Positions 1 through 64,000 of a stretch of DNA of 64,000 bases are shown in pieces (within the stretch, counting starts at the first letter, position 1; each line of letters opens with the position of its first letter). Source of the stretch: Cliona cf. orientalis (lineage: Eukaryota > Porifera > Demospongiae > Clionaida > Clionaidae); assembly GCA_963930775.1 (NCBI GenBank), contig OZ005689.1, forward strand, positions 10,242,854 to 10,306,853, read 5' to 3'. The translations under genes and the position numbers were made by a program. Under the pieces are notes generated by a model that saw only the letters and a program-made list of their open reading frames with translations, was not told the DNA's origin and made no database searches.

Positions 1-3000
1 TCCACCATAGCTTTGTATAGCAACCAACAATCGTCCACTTGTCTTGATTAAATTGCCCCAACATGTAGTTTATTGATTGCCTACTACATTTTTCTACACT
101 GTCCTAGCACATACTCGGTAAGTCCATTACCCAGCTCATGTACATGTACACGAAACTCCACTTGTAACAATAATGTGCTTGTAGCGTTCATGCCATATCC
201 ATGTGGTCCCAGAGCCCCACGGCTAACCCACACATGAATGCATGTACATAGATTGCTCTTGGCATTTGTGAACTATGGAGAATTTTTGTCAATTTGTCAG
301 CTCTTTGTGCTTTGGCTTAATTTGATCTCACAGCTAATGCTTGCCAGAGGCTGAAATAATCAACTTTTCAACAATCTCTCTAGCTCAATTGTGACAAGCT
401 GTCTCTAGCTACAGCTATCTCTCCTTTTCAAGTTGTGATGGTGACAGTGCTACAACAACTCGTAGCTGCACCCTTGTGCATCCTGGTACCCGTTCAGGCA
501 CACCCAATGATACATATGTACAAGTGGCTCCTATGAGCAAGTCGTCGACATCCAATATTCTGTCTCCACCAACCTGTGCCTAATTAGCTTGTGTTTAGCT
601 ACAAAAGTGGTGTGTAACAATGCAAAGTTCCTTAGATCTTTTGGACACCGCTTTAGTCACCACAGCAGCAATGTAAATTACTTCGGTAGAGACAGAGCTC
701 GAGTCAGGTGTGCCTTTTCTTTAGCTCCTTCGTATCCAATTTTCAGTCTCTCTAATCATCATCAGTAAATCTGTTATAATGTCATTATACATCAAACGTA
801 TTTGACTACATAATTGAATGATCTCTGTCCAATAGCTATAGCATCATCACAGTACATTATATATGTATGGGAATAATATTATTGTACCCCTGCTTCTTTC
901 TCATCTCAATATGGACACGATCTTCACTCTCTCTATATATAGTATGCACAGCACTTGACAACAGCATACACCATGAGCTGGAGCGTGTCACCTTGCAAGT
1001 GGGTGTCACCAACTAATTGGTTTTCTTGAGCCAATTATCTGCAATGTCCTTCTGGAAGCTACAAAATTTACTGGAACTAAGACCATAATTGGAAGCACAC
1101 GCTACTCCTTAACTCCTTCAGTCTGTGGTTTAGCATAAGGAGCACACTCTTAATGTGTTGGAGGGGAACAACGTGTTTTGTAGCGATAATTTATTAATGG
1201 TCGTTCCAGCCTGTTCATCCTCTCTCTCAATCATGTTAAGTCCCCGTACGTTTTTCGTATTACGTTACACACACTGAATTTCTCACTTTACTGGCGCCAA
1301 AATTATGCTCCATTGAGGTTTTGCCAGTCCCACTTAAATAGCTCTCATACCTAGCCATAATTGCAGTGTACGTCTTACATCACCAGTAGGAGGAATGAAG
1401 TTAATAATTGCAATGTACATGCAAGTATTAAATTTTATTATGCGCTGTAAGCGAATGTGATAACTATGGGCTACTAGAAGAACTCGGTATGTAAGAAGGA
1501 AAGAAATGAAAAGGAAAAGTACCACACTCTAAGTTAAAATTATTACCCAAATGTCAGTTTACACTCATGCACATTTATCTTGTCTTGAATTCAAAGTTTC
1601 TTCAAATAAGGCCTGAGGCCTAAGGTCTTGGTGACAATAATTTACACAACTGTATCCACTACATGACTCTTGTATACACACATCTTGTGAGATAGTGAGA
1701 TTCATAAATCATTGTTGTGAGTTTGTGTGTGAGCATTACTTAATACCATTGTATTAAATGGTCATTGAGCGTGACTCTCTGAATAATACGCTGAACAATG
1801 CCACGCCTCTGTGCTATTGTTCTATCAATCAAATTACCTGCCGAGATGAGGTTCAGGAATGCAGTAAATCTAAATGTACATTGTCGTGGTCTCATGCTCA
1901 AGCTTCAAAGTCATGCACAACTGCTGCGCTATCAAAGCTATTCCCACCACCAAAAAACAACGCCCCAGGCAACATGCACTGCATATACCCACCACCTACC
2001 TACATATGTAGCAAAAAGGTGCGCACCACACATCGTGTGACATATAATTTATTATGTATTATTATGTAGAACTCTATATACATGTACATGTAACTTGCTG
2101 TGATCTGTTATAGTTGTGATGTGTGTATACTTCGATCTGTGCTGTGTACATACCAGTGCCAAGTTAAGCAGCAGAATGCCTGCAAGTCTTTGTGTTGTAG
2201 TCACGAGGCTTTGTTTATGGAACTGCATATTATGTATATTGAAACTTTAAAGACGTTGCACTGCAGCTAGTACACGCGCTAGGGCACATGTATTCAACTA
2301 GATGAATGGGCATCAGTGAATCTGCAAGTCATGCTTATCGAGTATAGTTATGTCTATGTAAGATCCTGCATGCATCGTCAAAAATGCCCCAAAATGTGCA
2401 TGATACATCTCTACATGTGTAAGTACTTACTAAACTTTCTTTGATGAGGCATATGCGAGCGTATGGCAAGCACTGTATGTTTTTCAGTGTAATTGTAGTT
2501 AGTATCGTTTAAAATTATGATGAACCGGATACGGTATAGGCAAAGTTTTGTCTTTGAAAAGGGATGATTTGAATGCTGTTGATGCTGAAAAATCAGTGTT
2601 TGTTCTTCCATTACACGAAAAGAATGTTGCATTTTGTGCATATAGGGCAAGCAATCCCATGCTATGAGACACGCATGCATGATACAGCATCTATCAAAGA
2701 ATATCGAGTAGGCAGCATATTAGACTGAGTCAGCCAACCTGTATTATATTTAAAGCTGTATGGGTATATTTTGGCTATTAATTTATGATGGAGTTAAAAT
2801 GATTTTTTTATTGAAGAAAAAAGTATGGTTTATACATATAAAAAGGTGCCATTAAAAAAGTGGGAGGATTATTTTGCAGTATAATAATCTGTGCATTAAT
2901 TTATCCAAAAGCATGAGAACATCTCACTGATAAAGTTAGCTGCATGCTTGCATGAGCTGTAGGTTTTGATTAGATGGAGTACACAAATAGATACATGTAA

Positions 3001-6000
3001 ATGTAGGTGTATAAACCACTGCCTATCCAAACTTTGATTATCAGTATTCACATGATCAGTACTCCTATCAAATATTATTTGCAAGATACATGTATGTGAT
3101 CAAGCAAAATCAAGGAATAATATTGTAGCTGAGTGGCTATGCACATGAACTAGTTGCAGACATTGCTACACAAATTTGGGGAAATTGTCAGACAAACATG
3201 AGAATTTTTCTCTCAGGATAGAGCCTTTTTAGTCCAATTTAGACATATCACTAGCTGCTCTAGTCAGACACAATAAGATAATTCTTGTAGGAGGTGGTCT
3301 GTGGGTCGGTAGACCATAGTGGGGTGCATGCAGGCAGAGAACCGTGAAAAGGTTATCACTTAAAAAGGCTAATTTGACACACTTGAGCGAAAGGGTACGT
3401 TGGATGAGCGAAATAGGGCATATTCGGTCGTGGTCTGACTGCAAGTCTAGCTGGAGGTTGTTTCGATTTCTTATAGGTGCGTAGCTATAGGGGGTAGGGA
3501 AAATCGTATGAGCGAGACAAGCTGGCTATTGAAATGGAAGATAAACATTTGCCAATCAACTAGATCAGGCATGTCGAATCACCCTCACACTATACATAAC
3601 AGATCTCGGTTTTATAAGCTTGACTGGGCTGGCTGTACATGTGTATGCTATGTATACAATACAACCTTTTAATTATGAATTACATGTAACTGTGTAGCCT
3701 GAATGATATAATGTACATACAACCTGAAAGAGCGCATATCTTATATGGTGATCACGAGTGAAAACTTTAGCTGCAAACAAACATTATTATTTGTGCATGT
3801 ACAATTTAAGTACGAATGCTATAAAACTAAAGAAAATAGGTGTTAATAAATGGTATTCATACATGTACTTCGTAGTTTAGGTGGTAATGGCTGTGTGCAT
3901 GGGGTATGCTGGCAGTCGAGGCAATGTGTCTCCACTTTGAATGTGGTTGTTTAGTCTTCAGTGGCTTGGCTAGCAAGGCAATGAAGTGTGGAGAGTAACT
4001 TGGCACCTCATCTGAGAAAATCACAAGCATAGCCTATCAGTCTTCTTATGTTGCATGAATTATCCGATCGATCGATGTAATACAATAACTATATTGTATG
4101 ATTTCTGGAGGGGGAGGTGGGGAATTGATTAATAATATTCTAATTATGGGGAAGGGGCTGGAGAGGGGATTCAGGATGGTTACTATTTATAGGTTGGGGG
4201 TTGATTGATGTAAATGTGTTACTTTGAACGATAAATTTTCAACTCAGTCTCCTACGTAAGTTTGTATTAGTTTTTACATTGCTTGATCCCGTTTGTCAAT
4301 CGTGAAATGATGAAATCACTATAGTTAACTCTCAAGTGAAATACAGTGTCTACATGCATGCACCGACAGGCAACGATTGCCTCATACATGCAAGCATATG
4401 TATGTACATGTATGTATACTCATAGTTCATGCTTGGTAATTGTTTTGAATTTCCAACATAACCACAAATTGGTGATTAAGCAATTTCAGCAGATTACCCG
4501 AATTATTCAACACTGTAATTAAGTTTTTGATTCATATTACGTGCAACTATTCCAAAGAGTACATTGTAGTGATAACTAACATGCCAGCTACATGTCCGTG
4601 CATGTAGCTATAAATAGCCCACTACCACTACTGGATCTAATCAGGTGACCTCAAGAATGCCAAAATATACCCACTTCAAACCCACAATCATGTGTATGCA
4701 CTTGTCCCCATACGCCAGGAATCAATAACTCACACACTTCATTAAGCAAATGTAAACTGCTTGGAAAAAAATTAATCAATCATCGAGCGACATACATGAA
4801 AGTTCAGATACCGATAGTTCATCATGCGCAAGCCAATCCATAGTGGCCTAGATATAGAGAGGAAACCATCCCACACAAATATTAATGCCAGAGGCACTTG
4901 CTACTTCTTGCAATCGTATGAGGTGACAAGAGTATTAACACTAGACACTGTAGCTGGATTAGTGGTTGTCTGGAGGCTATATGTGGTGTTAATAGAGAAT
5001 GCTTCAACATGCAAGAGATAGAAAAAAAACAGTGGTTATGCATGCATGTACATGTGTGATGTACATGTGCAAATACATGTGCATTGTACATGGATGACAT
5101 TAAGTATACAGGAATAATAGCATTGGTGACATGAAGCCTTGCTGTCTGAATAGAGCCTCGTAAGCTTGGCTAATGTGTTTTGGTCTAATAGAATCGCCAG
5201 CTAATGTGCCTAAATCTGTCAAAGATTAGCTAACTTAGCACGTGTGTGTACTATGGCTATTGTACTTTACGTACGCCTGCAATACTATTGTGCGTGTGGT
5301 TGGTGTAAATCTAGATGCACATGATTAGCCTGGGTCTGTGGCACTCAATCAGATCTGGTTACAGGTTCACAGGGTGCGCTGCAGACAGCTTGTCTAAACA
5401 GTCTGACACAGCTACCTACGTAGCAACCACTAGCTGACATCACTTAGTGGACAGCTATCATAATGTCAATGTACATGTGCACATGCTACATGTACTGAAT
5501 GTGTGCCATTGTGATACTTGAGATGTTAATGCACTTTAGTCGGTACTTTCCACCTCTACTTGTGTGACAATATTTGTTGGATAACGTTGGTGTTAGGTTT
5601 AGGGTATAGAGGACGGATACTTACGTATGTTGATGTGTACATGTACAGTGTACTTGTGTGTGCGTACACATGTTGGTGCAGTGCTTAGCAACAGTGTAAT
5701 TCCTGGCAGGTAGCTACCTTAATCTGGCCTCAATGCATACACCAATTCCATCGTCAAGTCACAATTAACCCATGCTACATCTGACAATTTACTTTGTTAC
5801 CACTGAAAATTGTGTGTGCACTTGATGGTTTTTATCAATCGTTGTCACATCCTTACATTCCAAATGAGTATATATATGCCACGTGTTTCCTATGATGTAA
5901 TGGTTTATTGTGACTACAAGCTTGCTTCAATCGGAAGCCTAAAGTCAAAAGTTTCAAAGTAAGGGTACCTTCGGTATTTTTGGTAGTCTAAAGCTTTAGC

Positions 6001-8960
6001 TGGCGGTATTCACGGTACTAAATAGCTACGTGTACATACATAGCTACCTCTTTAAAGTTTCTATCGATGTAATAATTAATTTTTTGTTTATATTTGCACA
6101 CGCCAGGCATACGTTCCCCTGCCTGTGTGAGCTAGTCAGCTAGTGGCTATAAATTCATGTACACACTGCCCATACTTCACTGCACAAGTTAGTGAATGTG
6201 GTTTTGTCTAGGTCTGGTACAATAGCATTGTTCAAGAAGTAAGGTCTAGCAGCCGTGCCTCATGCTCACATGCACACCGTCTAGCTTCAACAAGCACACC
6301 CACTAGTTCTCAAGGCAATGACATTACACCATAATAATATGATATTGCATGATGTATGCAGGCGCCTCCGCGGCTGCAATTTGAATCACTGTATATACAC
6401 GTATGTGCTTGAGCAGTCACTTTTTTTGGGAGGTTGACTGTATTAAAGATAATTTTTCATAAACATGTGCTGGGGCTCTTAGAATGGATGAGTTCAGTGA
6501 TGAACTTTTACGTTTAAGTTCTAGTATCAGTAATTGATGATAAATTCCACATCTTGGTGATGAGGTTTCTGCTTGGTCAACATGATTCAAGGTCAAACTG
6601 TTAGCACAACACATGAATACATGCAATTAGATGAATGCCTGTGTTACTAAATCACTTCATCATGAAGATTTGTATACACAAATAGAACACTTATAATTGA
6701 TTTGACAAACAGCTTAGTGATACTGTGACTGGAAAATACCTCTCTTAGAGAAGTTAAATCACAAACATTTTTGTCATGTTTCTAATTCACAGCCAATGTT
6801 TAGTTAGAATCAAGTTTCATTATGAATGTAGTCTAGTTCAATATTCATGTTCAGCAAAACCACAATAATTGAATTAAATGTTTAATGGATTTTTACATGG
6901 CTGGGGGTCTTAAAGTTTGTCCGGGTGTGTGGTGGGAAGAGACTCTATTCATCTATAGGACTTATATTCTTTAAATTCCACATCTATAGTCTAAGAGAGC
7001 AAATAAAGGTGTTTATTGTACACGTGTTAATTTTGTGGTAGCTATAAATGGCAACTGACCTTTAAATTATCTGTGTGTATAGTCAATGAAATACATCGTA
7101 AAAGTCGTGAGCCAAGCCTTCAGGGCTCGAATAAGTGAATTAACTTTAGAAAAACAAATACCCAGACCAAATTTAACTCGTCTTTGTCCCAAAAAAATTC
7201 GAGCAATTTCGGACGCTTTCTGTCTATTGGTAAAGAACATGCTACTCCCTGTATTTAAAAGGCAGTACTACAATAATAACTTCCTGGGGCAGCAGTAAGG
7301 GCTTAACCTCATTTTCCATACTATGCACTCAAATACGGACTATACAGTGTCCAACCCCTTGTATCTTTCCAAAGATCCCTAGCTACTCCCAGATGCCTCA
7401 GTAGATAATCGAGTATTTGCATTAAGTAGATATGCTAATGTTTATTACATACATATGTATATACTAGTGGTTATGCTAATGTACGTGGCTAAGTTGGTAA
7501 ATTCCCTGTATGCATCAAATAAGGTGAAGGTGGGGTTGAGGAACACATGTAAAACACACACAACAACTGCATCCTACAACACCCACTCACTGACCAGTCT
7601 TGCAACCTAGCTCGTTTTGTTTTTGTATAATTATATATAGTGGCTATACTTGTCTATAGTTTGTGTAACAGTCACGTTATCTTTTTCATGGGTGCTGAAA
7701 CTACAATAGTGTATGTTTTACCTTTAACTATGTTTGTTCAAGTTTTGCATGCATGATCACCATAGAATAGCCAAATAAAGCAGTCTGTGTGAATCTAGCA
7801 ATGCTGGTATTACCGCTTTGTGTGTACAATAGTTGAACCAGCGCCATTCAAGAGTGTTTGAGCTAGAGCAAGTGCCAATAGGCAAAATACACGAAAAATA
7901 GTATGCTTTGATCCTGTATGTGTTGTGCATACAGTGTATTCTGAGAGTGTTTTATAGCCAGTCACGCATTGTGCTGAATAAACGTATCTATTACCGGGTA
8001 CTGATGGCTCCAACGTATGCACGCATACATATTATGTGTGTATGTACATTATACTAATTGTTGCAAAGTTTGTCATGAATTTGATGTATTATAATAATAT
8101 GACATTATGTGTGTTCATATTTTTAATACAGTAGTTCATTTTCTCATAGACCACATTGATCGAGCCAGTGCCATGCTTGTTTACAGACATGACAGATAGG
8201 TTCGATCGTCCCACCTCACCACTTGCTGCATGCGTTTCCTGTAAACTAACTGCTACAGATTTTTAAATGATCGCTGGTATACTGTGGTATATATCATACA
8301 GCAACAAATCCAGAAAAATCCCGTTCAATTTGCATGTGTGTACCTATATGTGTATATGTATGCTTCCAATCAATATTAGTATAATACATAATAATATTAT
8401 TATATAATACGGCTGGCATGCAAAATGGCGAATAAATATCTCTGCATGATTGTAGTAAAAACACTTTTGGCACTGTACTACTCAACAATATCAACATGTG
8501 TGCATAAGACTGTACTCCCTTCTTAGACTAGTGCAAATTCCACAGAGTGAGATGCACTCAACTTTGAAGGGCTTGCTTCTCACGCCTTAATTAGTGGCAC
8601 TGATCAAAAACATGTTATTCAGCATCAAGTTGCTTTGAGTAGTGCATGATCATCTGTGATATCAGCTGTTGTAAATTGAATTGTTTACTTGATATTATGC
8701 AATGTATTCACTGAGATTAAGGATTAAGATTTCACTTCAGCTAATTCATTTAGTTGATGAAAATTAATGTATAATATTAATTGGTCCACGATTCATAGTT
8801 CAACTTGGTACTGAAAAGGCAAGATACCATGATAGCTAATTCATATCTGATACTATGAATGAAGGCTGGGTCTTATGGTCTCTTTTGATTTGGTAGCAGA
8901 TTAAAACCAAGTACACAATGTAGTGCACGCATCAGGACAATAGCCACGTAGTTACTGTAT
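1..8960. other. Long stretch with no recognisable gene
   Basis: I see no exon with a recognisable domain, no convincing signal peptide and no RNA gene. The longest open frames (about 60-105 codons) are AT-rich and low in complexity and do not fit a splice pattern. The DNA carries many short self-complementary runs such as acatgtacatgt. The missing first (signal-peptide) exon of receptor A1 should lie in here or further left, but I could not place it. Confidence 0.5.
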
Positions 8961-8963
8961 CGT

Positions 8964-9015
8964 CTCTCTCTCTATCTCTCTCACTCTCTCTCTGTCTCTC
9001 TCTCCTCTCTCTCCA
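8964..9015 (+). repeat. (CT)n microsatellite serving as polypyrimidine tract
   Basis: An almost pure CT tract ends three bases before the acceptor AG of the first A1 exon found (exon from 9019). Similar CT tracts lie just before exon 4 of A1 (about 12091-12150) and of A2 (about 30002-30066), so length-variable microsatellites form the polypyrimidine tracts of these acceptors. Confidence 0.7.
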
Positions 9016-9018
9016 CAG

Positions 9019-10408
9019 TTGGCCTAAGAATACGCCCTACTTCAAGTGATACTGGAAAATTTGTAGGACAGGAGTTCAGTCGTGTGTGTGCCCTCACAGT
9101 GTAAGTTTAATATACACCAATAAACCTTTGTTGTCTATTTAGGGACTGTGTCTTATGTAGCGTGCCCACTGTTCTTTCCAAACCTAGTCGTTGAACGTGA
9201 CGACATGCATGTAAAACTCATGTACATGTGGGACAGCATGCATACGCATACGCATGCATGCATGTACATGTATATTATTGCCATGCAACATTATGTGTGC
9301 TTTATAATGTCGATTAGTGTAGCTAGAGATGTTGGGACATGTCAAATGCTTCCTGTGAACATGGGTATGTACGATAAAAGGTTCCTCTGGAATGGACTAA
9401 TTATAACGTACATTCATTTTCTGTGTATCTATATTGTAGGCGGGTGTAAGATATTTATAATTTAAGTAGAAAGTTGTTAGGAGTCGGTTATTTCCAGGGA
9501 GTTGAAAGTGCCTTGTTTGGCAGCGATATATGCTCATTAACTGAAACAGCTGAGAATTTGTTCTTTTCTTTGATTGTTGTGCTCTTGGCATGTAAAGATA
9601 GAGAGGCATTTGCCGTTGGGAGTGGGCAGCTTCAATTCACAGATTCATACATAAAGTCTTCACAATTGATCTGTGAGCTGTTACTACGAGATGTACTGTT
9701 AGCTTACTATGTTACAAAGGGAATGTGTGGGCAAGGTGCAATTGGGCATCGTTTTAGCACCCACTTTGACATTCGCTCATTGTCTTAGAAGCATTCTATG
9801 GCGATTGTGCCTTTCTACTAACACTCACTTGCATTCGCAATAGAGTACTAACACACTATTCTTTGAATAGAGTCTTTTCACTGCTTGCCTACCCTGCATG
9901 TACATGCAAGGGGTAAAGTAATTATTGGTTTGTCTATGTAGGCAGCACAAAAACAATCCAATATTATACACTCCTGCATGGGTTAATGGAGACCAAACCA
10001 TCTAGCAAAAAATTGACTTGGCTTGTCATGAAATCGAATAATACCACAGCCATGAGCACTAAAATAGTGTTGATCACACCTGTCTTCATGCAACACCCAC
10101 AGCTGTTTCACACACTGAGTACTATTCCATATAAAGCACAAACGTTTATCGGATTTTTGGCTATATACATGTAGTTTATAATTTTTTGTTCATTCTTCCT
10201 CATCCAACAATATGCAGTAATACTGTAGCTGTCACACGGATTGAGTGGCTTCAAGATGGCAGAAATGTCCAAAGTGGTAATGGGTCTACCCTCTCTCTCA
10301 CGATAGATCAAGTGCAGCTGGAACATGCGGGGATGTACTCATGTAGAGCAATGCTCACTAATGGAACCATGCTAGGGCCTGACAATGCTGGCAGGCTAAC
10401 CGTGTTTG
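9019..10408 (+). CDS. A1 exons 1-2: one Ig domain split by an intron
   Basis: Exon 9019-9100 carries the first half of an Ig domain, with the B-strand Cys in RVCALTV. It ends in phase 2. Exon 10218-10408 enters in phase 2 and supplies the C-strand Trp (IEWLQDG) and the F-strand AGMYSC. Only the joined reading gives a complete C-W-C Ig core, which supports the junction. The roughly 1.1 kb intron between them contains an unrelated 104-codon frame that I do not regard as a gene. In copy A2 only the last ~60 bp of exon 2 survive. Confidence 0.72.
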
Positions 10409-13400
10409 GTAAGTGTTGATCAGACAGTACATACTCATTGGTACAGGGTCGTCAAAGTATATTGTACAGATTATGCCAAGTAAAAGCACTGGGTATACTG
10501 AATCCCTATAGTACTCTGAATATTACCAAAATGATTTTGTGTCTGGGTGGATCATGCAAATTGGCACTTACATACATACGTATTATACATGTACGATACT
10601 GTCTTCATTTTAGTGACATATACACACCCTTATTAAGGCGATTAAGGACGGTGCTTACTACATCAATTAAGTCACCAATTCCCATAAGAAGCATGTGCAA
10701 AACAGCATTTGCAGCAAATTAATGCATGCACATGCTTGAAATTAAATCTTGTACATTAAGTATGCACACATCCCTAGTTTTATAATAATACATGTATGAC
10801 ATTGTACTTCACTACATTAAAAAATGTGTATGCACCACATTGGTATTGTGCCTGTGAGCAGACACCACAATGAGGATTCATACTATAGATAATCTCTATT
10901 GCAGATATTGATCTCTACCAGGACTTAGCCTTGTCCCTAGTCTTCCTGATCTTATCAGTGCATGTGCATCATTCAAAATAATAATATTATAGTAATAGGA
11001 TGTGCATGGAGTAATTGTAGACTAGGGTTGCAGCATCAAGATACTGTATGCATATCCTGGTTAAAGAAATGTCATATAAATTTGATCTACATTGGTTTAC
11101 ATTTTCCACATGCAGACACTAGCCCAATCATGGCACCAGAGAATCAGTTTGTAATCTACGGCAAAACTGACACCCTCAACTGTTCCTATGCTGATGCCAG
11201 TGTCAATCCGGTTGCTACAGTAGAGAGAAATGAAGAACTAGTGGTTAATAACGAGATTATTAGCGCCACTCTGGATGATGAGGGAGACTATGAGTGTGAT
11301 ATTTTCCTGCCTCAGCACAGTGCCTCCATTGGAACTCCCTTCATCGTTCATGTTATAGGTAAGCTCTCTTTCTCTCCCCTCTCTCCTCATCGATCCTTTT
11401 CCCTAATGACCTTTTTCAACTGAACAATGTAATGCTGGTCTTGGAATTATAATTAACAGACTTTACCATGGCAATGAACAAACAATGCTCAAGACTGGTG
11501 ACAAAATTAATCAAGGACATATTGATTTCATGGCCAATACGATCCCAATTCACCCATAATTCAATTTGGTGATAATGGGACCTCTTTAGCCTGTTAACAT
11601 CACGTAGACATGCATGTGATAATGCCATATTACCCTGTACATGTACATGTACATATATGTACAGTTTGCATGTACAGGGGAACTCCTCACCAGTCAGTCT
11701 ACAGCCGTACATATGCAGCTGCAAGATTGAGTGGGTGGCTAAAATTCCATTATATGGGCTAAATTACCGCATCAGTCGTATGGTAAAACCCTACTCTAAC
11801 AGTTATTTGTTTGCGTATTTGAAGCCAAGCTGGGGATGCATGATTTGTTGTAGAGCAACTAATTGAGTTTTCCTTAATGTGACTTGGAATCCTGTCCAGC
11901 TGTGGTGATAGGTTTAGTGCCATTACAGTGCTTATTAGCATAGCCGACATAGCAGAGTGGCTGGAAATCATGCTTGCACGTACGTATCAGACCTGACAAT
12001 TGACATAAAAGTGTGTTCTAATTGATAAGCATGCACATGAACAAAACGTGCAATAATTGAAGTTTTATCAATGTTATATATGGCTCTTCTCTCTTCCATC
12101 CTCCCCTTCTCTCTCTCTCCCTCCCTCTCTCTTTCTCTCTCTCCCCACCTCCAATGCTTTATCATGCACACAGTTCCCATAGAAATCATCCGTGCCCCAC
12201 CGGGCGAGACAGTCATTGATAACAATACTCTAACAACTCTATCAGTTGACTTCAATGGACGTACGGGTCAAAACATTCAGATCACCTGGGAGAAAGACGG
12301 TCGCCCACTACCAGCCGAATACCAGGTTGACACAATTTACAACAGTTTAGCTTCCCCTCCAACTGGTAGAACATCTCTGACATTGTCTCAACGCAAAGAT
12401 ACTGGGGTGTATAGAGTTATTATTACCAGCACACTGGGAGCAGGGTCTGTGCCCAGCAATCTCCTCACTGACGAAACCAGTTTTCAAGTAAATGTTATAG
12501 GTAAGTCTATAATATGAAATTTGCAAGAATGATACCCAAACCACTCGCAATTGCCACTCTCACATGTAGTAATGATCACGTTTTCTTGACAATGAAACAG
12601 TACAAAATACATAATAGTATTATGTTTATGCCTACGGATGTGCTCCATTGGACGAAAATAAAAGGATGATCCTTAATTATACTTTCAAGGCTTTGGTTAC
12701 ATTTCCTGAGCAAGGACCATTAGTTGTTTCTGCATATAGGTTGGGATTGGTTGGGATTGGTTGTGGAAGACAAACCTACTGAATTTCTGTGTATGTGTGT
12801 CAGTATCAAGCAATGATAATGACCTTATATTTAAGAATGTATAGTATGTGTATCACAATTTTCTTCAATGTTTGCACAGTGCCTCCATCCAAGCCTAGCA
12901 ATTTCCGTGTGGAACAGAGCAGTGTAACATCAGTGTTTGCCCGCATTCGATGGGATCTCACCAATCAGACGACAGATGCTGGAGCCGATAGACTCATCCT
13001 CCTTCTCACCTACAGCAACATGAGTCTAGTGCAGGAGATTGTACTGCCAGGCAATGCTGAGCAGGTGGCCCTGAACCTCATCCCGGGAACAAACTATTTT
13101 GTTCGATTGAGGGCAGAGAATCCAGATGGCATGATTGTGACTGATCCTGTGGGCATAGAAACTCTTAATGGAAGTAAGTATTATATGTAACAAGGGCTTG
13201 TGCCGAAGCTCTGTGTAATTTTTCTACTTTGTAGTATAGACTTAGATTGTTAAGTATTAACATGTACAATGTCATGTAAGTCCAAGCAGTAAAAGGTATT
13301 GGCCTTTTAATGGTAGAAACATGGCTATATTCACTGTGGATATTGATTATCACTTATTGTATGTCTTTACTCATGCAGATCCTAAGGTAAACGAAATATC

Positions 13401-15621
13401 TGTGAGGCAACTTGGAGCATCAGCTGAATTTGAAGTGTCCACCAGTCTGGCCTACACTGGAGGTGGTGTCATCGATTTCTTTACAGTGTCCTATCGTCAG
13501 TCAACTTTTGGTGAATTCAGAGAGCTTGGAAGAGTATCAACAACTTCAACTAGTGGAGACTCACTCGTTTGGACCGGAACTTTCATTATTTCAGATCCTG
13601 ACTTTGATCCATCTACCGATGGGGAAAATACTCAGTTTCTTGTTTTTGTCTTTAATCAGTTTGGCTTCCAGTCCAATGGATCAGTTGTTTTCGGTATGAT
13701 TTGTGCATGTACACTAAATTACATCAAGTAATACTGCTATAGCGTAAAATCTGAACAAGCTACACGTATGCTTGTACATGCATATTCCTTGCATGGTAAA
13801 GATGCATACATAATTATTAGGCCCCCTCCATCATTGCTAAGCTAGCCTGAACCGTCACGGTACATCTTTTAATGTATTATAATTCCTGCAGCTACACATA
13901 TGCTTATACATGCATATTCCTTGCATGGTAAAGATGCATACATAATTATTAGGCCCCCTCCATCATTGCTAAGCTAGCCTGAACCGTCACGGTACATCTT
14001 TTAATGTATTATAATTCCTGCAGCTACTCCGAGTGAACCCACTACTACCTCAAGTACCCCAATATCAGGACCTAGAGGTATTTAAATGTGCATAAAATCA
14101 TTTCTGTTGCATTGATTGATAATCATTATTACAATATTAATTTTATGTATATTTGCAACCTGTATATGTAGGGAGTGCTAGTCTTCCATTTTGGCTATAC
14201 ATTGTCGTTGCTGTACTGGGGACTGTACTTGTCACCGTCACTATCTTGTGTGCGTGCTTCTTCATTATCCGTGGATGCAAAAAGTCACGAAGAAGTCCCA
14301 AGAATGTATACAAAGTTAACAGCCAGAAAGGTTGGTTGTCTAAACAATATGAGTGGGACAGAAGAATAATAATGTACATCTCCAGCTTTTTGAGGGTGTG
14401 GGAGCAAGATTATACCTTTCCTTAATAAATTTTCCTCATAGGACCCAGTAGCATTCCCTTGGTTCATCGAATCTTAATTTTGAATTGATTGTTTCACTGC
14501 AGGTCTCAGCGATGGAACTATGCAGGATCCTGAAAGTGGTGGCCAACGATATGTGCAACATGTGCCAGACTCATTACCAGTTACTGTACCCAACAATGTC
14601 CAGTGAGTATTCATGGCTATCTCATTTGCATGCTCAGTAGTAAAGTGATGAGTACGGTATCCTAAGATTTGTATTGTATGCATGTGCACATACCTCTCTT
14701 TATCAGCCCTAACCTACCGTAGTACCAGTCTTCGGATCAATAATTATCTCAATGAAATACAACTTCATAATACTTAATTTTTATATTTGCAGCAGTCAAC
14801 CTCATCACAACCCTCAGCCTATAGAGAAGAACATAATCAACTCCCTTCATCATAATAGCTCCGTGCCAAGCATCAAGACGAACTCCTCAAGCCCCACCCC
14901 TCAGCCGGACGATCCGCTACTCAAGAAACCAATATATATCAGCCATCAAAAGTATCCCAGCGATGCTAGCAGTATCATCAAGCGAGGCCCAACGCCATCC
15001 ACAACGGCAAGCAGTAGCCCGGCTCCTGCTGTAATGAAGGCAGCGTACGAGAGACAAATGCAATCGGAGAACGGAAGAGCATCAAGTATAAGCAGCAGTG
15101 TGCAGCACATGGAACAATACTTGCCACCCCAGGATCAGCAAATTGTAGAGCAGGGAAGTGGTGAAATTGAAGTCCAGCAGAGTAGTCAAACCGAGTCGGA
15201 AAATGTCCACATGCAGATGCAGAGTGAGACCTGTTCATATCAGCACCATCAGCACAATCGTCACCATCATGATAGTCAGCAATTTAGCGATCGTCACAGT
15301 CATCAATCTCTCAATATCAGTCAATCAGGCAGCATCCCTCTCTATCGATTGAGCACCCCAACCTCCAACACAAGTGTACCAACCTGCAGCAGCGTGCAGG
15401 GGAGCCAGCCCAGTCTTGTCAACAGCAGCGGGCCATTTCACCAATTTCCCACCCCACACCATCATTCAGCCATCCCTTACCACAGCAGCTATGGCCTCCC
15501 AGCACCAGGATCTGTGACAGGACGAGCAGAGGTGGGCATAGTTTGCGAGCAACCAAATCACTTAGTAGAAACTGATCTAATCTCGAGCCCACAAAAGAGT
15601 CCAACTTTCATCATTGTGTGA
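9019..15621 (+). CDS. Receptor A1: Ig/FN3 single-pass membrane protein (10 exons seen, 5' exon missing)
   Basis: The model joins 9019-9100, 10218-10408, 11116-11358, 12174-12500, 12880-13173, 13379-13693, 14024-14077, 14172-14330, 14503-14602 and 14793-15621. All junctions are GT-AG and all phases match, giving 863 residues from the first exon seen. Order: Ig (1-91), Ig (92-172), Ig without cysteines (173-281), FN3 (282-379), FN3-like (380-484), Thr/Ser/Pro stalk, TM exon, short linker exon, long tail ending TFIIV. Almost every junction is phase 1. The protein should be a type I cell-surface receptor or adhesion molecule. It has no kinase or phosphatase domain. The signal-peptide exon is not found. 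A near-identical truncated copy (A2) lies about 21 kb downstream. The ligand is unknown. Confidence 0.8.
11116..11358 (+). CDS. A1 exon 3: short Ig domain
   Basis: This phase 1-1 exon has Ig features: LNCSYAD gives the B-strand Cys, and DEGDYECDIF gives the F-strand D-x-G-x-Y-x-C. There is no obvious core Trp between them (VATVERNEE in that region). The whole exon is missing from copy A2, where a deletion joins the sequence equivalent to about 10780 directly to about 11419. Confidence 0.7.
12174..12500 (+). CDS. A1 exon 4: Ig-like domain lacking both core cysteines
   Basis: The exon keeps the Ig core Trp (ITWEKDGRPL) and the D-T-G-V-Y F-strand signature. The B-strand Cys position reads Val (LSVDFNG) and the F-strand Cys position reads Arg (GVYRVIIT), so the canonical disulphide is absent. 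The second copy (30096-30422) shows the same losses, so this is a family trait and not a sequencing error. Confidence 0.75.
12880..13693 (+). CDS. A1 exons 5-6: two FN3 domains
   Basis: Exon 12880-13173 is a clear FN3 domain: it opens PPSKPSNF and has the core Trp in ARIRWDL and the Y-F-V-R-L-R-A-E-N F-strand. Exon 13379-13693 is FN3-like but more diverged, with FFTVSYRQ and FLVFVFNQFG in the C' and F strand positions. Both are phase 1-1 exons. Copy A2 holds both at 34255-34548 and 34754-35065, the latter one codon shorter. Confidence 0.78.
13759..14022 (+). repeat. 132-bp tandem duplication in A1 intron 6
   Basis: Two near-identical 132-bp units (13759-13890 and 13891-14022) lie directly before exon 7. 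Each ends in the same 'cctgca|g' acceptor context, so the acceptor of exon 7 exists twice. Copy A2 has a single unit (about 35131-35262), so the duplication arose, or was lost, after the gene duplication. Confidence 0.85.
14172..14330 (+). CDS. A1 exon 8: transmembrane segment
   Basis: After GSASLP comes a hydrophobic stretch of about 26 residues (WLYIVVAVLGTVLVTVTILC and on to FFII), then the basic stop-transfer RGCKKSRR. A 54-nt exon just upstream (14024-14077) encodes a Thr/Ser/Pro stalk. The reading frame stays open past the donor for 31 more codons to a stop, and this read-through peptide is the same in copy A2. Confidence 0.85.
14503..15621 (+). CDS. A1 exons 9-10: cytoplasmic tail
   Basis: Exon 14503-14602 (phase 1 in, 2 out) joins exon 14793-15621, which ends at TGA 15619-15621. 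The tail is rich in Ser, Pro, Gln and His, with a His/Gln cluster (YQHHQHNRHHHDSQQ) and scattered tyrosines (YISHQ, QKYPSD, AAYERQ). There is no catalytic domain. The last residues, SPTFIIV, fit a class II PDZ ligand (hydrophobic at -2 and 0) and are unchanged in A2. A2 differs at 12 of about 252 aligned tail residues. Confidence 0.8.
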
Positions 15622-17881
15622 AAGTATTTGTCCCCCCAGGCCAGCTACATGTGCACATACAAACTCTTCTAGTGTATATACTACAATCTATATAGGGTTC
15701 TTGCTTTGTGTATGCAAATGCTGGCATAATGAAAGACTATTTATTACATAGGGTAAGCAGGACTTTGTTGAATGTAACCTTGCAAGCACTGCTCGTTTCC
15801 GTGTACATACATTATATATATAGAAGTATAGTGTGTACCTGTACCTCGTAACAGTGTGCTGTGAATTGTCAGTGTCTTATGGTTACATTGTGGTATACAT
15901 GTACATGTGTGTCAACTCGTTTATTTGTTGGTACGTAATGACATGTATGTATACCCAACAGTCCTGTCTTGTCCTTGTTTATTGTTGCGTACTGTTTACA
16001 TGTTTGTATGACACTGTGCATGTATCATGTAGATTCTGTTTTGATACAAATTAAACATCAATATTTACATGTCGATCCTCCTGTTTTCTCTCCCTCTCTC
16101 CTCTATCTCCCTCTTTCTTTCTCCCTCCATCTTCTCCCTGTCTCATTCCTTGCAGTCTCTTTGCTCTTACACAACTGTTGGTGGTGATAGTATATCTGAA
16201 CATGGTAGTCATCATCCATCAATCTGTGACTCTCATCTCCAGACAACAGTATGATTCATCTTTTCTCATAATAATATTATAGGTAATATTGATATCAAAA
16301 TTATTCATTAGCATAATCAGACGATTACTGTCACCTTCTGCTGTTCATATCTAATTAAACTATTACAGTTTTTATGCTCCTATAATCACTTATAATTTCT
16401 ATGTTGTAATGATTCAACATTAATTTTTGTTATTCTTGTATAATCGTACGTCTTTTTTATATTTCTATTGATAAGTTTGTGTCTATACCTTAAAAATTAA
16501 TGATAATATTACTGTTGTTTATTTCGTAGATTACAATGTGTAATGCTAAGACTAGTGTACTATGTGTATTTCGTTTCTGACAAGCATTAGTTATTACAAT
16601 GTCATAATAATGCAAATTGACCCAGATAAAATGTCTTTGACCAAGCCTGACTGAACTATTATGATATGCACAGAGTGCGCATGCATGCCTGCATCTAGAA
16701 TTGGGGTGAAAATTGAAACTGCGACATAGAATACTATTAACATACCCGACAGCTCATCCACAAAATTAATAATGTTTGATATTAGTCACTTAAAAACTGA
16801 ACTCAATGAAGTCTGATAATGCATGCACAATGTAATAATAATATTAAATTTTATTGAAGCAGCTTCTTCTACATAGTGAATTGAAGTTATTATGCTCGGT
16901 ATGGGAGGAGTATACCAACTCCCTCATTGATATCTATGAGGGTTATCCTCTAATTAAAAGTTCTAATCCACCATAGAACCCTTATTACTCTAATGCAGCT
17001 AACAAATACACTCAATCTCTAATACACGCATGGTCAATAATCAGCAGGTATACTTGTATTGAATAATAATATGTATGGTCTGTATGGGAAACAATTAATA
17101 GACTTTCTGATCCAAAATAGTGGTTGGTAAAGCTGGGAATATAATGTTATCATACAGCCTTGATATACCTGAGGGAATATTTGTGTTATAACATTGATTA
17201 TCTCTTGTGACAAAAACTACTGCATGGGATATTATTATTATTATGCAGCAGAGTTTTGTGATCATTACACCTGTACCAAACCAAACAGACTGCACCTGTA
17301 GAAGAGTAACATGCCGGGGTGTGAAATAATATTATTATAATAATAGCAGTAAATATCACCAGGGGGGTGCATACTACTACACAAAATTTAATATGATTGT
17401 ATTCGGGATTACTTCCAAGTTCGTTAACCTGCATCTGTTTCCTTGGAGATACTAGTGATGGGAATATATTAATATTATCCCTACCCCCATCCACTGGCAG
17501 GTCACAACTGCATGACTCAAAGCATACCAAAGATCTTAGCTGGATTACACAATTTTTCTTTGACTCAGTGAGTATAATTATATGACATTGTATTGTTGTG
17601 TGTCCATGGCCATGTAGTGTATGATGATATATCGATACAGAGACTAGAAAGTAATGAATTTGACACTATGATGGCCGTTAGTACATAATAATATTGTTGT
17701 GTGTCCATGGCCATTCAGTGTATGATGATACAGAAAAAAGTGAAAGTAATGAATTTGACTCTATGATGACTGGTTTTTGGGACGCACACCTCCACAAACT
17801 TTCAAAATGCAAACAATAATAAACTGAACAAGGAAATCAAACAACACGTGACTTTTTTGATTAAGTATCGTAATCATAATG
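15622..17881. other. 3' flank of A1 and spacer between A1 and receptor C
   Basis: No gene is seen. The sequence to about 17010 is shared with the 3' flank of A2 (to about 38300) and includes a CT-rich tract near 16080-16150. A variant poly(A) signal, attaaa, occurs near 16050. A tandem duplication follows at 17592-17780. Confidence 0.55.
17592..17780 (+). repeat. About 101-bp diverged tandem duplication
   Basis: The block starting ttgttgtgtgtccatggcca at 17593 repeats at about 17694. Both copies end in agtaatgaatttgac(a/t)ctatgatg. The copies differ by small indels. It lies 100 bp downstream (in gene C's direction) of the C stop codon. Confidence 0.7.
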
Positions 17882-19216
17882 CTACTTTGTGCAGAAGGTA
17901 ACATTGTAAGCTGGACACACTTCTGTAGTGACTTCAGCAGAGTCTAACGGGTGATGTTGATCTGCTGGAGCCTGGACTTGATCATAAATGGCACCTTGTA
18001 GAACTGAGTCTGCATGTGCATGATTTATATTAGTATTAGTTATAATTGCATGGAATTATTTTACCATCTGAGTTAGGTGCTTGTGAACTAGATTTTCTAT
18101 TTTTGAAAGCAATCAGCAACAAAAGAATGATGGCCACAATATTGAGTATCAAAGAAGTAGTGAGACCAGCAATCATACCTGCATGTATGCATGTTCACAG
18201 ATATCCAAAAATTCTCTCATGTCAGTGATATCACATACCATAAAAATTGGTTTTGCTTGGAGATGATTCAACATTATCTTCGACATTCATTCCCAATTCT
18301 GTAACTACATTAAAAGAGCATAATAAATTATTACAATGATAGTTAATATTGTTATGTATACTAACCTGATGCTTCAGAGTGATTTTCCTTGTTCAACTTG
18401 CTCTCAACTACTGCAAAGTATTATGGATAGTAATAATATTAATATATTGTGTTTATCACGAAAATACAGTGAGACCAAAATTTAATAAGAGTTACCTCGA
18501 AATTCTCCTACTAAATCACTGAAGCATATCCTTGGTCTGCACTCTACAATGTCATACTTATTGCAGGCCTGTATGTAAGCACAGTACACTGGTATAGGAT
18601 GTCCAAAAGATGCCAATGGATTTATTTCCAGGACTTCACTGTAGCGAAGGGAGGTATCAGCAGCAGAACTTTTGCAAGCTTCATTTCTATTTGATGTTCT
18701 TCTGATTAAAAATTCATCTGAATTTATATCCATATCTATTCTCTCGTTGATAAACCAAGCAGCTACTGTGTTAAATATGCAAGCATATTTACAGTGAAAC
18801 TGCACTGAATTATTCCTGGTAGCATTTGCAACTGATGGACCACTAAGCATCAGTGCTGAATAAAAAAGGAGCACAACATTGTGGTATAAGGTAATTAATT
18901 TTATTATTGTAATGTCCCTCACGTTTCTCAAAGGATGCATTAAAAGTATTGCTGATATTTCCCTCACCAGCTAAGTTCCAACCTGTGACTTGGAACCCAA
19001 ATGTATCACACTGAAATGCCTTCATCGAGAGCAATGTAAAACCTGGATAAGTGCTATTGTCAAACGATACTTCACCTGTATCATGATTAGTGATCTTGAG
19101 TGTATAAAATAGTATGTCCTCATCTGTATTTGTGATATTGAGGGTAAATGGAGGAGTCCAACTGATTTCAATTGCAGTCAGGTTCGTAGAAATTAGTCTT
19201 ATGTTAGAAGGTGCAG
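17882..19216 (-). CDS. Receptor C: FN3/Ig-like single-pass membrane protein (5' exons incomplete)
   Basis: The exons, 5' to 3' on the minus strand, are 19216-18923, 18855-18496, 18410-18366, 18304-18239, 18178-18065 and 18009-17882. All are GT-AG and all phase 1, giving 334 residues. The first is a typical FN3 domain (APSNIRL start, EISWTPPF Trp, FGFQVTGWNLAGEG). The second is a Cys-rich Ig-like domain (VQFHCKY, VAAWFINE, PIPVYCAYIQAC). Two mini-exons (15 and 22 codons) form a stalk. The TM is LTTSLILNIVAIILLLLIAF. The short tail contains GAIYDQV and ends at TAG. The 5' part, including the signal peptide, is unresolved. Confidence 0.7.
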
Positions 19217-19308
19217 CTAATAATCCTGCATTAGCAATAATTAATACTGTTACAGTAGTAATAATACAACATCATGATGCAACAATAATTCATTTTATAC
19301 CTTGTACT

Positions 19309-19557
19309 ATTAAGTAAGCAACTGGAGACCTCTGTACAATTTGACCATTCTCCACGTTCAGTGCCACACACACTACTTGTGTATTGTTGTTTGCAGCTGA
19401 TGTTTCCACGGTTAAAACTGATGTTGTTCCTGTCTAGCCATTTGTAGTCACAAATGTAACAAGTATAAAAAATAATGTAATTGAAGGATGAAGTAGGGAT
19501 GGCAGGGTCAAAAAGTACACAAACAAGATTTGTAGGGATAATCACATTCACTATCAC
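19309..19557 (-). CDS. Candidate upstream exon of receptor C
   Basis: A cysteine-rich open frame reads CDYKWLDRNN, GNISCKQQY, SSVCGTERGEW and SSCLLNSTR, which looks like an extracellular domain. Its best donor (AG|gtataa) is phase 2, but the next FN3 exon enters in phase 1, and I found no clean acceptor. Either a different donor or an extra exon is used, or this is a decayed exon. Confidence 0.35.
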
Positions 19558-19636
19558 TGCAGTGGTGCAAACTGATCTGAAACTGAACCGTCACTCAGGG
19601 GCGGATCTATAGAATTTTCAATTGATGGGGTTATAT

Positions 19637-19821
19637 CAGGGGCTGATCCAGGGGGGGGTGGATAGGGTGGCTAGCCACCCCCCTTCACCAGCTCTTTTAT
19701 GCAACGTAGTATAGGAGATGTCCACCATTATTAACCAGCCACCCCCTTCCACCAGTATAATTTACTATGGGTAGCCACCCCGTCAGCCACCTTCCATGAA
19801 AATTTTCTGGATCAGCACCTG
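19637..19821. mobile_element. hAT-like MITE with 5-bp target duplication
   Basis: The ends are caggggctgatccag and ctggatcagcacctg, an imperfect 15-bp inverted repeat, with a G-run and C-run just inside. It is flanked on both sides by TATAT, a 5-bp direct duplication. A second one-ended copy of the same terminus (caggggcggatcta) starts at about 19598. Similar elements lie at 41561-41877 and 50973-51202. Confidence 0.65.
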
Positions 19822-20979
19822 TATATGCACACGAATAATATTATATGCAAACATGGAATCAGCTGCATAGAATGTGTACAAAGTTAGCCACTATTTTGTG
19901 GGGAGAGACCTTGTCTTAGGAACTAATCCACACAGTTGTAGGACCTTATGGAAATTATTAGTTTATAACCCAACACCTGCATTATAGTTTAGCCCCCAGT
20001 CTACTATTAACTTAATTAACTGTAAATATTTTATTTACATTAATAAATCTTTGTACCGGATACAGAACTGGCCAATGTGGAGTAGTTAGTACAAATCATC
20101 AGTAAACACGTCACATCTGTGCCTGTGAGACTGGGGGCAGTATAATTATCACCTCACCTATCTATTTACTGTCCCCTGTCACAGAGGCATAGATATAGCT
20201 ATTTTTGGTAAAATCAGAATGCAACCCCAGCATGCACCTCCCCCCTCCCCCCTGTCACTGGTCACTATAATATACATATAAAAAATGCGGCGTTCTAAAA
20301 CTCTGTTGCGTCATGCAGTAATTCTAAAAAATGGCACATTAATTTAATCTGTGCATGGTGGATGATGAAAGGGAATTCACTACCACAACCCCGTTCAGGT
20401 GGCTTGTGTATGTCAATAATTATTATGCCAACATTTAGCTACGTAAACAAATTATTGTTCTAAATTATTAAATTTTGTTCATAACCTGTCTCGCCACCTC
20501 CACTGTTTGTGGATAGTTCACCAACCAACGAGAGTGACAGGGCTGCTCTAAACACCCATATTAGTTGGCTCATACTATGGCCATTTTAATGATGCTTTTA
20601 GGGTCAAAGGTGAGTCCAGTAGTCCAGTCCAGTGAATAGTGACACCCCCCTACTCCTCCCCCATAGATCTACCGGGTAGCTAATTGCAATTGACATGTAC
20701 AAACCAAGACTATCATACTCAGCATCATCATAATAATAACCAAAATTAATAGTTATGACAACCCACCAGCTAAATAATAATATCTATCGAGATATTGGTT
20801 CTCATAACTTAATAATTGTATTAATAATTCAAAGTGCAAAGTGTTGTGAAGCAAACTTTGAGCGTGAATATCAAACCGTTAGCAATAGTTGTACAAACTT
20901 ATAAAAGGCTATAAAGTTGTGTTCTGTTATTGGCACACACTGATATCTGTGTAGCTACTACAAGAATCTACTCCTGGTA
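19822..20979. other. Spacer between receptors C and B1
   Basis: AT-rich DNA with C-rich runs (for example ctcccccctcccccctg near 20238). I see no exon, RNA gene or clear repeat structure. The 3' untranslated region of B1 (minus strand) must lie at its right end. Confidence 0.5.
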
Positions 20980-23900
20980 CTAGCATGACTGTTCCATTGC
21001 TGACCGTTTGCTAGTATCAATGGTTTCATAGTTGCTTGCTGCTGTTGCTTCATTCCACTGATCAGACGGTTTCAGTATGTTATCGGGATTCTCATACTCT
21101 CCCTCCATTGACATCATCCCTGCGGTCTTCAGATTCACTTCACCATAGGCCATGTTTGCTGACACAGCAATATTCTTATTATTTCCAGTACTCTTATGAG
21201 CAGACCTCTTCCTGCAGAGATTGGATTATACAAGTAATAATAACTTGTGACTCCAATTTATATTAATGTAGTTTTGCTATTGTTTTTGCATATTAATATT
21301 ATGGTACTGTAGCCAACTGGGTTGGAAAATTCTATGCTAGTGCATGAGACTATTTTTGGGCCAAGCAACAGTTTTGGAAATATCAATAGTACTAATAATA
21401 ATTATTGTGATCAGCTATGAGCTCGAGAAAGGGGCCATTTGGGACATTTTTTGTTTGTAGTAGTACTTATTAAAATTAAATATGTAGCTTGTTGCATGTA
21501 TGGATAATGTACTGTATATGTATAATCCACTCTACTGATACAAGAATACTAATAGAAACATTTGTAGAAAGTAAACTGGGCATGATCATGATCAAAATAA
21601 GTTACGTTTCATAACTACCAATTTCCCCAAATTCTCCTAGCAAGTCATAATTATTAAATTTACAATTCCCTCACCTCCATAAGCACAGCACAACAATAAT
21701 TGTAATCACCATGACAACCAGGCACTCTGCTAGAATGATTACTCCAATGGCAGTACCAACTTCACTTGAACAACTACACTGCATTTCAGCACATCCAGCA
21801 CATCCAGCACTCAGCTGATGGCTGTTGTCTGATAAGATGTGCATTAAGTTAACACATTGAATAGGGTCTAACTCATTACTCACCTACAGTAATAGATGTG
21901 CTAATAAGCTCACTATACAGTTGATCAGCTTCAGAGCGAACGGATATATTCTGACCAACGTAATTTCCATTGACTCTCAACCCAATGGAGGTAGCAACTG
22001 CCTCTACTGAAGTATTCTTCCCACTGCCATAGTAGATTCTGTATCCAGTGATGATGTTAGCTCCATCAGATGGAGGACTCCAGCTGACCTCCACTGGGGC
22101 AGAGGAACCAGACTGAGTGGCTACAACATCCACTGGGGAAGCAGAAGCTGAAAAAAAATGTCATAGAAGGTAAGGCCTTCTATTATAGCTAGCTAGGTAG
22201 GTATATCATTATGCATACTGGCTTTAATATTGACTGTAGCAGATAGTGTTTCATTCCCTGTGATATAGGTAAAAGCCGGGTCTGGTCCGACAGTAGCCGT
22301 GCAGGTATAGTTTCCAGAGTCACTCCTTCCAAATGACTCAAACTGCCTGGTGTAGGTGAAGGTTGTACCAGACACTGTTGGTCCACTTAGAGCCAATAGA
22401 GTTCCATCCCTGGATAGCTGTGTGTCTACCATCAGCAATAAGAGTTCAGAAGGTACTATAGCTGAATGTAAGTTCAAAGTGCAAGTCAAGGTTACATCAG
22501 AACCAAGAATAGGGAGAGAGTTAGGCCTCGAGCTGCGGTCACTACTCACCAGTGTGATTGAAGATGGACTGGGGACTTGATATATACAAGATTAAATATT
22601 ATTCGGATATAATAGCATGAATGATAATGATAGTCATAAAATTAACTCACATTGAATTCTGACATCAAAAGAATTTGTTGCCGTGATATCACTTGCTAGG
22701 TAGCTTGAGCTGACCGTAACTTCACAAACATAACTAGCAGCATCTGTCAGTCGTAGAGGAGTGAAGGAGAGAGTTTTTAAGTTGGCTCCAACTTGAGTCT
22801 GTCCACTGCCACTGTTCCTAGTCCATCTGTAGGTAATGGTAGGGTTGAGATTTTCAGCTCCAGATACACTACATGTGAGCTGATAGTCTTCTCCAGGTGA
22901 TGGAGTAGCTCCACCTCCACTGACCTGGAAAGACACTAGGGGAGCTAAAAATTGATAGAATATTATAATAGTATTGCATAATAATAGATAATGACATGAT
23001 AATACCGTTGATGATGACATTTAGTGAATCAGACAGAAAAGCAGATCCATCAATAGTACCATTACATGAATATGATCCATTGTCTGACTGCTGTACTGGC
23101 CTAAACTGCAGTTGACTTGAAACAGCATTGGAGGTGATAGTCACTCGTGGGCTGTTCTCGACAACTGGTGTCCTGCCATCAGGTGGTCCCTTTAGCCACT
23201 GAAAGGTTCCCTCAGAGCCACCTGCTGAACACTCCAGTGTGTAGCTCTCACCAGCAATGGGAGAGCCAGAGGCCACGATGGACAATCCTAATAATAATGA
23301 TTATTATAGCTAGCACATAATTCAAGGTGAAATACTGTGTTTACCAATTTCCACACAGAGAGTATGACTGGTGCTAGTAATGTCAGGTACCTCACAACAG
23401 AACCGTCCAGTTGGTGATTCAATGCCACTGGGTCGATTCAAGGACACCTCTCCATTAGCTCCTCTGGTTCTGTAAAATGCTGTGGTTGAAGTAGTCCCTT
23501 GCACTAGTGCTCCATTGGGTTGGTACCACTCTCCACGTCCAGGGTCCTGACTGCAGCAGAAAAGATTGTCAGTGATGCACTGTAGAGCACCGTTGGGGTT
23601 GTCAGAAGATTGACCAATGTCTCTGGTGTTAATATTGCTGTTGTTAGTGATGCGTACACCTCTCAGTGCAAGATAAACACCTGAAAAAGATCATGTTGTT
23701 AGATTGGGGTATTTTTTTTTAAATAATTCTATCTAATACCAGTTGTAATTCTGACTGAATGAGTTGCAGTGCTGCTGCCACTACTAGATATTAAACTGAC
23801 AGTAGCTCTGCAGGTATAGAGTCCAGAGTTACTCCTCCCAAATGAGCTGATTAAGAATGTAGAGGTGTAATTAGTACTGCTTCCCATAACTGGCTGTGCA

Positions 23901-26080
23901 GTGCTAGCAGGCATGAACCCTTCTGGTCTATTCAGTACTGTGTTGACAGTCACTGGAACATCCACTGCTGGACTCAACTCCACAGCACAGGTCAGAGTAA
24001 CATCAGATCCACTGAACGGTGGTATGGGGTTGGGAATGCTACTTGATAGTGTCACAGTAGGAGCTGGGACTGCAGAATGAAATGGAAATCTACGTACTTT
24101 CATCTTCCTCAATCATTAGTTGCACAAGCTGCATGACAGTTTCTCTTATACAATTGTAAAATACTCCTGGGAAAAATGGTAAAAAAACATAGCAAGCAGA
24201 AAGTACATGGCCTGCAGTAAGCACAGTGGTGCCACTGGCATGACAAGTGGGCCTTGCCAAATGACTCGAAGTATAGTTTCTCACAGATTTGTTATGCTTA
24301 TAAGTCGCTCAGATGCCTAAAAAATGTTGATGATGACAACAAATTGACAGGTTGATATGACAAAAACCTACGCATATGCACAAAGTAACAACATGCATTA
24401 CATAGCTCTTGGAGCTTAAACCTGGCTTCCCTTATGAGCGTATCACTCTACAACATGAATGAATATTTTATGCACATAAAAACCTGAAAATATATAAGTA
24501 TTTAAGCAATTTGTGCTCTACAATGATAAGCATGGCTTGATGGCAAGATTGAGTGCCATAATGATTGCACTCTGATAATTATTGGAGGAGGCACAGCTAT
24601 GAAAATTTTCGTGCACGTAATAATATTATTACTATGCCAGGAGTATAATATTAAATTTTATTTGCTAATCATCCACTAACCTTCAATTTATCATAATAAT
24701 ATTATATAGAAACTCACTTTGAAGTGTAACACCTTGTGTCTCCATTATGATGATGTTGCATTGAGTAACAGTAGCCTGACATGTATACTGTCCAGCATCA
24801 GACAGCCTGAGAGGAGAGAAGGAGAGAACTCTATCAGTTCCAACTTGAGTCTGAGTGCCATTGTTCTTAGTCCACTGGTAGGTTATGGAGTTGAGACTTG
24901 CATCTACAGCAACATTACATGTGAGGGAGTAGCCATTTTGTCCCAACATTGGAGTTCCATTGGCAGTGATCTGGACAGAGATGGGTTGAACCTCTGGAAA
25001 GAGAAGAGCTCAATATCTACCACCGATCATGTACATATGCATAGCAATACCATTCATAGTAACCATGATACTATTCTCCAGTCTTCCAGGCCCAAGTCTA
25101 CATCTATAGTTCCCTACATGACACTGACTCAGTGGAGAGTTAAACTGCAGAGTACTGGTGTAGGTCTCGCTAGTGGAGTTGCTGCTGCTCATATAAACAG
25201 TTGGCGTAGCAGTCACATCAGAGGGAAGTGAGGTACTGCCATCAAAGGACCACTGAAGGTTTGGAAAAGGCACATTGTTTGGTCGACTAGGAGGATCAAT
25301 CAGAGGTGCTGAGCATGTCAGTGAGTAGTCTGTATCCCCAGCAGTAGTGGCAGTTGAGCCAGTGGAGGGAGTGAAGGTCACATGATCAACATCATGACTG
25401 ACACCAAAATTCACTGTGGAAATAATGGGAACATAGTCATTATTGCTGGTACATACTAGTCGATTAATTAATAAACTCACAAATGTTTACATAAAGGGTC
25501 TGGTTAACATTGGGATCAGCAGCACTGGGTAGCTCACAGCGGAAACGACCTCTTTCTGGTGCACTACTGTATCTACGATAGAGACGAACTGAACCATAAA
25601 ACTGTTGTCCATTTACAACTTCATTTGGACCTCTGTTTGCTAGAAATCGTGAACCACCACTGGAAAATTCAACTCTGCGCCCATCAGGAAAGTACCAATC
25701 ACCACGTACAGTACGCATGATCTCCTGCGGTGTGTCAGACTCTGTACCACAACAGTCTAATAGGTCAGTTATACACTGCAATGCTGCATCATCCCTAGCA
25801 GGGGCCCTATTTGTTGGAGCTCCGTGAGGAAAATCTCCAATGTTCAAGGTATCATCAAAATCCACAAAGCTGTCACTGGTTAAGGTCTCTTCTCTGAACC
25901 TCAGAGAGACACCATCTGCATGTGTGAAAGAGACGTCAACCTCAGCCAGCATCACTGAGATCGGACTATACCTTGTCCATTGCAATTGCCAAGCGAAACC
26001 AGTGCAGCTTCAAGCAACAGCAGCCCCCAAAAGAACATCCTTCCAACTTTACCACCAGCAACAACTCTTATCTTGGTCAT
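20980..26080 (-). CDS. Receptor B1: 8-Ig/FN3 membrane receptor with tyrosine-motif tail (complete, 12 exons)
   Basis: The exons run 26080-25972, 25954-25481, 25413-25051, 24993-24718, 24069-23740, 23680-23345, 23287-23006, 22944-22651, 22575-22219, 22147-21884, 21828-21675 and 21211-20980. They total 3471 nt, exactly 1157 codons with the stop, with every phase matching. A signal peptide (MFFWGLLLLEAALVSL) leads eight Ig-type exons, then FN3 (VEVSWSPPSDGANI), TM (IGVIILAECLVVMVITIIVV) and a 77-residue tail. The tail has MAYGEV, GEYENP and SNYETI, which fit YxxV, a Grb2-type YxNx and an ITIM-like S-x-Y-x-x-I. The likely role is a signalling cell-surface receptor. The start could also be an in-frame ATG 30 nt upstream (26110). 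Confidence 0.85.
21405..21590. mobile_element. Degenerate MITE in the last intron of B1
   Basis: The left part reads tgatcagctatgagctcgag followed by aaaggggccatttggga, a decayed version of the tgtgaccagctctgagaaaa terminus seen at 27110 and 52420 (reverse strand). The internal block gatacaag...acatttgtagaaagt also matches the 26870-27110 element, in opposite orientation. The right terminus is not recognisable. Confidence 0.5.
23345..23680 (-). CDS. B1 exon 6: second 'CITD...CC' Ig-like domain
   Basis: It contains ALQCITDNLFCC, RGEWYQPNGALV, AFYRTRGANGEV, RPSGIESPTGRFCCEVP and HTLCVEI, aligning motif by motif with exon 2. Here the F strand also has a doubled Cys. It starts the second of two four-domain blocks in B1. 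In B2 only the last few bases of this exon remain, at the rearrangement junction near 28895. Confidence 0.75.
25481..25954 (-). CDS. B1 exon 2: 'CITD...CC' Ig-like domain
   Basis: The 158-codon exon contains ALQCITDLLDCCG, then GDWYFPDGRRV, FLANRGPNEVV, GSVRLYRRYSS and GRFRCELPSAADP, closing with NQTLYVNI. The same motif set recurs in exon 6 (23345-23680). I associate this arrangement with Ig-like modules of sponge proteins, from memory. It is unusual in having three Cys (CITDxxxCC) where a normal Ig has one B-strand Cys. Confidence 0.75.
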
Positions 26081-26507
26081 GCATACGTACAGTACGAACA
26101 CGGCCAACATCGGAATGGATCGTGGACTGATGAAAGTGGATCGGATTTTGGAGTAGGCGCCCAAATCATTCCCCACTATTAAATATATTGACGACCCTTC
26201 ACGGATTTTGACAGCCGTATGCATCTGCGAAAGTTTTCTTCACATTGCTTCCTACAAACAGAGCAGGTTGTACTACAGTACCGGTACAAGGCTCCACTAG
26301 TTTAATACAATTAGCTACATGTACAAACTACAAATCAAAGGTCCGTTTTTTTTTCCACCAATGAGGTATACGTATATATTAAATATGTTATTCTGCAACT
26401 GGTGGGTTATGACTGGCTTTGTTGTGTATGAAATAAATTTTTGAACATGAACTTAAACCATTATCGATAGTTATATAAATGCTATCAAATTGTATTAATT
26501 CTGTCAT
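26081..26507. other. Intergenic region between B1 (5' end) and B2 (3' end)
   Basis: It must hold the B1 promoter and 5' UTR (minus strand, leftward) and the B2 3' flank. The translated frame upstream of the B1 ATG stays open to 26224. I see no TATA box at a convincing distance and no other gene. Confidence 0.4.
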
Positions 26508-28895
26508 TCACATACTGATATAGTCATGTGTACTAGCATGATTGTTCCCGGATATGATTGCTGGCTGTTTGCTAGTATCAATGGTTTCATAGTTGCTTGC
26601 TGCTGTTGCTTCATTCCACTGATCAGATGGTTTCAGTATCTTATCGGGATTCTCATACTCTCCCTCAATTGTCATCATTACGGCAGGCTTCAGAGTCACT
26701 TCACCATAGGCCATGTTTGCTGATACAGCAATATTCTTATTATTATCAGTATTTTTATGAGTTGACCTCTTCCTGTAGAGATTGGATAATAGATCATGAA
26801 AACTTAATAATGATTATTGACTTGTGATTCTGATCATACTAGCATTATTATTCTGTGCATATAATATTATGACCTGCTATGAGAAAAGGGACTGTTCCTG
26901 CATGGTAGTAGTATAAAACACGATCAATTTTATCATGACAATGTCCCAACCGTACTTTCTACAAATGTATACTTGTATCAGTGTAGTGACGCCAACATAC
27001 AGCGGATACACCTTATTATAATATTATTCCCTACACACTACATGACATTGTATTGTAAGTTACATACTATAATTCGATCCAAATGGTCCCTTTTCTCAGA
27101 GCTGGTCACATTAATTTATTATGGTACTGTAGCTAACTTGTGGGTTAGCAAATTCTATGCTAGTGCACGAGACTATTCAAGTTTGGCCCAATCAATTAAC
27201 TGATTTGGAAATATCAATAGTAGCTATATACCAATTAAAATTCCCTCACCTCCATAAGCACAGCACAACACTGATTGTAATCACCATGACAACCATGCAC
27301 TCGGCTGCAATGATCACTCCAATGGCAATACCAACTTCACTTGAACAACTACGTTGCATTTTAGCACTTCCAGCACATGGCTGCTGGCTGTTGTCTGATA
27401 AGAATTGTAGTAATTGAATTAACATAAAATGAATTGATAAGGTCTAGCTCATTACTCACCTATAGTAACAAATGTGCTAATAAGCTCACTGTACAACTGA
27501 TCAGCTTCAGAGCGAACAGATATATTCTCACCAACGTAATTTCCATCGACTCTCAAGCCAATGTAGGTAGCTACTGCTGGTATTGAAGCATTCTTGCCAC
27601 TGCCATAGAATATCCTGTATCCAGTGATGATGTTAGCTCCATCAGATGGAGGACTCCAGCTGACCTCCACTGGGCCAGAGGAACCAGACTGAGTGGCTCG
27701 GACATCGACAGGGGGTGCAGAAACTAGAAAAAAAAAATTAAGTCAATCATAAGTAGCATAAAGAAGATATATACCAGCTTTAATATTGGCTGTAGCCGAT
27801 AGTGTTTCATTCCCAGTGACATAGGTCAAAGCCAGATCTGACCTGACAGTAGCTGTACAGGTGTACCTTCCAGAGTCACTCCTCTCAAATGAGTTGATCT
27901 GGGTGGTGTAGGTGAAGGTTGTATCTCTTATTGTTGGTTCAGTTAGAGTCAGTGGAGTTCTATCCCTGAGCAGCTGTGTGTCCACCATCAACAACAAGAT
28001 CTCAGAAGCCACTACAGCTGAATTTAACTCCAAAGTGCAAGTCAAGGTTACATCAGAACCAAGAATAGGGAGAGAGTTAATAGGCCTCGAGCTGCGGTCA
28101 CTGCTCACCAGTGTGATGGAAGATGGACTGGGGACTTTGTCAAAGTTGAATAACAATTATATTTATTGTTAGGGTATATAACAAGAATAATACATTAACT
28201 CACATTGAATTCCAACATCAAAAGAATTCATTGCTGTGATATCACTTGTTAGGTACCTTGAAGTAACTGTAACTCCACAAACGTAACTAGCAGCATCAGC
28301 TAGCTAGTCGCAGCGGAGTGAAGGAGAGAGTGTTTGAGTTGGCTCCAACTTGAGTCTGTCCACTGCCACTGTTCCTAGTCCATCTGTAGATAGTGGTAGG
28401 GTTGAGATTTTCAGCTCCAGATACACTAAAGGTCAGCTGATAGTCTTCTCCAGCTGTTGGAGTAGCTCCATCACCACTGATCTGGAATGACACAGGGGGA
28501 ACTAAAAAAATTAAAAATATAATAGCATTACATATTAATAGATTATGACACAACTGTACCATTTATAATGTGATATTTAGTGAATCAGAGAGCAAAGTAG
28601 ATCCATCAACAGTAGCACTGCATGCATATGATCTATTATCCAGTGACTGCTGTACTGGCCTAAACTGCAGTCGGCTTAAAGTAGCAGTGCCACTGGTGGG
28701 TGAAATGGTCAGCCTCGGCCTGCTCTCGACAATTGGTGTCCTACCATCAGGAGGTCAGAGCCACCTGCTGAACACTCCAGTGTGTAGCTCTCACCAGCTA
28801 TGGGAGAACCAGAGGCCGCGATGGACAATCCTACGTAATAATGGTGATAATGATATAGAGCATCATGTAATTGTATTACACTTACCAATTTCCCC
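26508..28895 (-). pseudogene. Receptor B2: 5'-truncated, frameshifted copy of B1
   Basis: It matches B1 exons 7-12: 28830 to about 28565 (Ig), 28501-28204 (Ig), 28134-27775 (Ig), 27723-27460 (FN3), 27394-27250 (TM) and 26772-26508 (tail). Breaks visible: (1) about 25 bp missing near 28760 removes the core-Trp region of the first Ig; (2) an in-frame TAA lies near that exon's donor; (3) the next Ig exon is 298 nt instead of 294, because of a 4-nt 'ctag' gain near 28305, giving an early stop; (4) all exons before exon 7 are absent except about 10 bp of exon 6. The downstream Ig, FN3, TM and tail exons remain open and keep AYGEV, EYENP and SNYETI. Confidence 0.8.
26870..27110. mobile_element. MITE in the last intron of B2
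   Basis: Terminal inverted repeats: gacctgctatgagaaaaggg on the left and cccttttctcagagctggtc on the right. It belongs to the same family as 52061-52420 and the degenerate copy at 21405-21590. It sits on the opposite side of a conserved ~105-bp intron block (27117-27222, matching 21296-21395) from the B1 copy and is inverted relative to it. Confidence 0.7.
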
Positions 28896-28910
28896 AATGC
28901 TCACTAATGG
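28885..28910. other. Rearrangement junction fusing B2 to A2
   Basis: Left of about 28895 the sequence (cttaccaatttcc) matches the donor end of B1 exon 6 (23340-23351, minus-strand gene). From 28896 (caatgctcactaatgg) it matches A1 exon 2 from about 10350 (plus-strand gene). Both parents were cut inside Ig-coding exons, leaving the two truncated genes 5' end to 5' end. At most 1-2 bp of microhomology is visible. Confidence 0.85.
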
Positions 28911-28955
28911 AACTATGCTAGGGCCTGACAATGCTGGCCAGACTAACCGTGTTTG
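28896..28955 (+). pseudogene. A2 exon 2 remnant
   Basis: The last ~60 bp of A1 exon 2 are recognisable up to the donor (tttg|gtaaat). Relative to A1 (ctggcaggctaacc), A2 has one extra base (ctggccagactaacc), so the frame is also broken. The flanking intron is shared to about 29328. There the sequence jumps past A1 exon 3, which is deleted. Confidence 0.8.
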
Positions 28956-30095
28956 GTAAATGTTGATCAGACAGTACATACTCATTGGTACAGGGTCGTC
29001 AAAGTATATTGTACAGATATGCCAGTTATAAGCACTGGGTATATTGAATCCCTATAGTACTCTGAATATTACTAAAATGATTTTGTGTCTGGGTGGATCA
29101 TGCAAATTGGCACTTACATACATACGTATTATACATGTACGATACTGTCTTCATTTTAGTGACATATACACACCCTTATTAAGGCGATTAAGGACGGTGC
29201 TTACTACATCAATTAAGTCACCAATTCCCATAAGAAGCATGTGCAAAACAACATTTGCAGCAAATTAATGCATGCACATGCTTGAAATTAAATCTTGTAC
29301 ATTAAGTATGCACACACCCCTAGTTTTACTGAACAATGTAATGCTGGTCTTGGAATTATAATTAACAGACTTTACCATGGCAATGAACAAACAGTGCTCA
29401 AGACTGGTGACAAAATTAATCAAGGACATATTGATTTCATGGCCAATACGATCCCAATTCACCCATAATTCAATTTGGTGATAATGGGACCTCTTTAGCC
29501 TGTTAATATCACGTAGACATGCATGTGATAATGCCACATTACCCTGTACATGTACATGTACATATATGTACAGTTTGCATGTACAGGGGAACTCCTCGCC
29601 AGTCAGTCTATAGCCGTACATATGCAGCTGCATGTAGCAAGATTGAGTGGGTGTCTAAAATTCCATTATATGGGCTAAATTACCGCATCAGTCATAACAA
29701 TTATGGTAAAATCCTACTCTAACAGTTGTTTGTTTGCGTATTTGAAGCCAAGCTGGGGATGCATGATTTGTTGTAGAGCAACTAATTGAGTTTTCCTTAA
29801 TGTGACTTGGAATCCTGTCCAGCTGTGGTGATAGATTTAGTGCCATTACAGTGCTTATTAGCATAGCCGACATAGCAGAGCGGCTGGAAATCATGCATGC
29901 ACGTACATATCAGACCTGACAATTGACATAAAAGTGTGTTCTAATTGATGAGCATGCACATGAACAAAACGTGCAATAATTGAAGTTTTATCAATGTTAC
30001 TTCTCTCTTCATCCCTCCCTCCCTCTTTCTCTCTCTCTCTCCCTCCCTCTCTCTTTCTCTCTCTCCCCACTTCCGATGCTCTATCATGCACACAG

Positions 30096-33000
30096 TTCCC
30101 ATAGAAATCATCCGTGCCCCTCCTGGCGAGACGGTCATTGATAACAATACTCTAACAACTCTATCAGTCGACTTCAATGGACGTATGGGTCAAAACATTC
30201 AGATCACCTGGGAGAAAGACGGTCGCCCACTACCAGCTGAATACCAGGTTATCACAACCTACGATAGTTTAACTTCCCCGCCAACTGGTAGAACATCTCT
30301 GACATTGTCTCAACGCAAAGATACTGGGGTGTATAGAGTTATCATCACCAGCACACTGGGAGCAGGGTCTGTGCCCAGCAGTCTCCTCACTGACGAAACC
30401 AGTTTTCAAGTAAATGTTATAGGTAAGTCTATATGAAATTTGCACACGTTTGAAACGGTAGCTTAGCCTGATATCCAAACCACTCCCAAATACCACTCCC
30501 ATGTGTGGTAATGATCACGTTTTCTTGATAATGAAACAGTACAGTATTACAAGTATAATATAAGCTTATGATGGTGCTCCATTGGACAAAAATAAAAGGA
30601 TCATCCTTAATTATACTTCAAATTTGGCTTTGGCTACGTTTCCTGAGCAAGCACCATGAGTTACTTCCGCTTATAGGTTGGGATTGGTTGTGGAAGACAA
30701 ACCTACTGAATTTCCATGTATGCACACTGTAAAAAATAGGTTGTTACAGTAACAACCTATACCCCAAGTCAATTTTCCAGGTTGTTGCTCTAACAAGGCA
30801 ATAAAACATACATTGTTACTGTGACAATTGTCATTGTTTGATACACTGAGGGAGATGATTCAGTGTCACATTGTGTTATAAAGTACTCTACCAAGCCCTT
30901 TATTTGACTTTGCACAATTAAATTACGTCTACTGAAATAAGCAAATAGTTTGTGATTGTTTCGAACACTTGGACATGTTCAGATAACAATCCTGGGTTGT
31001 AACAATAATATTAATGATGATGTCATAATATTGTCTGACACACATGCACTGCCACACTAATCATTGTTATGACTATTGATACAGGTACCAAAGATTTTCA
31101 TGTCTTCAATCGATTACTATTAAAATTTTTACCTTAATAATTATTTATATCCGGCCACATTTCCATTAATTATGACTAGCATTATTATTATCAGATTCTA
31201 GCTATACATTAGCTGATCACAACTGCCCAATATCACATAAATCAAATCATGAAGGTTCTAGTAATAGAAGAAGTCTTCTGGAATATGCATGAGACTTGAG
31301 ATTAGACAGCTATATTTATAGTAAGAAAAAATTATCTGGGCAAGATCCATACCTTGCTACCTAGGTATTATACACATAATCAAATTTAACAATAACAGGA
31401 TTGTACTGTTCTAAAAATGTGATATTTTGGCACAACAGCTAGTACTCCAGTAGGCAGAGTTCTCATTTGAAGTGGAAATGGATGTTCTTGATAGTCCAAT
31501 GAGATGATTTTAAATTTTGACACTGGACGGATTGTGTAGCAATGATAATGTGTGTTAAAACCCTCAGATTGATATAGCTGGACATAAGCAACTGGATTAT
31601 CCTGCTGTAACACATATACGTCAAGTACTTTGGCAAATAGTGGTAAATCATTGCTATCGATACCAACGCAAAGGACACAAGCCTTTTTGTATTTGATGCC
31701 ATGTACTTTAATCCAGTTGGCTCTGTATGTACAATAAGTTTTTATAAAAAAATTAATAATTATTATAGTAAAGGTAGACCATTCTCTTATGTACCTATAA
31801 CATTCAATTTCATCATCCTGTAGCACGTCAGGCCGATCTGCAATTGCAAGTGGCACTCCTAGGGTGATAGTATAATAATAATAATAATAATAAGTTAAAC
31901 ATAGTCAGAGAGAGACACACGTAGTTAAATTTAATAATCAGGGGTCATAATCGGATGGCTATGTGGAGATGCATATGGACAGCTATACCATTACACATAC
32001 TCAAAGGAAGATATATCATTCAGAGTTAATTTTGGTACTCGCAGCTGTAATTAATTTATGCATTCATATCTGGTGTGGTGATAATTATTGATCGAAAGGG
32101 AAGAGATGAGGCTAGGAAAGTCCGGCCTCAGTAATGTACATTAAGTTTGGTGTTTGCTGTGTGTACCTACCTATCCAGTACCTGGATCCCTTATCCAATT
32201 CCTATATATAATTATTATAATTATTGTGTATACCTGGCCCAATCTCTGCACTCTCTTGAAATGGGGATCCTTTATTTGAATGGTGATAGCACTGTAGGTA
32301 TTGATGTCTTTTAGCTAATGTGAGACTGATGTTCTTGAAATTCCCTATATTCTGTGCAAGCTTTTTGAAATAGGAATGCTTTGCTTCATATCTCATTGTC
32401 CAATGCTTGACTAGAGGTCCAAACCTAGATATGTAGATAATGATGACATTTTATAATAATTATTATGACTTTATATTGAGGTGTAAGAATTTTGTGGTTT
32501 GAGGCCAGACTGTTATCATCATAATCAGCCCATAACAATTATTATGTGTGCATAACTTGACCACAGTTGATGATATAGAACTTCCTGGGTTATTGGTGGG
32601 AGATAGGACTTAATTATTATATTGACAATGTATGTACTGTATACACATCTTGTGGAATTTACTTGACAATTAGCCTTGGTGTATGGATCAGATAGTGCAT
32701 TTTTGGAATAACAGCAGCACCGGAGTAAAGTTCCCTAAACTTTGTGTGATGTTCCATAATGAGCACACTCAAGTAAGCAGCCTCATCAGCACTAATGATA
32801 GGAGCAAACAAGTAGTCAGCAATCTCTAGCATAAGTAGATAATTCAGCCAATTTTCATCATCCTCAGGGATGTGCTCTCCGATCATGAAAGGCATCAGCC
32901 TACATAGCACCCATGCTTGCATAGCTACAAAGCAAAAGTGCATAATAAAGTTATTTAATGAATCACATGATGTAATACCCCTACCTTTTTGCTTTAAGCG

Positions 33001-36000
33001 ATGATCAGTACTATTCAATGTGTCTAAAGCAATTGCAGCAGGTCTGTCTGTTTCCATGTAACCAAGTTCCATGTTTTCAATCTTCAAGTTTAGCTCCTTA
33101 AGCTATTGTTATTATTATAGGTTAATAATATTGGAATACATATAACATTACCCGAAGATATTGTTGTGATAAAATGCAGTGTTGTAGCATCAGCTTCAGT
33201 TCATGCTGGAGTGCACCTTCCAGAACGTCGTGCATTACATCAGGTAATAGTACACCACTACAAAGGTCGAAATAGTCAAGGGATAGGAAAGCCGATCGAT
33301 AATTGATTCCATAGTCTCTTGATCTCTCGCCTGAACCATCTTCTTCAACCTCGTCCAGTTGTTCAAGGTGCTGATCTAGTGTACGAAGGTGAAAGAAATC
33401 CTCTGAAAACTGGAAGCAAAAAGATAGTTGATTAGCAATTGTGTATAATAAATTTCCCTAGAAATGTTATTAACCTTTCCCTTGATATCTTCAGCACTTC
33501 CTGTACACTGCCTGCATGGTTTGTATGCACTAGCGCTTTCCTTGAAACCACCGAGTGCAGTACTAGCTGGATTATCTGCTGAAACTAGTGCGACAGTACC
33601 ACGATATTTCCTACTTATCCCTTGAATTGTGAAAATGTGACCTTGTTCCTGTATAAAAGGATAGGAGTAAGGAGAGGGACAGAAAGTGCAAGAGATAGAG
33701 AAGAGAGAGATGGGGGGGGGGGGGGGGGGAGAAAGAGAAAGAGAGGGGCAGAGAGAGAGAGAACCACTTGGTATGTTAGTGTGCACGAGGTATTGAATCA
33801 ACTTACAAGTGTACATAGGTCGTTAATGATGGGTTTCATGATGGTTTTCATTTTGTATTTTTTGATGAACTTGTACTTGCAAATAGCAGCCAGTTGTATC
33901 ACCTTTGTTCTGGATCGATACCTTGGATGCAAGTTTCCAAGTTGAAAGTAAAACATTCCTGGGCACATAATATGATTATTGATTAGTATCAAGCAATGAT
34001 AATGACCTTGTATTTGTTTGAACCTACCGTAAATCGCGAATATTTCGATGTTAAAATATTTTCGGACAGCATGGCTTGTGCGAAAATTAAACGTACGAAA
34101 TACATGCGCAATATTAACGACAATGCGGTACAGGGTCGTTTGTCCGAAAATTATTTAACGCGAAAAATTATCGCATGAAATATTTTAGACACGAAATATT
34201 CGCGATTTACGGTATATAGTATGTGTATCACAATTTTCTTCAATGTTTGCACAGTGCCTCCATCCAAGCCTAGCAATTTTCGTGTGGAACAGAGCAGTGT
34301 AACATCAGTATTTGCCCGCATTCGATGGGATCTCACCAATCAGACGACAGATGCTGGAGCAGATAGACTCATCCTCCTTCTCACCTACAGCAACATGAGT
34401 CTAGTGCAGGAGATTGTACTGCCAGGCAATGCTGAGCAGGTGGCTCTGAACCTTATCCCGGGAACAAACTATTTTGTTCGATTGAGGGCAGAGAATCCAG
34501 ATGGCATGATTGTGACTGATCCTGTGGGCATAGAAACTCTTAATGGAAGTAAGTATTGTATGTAACAAGGGCTTGTGCCGAAGCTCTGTGTAATTTTTCT
34601 ACTTTGTAGTATAGACTTAGATTGTTAAGTATTAACATGTACAATGTCATGTAAGTCCAAGCAGTAAAAGGTATTGGCCTTTTAATGGTAGAAATATGGC
34701 TATATTCACTGTGGATATTGATTATCACTTATTGCATGTCTTTACTCATGCAGATCCTAAGGTAAACGAAATATCTGTGAGGCAACTTGGAGCATCAGCT
34801 GAATTTGAAGTGTCCACCAGTCTAGCCTACACTGGAGGTGGTGTCATCGATTTCTTTACAGTGTCCTATCGTCAGTCAACTTTTGGTGAATTCAGAGAGC
34901 TTGGAAGAGTATCAGCTACTTCCAGTGGAGACTCACTCGTCTGGACCGGCACTTTCACTATTTCAGATCCTGACTTTGATCCATCTACCGATGGGGAAAG
35001 TACTCAGTTTCTTGTTTTTGTCTTTAATCAGTTTGGCTTCCAGTCCAATGGATCAGTTGTTTTCGGTATGATTTGTGCATGTACACTAAATTACATCAAG
35101 TAACACTGCTATAGCGTAAAATCTGAACAAGCTACACGTATGCTTGTACATGCATATTCCTTGCATGGTAAAGATGCATACATAATTATTAGGCCCCCTC
35201 CATCATTGCTAAGCTAGCCTGAACCGTCATGGTACATCTTGTAATGTATTATAATTCCTGCAGCTACTCCCAGTGAACCCACTACTACCTCAAGTACCCC
35301 TATATCAGGACCTAGAGGTATTTAAATGTGCATAAAATCATTTCTGTTGCATTGATTGATAGTCATTATTCCAATATTAATTTTATGTATATTTGCATAT
35401 TGTATGTAGGGAGTGCTAGTCTTCCATTTTGGCTATACATTGTCGTTGCTGTACTGGGAACTGTACTTGTCACCGTCACTGTCTTGTTTGCGTGCTTCTT
35501 CATTATCCGTGGATGCAAAAAGTCACGAAGAAGTCCCAAGAACGTATACAAAGTTAACAGCCAGAAAGGTTGGTTATCTAAACAATATGAGTGGGACAGA
35601 AGAATAATAATGTACATCTCCAGCTTTTTGAGGGTGTGGGAGCAAGATTATACCTTTCCTTAATAAACTTTCCTCATAGGACCCAGTAGCATTCCCTTGG
35701 TTCATCAAGAAATTTTGAATCTTAATTTTGAATTAATTGTTTCACTGCAGGTCTCAGCGATGGAACTATGCAGGATCCTGAAAGTGGTGGCCAACGATAT
35801 GTGCAACATGTGCCAGACTCATTGCCAGTTACTGTACCCAACAATGTCCAGTGAGTATTCATGGCTATCTCATTCGCATGCTCTGTAGTAAAGTGACGAG
35901 TACGGTACCCTAAGATTTGTATTGTGTGCTGCACATACCTCTCTTTATCAGCCCTAACCTACCGTAGTACCAGTCTTCGGATCAATAATTGTCTCAATAA

Positions 36001-36866
36001 AATACAACTTCATAATACTTAATTTTTATATTTGCAGTAGTCCACCTCATCACAACCCTCAGCCTATCGAGAAGAACATAATCAACTCCTTTCATCATAA
36101 TAGCTCCGTGCCAAGCATCAAGACGAACTCCTCAAGCCCCACCCCTCAGCCGGACGATCCGCTACTCAAGAAACCAATATATATCAGCCATCAAAAGTAC
36201 CCCAGCGATGCTAGCAGTATCATCAAGCGAGGCCCAACACCATCCACAACGGCAAGCAGTAGCCCGGCTCCTGCTGTAATGAAGGCAGCGTACGAGAGAC
36301 AAATGCAGTCAAAAAACGGAAGAGCATCAAGCATAAGCAGCAGTGTGCAGCACATGGAACAATACTTGCCACCGCAGGGTCAGCAAATTGTAGAGCAGGG
36401 GTGTGGTGAAATTGAAGTCCAGCAGAGTAGTCAAACTGAGTCGGAAAACGTCCACATGCAGATGCAGAGTGAGACCTGTTCGTATCAGCACCATCAGCAC
36501 AATCGTCACCATCATGATAGTCAGCAATTTAGCGATCGTCACAGTCATCAATCTCTCAATATCAGTCAATCAGGCAGCATCCCTCTCTATCGAGTGGGCA
36601 CCTCAACCTCCAACACAAGTGTACCTACCTGCAGCAGTGTGCAGGGGAGCCAGCCCAGTCTTGTCAACGGCAGTGGGCTATATCACCAATTCCCCACCCC
36701 ACACCATCATTCAGGCATCCCTTACCACAGCGGCTATGGGCTCCCAGCACCAGGATCTGTGACAGGACGAGCAGAGGTGGGCATAGTTTGCGAGCAACCA
36801 AGTCACTTAGTAGAAACTGATCTAATCTCGAGCCCACAAAAGAGTCCAACTTTCATTATCGTGTGA
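30096..36866 (+). CDS. Receptor A2: 5'-truncated copy of A1, exons 4-10 intact
   Basis: The exons are 30096-30422, 34255-34548, 34754-35065, 35264-35317, 35410-35568, 35751-35850 and 36038-36866. Their lengths match A1 exons 4-10, except for one codon lost in exon 6, and all remain open (690 residues). The exons encode the Cys-less Ig, two FN3 domains, stalk, TM and tail with the TFIIV end. The signal peptide and first two Ig domains are gone. Unless a new 5' exon is recruited it should not be made as a normal surface receptor, so it may be a pseudogene in progress or an exon donor. Intron 4 has grown from 0.4 to 3.8 kb through transposon insertion. Confidence 0.75.
30725..33984 (-). mobile_element. 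CACTA/EnSpm-like DNA transposon in A2 intron 4, right end missing
   Basis: Comparison with A1 shows a 3.26-kb insertion between gaatttccatgtatgca and agtatcaagcaatgataatg. The left end begins cactgtaaaaaataggttg and contains the small palindrome gttacagtaac. The same start occurs in the element at 38306. No matching cagtg terminus is visible at the right end, so that end appears deleted. A degenerate transposase-like gene runs leftward inside. Confidence 0.7.
31386..33992 (-). pseudogene. Transposase-like gene of the CACTA-like element, fragmentary
   Basis: Minus-strand blocks in order: GNLHPRYRSRTKVIQLAAIC with FIKKYKMKTIM (33992-33798); a Cys-pair segment KPCRQCTG (within 33600-33470); GINYRSAFLSLDYFDLC with LPDVMHDVLEGALQ (about 33410-33150); a block with HHTKFRELYSG and IPKMHYLIHTPR (33087-32659); MRYEAKHSYFKKLAQN and SLTLAKRHQYLQ (32396-32202); and a C-terminal block (31856-31386). 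The MHDxLEG and PKxHYLxHxPR patterns are, from memory, typical of CACTA-type transposases and related animal proteins. The 5' end is missing at the truncated right edge. Some blocks may be true exons, as donors such as cgg|gtaatg are present. Confidence 0.6.
34025..34214. mobile_element. 190-bp MITE with 23-bp TIRs, TA target site
   Basis: The ends are taccgtaaatcgcgaatatt(tcg) and its exact reverse complement, with TA at both borders, as in Tc1/mariner-type insertions. It is absent from the equivalent A1 intron (about 12835), so it entered after the A1/A2 duplication. Confidence 0.8.
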
Positions 36867-38305
36867 AAGTATTTGTCCCTCCGGGCCAGCTACATATGCA
36901 CATACAAACTCTTCTAGTGTATATACTACGAATTTTATAGGGCTCTTGCTTTGTGTGTGCAAATGCTGGCTTAATGAAAGACTATTTATTACATAGGGTA
37001 AGCAGGACTCTGTTGAATGTAACCTTGCAAGCACTGCTCGTTTCCGTGTACATACATTGTGGTGTAGTGTGTACCTGTATCTCGTAACAGTGTGCTGTGA
37101 ATTGTCAGTGTCTTATGGTTACATTGTGGTATACATGTATGTCAACTCGTTTATTTGTTGGTATGTAATGACATGTACGTATACCCAACAGTCCTGTCTT
37201 GTCCTGTTTATTGTTGCGTACTGTTTACATGTTTGTATGACATTGTGCATGTATCATAATATTATAATTATAGATTCTGTTTTGATATGAAACATTTGAT
37301 TCAATATTTACAATGTCATGTCGATTCTTATTTCTCTCCCTCTCTCCCTCTTTCTTTCTCCCTCCATCTTCTCCCTGTCTCATTCCTTGCAGTCTCTTTG
37401 CTCTTACACAACTGTTGGTGGTGATAGTATATCTGAACATGGTAGTCATCATCCATCAATCTGTGACTCTCATTTCCAGACAACAGTATGATTCATCTTT
37501 TCTCATAATAATATTATAGGCAATATTGATATCAAAATTATTCATTAGCATAATCAGACGATTACAGTCACCTTCTGTTGTTCATATCTATTACAATTTT
37601 TATGCTCCTATAATCACTTATAATTTCTATGTTGTAATGATTGCATTCAACATTTGTTATTCTTGTACAATCGTATGTCCTTTTTATATTTCTATTGATT
37701 GTAATACTTAATGATATTGTTTATTTCGTAGACTACAAAACTTAATGCTGTGTAATGCTATTTTCAGCACTATAAGAGTAAGACTAGTGTACTATAATTA
37801 TTTGAACTTCAATTTTGTTTCTGACAAGCATTATAATTTAAGATGTCATCATATTAAAAATGTTGGATCGACCCAGACAATTTCATTACACTTAGACTAA
37901 GCCTGAACTATTATGATAATAATAATACACAGATCTATAGCTAGAGTGCATACCTGTATATTATATGTCTAGAATTGGGGTGAAGATAGATATATACATG
38001 CACATATGCATGGAATACTATTTAACATAAAACAGCCCAACTTCATCCACAAATACTTATTATAGTCACTAGTCTTAAAAGCTGATAAATTAATTATGGA
38101 CTCAATGAAGTCTGATAATGCATGCACAATGTAATTATTATTATGCTTGAAGCAGCAATGTAATATGAATCAAGTTATTATTATGCTCTGTGTGGGAGGG
38201 GTGTGTGAAGAACTCCCTTATTGATGTATCTATGATGGAACCCTTTAGTTTAATACAAATTATATTACTCTAATGCGGCTAACAAAATTCCATAAACAAA
38301 TATTA
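36867..38305. other. 3' flank of A2
   Basis: It is homologous to 15622-17010 behind A1, with small indels, including the CT-rich tract near 37335-37380. Homology fades at about 38290, immediately before the CACTA-like element. No gene is seen. Confidence 0.6.
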
Positions 38306-39437
38306 CACTGTTAGAAAAAAGGTGTTACAGTAACACCTTTAGGGGTGCTAGTAGTATGGTTTATATTCGACACCCTATAGTATGGTGTACAAATTTAGAC
38401 ACACCAGGGGTGCTGCACTAGCACCCAATGGGTGCTAGTTTAGGGTGCTACCACAACACCCTGACTTGTGGTCCTATCCCCTCCCCTCCCCCACCTTGCA
38501 TGCTCTGGATCACTGCAATTTTTTGACCAAAACAGTTCCATAAAATGCAACAAACATTAGTGATACATGTACAAAGATGAACAACATGATACAAGTTACA
38601 GCCAGTGTGACCTACAAACAGTTCCCTACATGAAGTTAGTTCTCCTGTGAAATCATGTACATCTTGATTATCCTGTATTGTAGTAAAGAAATTGCAGCAT
38701 AAACAGATTATAAATAATGCATGTGTATACCTAACATAGAGAGGGAATAGGGAGGGGGGGGGGACAGGGAGAACAAGAAATGGAGAGAGATAGAGAAACG
38801 GAGAGTGAGAGGGAAATGGAGAGAAAGAGAGAAGAGTGAAAGAGAGTGAAATGGAGAGAGAGAGAATGGAGAGAGCAGAGAAAGAGAAATGTGGAGAGAG
38901 AGAAGGAGGGATGCATGCAAAATAATGCTTACCAATTCAGAATCATGCACACTTGATCATGAGTCACCATGTCTTGTTCATACACGGTACCTGTAGTAAA
39001 ATGCACAAGAGATAATCACAAGCTAATTAAAGAGTGGAGGGTGCATGCTTACCAATTCATTCATCATGTTAGAAAGGAGGGAGCATGCCAGTACTAGTTC
39101 AGAATCACAACTGAGTCACCATGCTCATGTACTTGTTACCTGTAGTAAAATCTATGAAAGACTATTACACTGTGGTGTAAGAGAGAAGAGAAGAGAGAGG
39201 GAGAGGATCAGAGAAAGAGAGAGGGAGAGAGAGGTGGCATGCAAATACCTACCAATTCAGAATTGCAATTGAATGACATGTCTTGTTTATACAAGGTACC
39301 TGTAGTAAAATGCACAAGAGATAATCACAAGGTAAAGATCGGGAGGAGGATGCATGCCTACCAATTATTACGAGTGATTCACAATTAATGTATTGTTCAT
39401 ATATTGTGGTACCTGTAGTTGTGATTTTCAATGTTTG

Positions 39438-39519
<82 letters not shown>

Positions 39520-39653
39520 AAACAGTGTACCTTTTACAGCAAACAAAAATAGTATGAAGGCTATACTTTTATCGTGGTGGGGTGTTACAGCAGCACCCTG
39601 CTAATCAAGCTACAAACATGGGGTGCTGGGATAGCACCCCATTTTTAACAGTG
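38306..39653. mobile_element. Nonautonomous CACTA-like element, 1.35 kb
   Basis: It starts cactgttagaaaaaaggtgt and ends in the inverted form (acccc atttttaacagtg). The subterminal regions are full of ggtgct/agcacc repeats, and the left end holds the same gttacagtaac palindrome as the element at 30725. The interior has about four diverged units, roughly 110-180 bp apart, around taccaattcagaat...ggtacctgtagtaaaat (near 38930, 39050, 39250 and 39360), separated by GA-rich tracts. No transposase is present. Confidence 0.7.
39443..39516. repeat. Perfect (GA)n microsatellite
   Basis: About 37 uninterrupted GA units inside the CACTA-like element. Less perfect GA tracts lie at about 38750-38905 and 39178-39235 in the same element. 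Confidence 0.95.
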
Positions 39654-41336
39654 TTGGTACACAGGTTCAACATTTTGTCCTCTATGCCCAGTGGGTTCAA
39701 ATTATAATCAACTTATGTGGAGTTGTTACAGTTTTATGGCTTCACCAATGAAGTGATATTCAAAAAAAAAAGCTTTAGATAAATACAGGAGAACCAATAT
39801 GAGATACACAACCACATGTGGTGCCAATGTAGGTCTACTTTGGTAGAAGATTCACAGTAAGTTTCAAGTAAATAGCCTTAGTACTTCTTGAGAAAATTCA
39901 AATTTTGTGTATTTTTGGCAGCCATTTTGTTGTCATTTGCTTTAGATCCATATAAGGAAATTCCTTTGGTGTAGGGGCACTCACTGTAGGGTATGTTAGA
40001 TAGGTCCCTAAAGTTTATGTATGTCAAATCTGAACTCTTAATTCTAAGTATAAAGCAAGATATGGGTCAAAGTATTCAAAAAACATTCAAAAATTTGAAA
40101 AATCGGAAGTACCTACCAAAACAAAATGGTGGATAATTAGAGTGGGTGTGTCAAAAGTTATTAAGTTTGACCTCAGATGTGATCCTAAAAGGATGTGCTG
40201 CTAGTTTTAGGCCTCAACTAGGATCAGTAAGCAAAAATATGGGATTTCATTTTTGGCCCTTTCTAAAAAGTTTGGCTGTCTTTGCTTGGAGCACTGTATT
40301 TGGATAGGGGGCTGATGTGAGTGCATGAGCAGATGTTATTATAATTATTATATACCCCCGGTACTGTGAAATCATCAAATCCAGGGGGTCTGGGGGCATA
40401 TACTCAAGTTCTCCTAGGAAAATTTGAATGTTCTAAGATCAATTCTGGCACATTCTGACAGTGAGCCAAATGGTATATCTTTTAGTAATCAAACCACCAA
40501 AATAAAAGGCATTGTATACAAAAATTGGATATGTAGCTAAAGTGAATTTTGGAATCTTTGATAGGTTTGAATGTTACCTATTTACCCTGCAGAATGTATG
40601 AGAAAGGGATTTAGCAATGCTCATTACATACTAGATAGGTAGGTAGGTAGGTATAGGTAGGTAAGAATGCATGACGTGGGTGAGCATATTGAGGGTGTGT
40701 CCCCCAGCCCCCCGCCCTGCTTCTTACGCCAGTGAGTTACTCGTACCATTATGTACCAAGAGTGGCAGCCCCAGACCACTATTAACATCAATTCGGTCTG
40801 CTCCTCCAGGCCCAGTGGGTTGAGGTATATAGCAAATTTAAGGCCTAGTTCAACAGATGCTAAAATCTCCGAAGATTGAAATCTTGCCCAAAGAACAATA
40901 ATATTAATGTATATGTCTGAAATAGGGAAATTCCCAACACTTTGCATAAACCACATGTACAGGGGGATCCCAGTTCACTGACCGCCAAAGGGGAACCCCC
41001 ACTTCAAATCATTACTGTAGGGAGGTTCTGCTTCAAAAGAAATAATACACACAACACAAAGGGAAACTTGTACTTTGTGAAGCAAAGGGAAATCCCATCT
41101 CAGGTGGATCTATAAAAGTGTGAATGCACACAATAGATTCAGGTGCTAGAAAGTATATGTACACTAGCTCTATTGATGACCATTGATTAGCCACATAATT
41201 ATACATTAAATTTTGTTGTATACTTAGCACTCTTCCCAATAGACTCTGCAATAACAACATAGCTGATATTGCACATGAAGTGATGTTGCATATGCAACAT
41301 ATTTTGCCTTAGGCAAGATGCAACAAATCAGTTGAT
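39654..41336. other. Non-coding spacer
   Basis: No exon or RNA gene is recognised. The longest frame is 110 codons, low in complexity and without domain features. A short aggt tandem repeat lies at about 40634-40662. Confidence 0.5.
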
Positions 41337-41452
41337 ACATGGGTAACTGGTAAACACAAGTTATGTTACCCTTGATGTTGCACTCGGGCTCTGCCCTTGT
41401 GACAACATCAATCCCTTGTGCGACATAATTTGTGTTCACCAGTTACCCATGT
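41337..41452. repeat. Foldback element, 30-bp arms
   Basis: Arms 41337-41366 (acatgggtaactggtaaaca...) and 41423-41452 are reverse complements with three mismatches, around a 56-bp loop. A one-gene explanation is lacking. It looks like a small foldback MITE. Confidence 0.75.
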
Positions 41453-41560
41453 GTCAGCTATAACATATATATATAGTCCAATGATAAAATTAATGATATC
41501 CTATGGAGCTATATCATGTACATTGTACATTAATTTACTCCAATCAATGTGATTACTATA

Positions 41561-41877
41561 CAGGGGAGGCGGAACAGGGGGGGCAGGGGGGGCAATCGCC
41601 CCCCCAAAGTTAAGATCAGTGGGCCTTGCCCCCCCAAACTGGATGGCTATAGTTAGACCTACATTATTATTATGATGCATGTACACTGTATTTCTGGCAT
41701 CTCACCTACTATCATCAATTCAAGTTCGTTGAACCAAAATTCTAAATTATGAAGGCGGACCTAACTAGCTAGCTACAAGCTCTGTTTACTGAACTGTACT
41801 AAATATATGACATTTTTTAATAAAACATGTGGGTGCCTGACTGCCCCCCCAAACTGACCTACCCTCAGCCGCCCCTG
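41561..41877. mobile_element. hAT-like MITE with 5-bp target duplication
   Basis: The left end is caggggaggcgga and the right end tcagccgcccctg, with G/C homopolymer runs just inside. Both sides are flanked by CTATA. It has the same layout as 19637-19821 and 50973-51202. Confidence 0.6.
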
Positions 41878-42249
41878 CTATATAGATAGCGGCAATTATC
41901 ACGGATTATATTAGTCAAATTAAGTGCTCCACTGGTGACATCATATGAGATTTACAGTGAAAGGAAAATATATAGCATGTTCTAGAATCAAGATCCTACC
42001 CTCACCTGGAAGGTAGAGGACATTAAAACTTAATAATTCCCTCATTTTTACAAGTAATCATTTCATTTTACCTTTGGTAATCATCTAATCAAAATATAGT
42101 GACTTTAACATATTAGTCTCAGCTGTTCATACTGAATTAAACATCCTATAACGTCAATAGAGTAATTGATGCATTCTAGAATAGAATTATGGTAATTCTT
42201 GCTGAGCTAGTGGCGGGTTAATTAGTTGCTAATAACTAATTATTACGTC

Positions 42250-42868
42250 ATTCTTCATAATTTTTCATAATGTCATGTCTGGCACCAATTCAGTTGCCTT
42301 CCTTTGATGTATGAACCCTTGACCATCTCCCCAGTAGCTGCACAGTGTAATGGTGCATGTGGTAAAAGGTCGTCAATAGAATGCGTACACATCGATCGAT
42401 GCTGGCCCCATAAATCATGGAGATGGCGTCTAAGATCGACTCTCAACCTTGGTAGCGACAGGTTTCGATGCTTCAATCACAGAGACGAACTCGACAGCAC
42501 AGTATTCCTTCCGAACATCGGGTTGGTCACGGTTGCTGCAGTCTCGCGCGGGCCAGCCCCTTGTGACAATGATGCGTGCTATATATAGCACAAGGCTATC
42601 CACGGCATTACGTAAGCCAAGAAAACACGTGAAGTTCAACCAACAGCACTTCTCAGAGAAAGTAGCGCTCAGCTTGTAATCTATTCGCTGGATACACGCC
42701 TACATATTTACGGACTTTCAAGTCCCAGAAAGGCTCCAGCGAGGCCCTGGGTTTTTTCATAATTACCTCATAGGTTGCATCATAATTTCATCATAGATTA
42801 CACCACAATTACCTCATAACCACAGAAAAGTAAATTGCTACTGGGGAGATAATGAACAACTCAGAGAC
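42250..42868. other. GC-richer segment, coding status unresolved
   Basis: At 42300-42680 the base composition rises and frames of 60-94 codons are open on both strands, but none has a domain I recognise. It is followed by clustered 'catcataatttcatcata' repeats (42755-42835), which reappear at 43160-43240. It may belong to the TIR element that begins at 42869. Confidence 0.3.
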
Positions 42869-43286
42869 TACGTCCAGAGTCCCTCATGGATACGCCGCCA
42901 TAAATTCGAACTGGGACACATCGACAAACTGCGCATGCTCCGTATACGCGTACAATATTGGGGCGCGCAGCTTGAGCCGGTTGACCTTCACCTGCCATGT
43001 GCTCGACTGAATAGGGAAATCCCCCCGAGTGCGAGCTCGCCAAAGAAAGCGAACCGAGAAAATCGCCATATCTCATCGATAGTCCACGATGTCTTCTACG
43101 CTAGGTTTGAATTCTGGGTCCCAACACCCTGTCATGTGAGCTAAACTTTTTGAAACAGTTTCACAGCAATTACATCATAGGTTTCATCATAAATTTCATC
43201 ATAGATTTCATCATCATTTCATCATAATTTCATTATAGCGAGAGCCGAATTCTTTGTTTCTATAGCTAATTGGGACTCTGGACGTA
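42869..43286. mobile_element. TIR element, 418 bp, with perfect 15-bp ends
   Basis: The ends are tacgtccagagtccc and gggactctggacgta. The interior is unusually GC-rich (gcgcgcagcttgagccggtt region) and includes a 61-codon minus-strand frame of no recognised function. No clear target duplication can be assigned. Confidence 0.6.
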
Positions 43287-43574
43287 ACGTAATAATTAAG
43301 CTGAAAAGGATCAGAGGTACTGATATCAACCTACACGTGTATGCTACATGGGTGCAGTGATGACTGCTCCATATTTATTCCAAATTCCTCACTTGCAATC
43401 CTATGAACTCCATGTCTGTCGGACAGTCCCCCCCTCTCTCTCATTTTGAGTCTCCCTCCCTCCCTCTCTCTCTCTCTCTCTCTCTTGCTCCTTGTATGCT
43501 TATAATAATAATAATATTATGCAGACACATCCTAGTTAGGGAGACATCTTATAACTTCTATTATATACACATAC

Positions 43575-45866
43575 ATGACCTTCTGTAGCATATACACACT
43601 AATACTATTTCGTAAGGATAGAAACCGACACGGTGGCGGTGTATTAATTTACGTATCAGATGCATTACAATGTAAAAGGCTGAATGTAAGGGCTTGTGAA
43701 GACCTAGAAATACTATCGATTATTGTGCATAATGAGCATTCAAAATTGGGCATTTCTTTGTTTTATCGACCACCCAATTCAGCTAATGATTTGCTCACGT
43801 CCCTTGCTCTATATCTTGAAAGGATCGATTTGTCTCAATTCTCAAACTTTATGTTGCTGGGTGACTTCAATATTGACTAGTCCAATCCATCACATCCTTT
43901 GTTTAACAAACTGAATCACATAGCAACCACTTTTGGTCTAGAACAAATTGTAAGAGAGCCAACTCATGTCCATCACAACCATTCACTGTCTAGAATTGAT
44001 TTAGTGTTTATATCTAATGCTCAGCTGGCCAATTCATGCTCCACTGTCCCTCCTTTGTCTAACTCCGACCACAATGGAATATTGATCCAGATGCAGTGGA
44101 AACAGTCGGGAAGCAGCAATTGTCCGAATAATTCTAAAGGGCGCACTGTCTGGATATATAATCATGCTGACTGGGATAGAGCAAATGAACTCATCGAGAA
44201 CTGTGATTGGGATGCACTCCAGGGAAAAGATATTAACGAGTCGTGGTCCAACTGGACCAGGTGTGGAAAATTCTTGCTAATAATGGAAGAATGTATACCA
44301 AAGAAAGTACTCCCTCAGCGCAGGAATATTCCCTGGCTCTCTAAAACTATAGTACAATCGATGAGAAAAAGGAACAATCTGTATAAAAGAGCAAAGAAGT
44401 TGGGAAGCTTTTGTCAGTACAAGAAGATTAGAAACAAAACCACGGCAATGTTGAGAGAAGCCAAGAAAAGATATTTTGAGAAACTAAACCCGAAGAAGCC
44501 TAAAGAATTCTGGAGAGCTATGAAATATTTGAAGAAAAAAGGATCCACTATACCATCCCTAACGAATAGCACAGGTCAGACGGCCACTAGTGGCTCTGAC
44601 AAGGCTAATATGCTTAATGAATTCTTCAGTCAATGCTTCAATCAGTCCTTCCCCCCTCTGGCAAAGGAAGATGAACAGTTCATTTCATCCGGTTCGTCGG
44701 CGCACCACTGCCCAACCATTTCAGCTCTCTTGTCAACTGTACACCAATGGTTTAAACTTTTGGAAGACGGCAAGGATGTGTGTGCAGTCTTTTTAGACTT
44801 TAGGAAAGCATTTGACTCTGTGCCTCATATTCCTCTTATTGAAAAGTTACAACGTATAGATTTGGATGAACAGTTAATATTATGGATTAAGAGCTATCTC
44901 TCACAGAGAATCCAAAGTGTCGCAGTAGACGGAGCAACATCAAGTCCTAGATCCGTGATATCCGGTGTACCACAGGGTTCTGTGTTAGGCCCTCTTTTAT
45001 TCTTGATCTATATATAATATATAAATGATATTACTACCATCTCTCTTTCACCACTTTCTCAGTGTGTTCTTTATGCAGATGATGTCCTACTTTATCGATT
45101 AATTGCTAGTCCACAGGATGCTAGAGCCATCCAACATGACATAGAAGAAGTAGAACAGTGGGCAAGTTCCAATTATCTAAAACTTAATGCCACCAAGTGC
45201 AAGTACATGATAATATCGAGGAAACCCAGTGTGTCCTATATGTTCACCTTTTATTTGAATGGAGTTCCATTGGAAAGAGTTGAAAATTTTAAGTACCTTG
45301 GAGTTCTCTTGAGGAGCAACCTAAGCTGGTCAGACCATATAGCTATGGTTTGTTCAAAAGTTAGGAAACTGCTTGGTCTGCTGTATCGACAATTTTATAA
45401 TCATGCTACACCCAGCACAATGAAGCAGCTGTATCTCTCACTCGTTAGGCCGCATCTAGAGTATGCAGCCCCTTTATGGGATCCTTACCTCCAAAAAGAC
45501 GTTGATGCATTGGAAGGGGTACAAAAGTTTGCCATGAAACTTATTACTCGCAAGTGGGACCAGGGCTATATACACAGCTTATGCAAATGGTCGACTTACC
45601 ATCTTTACAGCATCGTCGATTGCATTTAAAATTACAGCACATGTTTCGTATTATTCATGGTCTGTGTGATTTCCCCTCGATCTTTCAAGAGACTACAAGT
45701 TATTGTGTGAGGCGTGCAAGATCACACCTGCTACATCAGCCATTTGCGAGAACAAATGCATTCTTTTATTCGTTTGTACCGAGTGGTGCAACTGCATGGA
45801 ACCACCTCACTGAGCAGCAAGTTACTGCGAGCAGCTTACAGGCTTTTAAAGGGCTACTGCACTAAC
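43575..45866 (+). pseudogene. Jockey/CR1-like non-LTR retrotransposon, inactivated
   Basis: The 5' part is the end of an APE-type endonuclease (RHGGGVLIYVSDAL, GDFNID, then SNSDHNGI). Next comes reverse transcriptase with FLDFRKAFDSV, GVPQGSVLGPLLF and YADD, and the C-terminal LRPHLEYAAPLWDPY type segment. The start is missing. Breaks visible: a TAG at 43878-43880; an apparent in-frame loss between SSAHHCP and TISALLSTVHQW (about 44710) of the segment that normally precedes the RT core; a 9-nt gain holding TAA at 45015-45017; and a frameshift near 45570, after which the C-terminus continues in another frame to 45865. Confidence 0.85.
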
Positions 45867-46935
45867 TATTATTCACTTTATCATTATTTATACATGTACA
45901 TTCTTCATTTGTGTATACTGTATCCTATTTATATTATTATAATTATAACTTTTGTATCGTTATTTTATTTATGGGGTGTACACACGATTAGCTATTTTTT
46001 GTGTCAGCTATTGTGCATCCTTTGCTATGCAAGAAGTATTATAGACAAAAAAATTATACACTAAGTAGAAAAAAAAAGCAAATTTAAATAAAATAGCTAT
46101 GCACTATTAAAACACATAATAATTATCACAATGCAAATTACTGTGGCATTGCTGATATTTTTCTGGCCTCGTCCCCAGGCTCCCCAATCTTTTTCAACGC
46201 ATGCGTTGAAAAAGATTGGGGAGCCTGGGGACAAGGCCAATAATTTTCTACTTTGGATGCAGGTGTTCTTGAAAAAAAAAGCAAATTTAAATAATCTAAT
46301 TCATGGGGGGTTTGGGAGCACTTGGGGGGATAATTTTTACATGGGCACGCAGAATGGGTCGAAACTAGAGATTTGATCCTGGGGAATTTTGATTCGCACC
46401 TTAGAATTAAAGTTATGGCCCTTTGAAGTTTTCCCATATGTTTGTATAGGAAGCCATGTATTTGCAATGTTTTCCGCCCACGCGCTACGTGAGGGGCGGG
46501 GCCTCGCGCGCACATCAACGTGACGACCATTACCCACTTTGCTCAAAATTGATGTACAGGCTGCCTGCTTGCATTGTATGGCTCTCTTATGCATCCAGCT
46601 CGAATATATGGTGGTTTTTGGACAATTTTTTTTCTGCTTAGTGTCTGGTCTCCTTGAAAAAAAAAAAATAATGATTGTGTTAACCTACCATCTTAGTATT
46701 TAATTACTTTTCATGGAGAGAATTAGGGACAGATAACCTGTGTGCTTCTGCAACATCCAAAAATTTATGGCTACTATATATAGCCGATCTACTCTCTAAT
46801 AGACATGTACCACCTCAGCCTAAGGTGCAATAATTTTCATGCTCTATTTAAAATTAATGTGCCCGCCCATAATATTATGTCCCTGTACTTTTGTGTACAA
46901 TATTTGCATGCCACGTTGTCACAAGCCCTAATTAT
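45867..46935. other. Spacer with a hairpin; no gene
   Basis: AT-rich DNA after the retrotransposon, then the hairpin at 46165-46238. A GC-richer patch follows (46480-46530) in which the minus strand is open for 130 codons, but without recognisable features. Confidence 0.45.
46165..46238. repeat. Foldback hairpin, 37-bp arms, no loop
   Basis: The arms run from ggcctcgtccccaggctccc outward-in to a central palindrome aacgcatgcgtt. The only mismatch is one C/T pair. The outer sequence gcctcgt(c/a)cccaggc is shared with the hairpin at 58231-58329, and a single arm (ccttgtccccaggctcc) lies near 56886. Confidence 0.9.
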
Positions 46936-47321
46936 CACAGGAAAATATCTCCACAACACAACTGTTGCATTACTTAATTCACAATCATTTTGGGAACATT
47001 GTAAACTCTTCACAACGGTTGTAATTCCAAAATGCATCAAATTACAACAAAAGCACAACATTAGGGTAGTTAATGAATCATTATTAATGGTTATTAGTAG
47101 TTTATACCTAATTTCACAACCGTTGCACAACAGGTTCACAACCGTTGTGTTTAATAACACAATGCTTTTGCAACGACCCAACATTTAGGCCAAAACACAA
47201 CCGTTGCAAACGGTACAATCTTTGTCGTACCATGATGTTGTGAAAGTATTGTGATTAGACCGAATTCACAACAAATTACAAGGAATCTGCAACAATTGTG
47301 TTGTGAAGATTTTTTCCTGTG
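46936..47321. mobile_element. MITE with about 34-bp TIRs and TAT target duplication
   Basis: The ends are cacaggaaaatatctccaca... and, inverted, cacaggaaaaaatcttcaca..., both continuing acacaa(c/t)tgttgca. The interior holds many copies of cacaaccgttg/caacggttgtg in both orientations. TAT flanks both sides. The CAC start, 3-bp duplication and subterminal repeats suggest a CACTA-type element. Confidence 0.7.
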
Positions 47322-48058
47322 TATATCGTGCTCAAATGGAGGGTCATCCAGCTCTCATAATTAATTCTTTTATAGGTGGGTTAATTAGAATGTGTACTGA
47401 GACTGTATACAAGTTGTCAGATCATGGCCAACTATGCCCACACATTTCTTTATAATAATAGAGCCTGAGAGGTATCATATGATAGCCATAACACCATCTG
47501 CAAAGCATATATGTTGCAGATTGATCTAGAGTTAATGAAGACAGTGGTCATCTTGGGAAAATCCTTATGCGTATGTCATGAATAACAGTAGTCATATCGA
47601 CGACCTTTACCACATAACGTTTTCTCTGTGTGGTATTAAATCTGCATCATAATCATCAGTGAATGAGAGCTGTTCATATTAATCATAGGAAGAGAAATAG
47701 GGCGAGCAGAGGGGGCTCAAGCCCCATCCACTAACTTTGAAAGATCGGGGGCTGATGTCGACAGTGAACCCTGTCAAAAGATCTTGTGCACTTAAAGAAG
47801 CCTCAGTCTGCCAGCCCTGCTTTTATATGCTTAAAATCAACAGCTAGAGCCTGCAAAGGCCCTGCATGGGGATCAGAGTCATCAAACATTACACACAAGA
47901 GTAAATAAGTGGTCTAATAATATGGCCCTGGCAGAATCATTAATGGGCTATTCCAGTTAATAAAGATACACCCCCATGGAAGAACACTATCACGTTTCCC
48001 CCCATGACAATAATTAAAACCACCTAAACACCCTCAAGACTAATTTATGGGCACTCTT

Positions 48059-48350
48059 ACCCTGATGACAACTTAATTGAAGCCACTTCACCCCTCAAGA
48101 CATCATTATGAATACACTGGGTACCCTCCGGACTAATTATGGGTATATATATTATTATACATTTACCCTCATGACAACTTAATTAAAGCCACTCCCCCCT
48201 CCCCCCAAGACGTCATAATGACTACACTGGGTACCCTCCGGACTAATTATGGGTACATTAACTTTACCCTGATGACAACTTATAATTAATTGAACCCCCA
48301 AGATGTCATAATGAATACACTGGATACCTTCCGGACTAATTATTATTAAT
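48059..48350. repeat. Minisatellite, three units of about 100-105 bp
   Basis: Units start at about 48059, 48163 and 48265 with taccct(g/c)atgacaactta and end in ctccggactaattatgggta. A partial unit precedes them (from 48000). It lies just inside the left 46-bp inverted repeat. Confidence 0.8.
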
Positions 48351-48900
48351 ATACTCCCTTCACAGGTGAAATTAGCAATGATGGCTATTAATTCGATAAT
48401 ATTATGATTATTATCTCAAGCATTTTTGAATTGACATTACAGTGTCCATAGGGCACTGAGAGGTAGTGTCAATAGGGAGCTGCTGTCTGGGGTATTACCC
48501 TTTAATTAGCAGAAACAATAAGGTAATTGATACTGTGCTTGAAGGGAACCACTGCAAAAACGGTAGGGGATTACTATTGAAGAATTGAATGTGTCCGTGG
48601 CACAGCTGAGAGAATTAGTGCATTAAGTACCGTATCTGATCTAATTAACGCACCATGAAAAAATAATTACGAGTGATGGGTGGTGCGCCATTAGAGCCTG
48701 AAAATTATCCTTCGCGACCAGGTGGCGCGCAAAATTTGTACACAAAAGTATATGGACGCGTGGGTGGGTGCATTTAAATAGAGTGTGAAAATTGCGCTTC
48801 AGGCCAAGGTGGCGCATCTATTAGAGAGGCGCGTTAATTAGATCGGATACAGTATAATACAATAATATAAAACAGCATGACTGGTGGATTGTAAGCTATA

Positions 48901-48959
48901 CAAGACCTTAATTGGGGTGCACAAGATGCATGATCGAACACACCCCAGATAAGGTCTTG
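48901..48959. repeat. Foldback hairpin
   Basis: Arms caagaccttaattggggtg and caccccagataaggtcttg surround a loop containing tgcatgatcgaa. The inner part (attggggtgca and the loop) resembles the hairpin at 49954-50018. Confidence 0.75.
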
Positions 48960-49363
48960 CATACAACGTACTAGTTGAGTTTCTCATGACTCCTCTCATC
49001 ATTGGCCCACCCAGTGGCAGAGGATGACGGGGGGAGAGACGCAGTGGATGTGTCACATGTCTACCACAATAGGGATCTATTAAAGGACTATCATGCAAGG
49101 GGGGCACATGCCCCTGATGCCCCCCCCCCCCCCCCCCGCTGGTTCTGCTACCTATGCTACCCTATGATCACCAATACCCCTCTGGTATCCAGTAATTTGC
49201 CCATAAGAACTTCTGTTGCTAGGCGATGGTCAACTACGTACTGTGTACTGCATAATAATAATTATTTAATATTATGGAGATTATATGTGGTATTATGTAT
49301 CTAAGTGGGTATGTGGTGTTATGTTACTTGTCAATGAGTGTGTGAGGGGATACAATAAGTTAT

Positions 49364-49411
49364 AGTTATATGGCAGGCAGGCCAATACAAGGCAGTGGCT
49401 GCCATATAACT
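49364..49411. repeat. Foldback hairpin, 13-bp perfect outer arms
   Basis: agttatatggcag and ctgccatataact flank a second imperfect inverted pair (caggcc/ggcagtgg). Confidence 0.65.
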
Positions 49412-49589
49412 GACTTGTTAGATCTTGACATAGGAATTTAATTAGTACCTATTAATTCTTTTATATTGAGCATGTTGCCCACAGTGTCACTGTGTACACT
49501 AACATGGACCTGTTTGAGACTCTAATCTCTGTATTGGAGAATATTCTGCCACTATTTACCTTGGCAATTATGTGTTTGAGCTGTGTGAT

Positions 49590-50170
49590 ATTAGGGTATT
49601 AATTTGATGTGATTATTAGGCTAGGTATGTATTATGGATTATGAGGGTATATATGAGTATGTGTGATGTGATTGAGATAATTTAATACTCAATTGCGATT
49701 GAGGTGATTAGGGTACATTGTATTATTATTATATTGATCAATGATGGAATAGGGATATATGTGTATGAATCATTGAAGTGATAGTTTAATTGGGTATGTT
49801 CATGAATAGTTTGGAGGTATTAGAGTGTATGGATATTTGTTGGTAGTTGCTTAGCAACCAAAGTTTTTATAGGCAATTTGCAGGCTATGGGAAGGGGTCG
49901 GATCATCATAAAGTAGGCCAATGATGAATAGAGGTCAACTACCAACAAAATAGTTATCTGCCAGTAATTGGGGTGCATTCGACCATGCATCTCATGCACC
50001 CCAATTACTGGCAGATAATTATTATATGTATACTAGTTAATTGTTTGAGAGTGTGATGTGATTAGGGTATGATATGAAAATATTATGTATGTGTGAAGTG
50101 ATTAGGGTATGTATGAGTTGCTTTTAAGTGCTATGTGATTAGGGTATGTGTGATGTGATTAGGGTATTAC
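49590..50170. repeat. Degenerate minisatellite with embedded TTAGGG
   Basis: Units related to tgtgatgtgattagggta recur, most regularly at 50052-50166 (four copies of gtgattagggtat), with decayed versions from 49590 on. The metazoan telomere hexamer TTAGGG is part of each unit but is not in uninterrupted tandem. Confidence 0.7.
49954..50018. repeat. Foldback hairpin, 24-bp perfect arms
   Basis: Arms ttatctgccagtaattgggg(tgca) and the exact reverse complement surround a 17-bp loop (ttcgaccatgcatctca). Confidence 0.9.
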
Positions 50171-50972
50171 AATAGAGTGAAGGTCTGAGTTTGAGAGTGA
50201 ATGCTGTCTGAGTACATTGTATGTCATATAAATAATATTAATTTGGGGAATGTGTTTAAGAGATTGGAGCATATATATATAATGTTGCCAGTGAGCTTTA
50301 CAAACTCAAAGCAGTAACTTTTATGCTGCAGTGGACAGGTGTGTACATAGTGACATTCACACTTTCCTTATAAGGAAGGTGTTAACCCAAACAGACTAAT
50401 TATGTGCACCACTAGGGCTGCATCACTCCATCTGTGGTGGAGACCACCCTGAGCTTCACATACACAATCACTAACTACATTGCACACACTGCATAATCCT
50501 GAATTGAGCTGGAGCCTCAGGAAAGTATAGATCAAGTGCTGCTGTTGGCCAGCTTCATTCACCACCCCTTCCCTCTCTTTGTGGATACTTTAGTAGTACA
50601 CCAGCCAGACCCTCTAGCTCCTCCTTGTTTATTTTCTATTACTGGGGGGTATGAGTCCTCAGCCATAATTCCTGATAGCTCTCTATGATCTTACTAGCAT
50701 ACCAACAGTGCCATTCTCCCTGTGATATGCCAGTGGTGATAATAGAATTCTATTGTGAACATGGCCTATTAGCTATTAAACTGGTATTCTGAAGGGGAAG
50801 CCTGGCTCGTTTCTAAGGGGTCAGAGTTGCACACAGAGGAGGGGGGCACTGGTTTATACATGTAGCTTAAATCGATTAACTTAATGAATAATGATCACTA
50901 TCTACTTTCTTGCTGTTGCTAACACCTGTCCTCGAGTTTATTATAGCTAGTTCACACTTGTATGAAGCATAT

Positions 50973-51202
50973 CAGTGGCGTGTCCAAGGGGGGGGGGGGG
51001 GCTCCGGGTGCTCGAGCACCCCCCTCAGCTCTGGCACAACAGCCAGAACAGTAGCTCAGTGGCAACTCTTTATGCTGATAATCAACAACTGGTAGCCAGA
51101 ACCAACAATGAACTTAAACTTCGCTCTGTAAGCAACGTTTTGGGCGCCGTGGCCTAAAATTTAGCACCTAGCTCCCTCCTTCAAATTCTGGACACGCCAC
51201 TG
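50973..51202. mobile_element. hAT-like MITE, 230 bp, 5-bp target duplication
   Basis: The ends cagtggcgtgtcca and tctggacacgccactg form a near-perfect inverted repeat. A 14-G run lies just inside the left end. CATAT occurs directly on both sides. Confidence 0.75.
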
Positions 51203-52060
51203 CATATTTAGCCGTCACAACAAAGATAGCTAATTATAATAATATTATTATAACAAACAGTACCTCACTATTCACCTCTCGACAAGTGGCATAATATTAG
51301 GTAAATTTTATAAAATCTTCTGGAGTTTTTGAGCTCAACAAGTAGCATCTCTGAAACATTACAATACAGAAACTAGAGAAACATGGCAAGGCTCAACTGC
51401 TATAGTTATGCACATGTGTATACGCACACCATGCACATACAGAGTCATAACCCTTAGAAAAATATCATAATATTATGCAAATAAACGTGATTGACACAGC
51501 TAGTCCATGACAAACGGAATGAACACTGGCCCAAGTAAGCCCTATGACAATACTTGAGCACATACTTATCATTAATTATTATGGTAATGGGGAGAGCTTG
51601 TTTGAAAGATAGCTTGGATTAAATTAATACCATATAGGCGAAAATATTGGCAGTCACATAAGTTAGGCAATTTGGGTCCCAATGGCGCATTTCACACTAT
51701 TCAGCACTTTAAACTGATTTTAAATTGGCGGTTAAGGTATGGTATCGCTATAATATTATTATCTTATACTCTCTTGTTATCATGTGTACATATATTATTA
51801 CATGCATGCAGATCAGAATTTAATTTAGAGGCATACCATCAACCCACCCATTTTTATTCCCTGCCAAATTTTCCAGCTCTATGGTATTACGTAATTCTCC
51901 ATAGGGATAATTATTAGCTAAGTCGACAATAATAAATCATGTCCCTAGGGGGTCGATCTATATCTTTAGGGATAAATTATAAAACCAAAATCATGATGTA
52001 AATTAAAGCTAGGCTGTGTATCAATACATAATATAGTATGTATCCAAATAATTGATAACC

Positions 52061-52420
52061 GCTCTGAGAAAAGGGACCACTCGGGATAAAATTCCATTTT
52101 TTTTACTTTACCAGAACTATAGGATTTTGGCTTCATATTGATATGCTATGTCAATATAGTTGCAAAAGTAAACTATCGTTATGGGCGCAAACAATTGCTC
52201 GGACACATACAATTTAATACAAAATTTAATTAAATATACGCATTTTCCAAAAATCGAATATTATATCTATCTGCGTGTATAAAAATAATGGTCATAACTC
52301 GGCTTATGATCAATATAAATTTTCATGAAACTTGCACCATTGGATTCAGCACACACAGATCAATCCTTTCTAAAAACTCAATTATTATGAAATATCCCGA
52401 GTGGTCCCTTTTCTCAGAGC
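52061..52420. mobile_element. MITE with perfect 28-bp TIRs
   Basis: gctctgagaaaagggaccac(tcgggata) at 52061-52088 is the exact reverse complement of 52393-52420. It is the best-preserved copy of the family found in the last introns of B1 and B2. Confidence 0.85.
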
Positions 52421-53428
52421 AGGTCACAATTAGTCTGAATGGGTAGCTATATCTGACCCCTTTTAGTTTATCCTATATCTATCCTTTGGGGTCGGTATGC
52501 ACAGGTACTCTAGAGCTAGGATATGTACAGTGGAATCCTCTGTATATTCCGAGAGTCTTAATTGGGACAGCTTAAAGTGTCCTGATTAAAAATGTTCTCA
52601 TTTCAGGGGTAGTTTTATGCACTTTTCTAGCTATAGGTTGCTGGAACCATGCTTGGTGTCCTGATTAAGGGAGGTTTCATCATTTCAGGGATGTCCTTAT
52701 AGAGGGGGTCCATGCACTATATACTATAATAATATAGCACTGTGATACCATGGTTGTGGGAGCATCTGAGATGTATAACAATATTTAATTTAAGGCTGAT
52801 GAGTAAATTATTTTGAAATATTGGTTATTATTATTCAGTATTTCCCCCAGCATACCTGAATCAGGGTGGGCCACCCGGTTTGACTTTGGGCTAATTGGAT
52901 AAACATCAAAGAAATGGGTGGAGTTTAAAGCCACAACTTAATTAAAAGCCTATGAATATCATTAAGCACCCGTTTGGATTCTGTTCAGGGGGAATCCCTG
53001 ATTATTAATAATTAATTGTATGATTTGATTATCCCTCACTTCTTTAAAATACCCATCTACCCATCAGACAAATTATTAATCTAATTTAAGATACCCATCA
53101 GACGAATTATTAATTGTTATTTTGAGCCCATAAGACGGAAATTAGATTCTCCAAAAAAAACCCCTGAAGACTAATTAGTGTTCTTCCATGGGGGTGTATC
53201 CTTATTAACTGGAATAGCCCAATTTTATTTCGTCCTAAAATTAATAATCTCAAAAGTATGCAATTGCAAGAGACAAATTTTGATGCTTGCAGTACGTATC
53301 CACATATGAGCTTGAAGTAGTCTACATGCCTCAACCTAATTCTTTTATTGCATGTATAAACGGCCACAGAGACCACGAGCGCTAGTGCGTCTCAGAGCAC
53401 TCTCTGCGCATGTGTATGACAATGGTGG

Positions 53429-53504
53429 CCCACTCGGTTTACCTTCACAGATGAGCCACACCCCCTGGTGGGTGTGGCTCATCTGTGACGATAAACCGAG
53501 TGGG
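53429..53504. repeat. Hairpin just upstream of the jacalin-like gene
   Basis: The arms cccactcggttta + tcacagatgagccacaccc and their reverse complements have a 3-nt internal mismatch and a 6-nt loop. It ends 42 bp before the ATG of the lectin gene, so it lies in its promoter or 5' UTR. Confidence 0.9.
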
Positions 53505-53546
53505 CGTCTTCATCTGACACACCCTCAGATCAGACCAGCGGAGAAA

Positions 53547-54032
53547 ATGGCTACCAATCAACAGTCCCAAGTATTCGGTGGATCTGGCGGTAAGGCGTTT
53601 GATGATCTCGAAAAACATCCTACCATCGTTGGAATCCGCGGACTGATTGTACGTAGTGGTACCAGTATAGATTCATTCCAAGCCGTGTATCAACTGAAGG
53701 ATGGAAGTACTGTTGTTGGTCCTAGGCACGGTGGCTTAGGAGGCTCTGAGAAGCGCTTCATGCTGGATGAGGGAGAAGTGTTGATAGGGATGGAAGGAAA
53801 GACGAGTGGCGTGCTGGTTGATCAGTTGACCTTCTACAGCAATCGAGGTAGACAGTACGGACCATATGGAAGAAGTTGTACTATGCCATTTAAGACTGGA
53901 GGTACAGATCTAGAACTCACCTCATTTTTTGGACGTTCTGGGAAGCTGGTGGACGCACTTGGTGTGAGGTTTACACAGAACAGTCCACAAGGATCATCTT
54001 CAAATGGTAATCTTCAAGTTTTAATAGAGTAG
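53547..54032 (+). CDS. Jacalin-like (beta-prism) lectin
   Basis: A 161-residue protein made of one complete jacalin-like domain: VFGGSGGKAFDD, IVGIRGLIVRSGTSIDSF, VYQLKDGS, HGGLGGSEKRFMLDEGE, LIGMEGKTSGVLVDQLTFYS, then FFGRSGKLVDALGVRF. Known family members bind carbohydrates such as mannose or galactose. The GG near the N-terminus and the G-K-L-V-D-A-L loop correspond to the family's sugar-binding region. There is no signal peptide or TM, so the product is cytosolic or released without one. The start at 53547 is chosen because homology begins there, although the frame is open back to 53352. A possible donor (aaatg|gtaatc near 54006) means a further exon is not excluded. Confidence 0.8.
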   Translation: MATNQQSQVFGGSGGKAFDDLEKHPTIVGIRGLIVRSGTSIDSFQAVYQLKDGSTVVGPRHGGLGGSEKRFMLDEGEVLIGMEGKTSGVLVDQLTFYSNRGRQYGPYGRSCTMPFKTGGTDLELTSFFGRSGKLVDALGVRFTQNSPQGSSSNGNLQVLIE

Positions 54033-55167
54033 AATAGGGGGGCATTTCTTTAAGCATACCCCCTCCCACGTTGATGTTTGAGAGGAGGGAAACTTGAATG
54101 TAGAGGCTGATTGAAGGGAGGAGGGGGTTAAACACTGATTTTGATGAAGGAGGGGGATTGACAAGTTTGATTGCTTCCAAATATAAAATTTGTTATGGCT
54201 TGGAATTTCATGGAGATGATTCCGTCCCTTCTATACACAATCCAGCGTCAATGTTTTCCTAGTTAGTGCTGGTGTTGAAAGAGTGAGTCACATCCATTTG
54301 CATCTCTCCTGGGTGGCAAAAGCCTATTGTGCATATTACCGTACAGTGGGAAAGTTTGGGGAGGCTTACAATTTCGCAATTTGGTGAATTCAGTAAAGAT
54401 TTCCATATTAAAAACTCGCCAATTAAGATTATTGCATGCATGCCCATGGCGCTAAAAATTCAGATCGCCAAATTTAAATTTTGCCAATAATATCTGAGAA
54501 CCAAATTTAATGCTCACCAAAGTTTCTTGCTATATGGTGTATTATAATTGTGGGAGAATTGGCCTATACTGCAGATAGTCTACGTGCTGTGGTCATAGCT
54601 ATGAGAAGTCCACTAGAGATGCATGTGATTTCTAGTGCTCAAAAGCTGCCGATATCGTGCTTATTGCGATACACCCTGCATTCATGCCATTATCTCGTGC
54701 CTCAAGCCTAGTGTGAATGGGCTAAATGGTTGCACTAGAATTACTGTTTCAGTAGCCGTTAGGTTGATTATTTCTACTCCAAAAGACATCAAAGCAGTAG
54801 ATAAGTGCCCATAATGCAAATGTAAGAGCTAGATGCTTAGTTCAACATCCAGCAGTCCAGGTCTGTTATAGCTGATAGCTTTGCTGACTACTTGATTGAC
54901 TCAACAGTGTCAGTAGTATCACATATGTGGATCTAGTAGATGCCCCCTTCACATCTGCAATAGTGCCTCTAATTAGAACAGTTGCAGAAATATTGCACAG
55001 GTCTCAAAGGATCGTCTAAATGGATGGTACCTATATAATTATTACACGGGATCTGGGAATGAGACCAGGGTACTCCCCCTCTCTCTTCTGATGAACGGAT
55101 ATTTCACTGCCAGTGTCAGTTTTAACCTACTGCTTCAATGAATAATGAATATTCATAGGTGGAGAAA

Positions 55168-55198
<31 letters not shown>

Positions 55199-55988
55199 TC
55201 GAGCCACTTTGAAAGAGGGTGGGGGCTGAGCCCCCTCATTTTTCAAGTGTATATACTTTTTATAATATGGATTATACAATAAAAATAAGCCTCAAAACTA
55301 CTCTCAGGAGGCTTCAGAAGCGCTCTTTTGGAGTCAAAAGTTCAAAATTTTCCTGGGGGAGCATGCCCCCAGACCCCCCTAGATGGCTGATGGTTTTTGT
55401 CCCTGGGCTCTGAGCCCCATCACTATTGGAAGGCATTCTCCGTCCTTGATATTATTATATGACTACTATTGTACAAACAATCTGATTGGTCCATTACTGG
55501 GCAATATTCTCCCGTATTACACAGGTACCGGTGGTTATTGCACAGTGCATGCGGGTCGTCATGGAAACAAGTGACGGTAAAAAGAACTGTTCAGCATCTT
55601 GGCATGCTTGGGCTGACCTGCGAGGCTGGCTGTCAAACTCTGCATGGTTCTGTCTACTCCAAGGTATACTTCGCTCATTGTATAGCTCAGAAATTCAGCG
55701 GAAGAGGCTGGGCTCTCCGGTGAACTGGCTACTGTTCGCCACTCACTCGCTAGCTAATTAATCTCACCCTGGGCACGGCTAGGCACGGCTAGCCACAAGG
55801 CTAGAGCACGGCACTCACTAGCACTAGCTGGCTACATTGAAGTGCTTCCTGTGACATTTCCTGTGGTTTATTTTGGTACAAAGCTGTGGAAATAGTGGTT
55901 CAACTCAATTTGTACTTGCACAAACCAAACTATTAACCCAAGCTGCCTGGTTGACTGTATGGCTACTTTGTTGTTCACCTAGTCATAT
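54033..55988. other. Non-coding spacer with a G-run
   Basis: No gene is recognised. A 29-base G homopolymer at 55169-55197 is followed by ctcgagccactttgaaagag and ggggctgagccccctc, a pattern also seen near 47696-47765, suggesting a decayed G/C-ended transposon family. Confidence 0.5.
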
Positions 55989-55991
55989 AAT

Positions 55992-56615
55992 ATTGCACTA
56001 CTTTTGGTCGGGCAATATGGGGAAATATTCAGCTCTCAGATCTGTATTGTCCCTCCGTTCGGTCAGGCCAATACTGCCACCCTCGAGCTGAATACCGTAT
56101 AGCTCCAAATTTTCATGATTCAAAATTTTCGTGAAATTACTAAAAATCACATGAATGTAAATTTTCGTGATTGCTATGTTTTTCGTGACTACCTCCGCGC
56201 CGCGGCGCCTGCAAGGACAATTCACGTTGTCGCTCCACCCGCAATTCTTACACGTGCACGTGGCATTGGGCTAGATCTAGATAATGATGAGCCGTTTCGA
56301 ATTCCAGTCTTGCATCAGAGGCTTAGGAGAGACACGTACGGGAGACTTCTAACTTTCGTGATCCGTTTGCTGTGAAAGAACGTTACACGTACACGCAGGT
56401 ACGTGCAAGTGCTCGCTATCCACCAGCGCGCGCTAGCGCACGCTGCGCTGCGCTGCACTGCATGTAGCCACGCCCACCATAAGCTTAATACTAAATTTTC
56501 GTGAGGAAAATTTTCGTGATAGAAGTCAAGTCACGAAATTCACAAAAATATTGTGCCACAAAAATTTGGTGCTATACTGTATTTCCCCATATTGCCCTCC
56601 CTGTAGTGCAGTAAT
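55992..56615. mobile_element. Outer TIR element enclosing a second one
   Basis: attgcactacttttggtcgg(gcaatatggggaaata) at 55992-56028 is matched in reverse by tatttccccatattgccctc...gtgcagtaat at 56580-56615. The two arms bracket the element at 56093-56581. Confidence 0.6.
56093..56581. mobile_element. Inner TIR element, 489 bp
   Basis: The ends taccgtatagctccaaattt and aaatttggtgctatactgta are inverted copies with TA at both borders. Several aattttcgtga motifs lie subterminally in both orientations. The centre is very GC-rich (ctccgcgccgcggcgcc; gcgcgcgctagcgcacgc). Confidence 0.65.
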
Positions 56616-57337
56616 ATATATATACTGCCCACCAGCATAAACCATAAAAATGGATGGATGAGTTACTAATAATGTGTTTTTATTGTGGCCAAGAGGGGCA
56701 CTCCTTCGTCGACCTTCGCTTGTTTGCATCTGCCGGACAGCTAGCAATGGGGGTCACCACCCTTGTTGATGACCCTCATCGCTCGACCACGTGCACCCTT
56801 GCTCACTAGATCAACAGCCAAGCAGCTACCAGTGAGAGTAGTTTGATGATCCTCACTGCTAGCTGCTCAGCAAATGATATTATAACCTTGTCCCCAGGCT
56901 CCTCCGAATGCTGCGTACATGTCTCGCAAGCTAGGGCATCAAGAGAGGGTGGTGACCCCTCACTATTAGCTTCTTGGCAGTTAATCTAGCCTCGTCTCCA
57001 TGTAAGCGAGGATCCTTGAATGAGGCTGGTGACCCTTACTGCTACCCATTCAGCAATCATTTGGTGAGCAACAGTTGTGGGCCAAACGAGGGTGGTCAAC
57101 AAGTAAGGATATCAACCATCATTGCTAGCCATTTAATAATGGATGCAAACAAGTGAAGGTCAATGAAAGTGTGCCGTTCATGGCCACCGTAGTTTTCATA
57201 CCTGTTCCTAATTGTGTTGTACTAGTATAGCTTCAGTAATTAGTTGTCTTTTCAGTGAGTTTAGTTAGTTTCTGTTTTTAATTAAGGAGCAGTGGATTAT
57301 TTTAGTTTAGTTCTAGTAATTAAAATTAAGGGGACCA

Positions 57338-57604
57338 ATGCACGTCTGTAATTATTATGCAGAGATGGAAACTGAAGAAGCAGTACTTGAGAGAGAGTCA
57401 AGTACTGCCATTGAGACAGAGGAGGGAATACTCCGAAAGGATCATGGAAATGAGGTTCTCGTACCAAATTCTAAAGAAGCTCGGTCTATTGCCACCACCA
57501 AGAGCTGTCCAGCAGACCAGAATGAACAGGATCAAGTCATAAGCCCCAGGTACACGAAAACTCGGAGTGGTCGAATCTCCAAGCCTCCAGATAGATTTAG
57601 CTAG
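57338..57604 (+). pseudogene. Short frame resembling the C-terminus of a retroelement polyprotein
   Basis: An 88-codon frame with an acidic first half ends RYTKTRSGRISKPPDRFS and a stop. The TRSGR-x-x-KPPDR ending resembles, from memory, the tail after the integrase of Ty3-like and related retroelements. No protease, RT or integrase is found beside it, so it would be a remnant at most. Confidence 0.3.
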
Positions 57605-58230
57605 ATCTATGTGAGATGAGTTGTATCCCAGAGTAGTATTGTTAGCGTTATAAGTATATCCTCTTGTGAGTTAACAATTGCAATGATTCTTTTTAACACA
57701 TCAGAAATATAGTTTTTTTTATATTGCATATTATATATTTTTTGTAATGCATATCTAAAATACAAGTAAGAACAACTGAAGAATTACAATTAAGTAGGCA
57801 TGGTAGGGCCAAAAAGTACAGAAATAAGAATAGGAGGCACATCCTGTAGGAATGTATCTCACATCCTGCATGTAGGAATGTATCTCATCTGTTATTATCC
57901 CTACTTCTCTTGTTTCTGTACATGTACTGGAATGGATGCGTGTGTGGGGCCAGGTATGTGCTCTAAAGAGCTTGTGTAGCAATGTCCTGGCATTGTTGAC
58001 ACTACTGGCAAGGAATTTCCCTTATTGGCACATCATTATTGGTCAAGTCCTTATCTGTGTGTATTATCATGGGCTTAGGAAAGCCATCTGCAAAAATGAC
58101 AACCTTTACTGCGTAGATGTGTGTGCACTCATGATGTTTATTACTACAGTGTGGATTTACAGCCACCTCTCTGCGTATCTGGTTGTTATTGATATATTAT
58201 TATGATACACATAGTATTTTTCAGTTGAAC
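57605..58230. other. Non-coding spacer
   Basis: It contains an old repeat block (about 57798-57850, ggccaaaaagtacagaaataag and so on) similar to 19497-19535, and a short tandem of 'catcctg(ca)tgtaggaatgtatctca' at about 57840-57890. No gene is seen. Confidence 0.45.
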
Positions 58231-58329
58231 TAGCCTCGTACCCAGGCCATCCCATGTTTTTCAATGTGCAACGTTGATAAACATGCATGGGCACATTGAA
58301 AAACATGGGATGGCCTGGGTACGAGGCTA
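58231..58329. repeat. Foldback hairpin, 38-bp perfect arms
   Basis: tagcctcgtacccaggccat(cccatgtttttcaatgtg) is exactly inverted at 58292-58329, with a 23-bp loop between. It shares the outer gcctcgt-cccaggc core with the hairpin at 46165-46238. Confidence 0.92.
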
Positions 58330-59254
58330 AGTTGAACAGCATCTATATCTATTATAGTCATTTTAGTTGTGTGTCTCATGTATACTACAACTAGCTGACC
58401 ATTCTGTGGTAACCCTACATCGGTCCCTGTCAGAAAATTTTCAGAACATGTACAGTCAGCTAGTTGGGTATACATGAAATCGACGACTGTATACCCGGGG
58501 TACATGATGACTTCCTGATGTTGTACAAGCTAATGACACTGAAACCAAAAGAGCTCGAGGATCAGATAATACAATTTGTATATTTGTAGTGGTACATGAT
58601 TTAGTGCATCATCCATTTCTATTGTCTTACCAAACAGGTGTGTATTGTTGAATTGTCATGGTGAATGTTGTACTGATCTGTCTGGCACAGTAATGCATAC
58701 TGCATGAAACTGTCATGACTGGTAAGTACATATTTACCTGGAGCCATGATTGATATCTGGTCCTTCAGCTTTAAAGTAAGTTTGCTCACCTCCAACATTA
58801 AGCAGTTTTATAGGTTGCTGCGCCTCCTAATTAAGTATTTAGGGAGGGACATGATCTCCAGGTAATGCAGCAGCCATAATTATTTATAAAGTATGTGATA
58901 GGAGTATACATATTATTATACTAATGTTAGATAACATGATGTAACTCATGAGCTGCAAGTTGCACTGCAAACGCAGGTATTTTATCGGGGTCAGAAGAGG
59001 ATAATTATTTATTAATAGCTGGCAGTAAATCAGTGATTGTGGTTAATTTGCCTGGCAGTAGTGGTTTTGTGTAGTGAGCTGACAGGTAGCCAGCTAATTT
59101 AGAGCCACAATCTAAATAATGTGGTTTCCTTATAGCAACAAAGCTGGCAAAATTTAATGAAGAATAATTGTGATCACCTGGAGGCAATACCGCATGGAAA
59201 GTAGAAGCATGGAAGCCAACAGACAAAAAAAATGGGAGAGGATCATGCAGGGAT

Positions 59255-59293
<39 letters not shown>

Positions 59294-60403
59294 CCCGATT
59301 TCTTATCCCCATGGCAGGCTCCACTATCTAAGAGGAGGGCCTGAGAATGAGGAGAGAGGGAGAGATAGAGAGAGAACTAGAGAGAGAGGGGGAGGGGGGC
59401 AGAGAGAGACTCAATCACAATCACCTGCATTGATAGCAGCATGTCTCTACCATTACACTCTTTGATCTGCCAACACAAACATACTAAAAAGGTAATAACA
59501 TAACTGAAGTTATTTGGTTTGTTGACAGCTTTACTTTCTGAGAATTGCATGAATACACATTGTCATGGGTTGCGTTATGATCCATGGCAAAGCTCTATTA
59601 ACATTTTTGGCTTTTTTCCCAATACCTGTGCTATAATAGGACATTCAATGCTTTGTGGGGAATTGTATGAGTAGGTGCTTGAAAGTTACTTTAGGGTTGG
59701 GGAATTCACATGCATCACCAAACAACAATAAATAGTGGGCAGGTAGCTTAGCAATAGGGCTGCCTGACTTGCAATTGCTAGGTATGTACCATTTCGACTA
59801 TTGCCACATGCATACATATTGTATACAGTGTACACTGTCATAATAAGCTCCAAAGCATTACTTGTAAACATTGAATACAATATCATTACCGGTATTATAC
59901 AATAAATTAATATAATGTACTGAAAATTATTACTCCTTGAAAAATTGCAACAGCAAAAACTGAAAGTAGCATTAGCTGCCAGGAATGAATACTAGTGATT
60001 GCTTACAGCCGGAGTACATACATCATAGCAGTATACTAATTAAAAGCAGAGATACTCCACAATACTTTGCCAAAGGTGATGGAACCAATAGGGCTTTGAA
60101 CTGAATCCCTCCCAAAATTTCAGCCAATTAATTGCTGAATAGGCTTGATGGGTGTGATAGAAAAAAAATCACACACACTTATAATTAGTGAGCAATATAA
60201 TACAATAATTCTCAGCCCTCCCAAAGCAAACTTCTTTCTTCCAACTACATTTGCTATAATAAAGCCACCATTGCAAGAAGTAGGAACTGTTCAAGTGGCC
60301 ATGGGATAAAAATGATTGAGTTCAATAATTATAATATTGGTTCAAGATTCACAGATTTTTACTTAATCAACAGGTGTACCATCAGTGATATAGATAATTA
60401 TTA
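58330..60403. other. Spacer downstream of receptor D
   Basis: It holds a GA microsatellite (59259-59291, with a looser GA tract to about 59410) and no recognised gene. A minus-strand frame at 58505-58350 has a cysteine-bearing stretch (LADCTCSENF) that could be an exon, but I can assign no domain or splice partner. Confidence 0.4.
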
Positions 60404-60953
60404 TCAAACCATAGTTCCAATGTTTGCGTCGTGATTCAGACCCCACTGATTTGGTGTCTGGGTAATTTCGCTGTCAGCAATAGGAATGGAATGGCTCCTC
60501 TGAATGTGAGGAAGAGTAGAGGAAACTAGTGTAGTGTTTGTAGAACGAATCTCTTGATGTGTGGCTAATACAGCAGCTACAACTCCTCTGCTGGTAGACA
60601 ACTCTGTGATTTCCTGATAGATAGGTGGTGGTGATGTGTTGCAGTTGCTTTTTTGAGTAGCTGCAGCTGATGCATCATCAGAAATAATGGTTGTTTGAGG
60701 ATAGCTGCTTGCGCCAGGACTAGTGACTCCACGGGGAGCTCTGTCCGGCTCTAATGTGAAATAGATGTGATCCTGTGTGTATGTATAGTATCATATATCA
60801 TGTGATCACAGAAAGTTATTGTGAATATGTGTGTGCGTGTGTGTGTGTGCAGTGACTGTGACTTTGTGTTGTATGTTTGTGAGTGTGTGTGTGTGTGTGT
60901 GTGTACGTGTGGTGTGTGTGTGTGTGTATGTGCGTGTGTGTGTGTGCGTGCGT

Positions 60954-60985
<32 letters not shown>

Positions 60986-60991
60986 ACATGT

Positions 60992-61038
<47 letters not shown>

Positions 61039-63976
61039 ATACTTGCTGGAACGTGTGTGTTTGATAAGCATATTTGTATTGTTTATCAGTCTATTAGTGA
61101 GTTATAATTATACAGGTGATTACTATGTGTGCAGTTAGCTATGACGGCCACACTTGGACTACTCTGGTGCATACTGTTACAAGGTATGGGACATTTTCTT
61201 GTGTACCCTGCATGTGCACTGGTGCGTGTGCACATTCAAATGGCTATGACAAACAGCATCCATAGAGCAACTACCATTAAGTCTGTCCGGGGGGTCTTTA
61301 AGGTACATGCATGATACTAACTACCCCAGTATACACATGTACAAAATTATTGTGGCATGTGGTTACTATAATTAGCCACAAAATACAGTGTAGTAATATT
61401 AAGATGTATTATGACCTTATAATATTCAAGTTTGCATGAACCCTATCTGCCTTATCTTAGACTTTGTGGGTCAGAGTGAGGCAATTTGTATGTATGCATT
61501 GGACCAGACATCAAGGTCAGCTAGAAGCTTACACTGTACAACTTGACCGTAATTGTTATGCTCTATACCTTATTTTGAGCCAGTTTTGAGTAGTGATCAT
61601 CTTCACATCTGGAGAGAGCACTGACTGGAGCTAGCAACAATAAATTATGATGACATGTTCTGCTGTACTCAGCTCCATCTCCCGGAGATCTCTCCATAGC
61701 AGCCCACTAAATTAAATAAAATTACCTCAGCAAGTAGCTACATATACATAGTTACAAAATTAAGTACATGGTATAGCTGGCAGGTTGGTGGTCTGTCTTA
61801 GCAACTGTAAATGAAAATTTCTTGTTCACATAATATTATAAATACTTATTATCACAAGCTCCCCATAGTAATCGTTGTAATGGCAATTATGGGCCCAACT
61901 GTCAACATAGTTTAGTTCCTGCCAGCATGATAGAGCACTCAGAACCAGCAATCATTGTAAACAGACCCTGGCAGATGCCAGGTGCACGTGCAAATGCAAA
62001 AATGAGAAAATGTTGTGAGGGAAAAAATTAAATCTCAATATCTACAATAATTAGTGGGCAATTATTACTCTTTGTTGTCTCTCTACATGTATGGTCAACT
62101 TACTGGCTGCTCATAGAGCATCTCTTCAAGTGGTATTCCCGCTGCAGTCTCCTTCAACGTTTCTGGTTCTCCAGGATTAGCTCCTTTAGCTGGCTCTCTT
62201 ATTGAATTCCTAACTAAGTCTTCGGTGTATGTATTCTCAGGTTTTCTGTCCATAGCTGCTGCATCTCCTCCGGGCTGGCTAGATGTTGGAGATATTTCAC
62301 TGTAGATATTCTCTCCTTTCACAGCTTCATCTGATAGGATGTTAATGGACATAATATTATTATGACAGCATGCTGTCTCCCTTCCTCTTTCCAGTGTAGC
62401 ATTCCCAGTGCTAGTTCCCTGAGATCTGCATTGTTTAAGTGTTACTATACTGATAGGCAAAAAATGAAACTGACACACTGTCTTACATTTTAGCCTTGTG
62501 TACAATAATCATGATAATGATAGTAACTAGAGTGATTATAGCTGACAAGATGACTAGTGCAATAGCAATTATCACAGCTGCGATAGCCCAAGTTGTCAAC
62601 ACAGAGCCTGATGGTCCAGGTGCAACTACAGAAAGAAACATGGCAGAAAATAATGTGAGATTGTCAATAATAATAATTTATTGTTGCATGGTTTTTAGAA
62701 GGGGAATCAGGCATCTTCTAGTATATACACTTTAAAAATTCCAGGGAAGGGAATCAACTTTACAGGTGGTAAATCCCCACCCTCTAAATAAACAAATGTT
62801 AAAACAAAATATACATTTACAATAATATTATTATAATACCTGGTAATGGTGGAGTGCACGGAACTTGGGAATCAACTCTAAGCTGTCCAGAGACTGCTAG
62901 AGATCCAACTGAACCATCAGATTCAATATCAAAAGCTTCCACTCCAGTGTAGCAAGATGGTGAGTGTTCTAGTGTGACTGATAATACAGCAACACTTTGA
63001 TTTCCTCTGATTAAGTTATGCTGATACTCCTTCCCATTATTTTCACTGATTAGCATCACCATACACCCAGTAGCATCGGAGCCTGTTATGAACTCACACC
63101 GGATGGTGGATGCATTTGTACCTTCAATTAGTGTGGCTATCACTCCCTGAACGTCAGTAGTGTCTGCAAGTGAAAAACCCTAATTTGATAGTCCTTGGGC
63201 CTAAAAATAACTTACAGAAGTGTGTATCATTAGTAGAAACAATCCCCACACTGTTTGCAACTAGGATTTTAAAATAATAGTCAGCATTATCCGATAAGTT
63301 CCCAGCAAGTGTAAAGCTATCAGCATGTGTTGCCGACACAGACTCCACTGTCTCATCAATCAATGAATTCATTACAATCATGGTGTAGTTCACGACAGGG
63401 TAGGCTTCACAGTAGCTGGCTGGCTGCACAATAGAAATAACACACATTCTGAACAGTCTACTGCTGGTCTTGTCATCATTATCAATCTGGCACTTGTACT
63501 CTCAGTGTTTTCTGCATACTTATTAACACGTGGAGAATTGGCCTAGGGACAAGGTTATGCTTCGTACGTGTGTGCACAAACCTTGAAAAAGATCTGGAGA
63601 GAAAAGCCAGCTGCTGCAGATTTCTTACTCAACACAAAATTTAAGGAAGATTCCAGTAGGCTGATACTAGGTAGAGATGGTAGTGTAATGCTGAGCACTG
63701 GGCTTGGTACACTGCAACCAGCTCCAGTATAGGCAGCACCAGCATCAACAACGTAAGTGGTAATGATAGAGAAGTTGTACACCTGACAGTGTGAGGCACC
63801 TTCAGGAGCAGTGAAGTAGTAGGTGGACTCATTAAATAGCTGAATGCTTGACCCGTCGCTGATTTTTAGTGAGAATCTCAATGCAGCATCATCCAGACTT
63901 TGTGATTCTCGACTCCGGATCCACGATAGGTTGACACCCATGTCCACTGCATTCCCAGAAAGCAAAATTATAGGAT
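60404..63976 (-). CDS. Receptor D: FN3-type membrane receptor with multi-tyrosine tail (5' end off the window)
   Basis: The exons, 5' to 3', are 63976-63582, 63423-63216, 63163-62840, 62625-62487, 62425-62104 and 60748-60404. Phases agree throughout (576 residues plus stop from the first exon seen). The first two exons carry two FN3-like domains, the second split by a phase-0 intron. The third is a membrane-proximal domain with IRCEFITGSDATGCMVML. Then come a TM (IAAVIIAIALVILSAIITLV) and a tail with NIYSEI, NTYTEDL, MLYEQP and, in the last exon, PPIYQEI. It is probably a signalling receptor. The last exon depends on choosing the second of two adjacent AGs (attagag|ccg), so it is less certain. 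Confidence 0.72.
60828..61037. repeat. (GT)n microsatellite
   Basis: About 210 bp of GT repeats with a few interruptions (tacgtgtg, tacatgtg). It lies inside the 1.35-kb last intron of receptor D. Open frames across it are repeat artefacts. Confidence 0.95.
61141..61183 (+). other. Possible orphan signal-peptide exon
   Basis: ATG at 61141 opens MTATLGLLWCILLQ, a short hydrophobic leader, followed by a phase-1 donor (caag|gtatgg), just as the B1 signal exon ends (caag|gtatag). No plus-strand partner exon follows within the window, and the site lies inside an intron of the minus-strand gene D. Chance is quite possible. Confidence 0.2.
61184..62103. other. Intron of receptor D, nothing recognised
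   Basis: AT-rich DNA between the (GT)n repeat and the fifth D exon. No further exon or repeat is seen. Confidence 0.4.
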
Positions 63977-64000
63977 CTAGAGCCACAATATTTAATCATT

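Follow-up and report, generated by a model that had tools for sequence, protein, structure and literature searches.

A sponge Ig/FN3 receptor cluster whose gene order probably reflects a head-to-head junction of two partial copies

The allorecognition complex (Alr) of Hydractinia contains clustered single-pass receptors of the Ig superfamily (IgSF) together with many pseudogene-like models, and ITIM/ITAM motifs are reported on Alr candidates in sections of two papers (PMC11067881, PMC12065747). In Botryllus, sections of the latter describe the fester co-receptors (FcoR) as having an IgSF ectodomain made of a V-type Ig, a sushi and two C2 Ig domains, a transmembrane (TM) segment and a tail with an ITIM, hemITAM or core Y-x-x-I/L/V motif; the same review terms the mechanisms of invertebrate allorecognition “a complete mystery” (PMC12065747). 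Vertebrate inhibitory receptors of the LILRB type combine a multi-Ig ectodomain with an ITIM-bearing tail (part of PMC11999971), and sponges possess other Ig-bearing surface proteins, namely Ig adhesion molecules and TIR-Ig receptors (parts of PMC11999971 and PMC7308585).

The genes analysed here lie in a window of 64,000 nucleotides from Cliona cf. orientalis (contig OZ005689.1). In layout they resemble Alr, with clustered, putatively single-pass IgSF receptors and pseudogene-like members, and differ from it in having eight Ig domains and an FN3-like exon in the B family. The ectodomain, TM and signalling-motif tail recall the FcoR proteins, but a sushi domain was not reported by Pfam for the B1 or A1 genes described below. 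The likeness to LILRB-type receptors is likewise one of layout only, with an FN3-like exon here, and in contrast to the sponge TIR-Ig receptors Pfam reported a TIR domain neither for B1 nor for the portion of A1 that was modelled. No published description of the B family was recognised by title or opening of the abstract, in a search that left subscription journals mostly outside its scope.

Receptor genes and partial copies follow one another in the order A1 (+), C (-), B1 (-), B2 (-) and A2 (+). A preliminary description had A and B each occurring twice in the same orientation. This layout is real, except that A2 and B2 are only partial copies, and the shared orientation holds within each pair; since A lies on the plus strand, and B and C on the minus strand, B2 and A2 stand head to head. 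When the window was compared with itself, A was found at 10349-17006 and 28895-38286, with C between the two copies, and B at 20977-23307 and 26530-28851, with ends reaching 23355 and 28896 under relaxed scoring. At the junction (28884..28900) B homology directly abuts A homology with an overlap of about 2 bp.

A1 (9019..15621, plus strand) was modelled from candidate splice sites of consistent phase, an open frame and Pfam matches. The ten exons lie at 9019-9100, 10218-10408, 11116-11358, 12174-12500, 12880-13173, 13379-13693, 14024-14077, 14172-14330, 14503-14602 and 14793-15621, with a strong candidate splice acceptor at 9019; the 5' start and signal peptide were not found. The architecture is three Ig domains, FN3, an FN3-like domain, a stem, a TM assigned by eye and a long tail. 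Pfam places A1 among Ig proteins, with Ig_3 at 52.1 bits over two stretches (cut-off 30) and I-set also above its cut-off; its fn3 score of 23.0 bits falls under the cut-off of 25, which one exon of an A relative exceeds (27.6 bits). Upstream of the window, at a distance of about 20-49 kb, the same strand carries distant relatives of A. In three genome searches, in which 2 of 2, 53 of 54 and 40 of 73 candidates were scored, no further close copy of A was found. The C gene, placed approximately at 17885..19433 on the minus strand from open reading frames, would encode an Ig-like fragment, FN3, a cysteine-bearing domain, a TM and a short tyrosine-carrying tail, labelled mostly by eye; its fn3 score (21.6 bits) is under the same cut-off, and two other pieces of C had no Pfam match. 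A genome-wide search with the DNA of the C region returned only repeats among the 40 scored of 2305 candidates.

B1 (20980..26038, minus strand) is a single open model of 12 exons and 1129 residues, running from 26038 to 20980 and ordered as signal peptide, Ig1-Ig8 in two sets of four, FN3-like exon, TM and tyrosine tail; the signal peptide, FN3-like exon and TM were read by eye. Ig superfamily membership is given by Ig_3 at 136 bits (cut-off 30), whose six stretches compare with eight Ig exons, the Ig label of Ig1 and Ig5 being by eye. An AlphaFold model of the Ig1 exon, from a two-row alignment, had a mean pLDDT of 50.3, no relatives of the Ig5-type domain were confirmed among 31 stretches of viral contigs and 24 of genome contigs, and no fn3 match to B1 was listed by Pfam up to E 0.05. 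Of the 17 other family genes fetched, 6 share the order of the 11 exons that follow the signal peptide, and a reading of the 21-26 kb region as two separate genes was therefore rejected; the remaining 11 genes run past the end of the fetched stretch, have no hit for at least one exon (often the TM) or are rearranged.

B1 and B2 both belong to a large and dispersed family with eight Ig domains, an FN3-like exon, a TM and a tyrosine tail. Counting that of B1, one family exon has 31 copies of at least 74% identity, 25 of which lie on the contig here called C15; annotation covered 19 family genes, and two more served only for comparison with B2. The Ig2 cassette exists in two classes which are shuffled among family genes, the class being unlinked to the trees of Ig1 or Ig4-5.

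A2 (28896..36866, plus strand) is a young segmental copy of A1: homology runs through the introns, and the two are each other's closest copies among the candidates scored. It lacks everything 5' of the middle of exon 10218-10408, and about 637 bp absent at 29327..29328 take in exon 11116-11358. Seven intact 3' exons are kept (30096-30422, 34255-34548, 34754-35065, 35264-35317, 35410-35568, 35751-35850 and 36038-36866, where 36866 is the stop), together with a 58-bp remnant of one more exon with a 1-bp shift. An A2 intron holds 3.26 kb which A1 does not have (30722..33984), and a 190-bp palindromic MITE-like repeat at 34025..34214 is 96-100% identical to the copies listed, which are on many contigs. 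On the left A2 is flanked by B2 and on the right by dispersed repeat sequence, apparently two elements (38304..40298), at which the homology ends.

The two A copies had been called nearly identical even in introns. They are indeed close, with 97 of 2328 aligned non-exonic sites differing up to the stop (K 0.043), but unevenly so, the segments ranging from 0.019 to 0.139 and the 3' flank being more diverged (K 0.097). The dS of 0.10 exceeds the non-exonic divergence, which is unexplained. With a dN/dS of 0.16 (bootstrap 0.10-0.26), and 2 indels in 2132 aligned exonic sites against 14 in 2297 aligned intronic sites (P 0.005), A2 was probably constrained during most of the time since it arose, and might produce a short receptor with the layout Ig-FN3-FN3-TM.

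B2 (26395..28896, minus strand) retains Ig6-Ig8, the FN3-like exon, TM and tail; the exons 5' of Ig6 are missing, Ig6 and Ig7 carry frameshifting indels, and it is presumably a pseudogene. It is clear that its nearest relative is not its neighbour. Over exons e8-e12 it is 96.3% identical to a gene at 7.80 Mb on C15, 93.7% and 90.6% to those at 7.74 and 7.78 Mb, and 88.3% to B1; it groups with the C15 gene at SH-aLRT/bootstrap values of 99.8/100, and a forced clade of B1 and B2 is rejected (delta lnL 108). The greater closeness to C15 holds in each of these exons and in the alignable introns. Around Ig8 and the FN3-like exon, 6 of 184 sites in three introns differ from the 7.80 Mb gene (K 0-0.05), and dS in these two exons is 0.02-0.05 to that gene versus 0.25-0.27 to B1, while the introns of B1 and B2 differ by K 0.29-0.83. 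In a genome-wide DNA search three C15 genes rank above B1 among the 40 scored of 389 candidates. On these grouping, intron and clade results B1 and B2 were rejected as sister duplicates, and the older local duplication proposed for them before is disfavoured. That B1 and B2 are more diverged than A1 and A2 stands (dS 0.19-0.27 in three exons against 0.10; introns as above), but the difference in dS, put forward as a test for two events, arises because B1 and B2 are old family members and not from two local events.

The closeness to C15 is itself uneven. The Ig6 exon is marginally nearest B1 (K 0.164, against 0.184 for the 7.78 Mb and 0.209 for the 7.80 Mb gene), the intron that precedes it is distant from B1 and from every C15 gene compared, and the flanking introns are less close to the 7.80 Mb gene (e7/8, K 0.115; TM-tail, K 0.119). 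B2 is therefore a mosaic, and no donor was found for the whole of it. Its part from Ig7 to the tail, being closest to C15 members, would reflect recent copying or conversion. Within a dispersed family that exchanges sequence, look-alike neighbours can be mistaken for local duplicates.

Since B2 and A2 are truncated copies meeting at one breakpoint, near 28,895, the order A1-C-B1-B2-A2 of this mixed cluster of putative type I Ig/FN3 receptors is probably, judging from the sequence, the head-to-head junction of this partial pair beside B1. In this reading A1 has its distant relatives upstream, B1 is an outlying family member and C, judged by its FN3 exon, has no near copy. Alternatively, one block from inside A (10349) to inside B2 (about 28895) could have been duplicated in tandem, with later loss of a second C and B. 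This is a possibility to be taken seriously, if not the expected course of events: it predicts a B end against an A start, as observed, fits the start of A2 in mid-exon and is compatible with the closeness of B2 to C15. However, relaxed blastn within the window gave no second C or B to the right of A2, the FN3 exon of C has no near copy elsewhere in the genome (next best 45%, on contig C5; 90 of 90 candidates scored), and the model needs a large deletion afterwards.

An older local duplication of B followed by a younger one of A, as first proposed, is improbable. The two pairs do differ in divergence, and B2 and B1 lie in tandem with 643 bp from the tail of B2 to Ig1 of B1, within the 548-997 bp of four neighbouring C15 pairs; but most of B2 would have to have been converted later for it to be nearer the C15 gene, and of nine family upstream regions only three match the B2-to-B1 intergenic stretch above shuffles, over the signal-peptide exon only. 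An assembly artefact, with A2 and B2 as another locus or haplotype mis-joined, has very little probability and the haplotype form is, on the sequence alone, unlikely because, though a 4% difference falls within the range of divergent haplotypes, the A2 flanks are unlike those of A1 and A2 carries insertions and a deletion of its own; furthermore, the window contains no N, and the mis-join would have to land in a short overlap inside two genes.

An unstable cluster of recognition or immune receptors had been suggested. The instability holds, and the proposed link to recognition gains support: family size, clustering, shuffling of the Ig2 cassette and ITIM-like tails favour cell-surface recognition receptors as the predicted products. 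The ITIM motif is (S/I/V/L)xYxx(I/L/V). Of the 15 family tails, 11 contain this strict form, that of B1 among them, and four do not, and a Yxx-hydrophobic motif is in all 15; these are raw counts from frames picked by motif content, which bears on them. ITIM-like Yxx(I/V) motifs and YxN motifs in B-type tails are predicted to be docking sites for SH2-domain proteins, and recombination among family members would renew the ectodomains. More speculatively, and with some reserve, the B family could be a repertoire for recognition, hitherto undescribed, in an early-branching animal. C15 would be the main complex, whose arrays of 8-Ig receptors recombine and with which outlying copies such as B1 and B2 exchange sequence across contigs; these receptors would have tyrosine switch tails and an Ig2(-Ig3) cassette in two interchangeable versions. 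If true, the family would supply testable candidate self/non-self receptors with inhibitory-type tails, possibly in an early-branching animal.

It is less probable, though a real possibility, that these are instead ordinary adhesion or guidance receptors with no role in recognition. The layout of A1, three Ig and two FN3-type domains, resembles that of generic adhesion molecules, the Pfam matches of A1 are generic, and every mean dN/dS is below 1. Against this stand the large family with its shuffled Ig2 cassettes and a mean dN/dS, as plain means, that is higher in Ig1-Ig4 (0.46-0.59) than from Ig5 to the FN3-like exon (0.30-0.38).

In the assembly (216.8 Mb, 149 contigs) the window lies at C1:10,242,854-10,306,853. 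Comparing it with itself returned two long repeat sets, A (10349-17006 and 28895-38286) and B (20977-23307 and 26530-28851, extending to 23355/28896 under relaxed scoring), together with shorter repeats. Splice-phase modelling places the receptor gene A1 at 9019 or before to 15621 on the forward strand and B1 at 26038 to 20980 on the reverse strand, with 12 exons encoding 1129 residues; C, also on the reverse strand, occupies about 17.9-19.4 kb. In Pfam, the Ig domains of A1 and B1 score above cut-off and the fn3 domains of A1 and C fall slightly under it; fn3 is not listed for B1, and its FN3-like exon, signal peptide and transmembrane (TM) exon were therefore labelled by eye. An intron of A1 carries a 132-bp tandem duplication (13758-14027, forward strand, 98% identical) that is single-copy in A2. 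The repeated A and B genes and C of the preliminary description are largely as first seen, except that A2 and B2 are without their 5' ends and stand head-to-head.

It had also been proposed that A1/A2 and B1/B2 arose by two local duplications of different age, and this history does not hold. In comparison with B1, B2 lacks 25 bp of Ig6, has 4 bp inserted in Ig7 and shows smaller indels. When exons e8-e12 were concatenated for 14 of the 19 annotated family genes, B2 shared 96.3% identity with a gene on another contig (C15:7.80 Mb), against 88.3% with B1, and B2 grouped with the C15 gene with support of 99.8/100. Forcing B1 and B2 into one clade cost 108 log units (AU P < 1e-50); with this closer relative on C15, they are rejected as sisters. 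When the whole genome was searched at the DNA level and 40 of the 389 candidates were scored, three C15 genes outranked B1.

The introns of B2 flanking Ig8 and the FN3-like exon differ from those of the C15:7.80 Mb gene at 3/69, 0/54 and 3/61 sites, while B1-B2 introns have K of 0.29-0.83. The match is less close ahead of Ig7 (6/57) and from TM to tail (22/203), where the nearest relative is a gene at C15:7.74 Mb (18/460 sites differ). Ig6 of B2, by contrast, lies at about the same distance from every gene sampled, with B1 closest by a narrow margin, and the intron ahead of it is far from all of them. B2 is thus a mosaic, and no full donor turned up among the sampled family genes. The TM-tail intron also contains a dispersed repeat (26856-27123) with 75-79% identical copies on many contigs.

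B homology gives way to A homology within about 2 bp near 28,895. The same junction would result if a tandem duplication had spanned mid-A to mid-B2 and the remainder had later been lost, but a relaxed comparison within the window found no second C or B right of A2, and the next best genome match to the FN3 exon of C is 45%. The junction may reflect one event or two.

A2 begins within the A1 exon at 10218-10408, lacks about 637 bp including the exon at 11116-11358, and holds 3.26 kb of intron sequence missing in A1. It carries a 190-bp MITE-like repeat, which dominated the candidates (40 of 1487 scored) when that 3.26 kb was searched against the genome; the right end of A homology adjoins a dispersed repeat at 38304. 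Up to the stop, A1 and A2 differ at 73/2132 exonic and 97/2328 non-exonic sites; the 3' flank has diverged more (116/1282), and divergence is uneven among segments (K 0.019-0.139). Seven 3' exons of A2 are intact with every splice site kept, and indels number 2 in exons (one within the truncated exon) against 14 in introns (P 0.005). dN is 0.0165 and dS 0.101, a ratio of 0.16 (bootstrap 0.10-0.26). Had A2 drifted freely since copying, a ratio of about 0.5 or more would be expected; the lower value therefore points to constraint, either on A2 itself or on the lineage from which it was copied. Between 10349-15621 and 28896-36866, dS (0.10) is about twice the non-exonic divergence (0.043). No further close copy of A was found in genome searches scoring 2 of 2, 53 of 54 and 40 of 73 candidates; C1:10.19-10.23 Mb carries two distant relatives in the same orientation (exon matches 29-39% identical, E < 0.01).

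The main interest lies in the receptor family and not in local gene order. Searching with the Ig5-type exon gave 488 candidates; all 150 that were scored match, on 16 contigs, and among them at least 31 copies, counting B1, share 74% identity or more with B1 (25 on C15, six over C1, C2, C13 and C19). The Pfam matches of B1 do not cover this exon (domain at 23346-23678), which is highly abundant genome-wide, with further groups on C8, C7, C1 (4.9 Mb), C11, C6 and C18. All 11 exons of B1 after the signal peptide recur in identical order in 6 of 17 other family genes fetched, on C15, C13 and C2; the remaining 11 run off the edge of the sequence fetched, have no match to at least one exon (often TM) or are rearranged. 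In two C15 family genes, L061 (1413-4700) and L069, some Ig exons are additional or repeated, which points to domain gain inside genes. The tail pattern occurred 14 times against none in a reversed control. By raw counts in 15 tails, with frames chosen by motif content, Yxx-hydrophobic motifs occur in 15, YxN in 12 and strict ITIM-like motifs in 11.

Two classes of Ig2 can be told apart, with identities of 52-62% from one class to the other and 69-92% inside a class; the divergent Ig2 of gene L066 (43-56% to all) was counted in the second. Mapped on trees of Ig1 and of Ig4-5, each with 13 genes, the classes are as scattered as shuffled ones (5 changes against 4.6; P 0.86 on either tree), and linkage to Ig3 is partial (3 against 5.3, P 0.053, 15 genes), several branches of these trees being weakly supported. 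Mean dN/dS, a descriptive value from 11-15 of 19 genes for each exon, is 0.46-0.59 for Ig1-Ig4, 0.30-0.38 from Ig5 to the FN3-like exon and 0.42 for the tail, excluding exons with stops, broken frames or coverage below 75% and any pair whose dS reached 1.5. In Ig2, dN exceeds dS in three pairs crossing the classes, but not in class averages. From the shuffled Ig2 classes and these ratios, domain cassettes appear to pass between family genes and the membrane-distal half appears to evolve faster. This fits recognition receptors and does not prove such a role; the immune-type link suggested earlier thus gains support from beyond the window.

Other features were noted in the window. At 62098-63995 (reverse strand) a further receptor-like gene was recognised by eye from exons resembling fibronectin, a hydrophobic segment like a TM and a tyrosine tail, with five of its pieces giving no Pfam match; an ORF at 60407-60790 on the same strand, with a PIYQEI motif, is perhaps the tail of another receptor. 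A reverse transcriptase at 43881-45626 (forward strand) consists of two same-frame ORFs with a stop codon between them and is accompanied by a weak endonuclease match, and a Jacalin-like lectin domain at 53340-54029 (forward strand, 88 bits) adjoins the receptor cluster.
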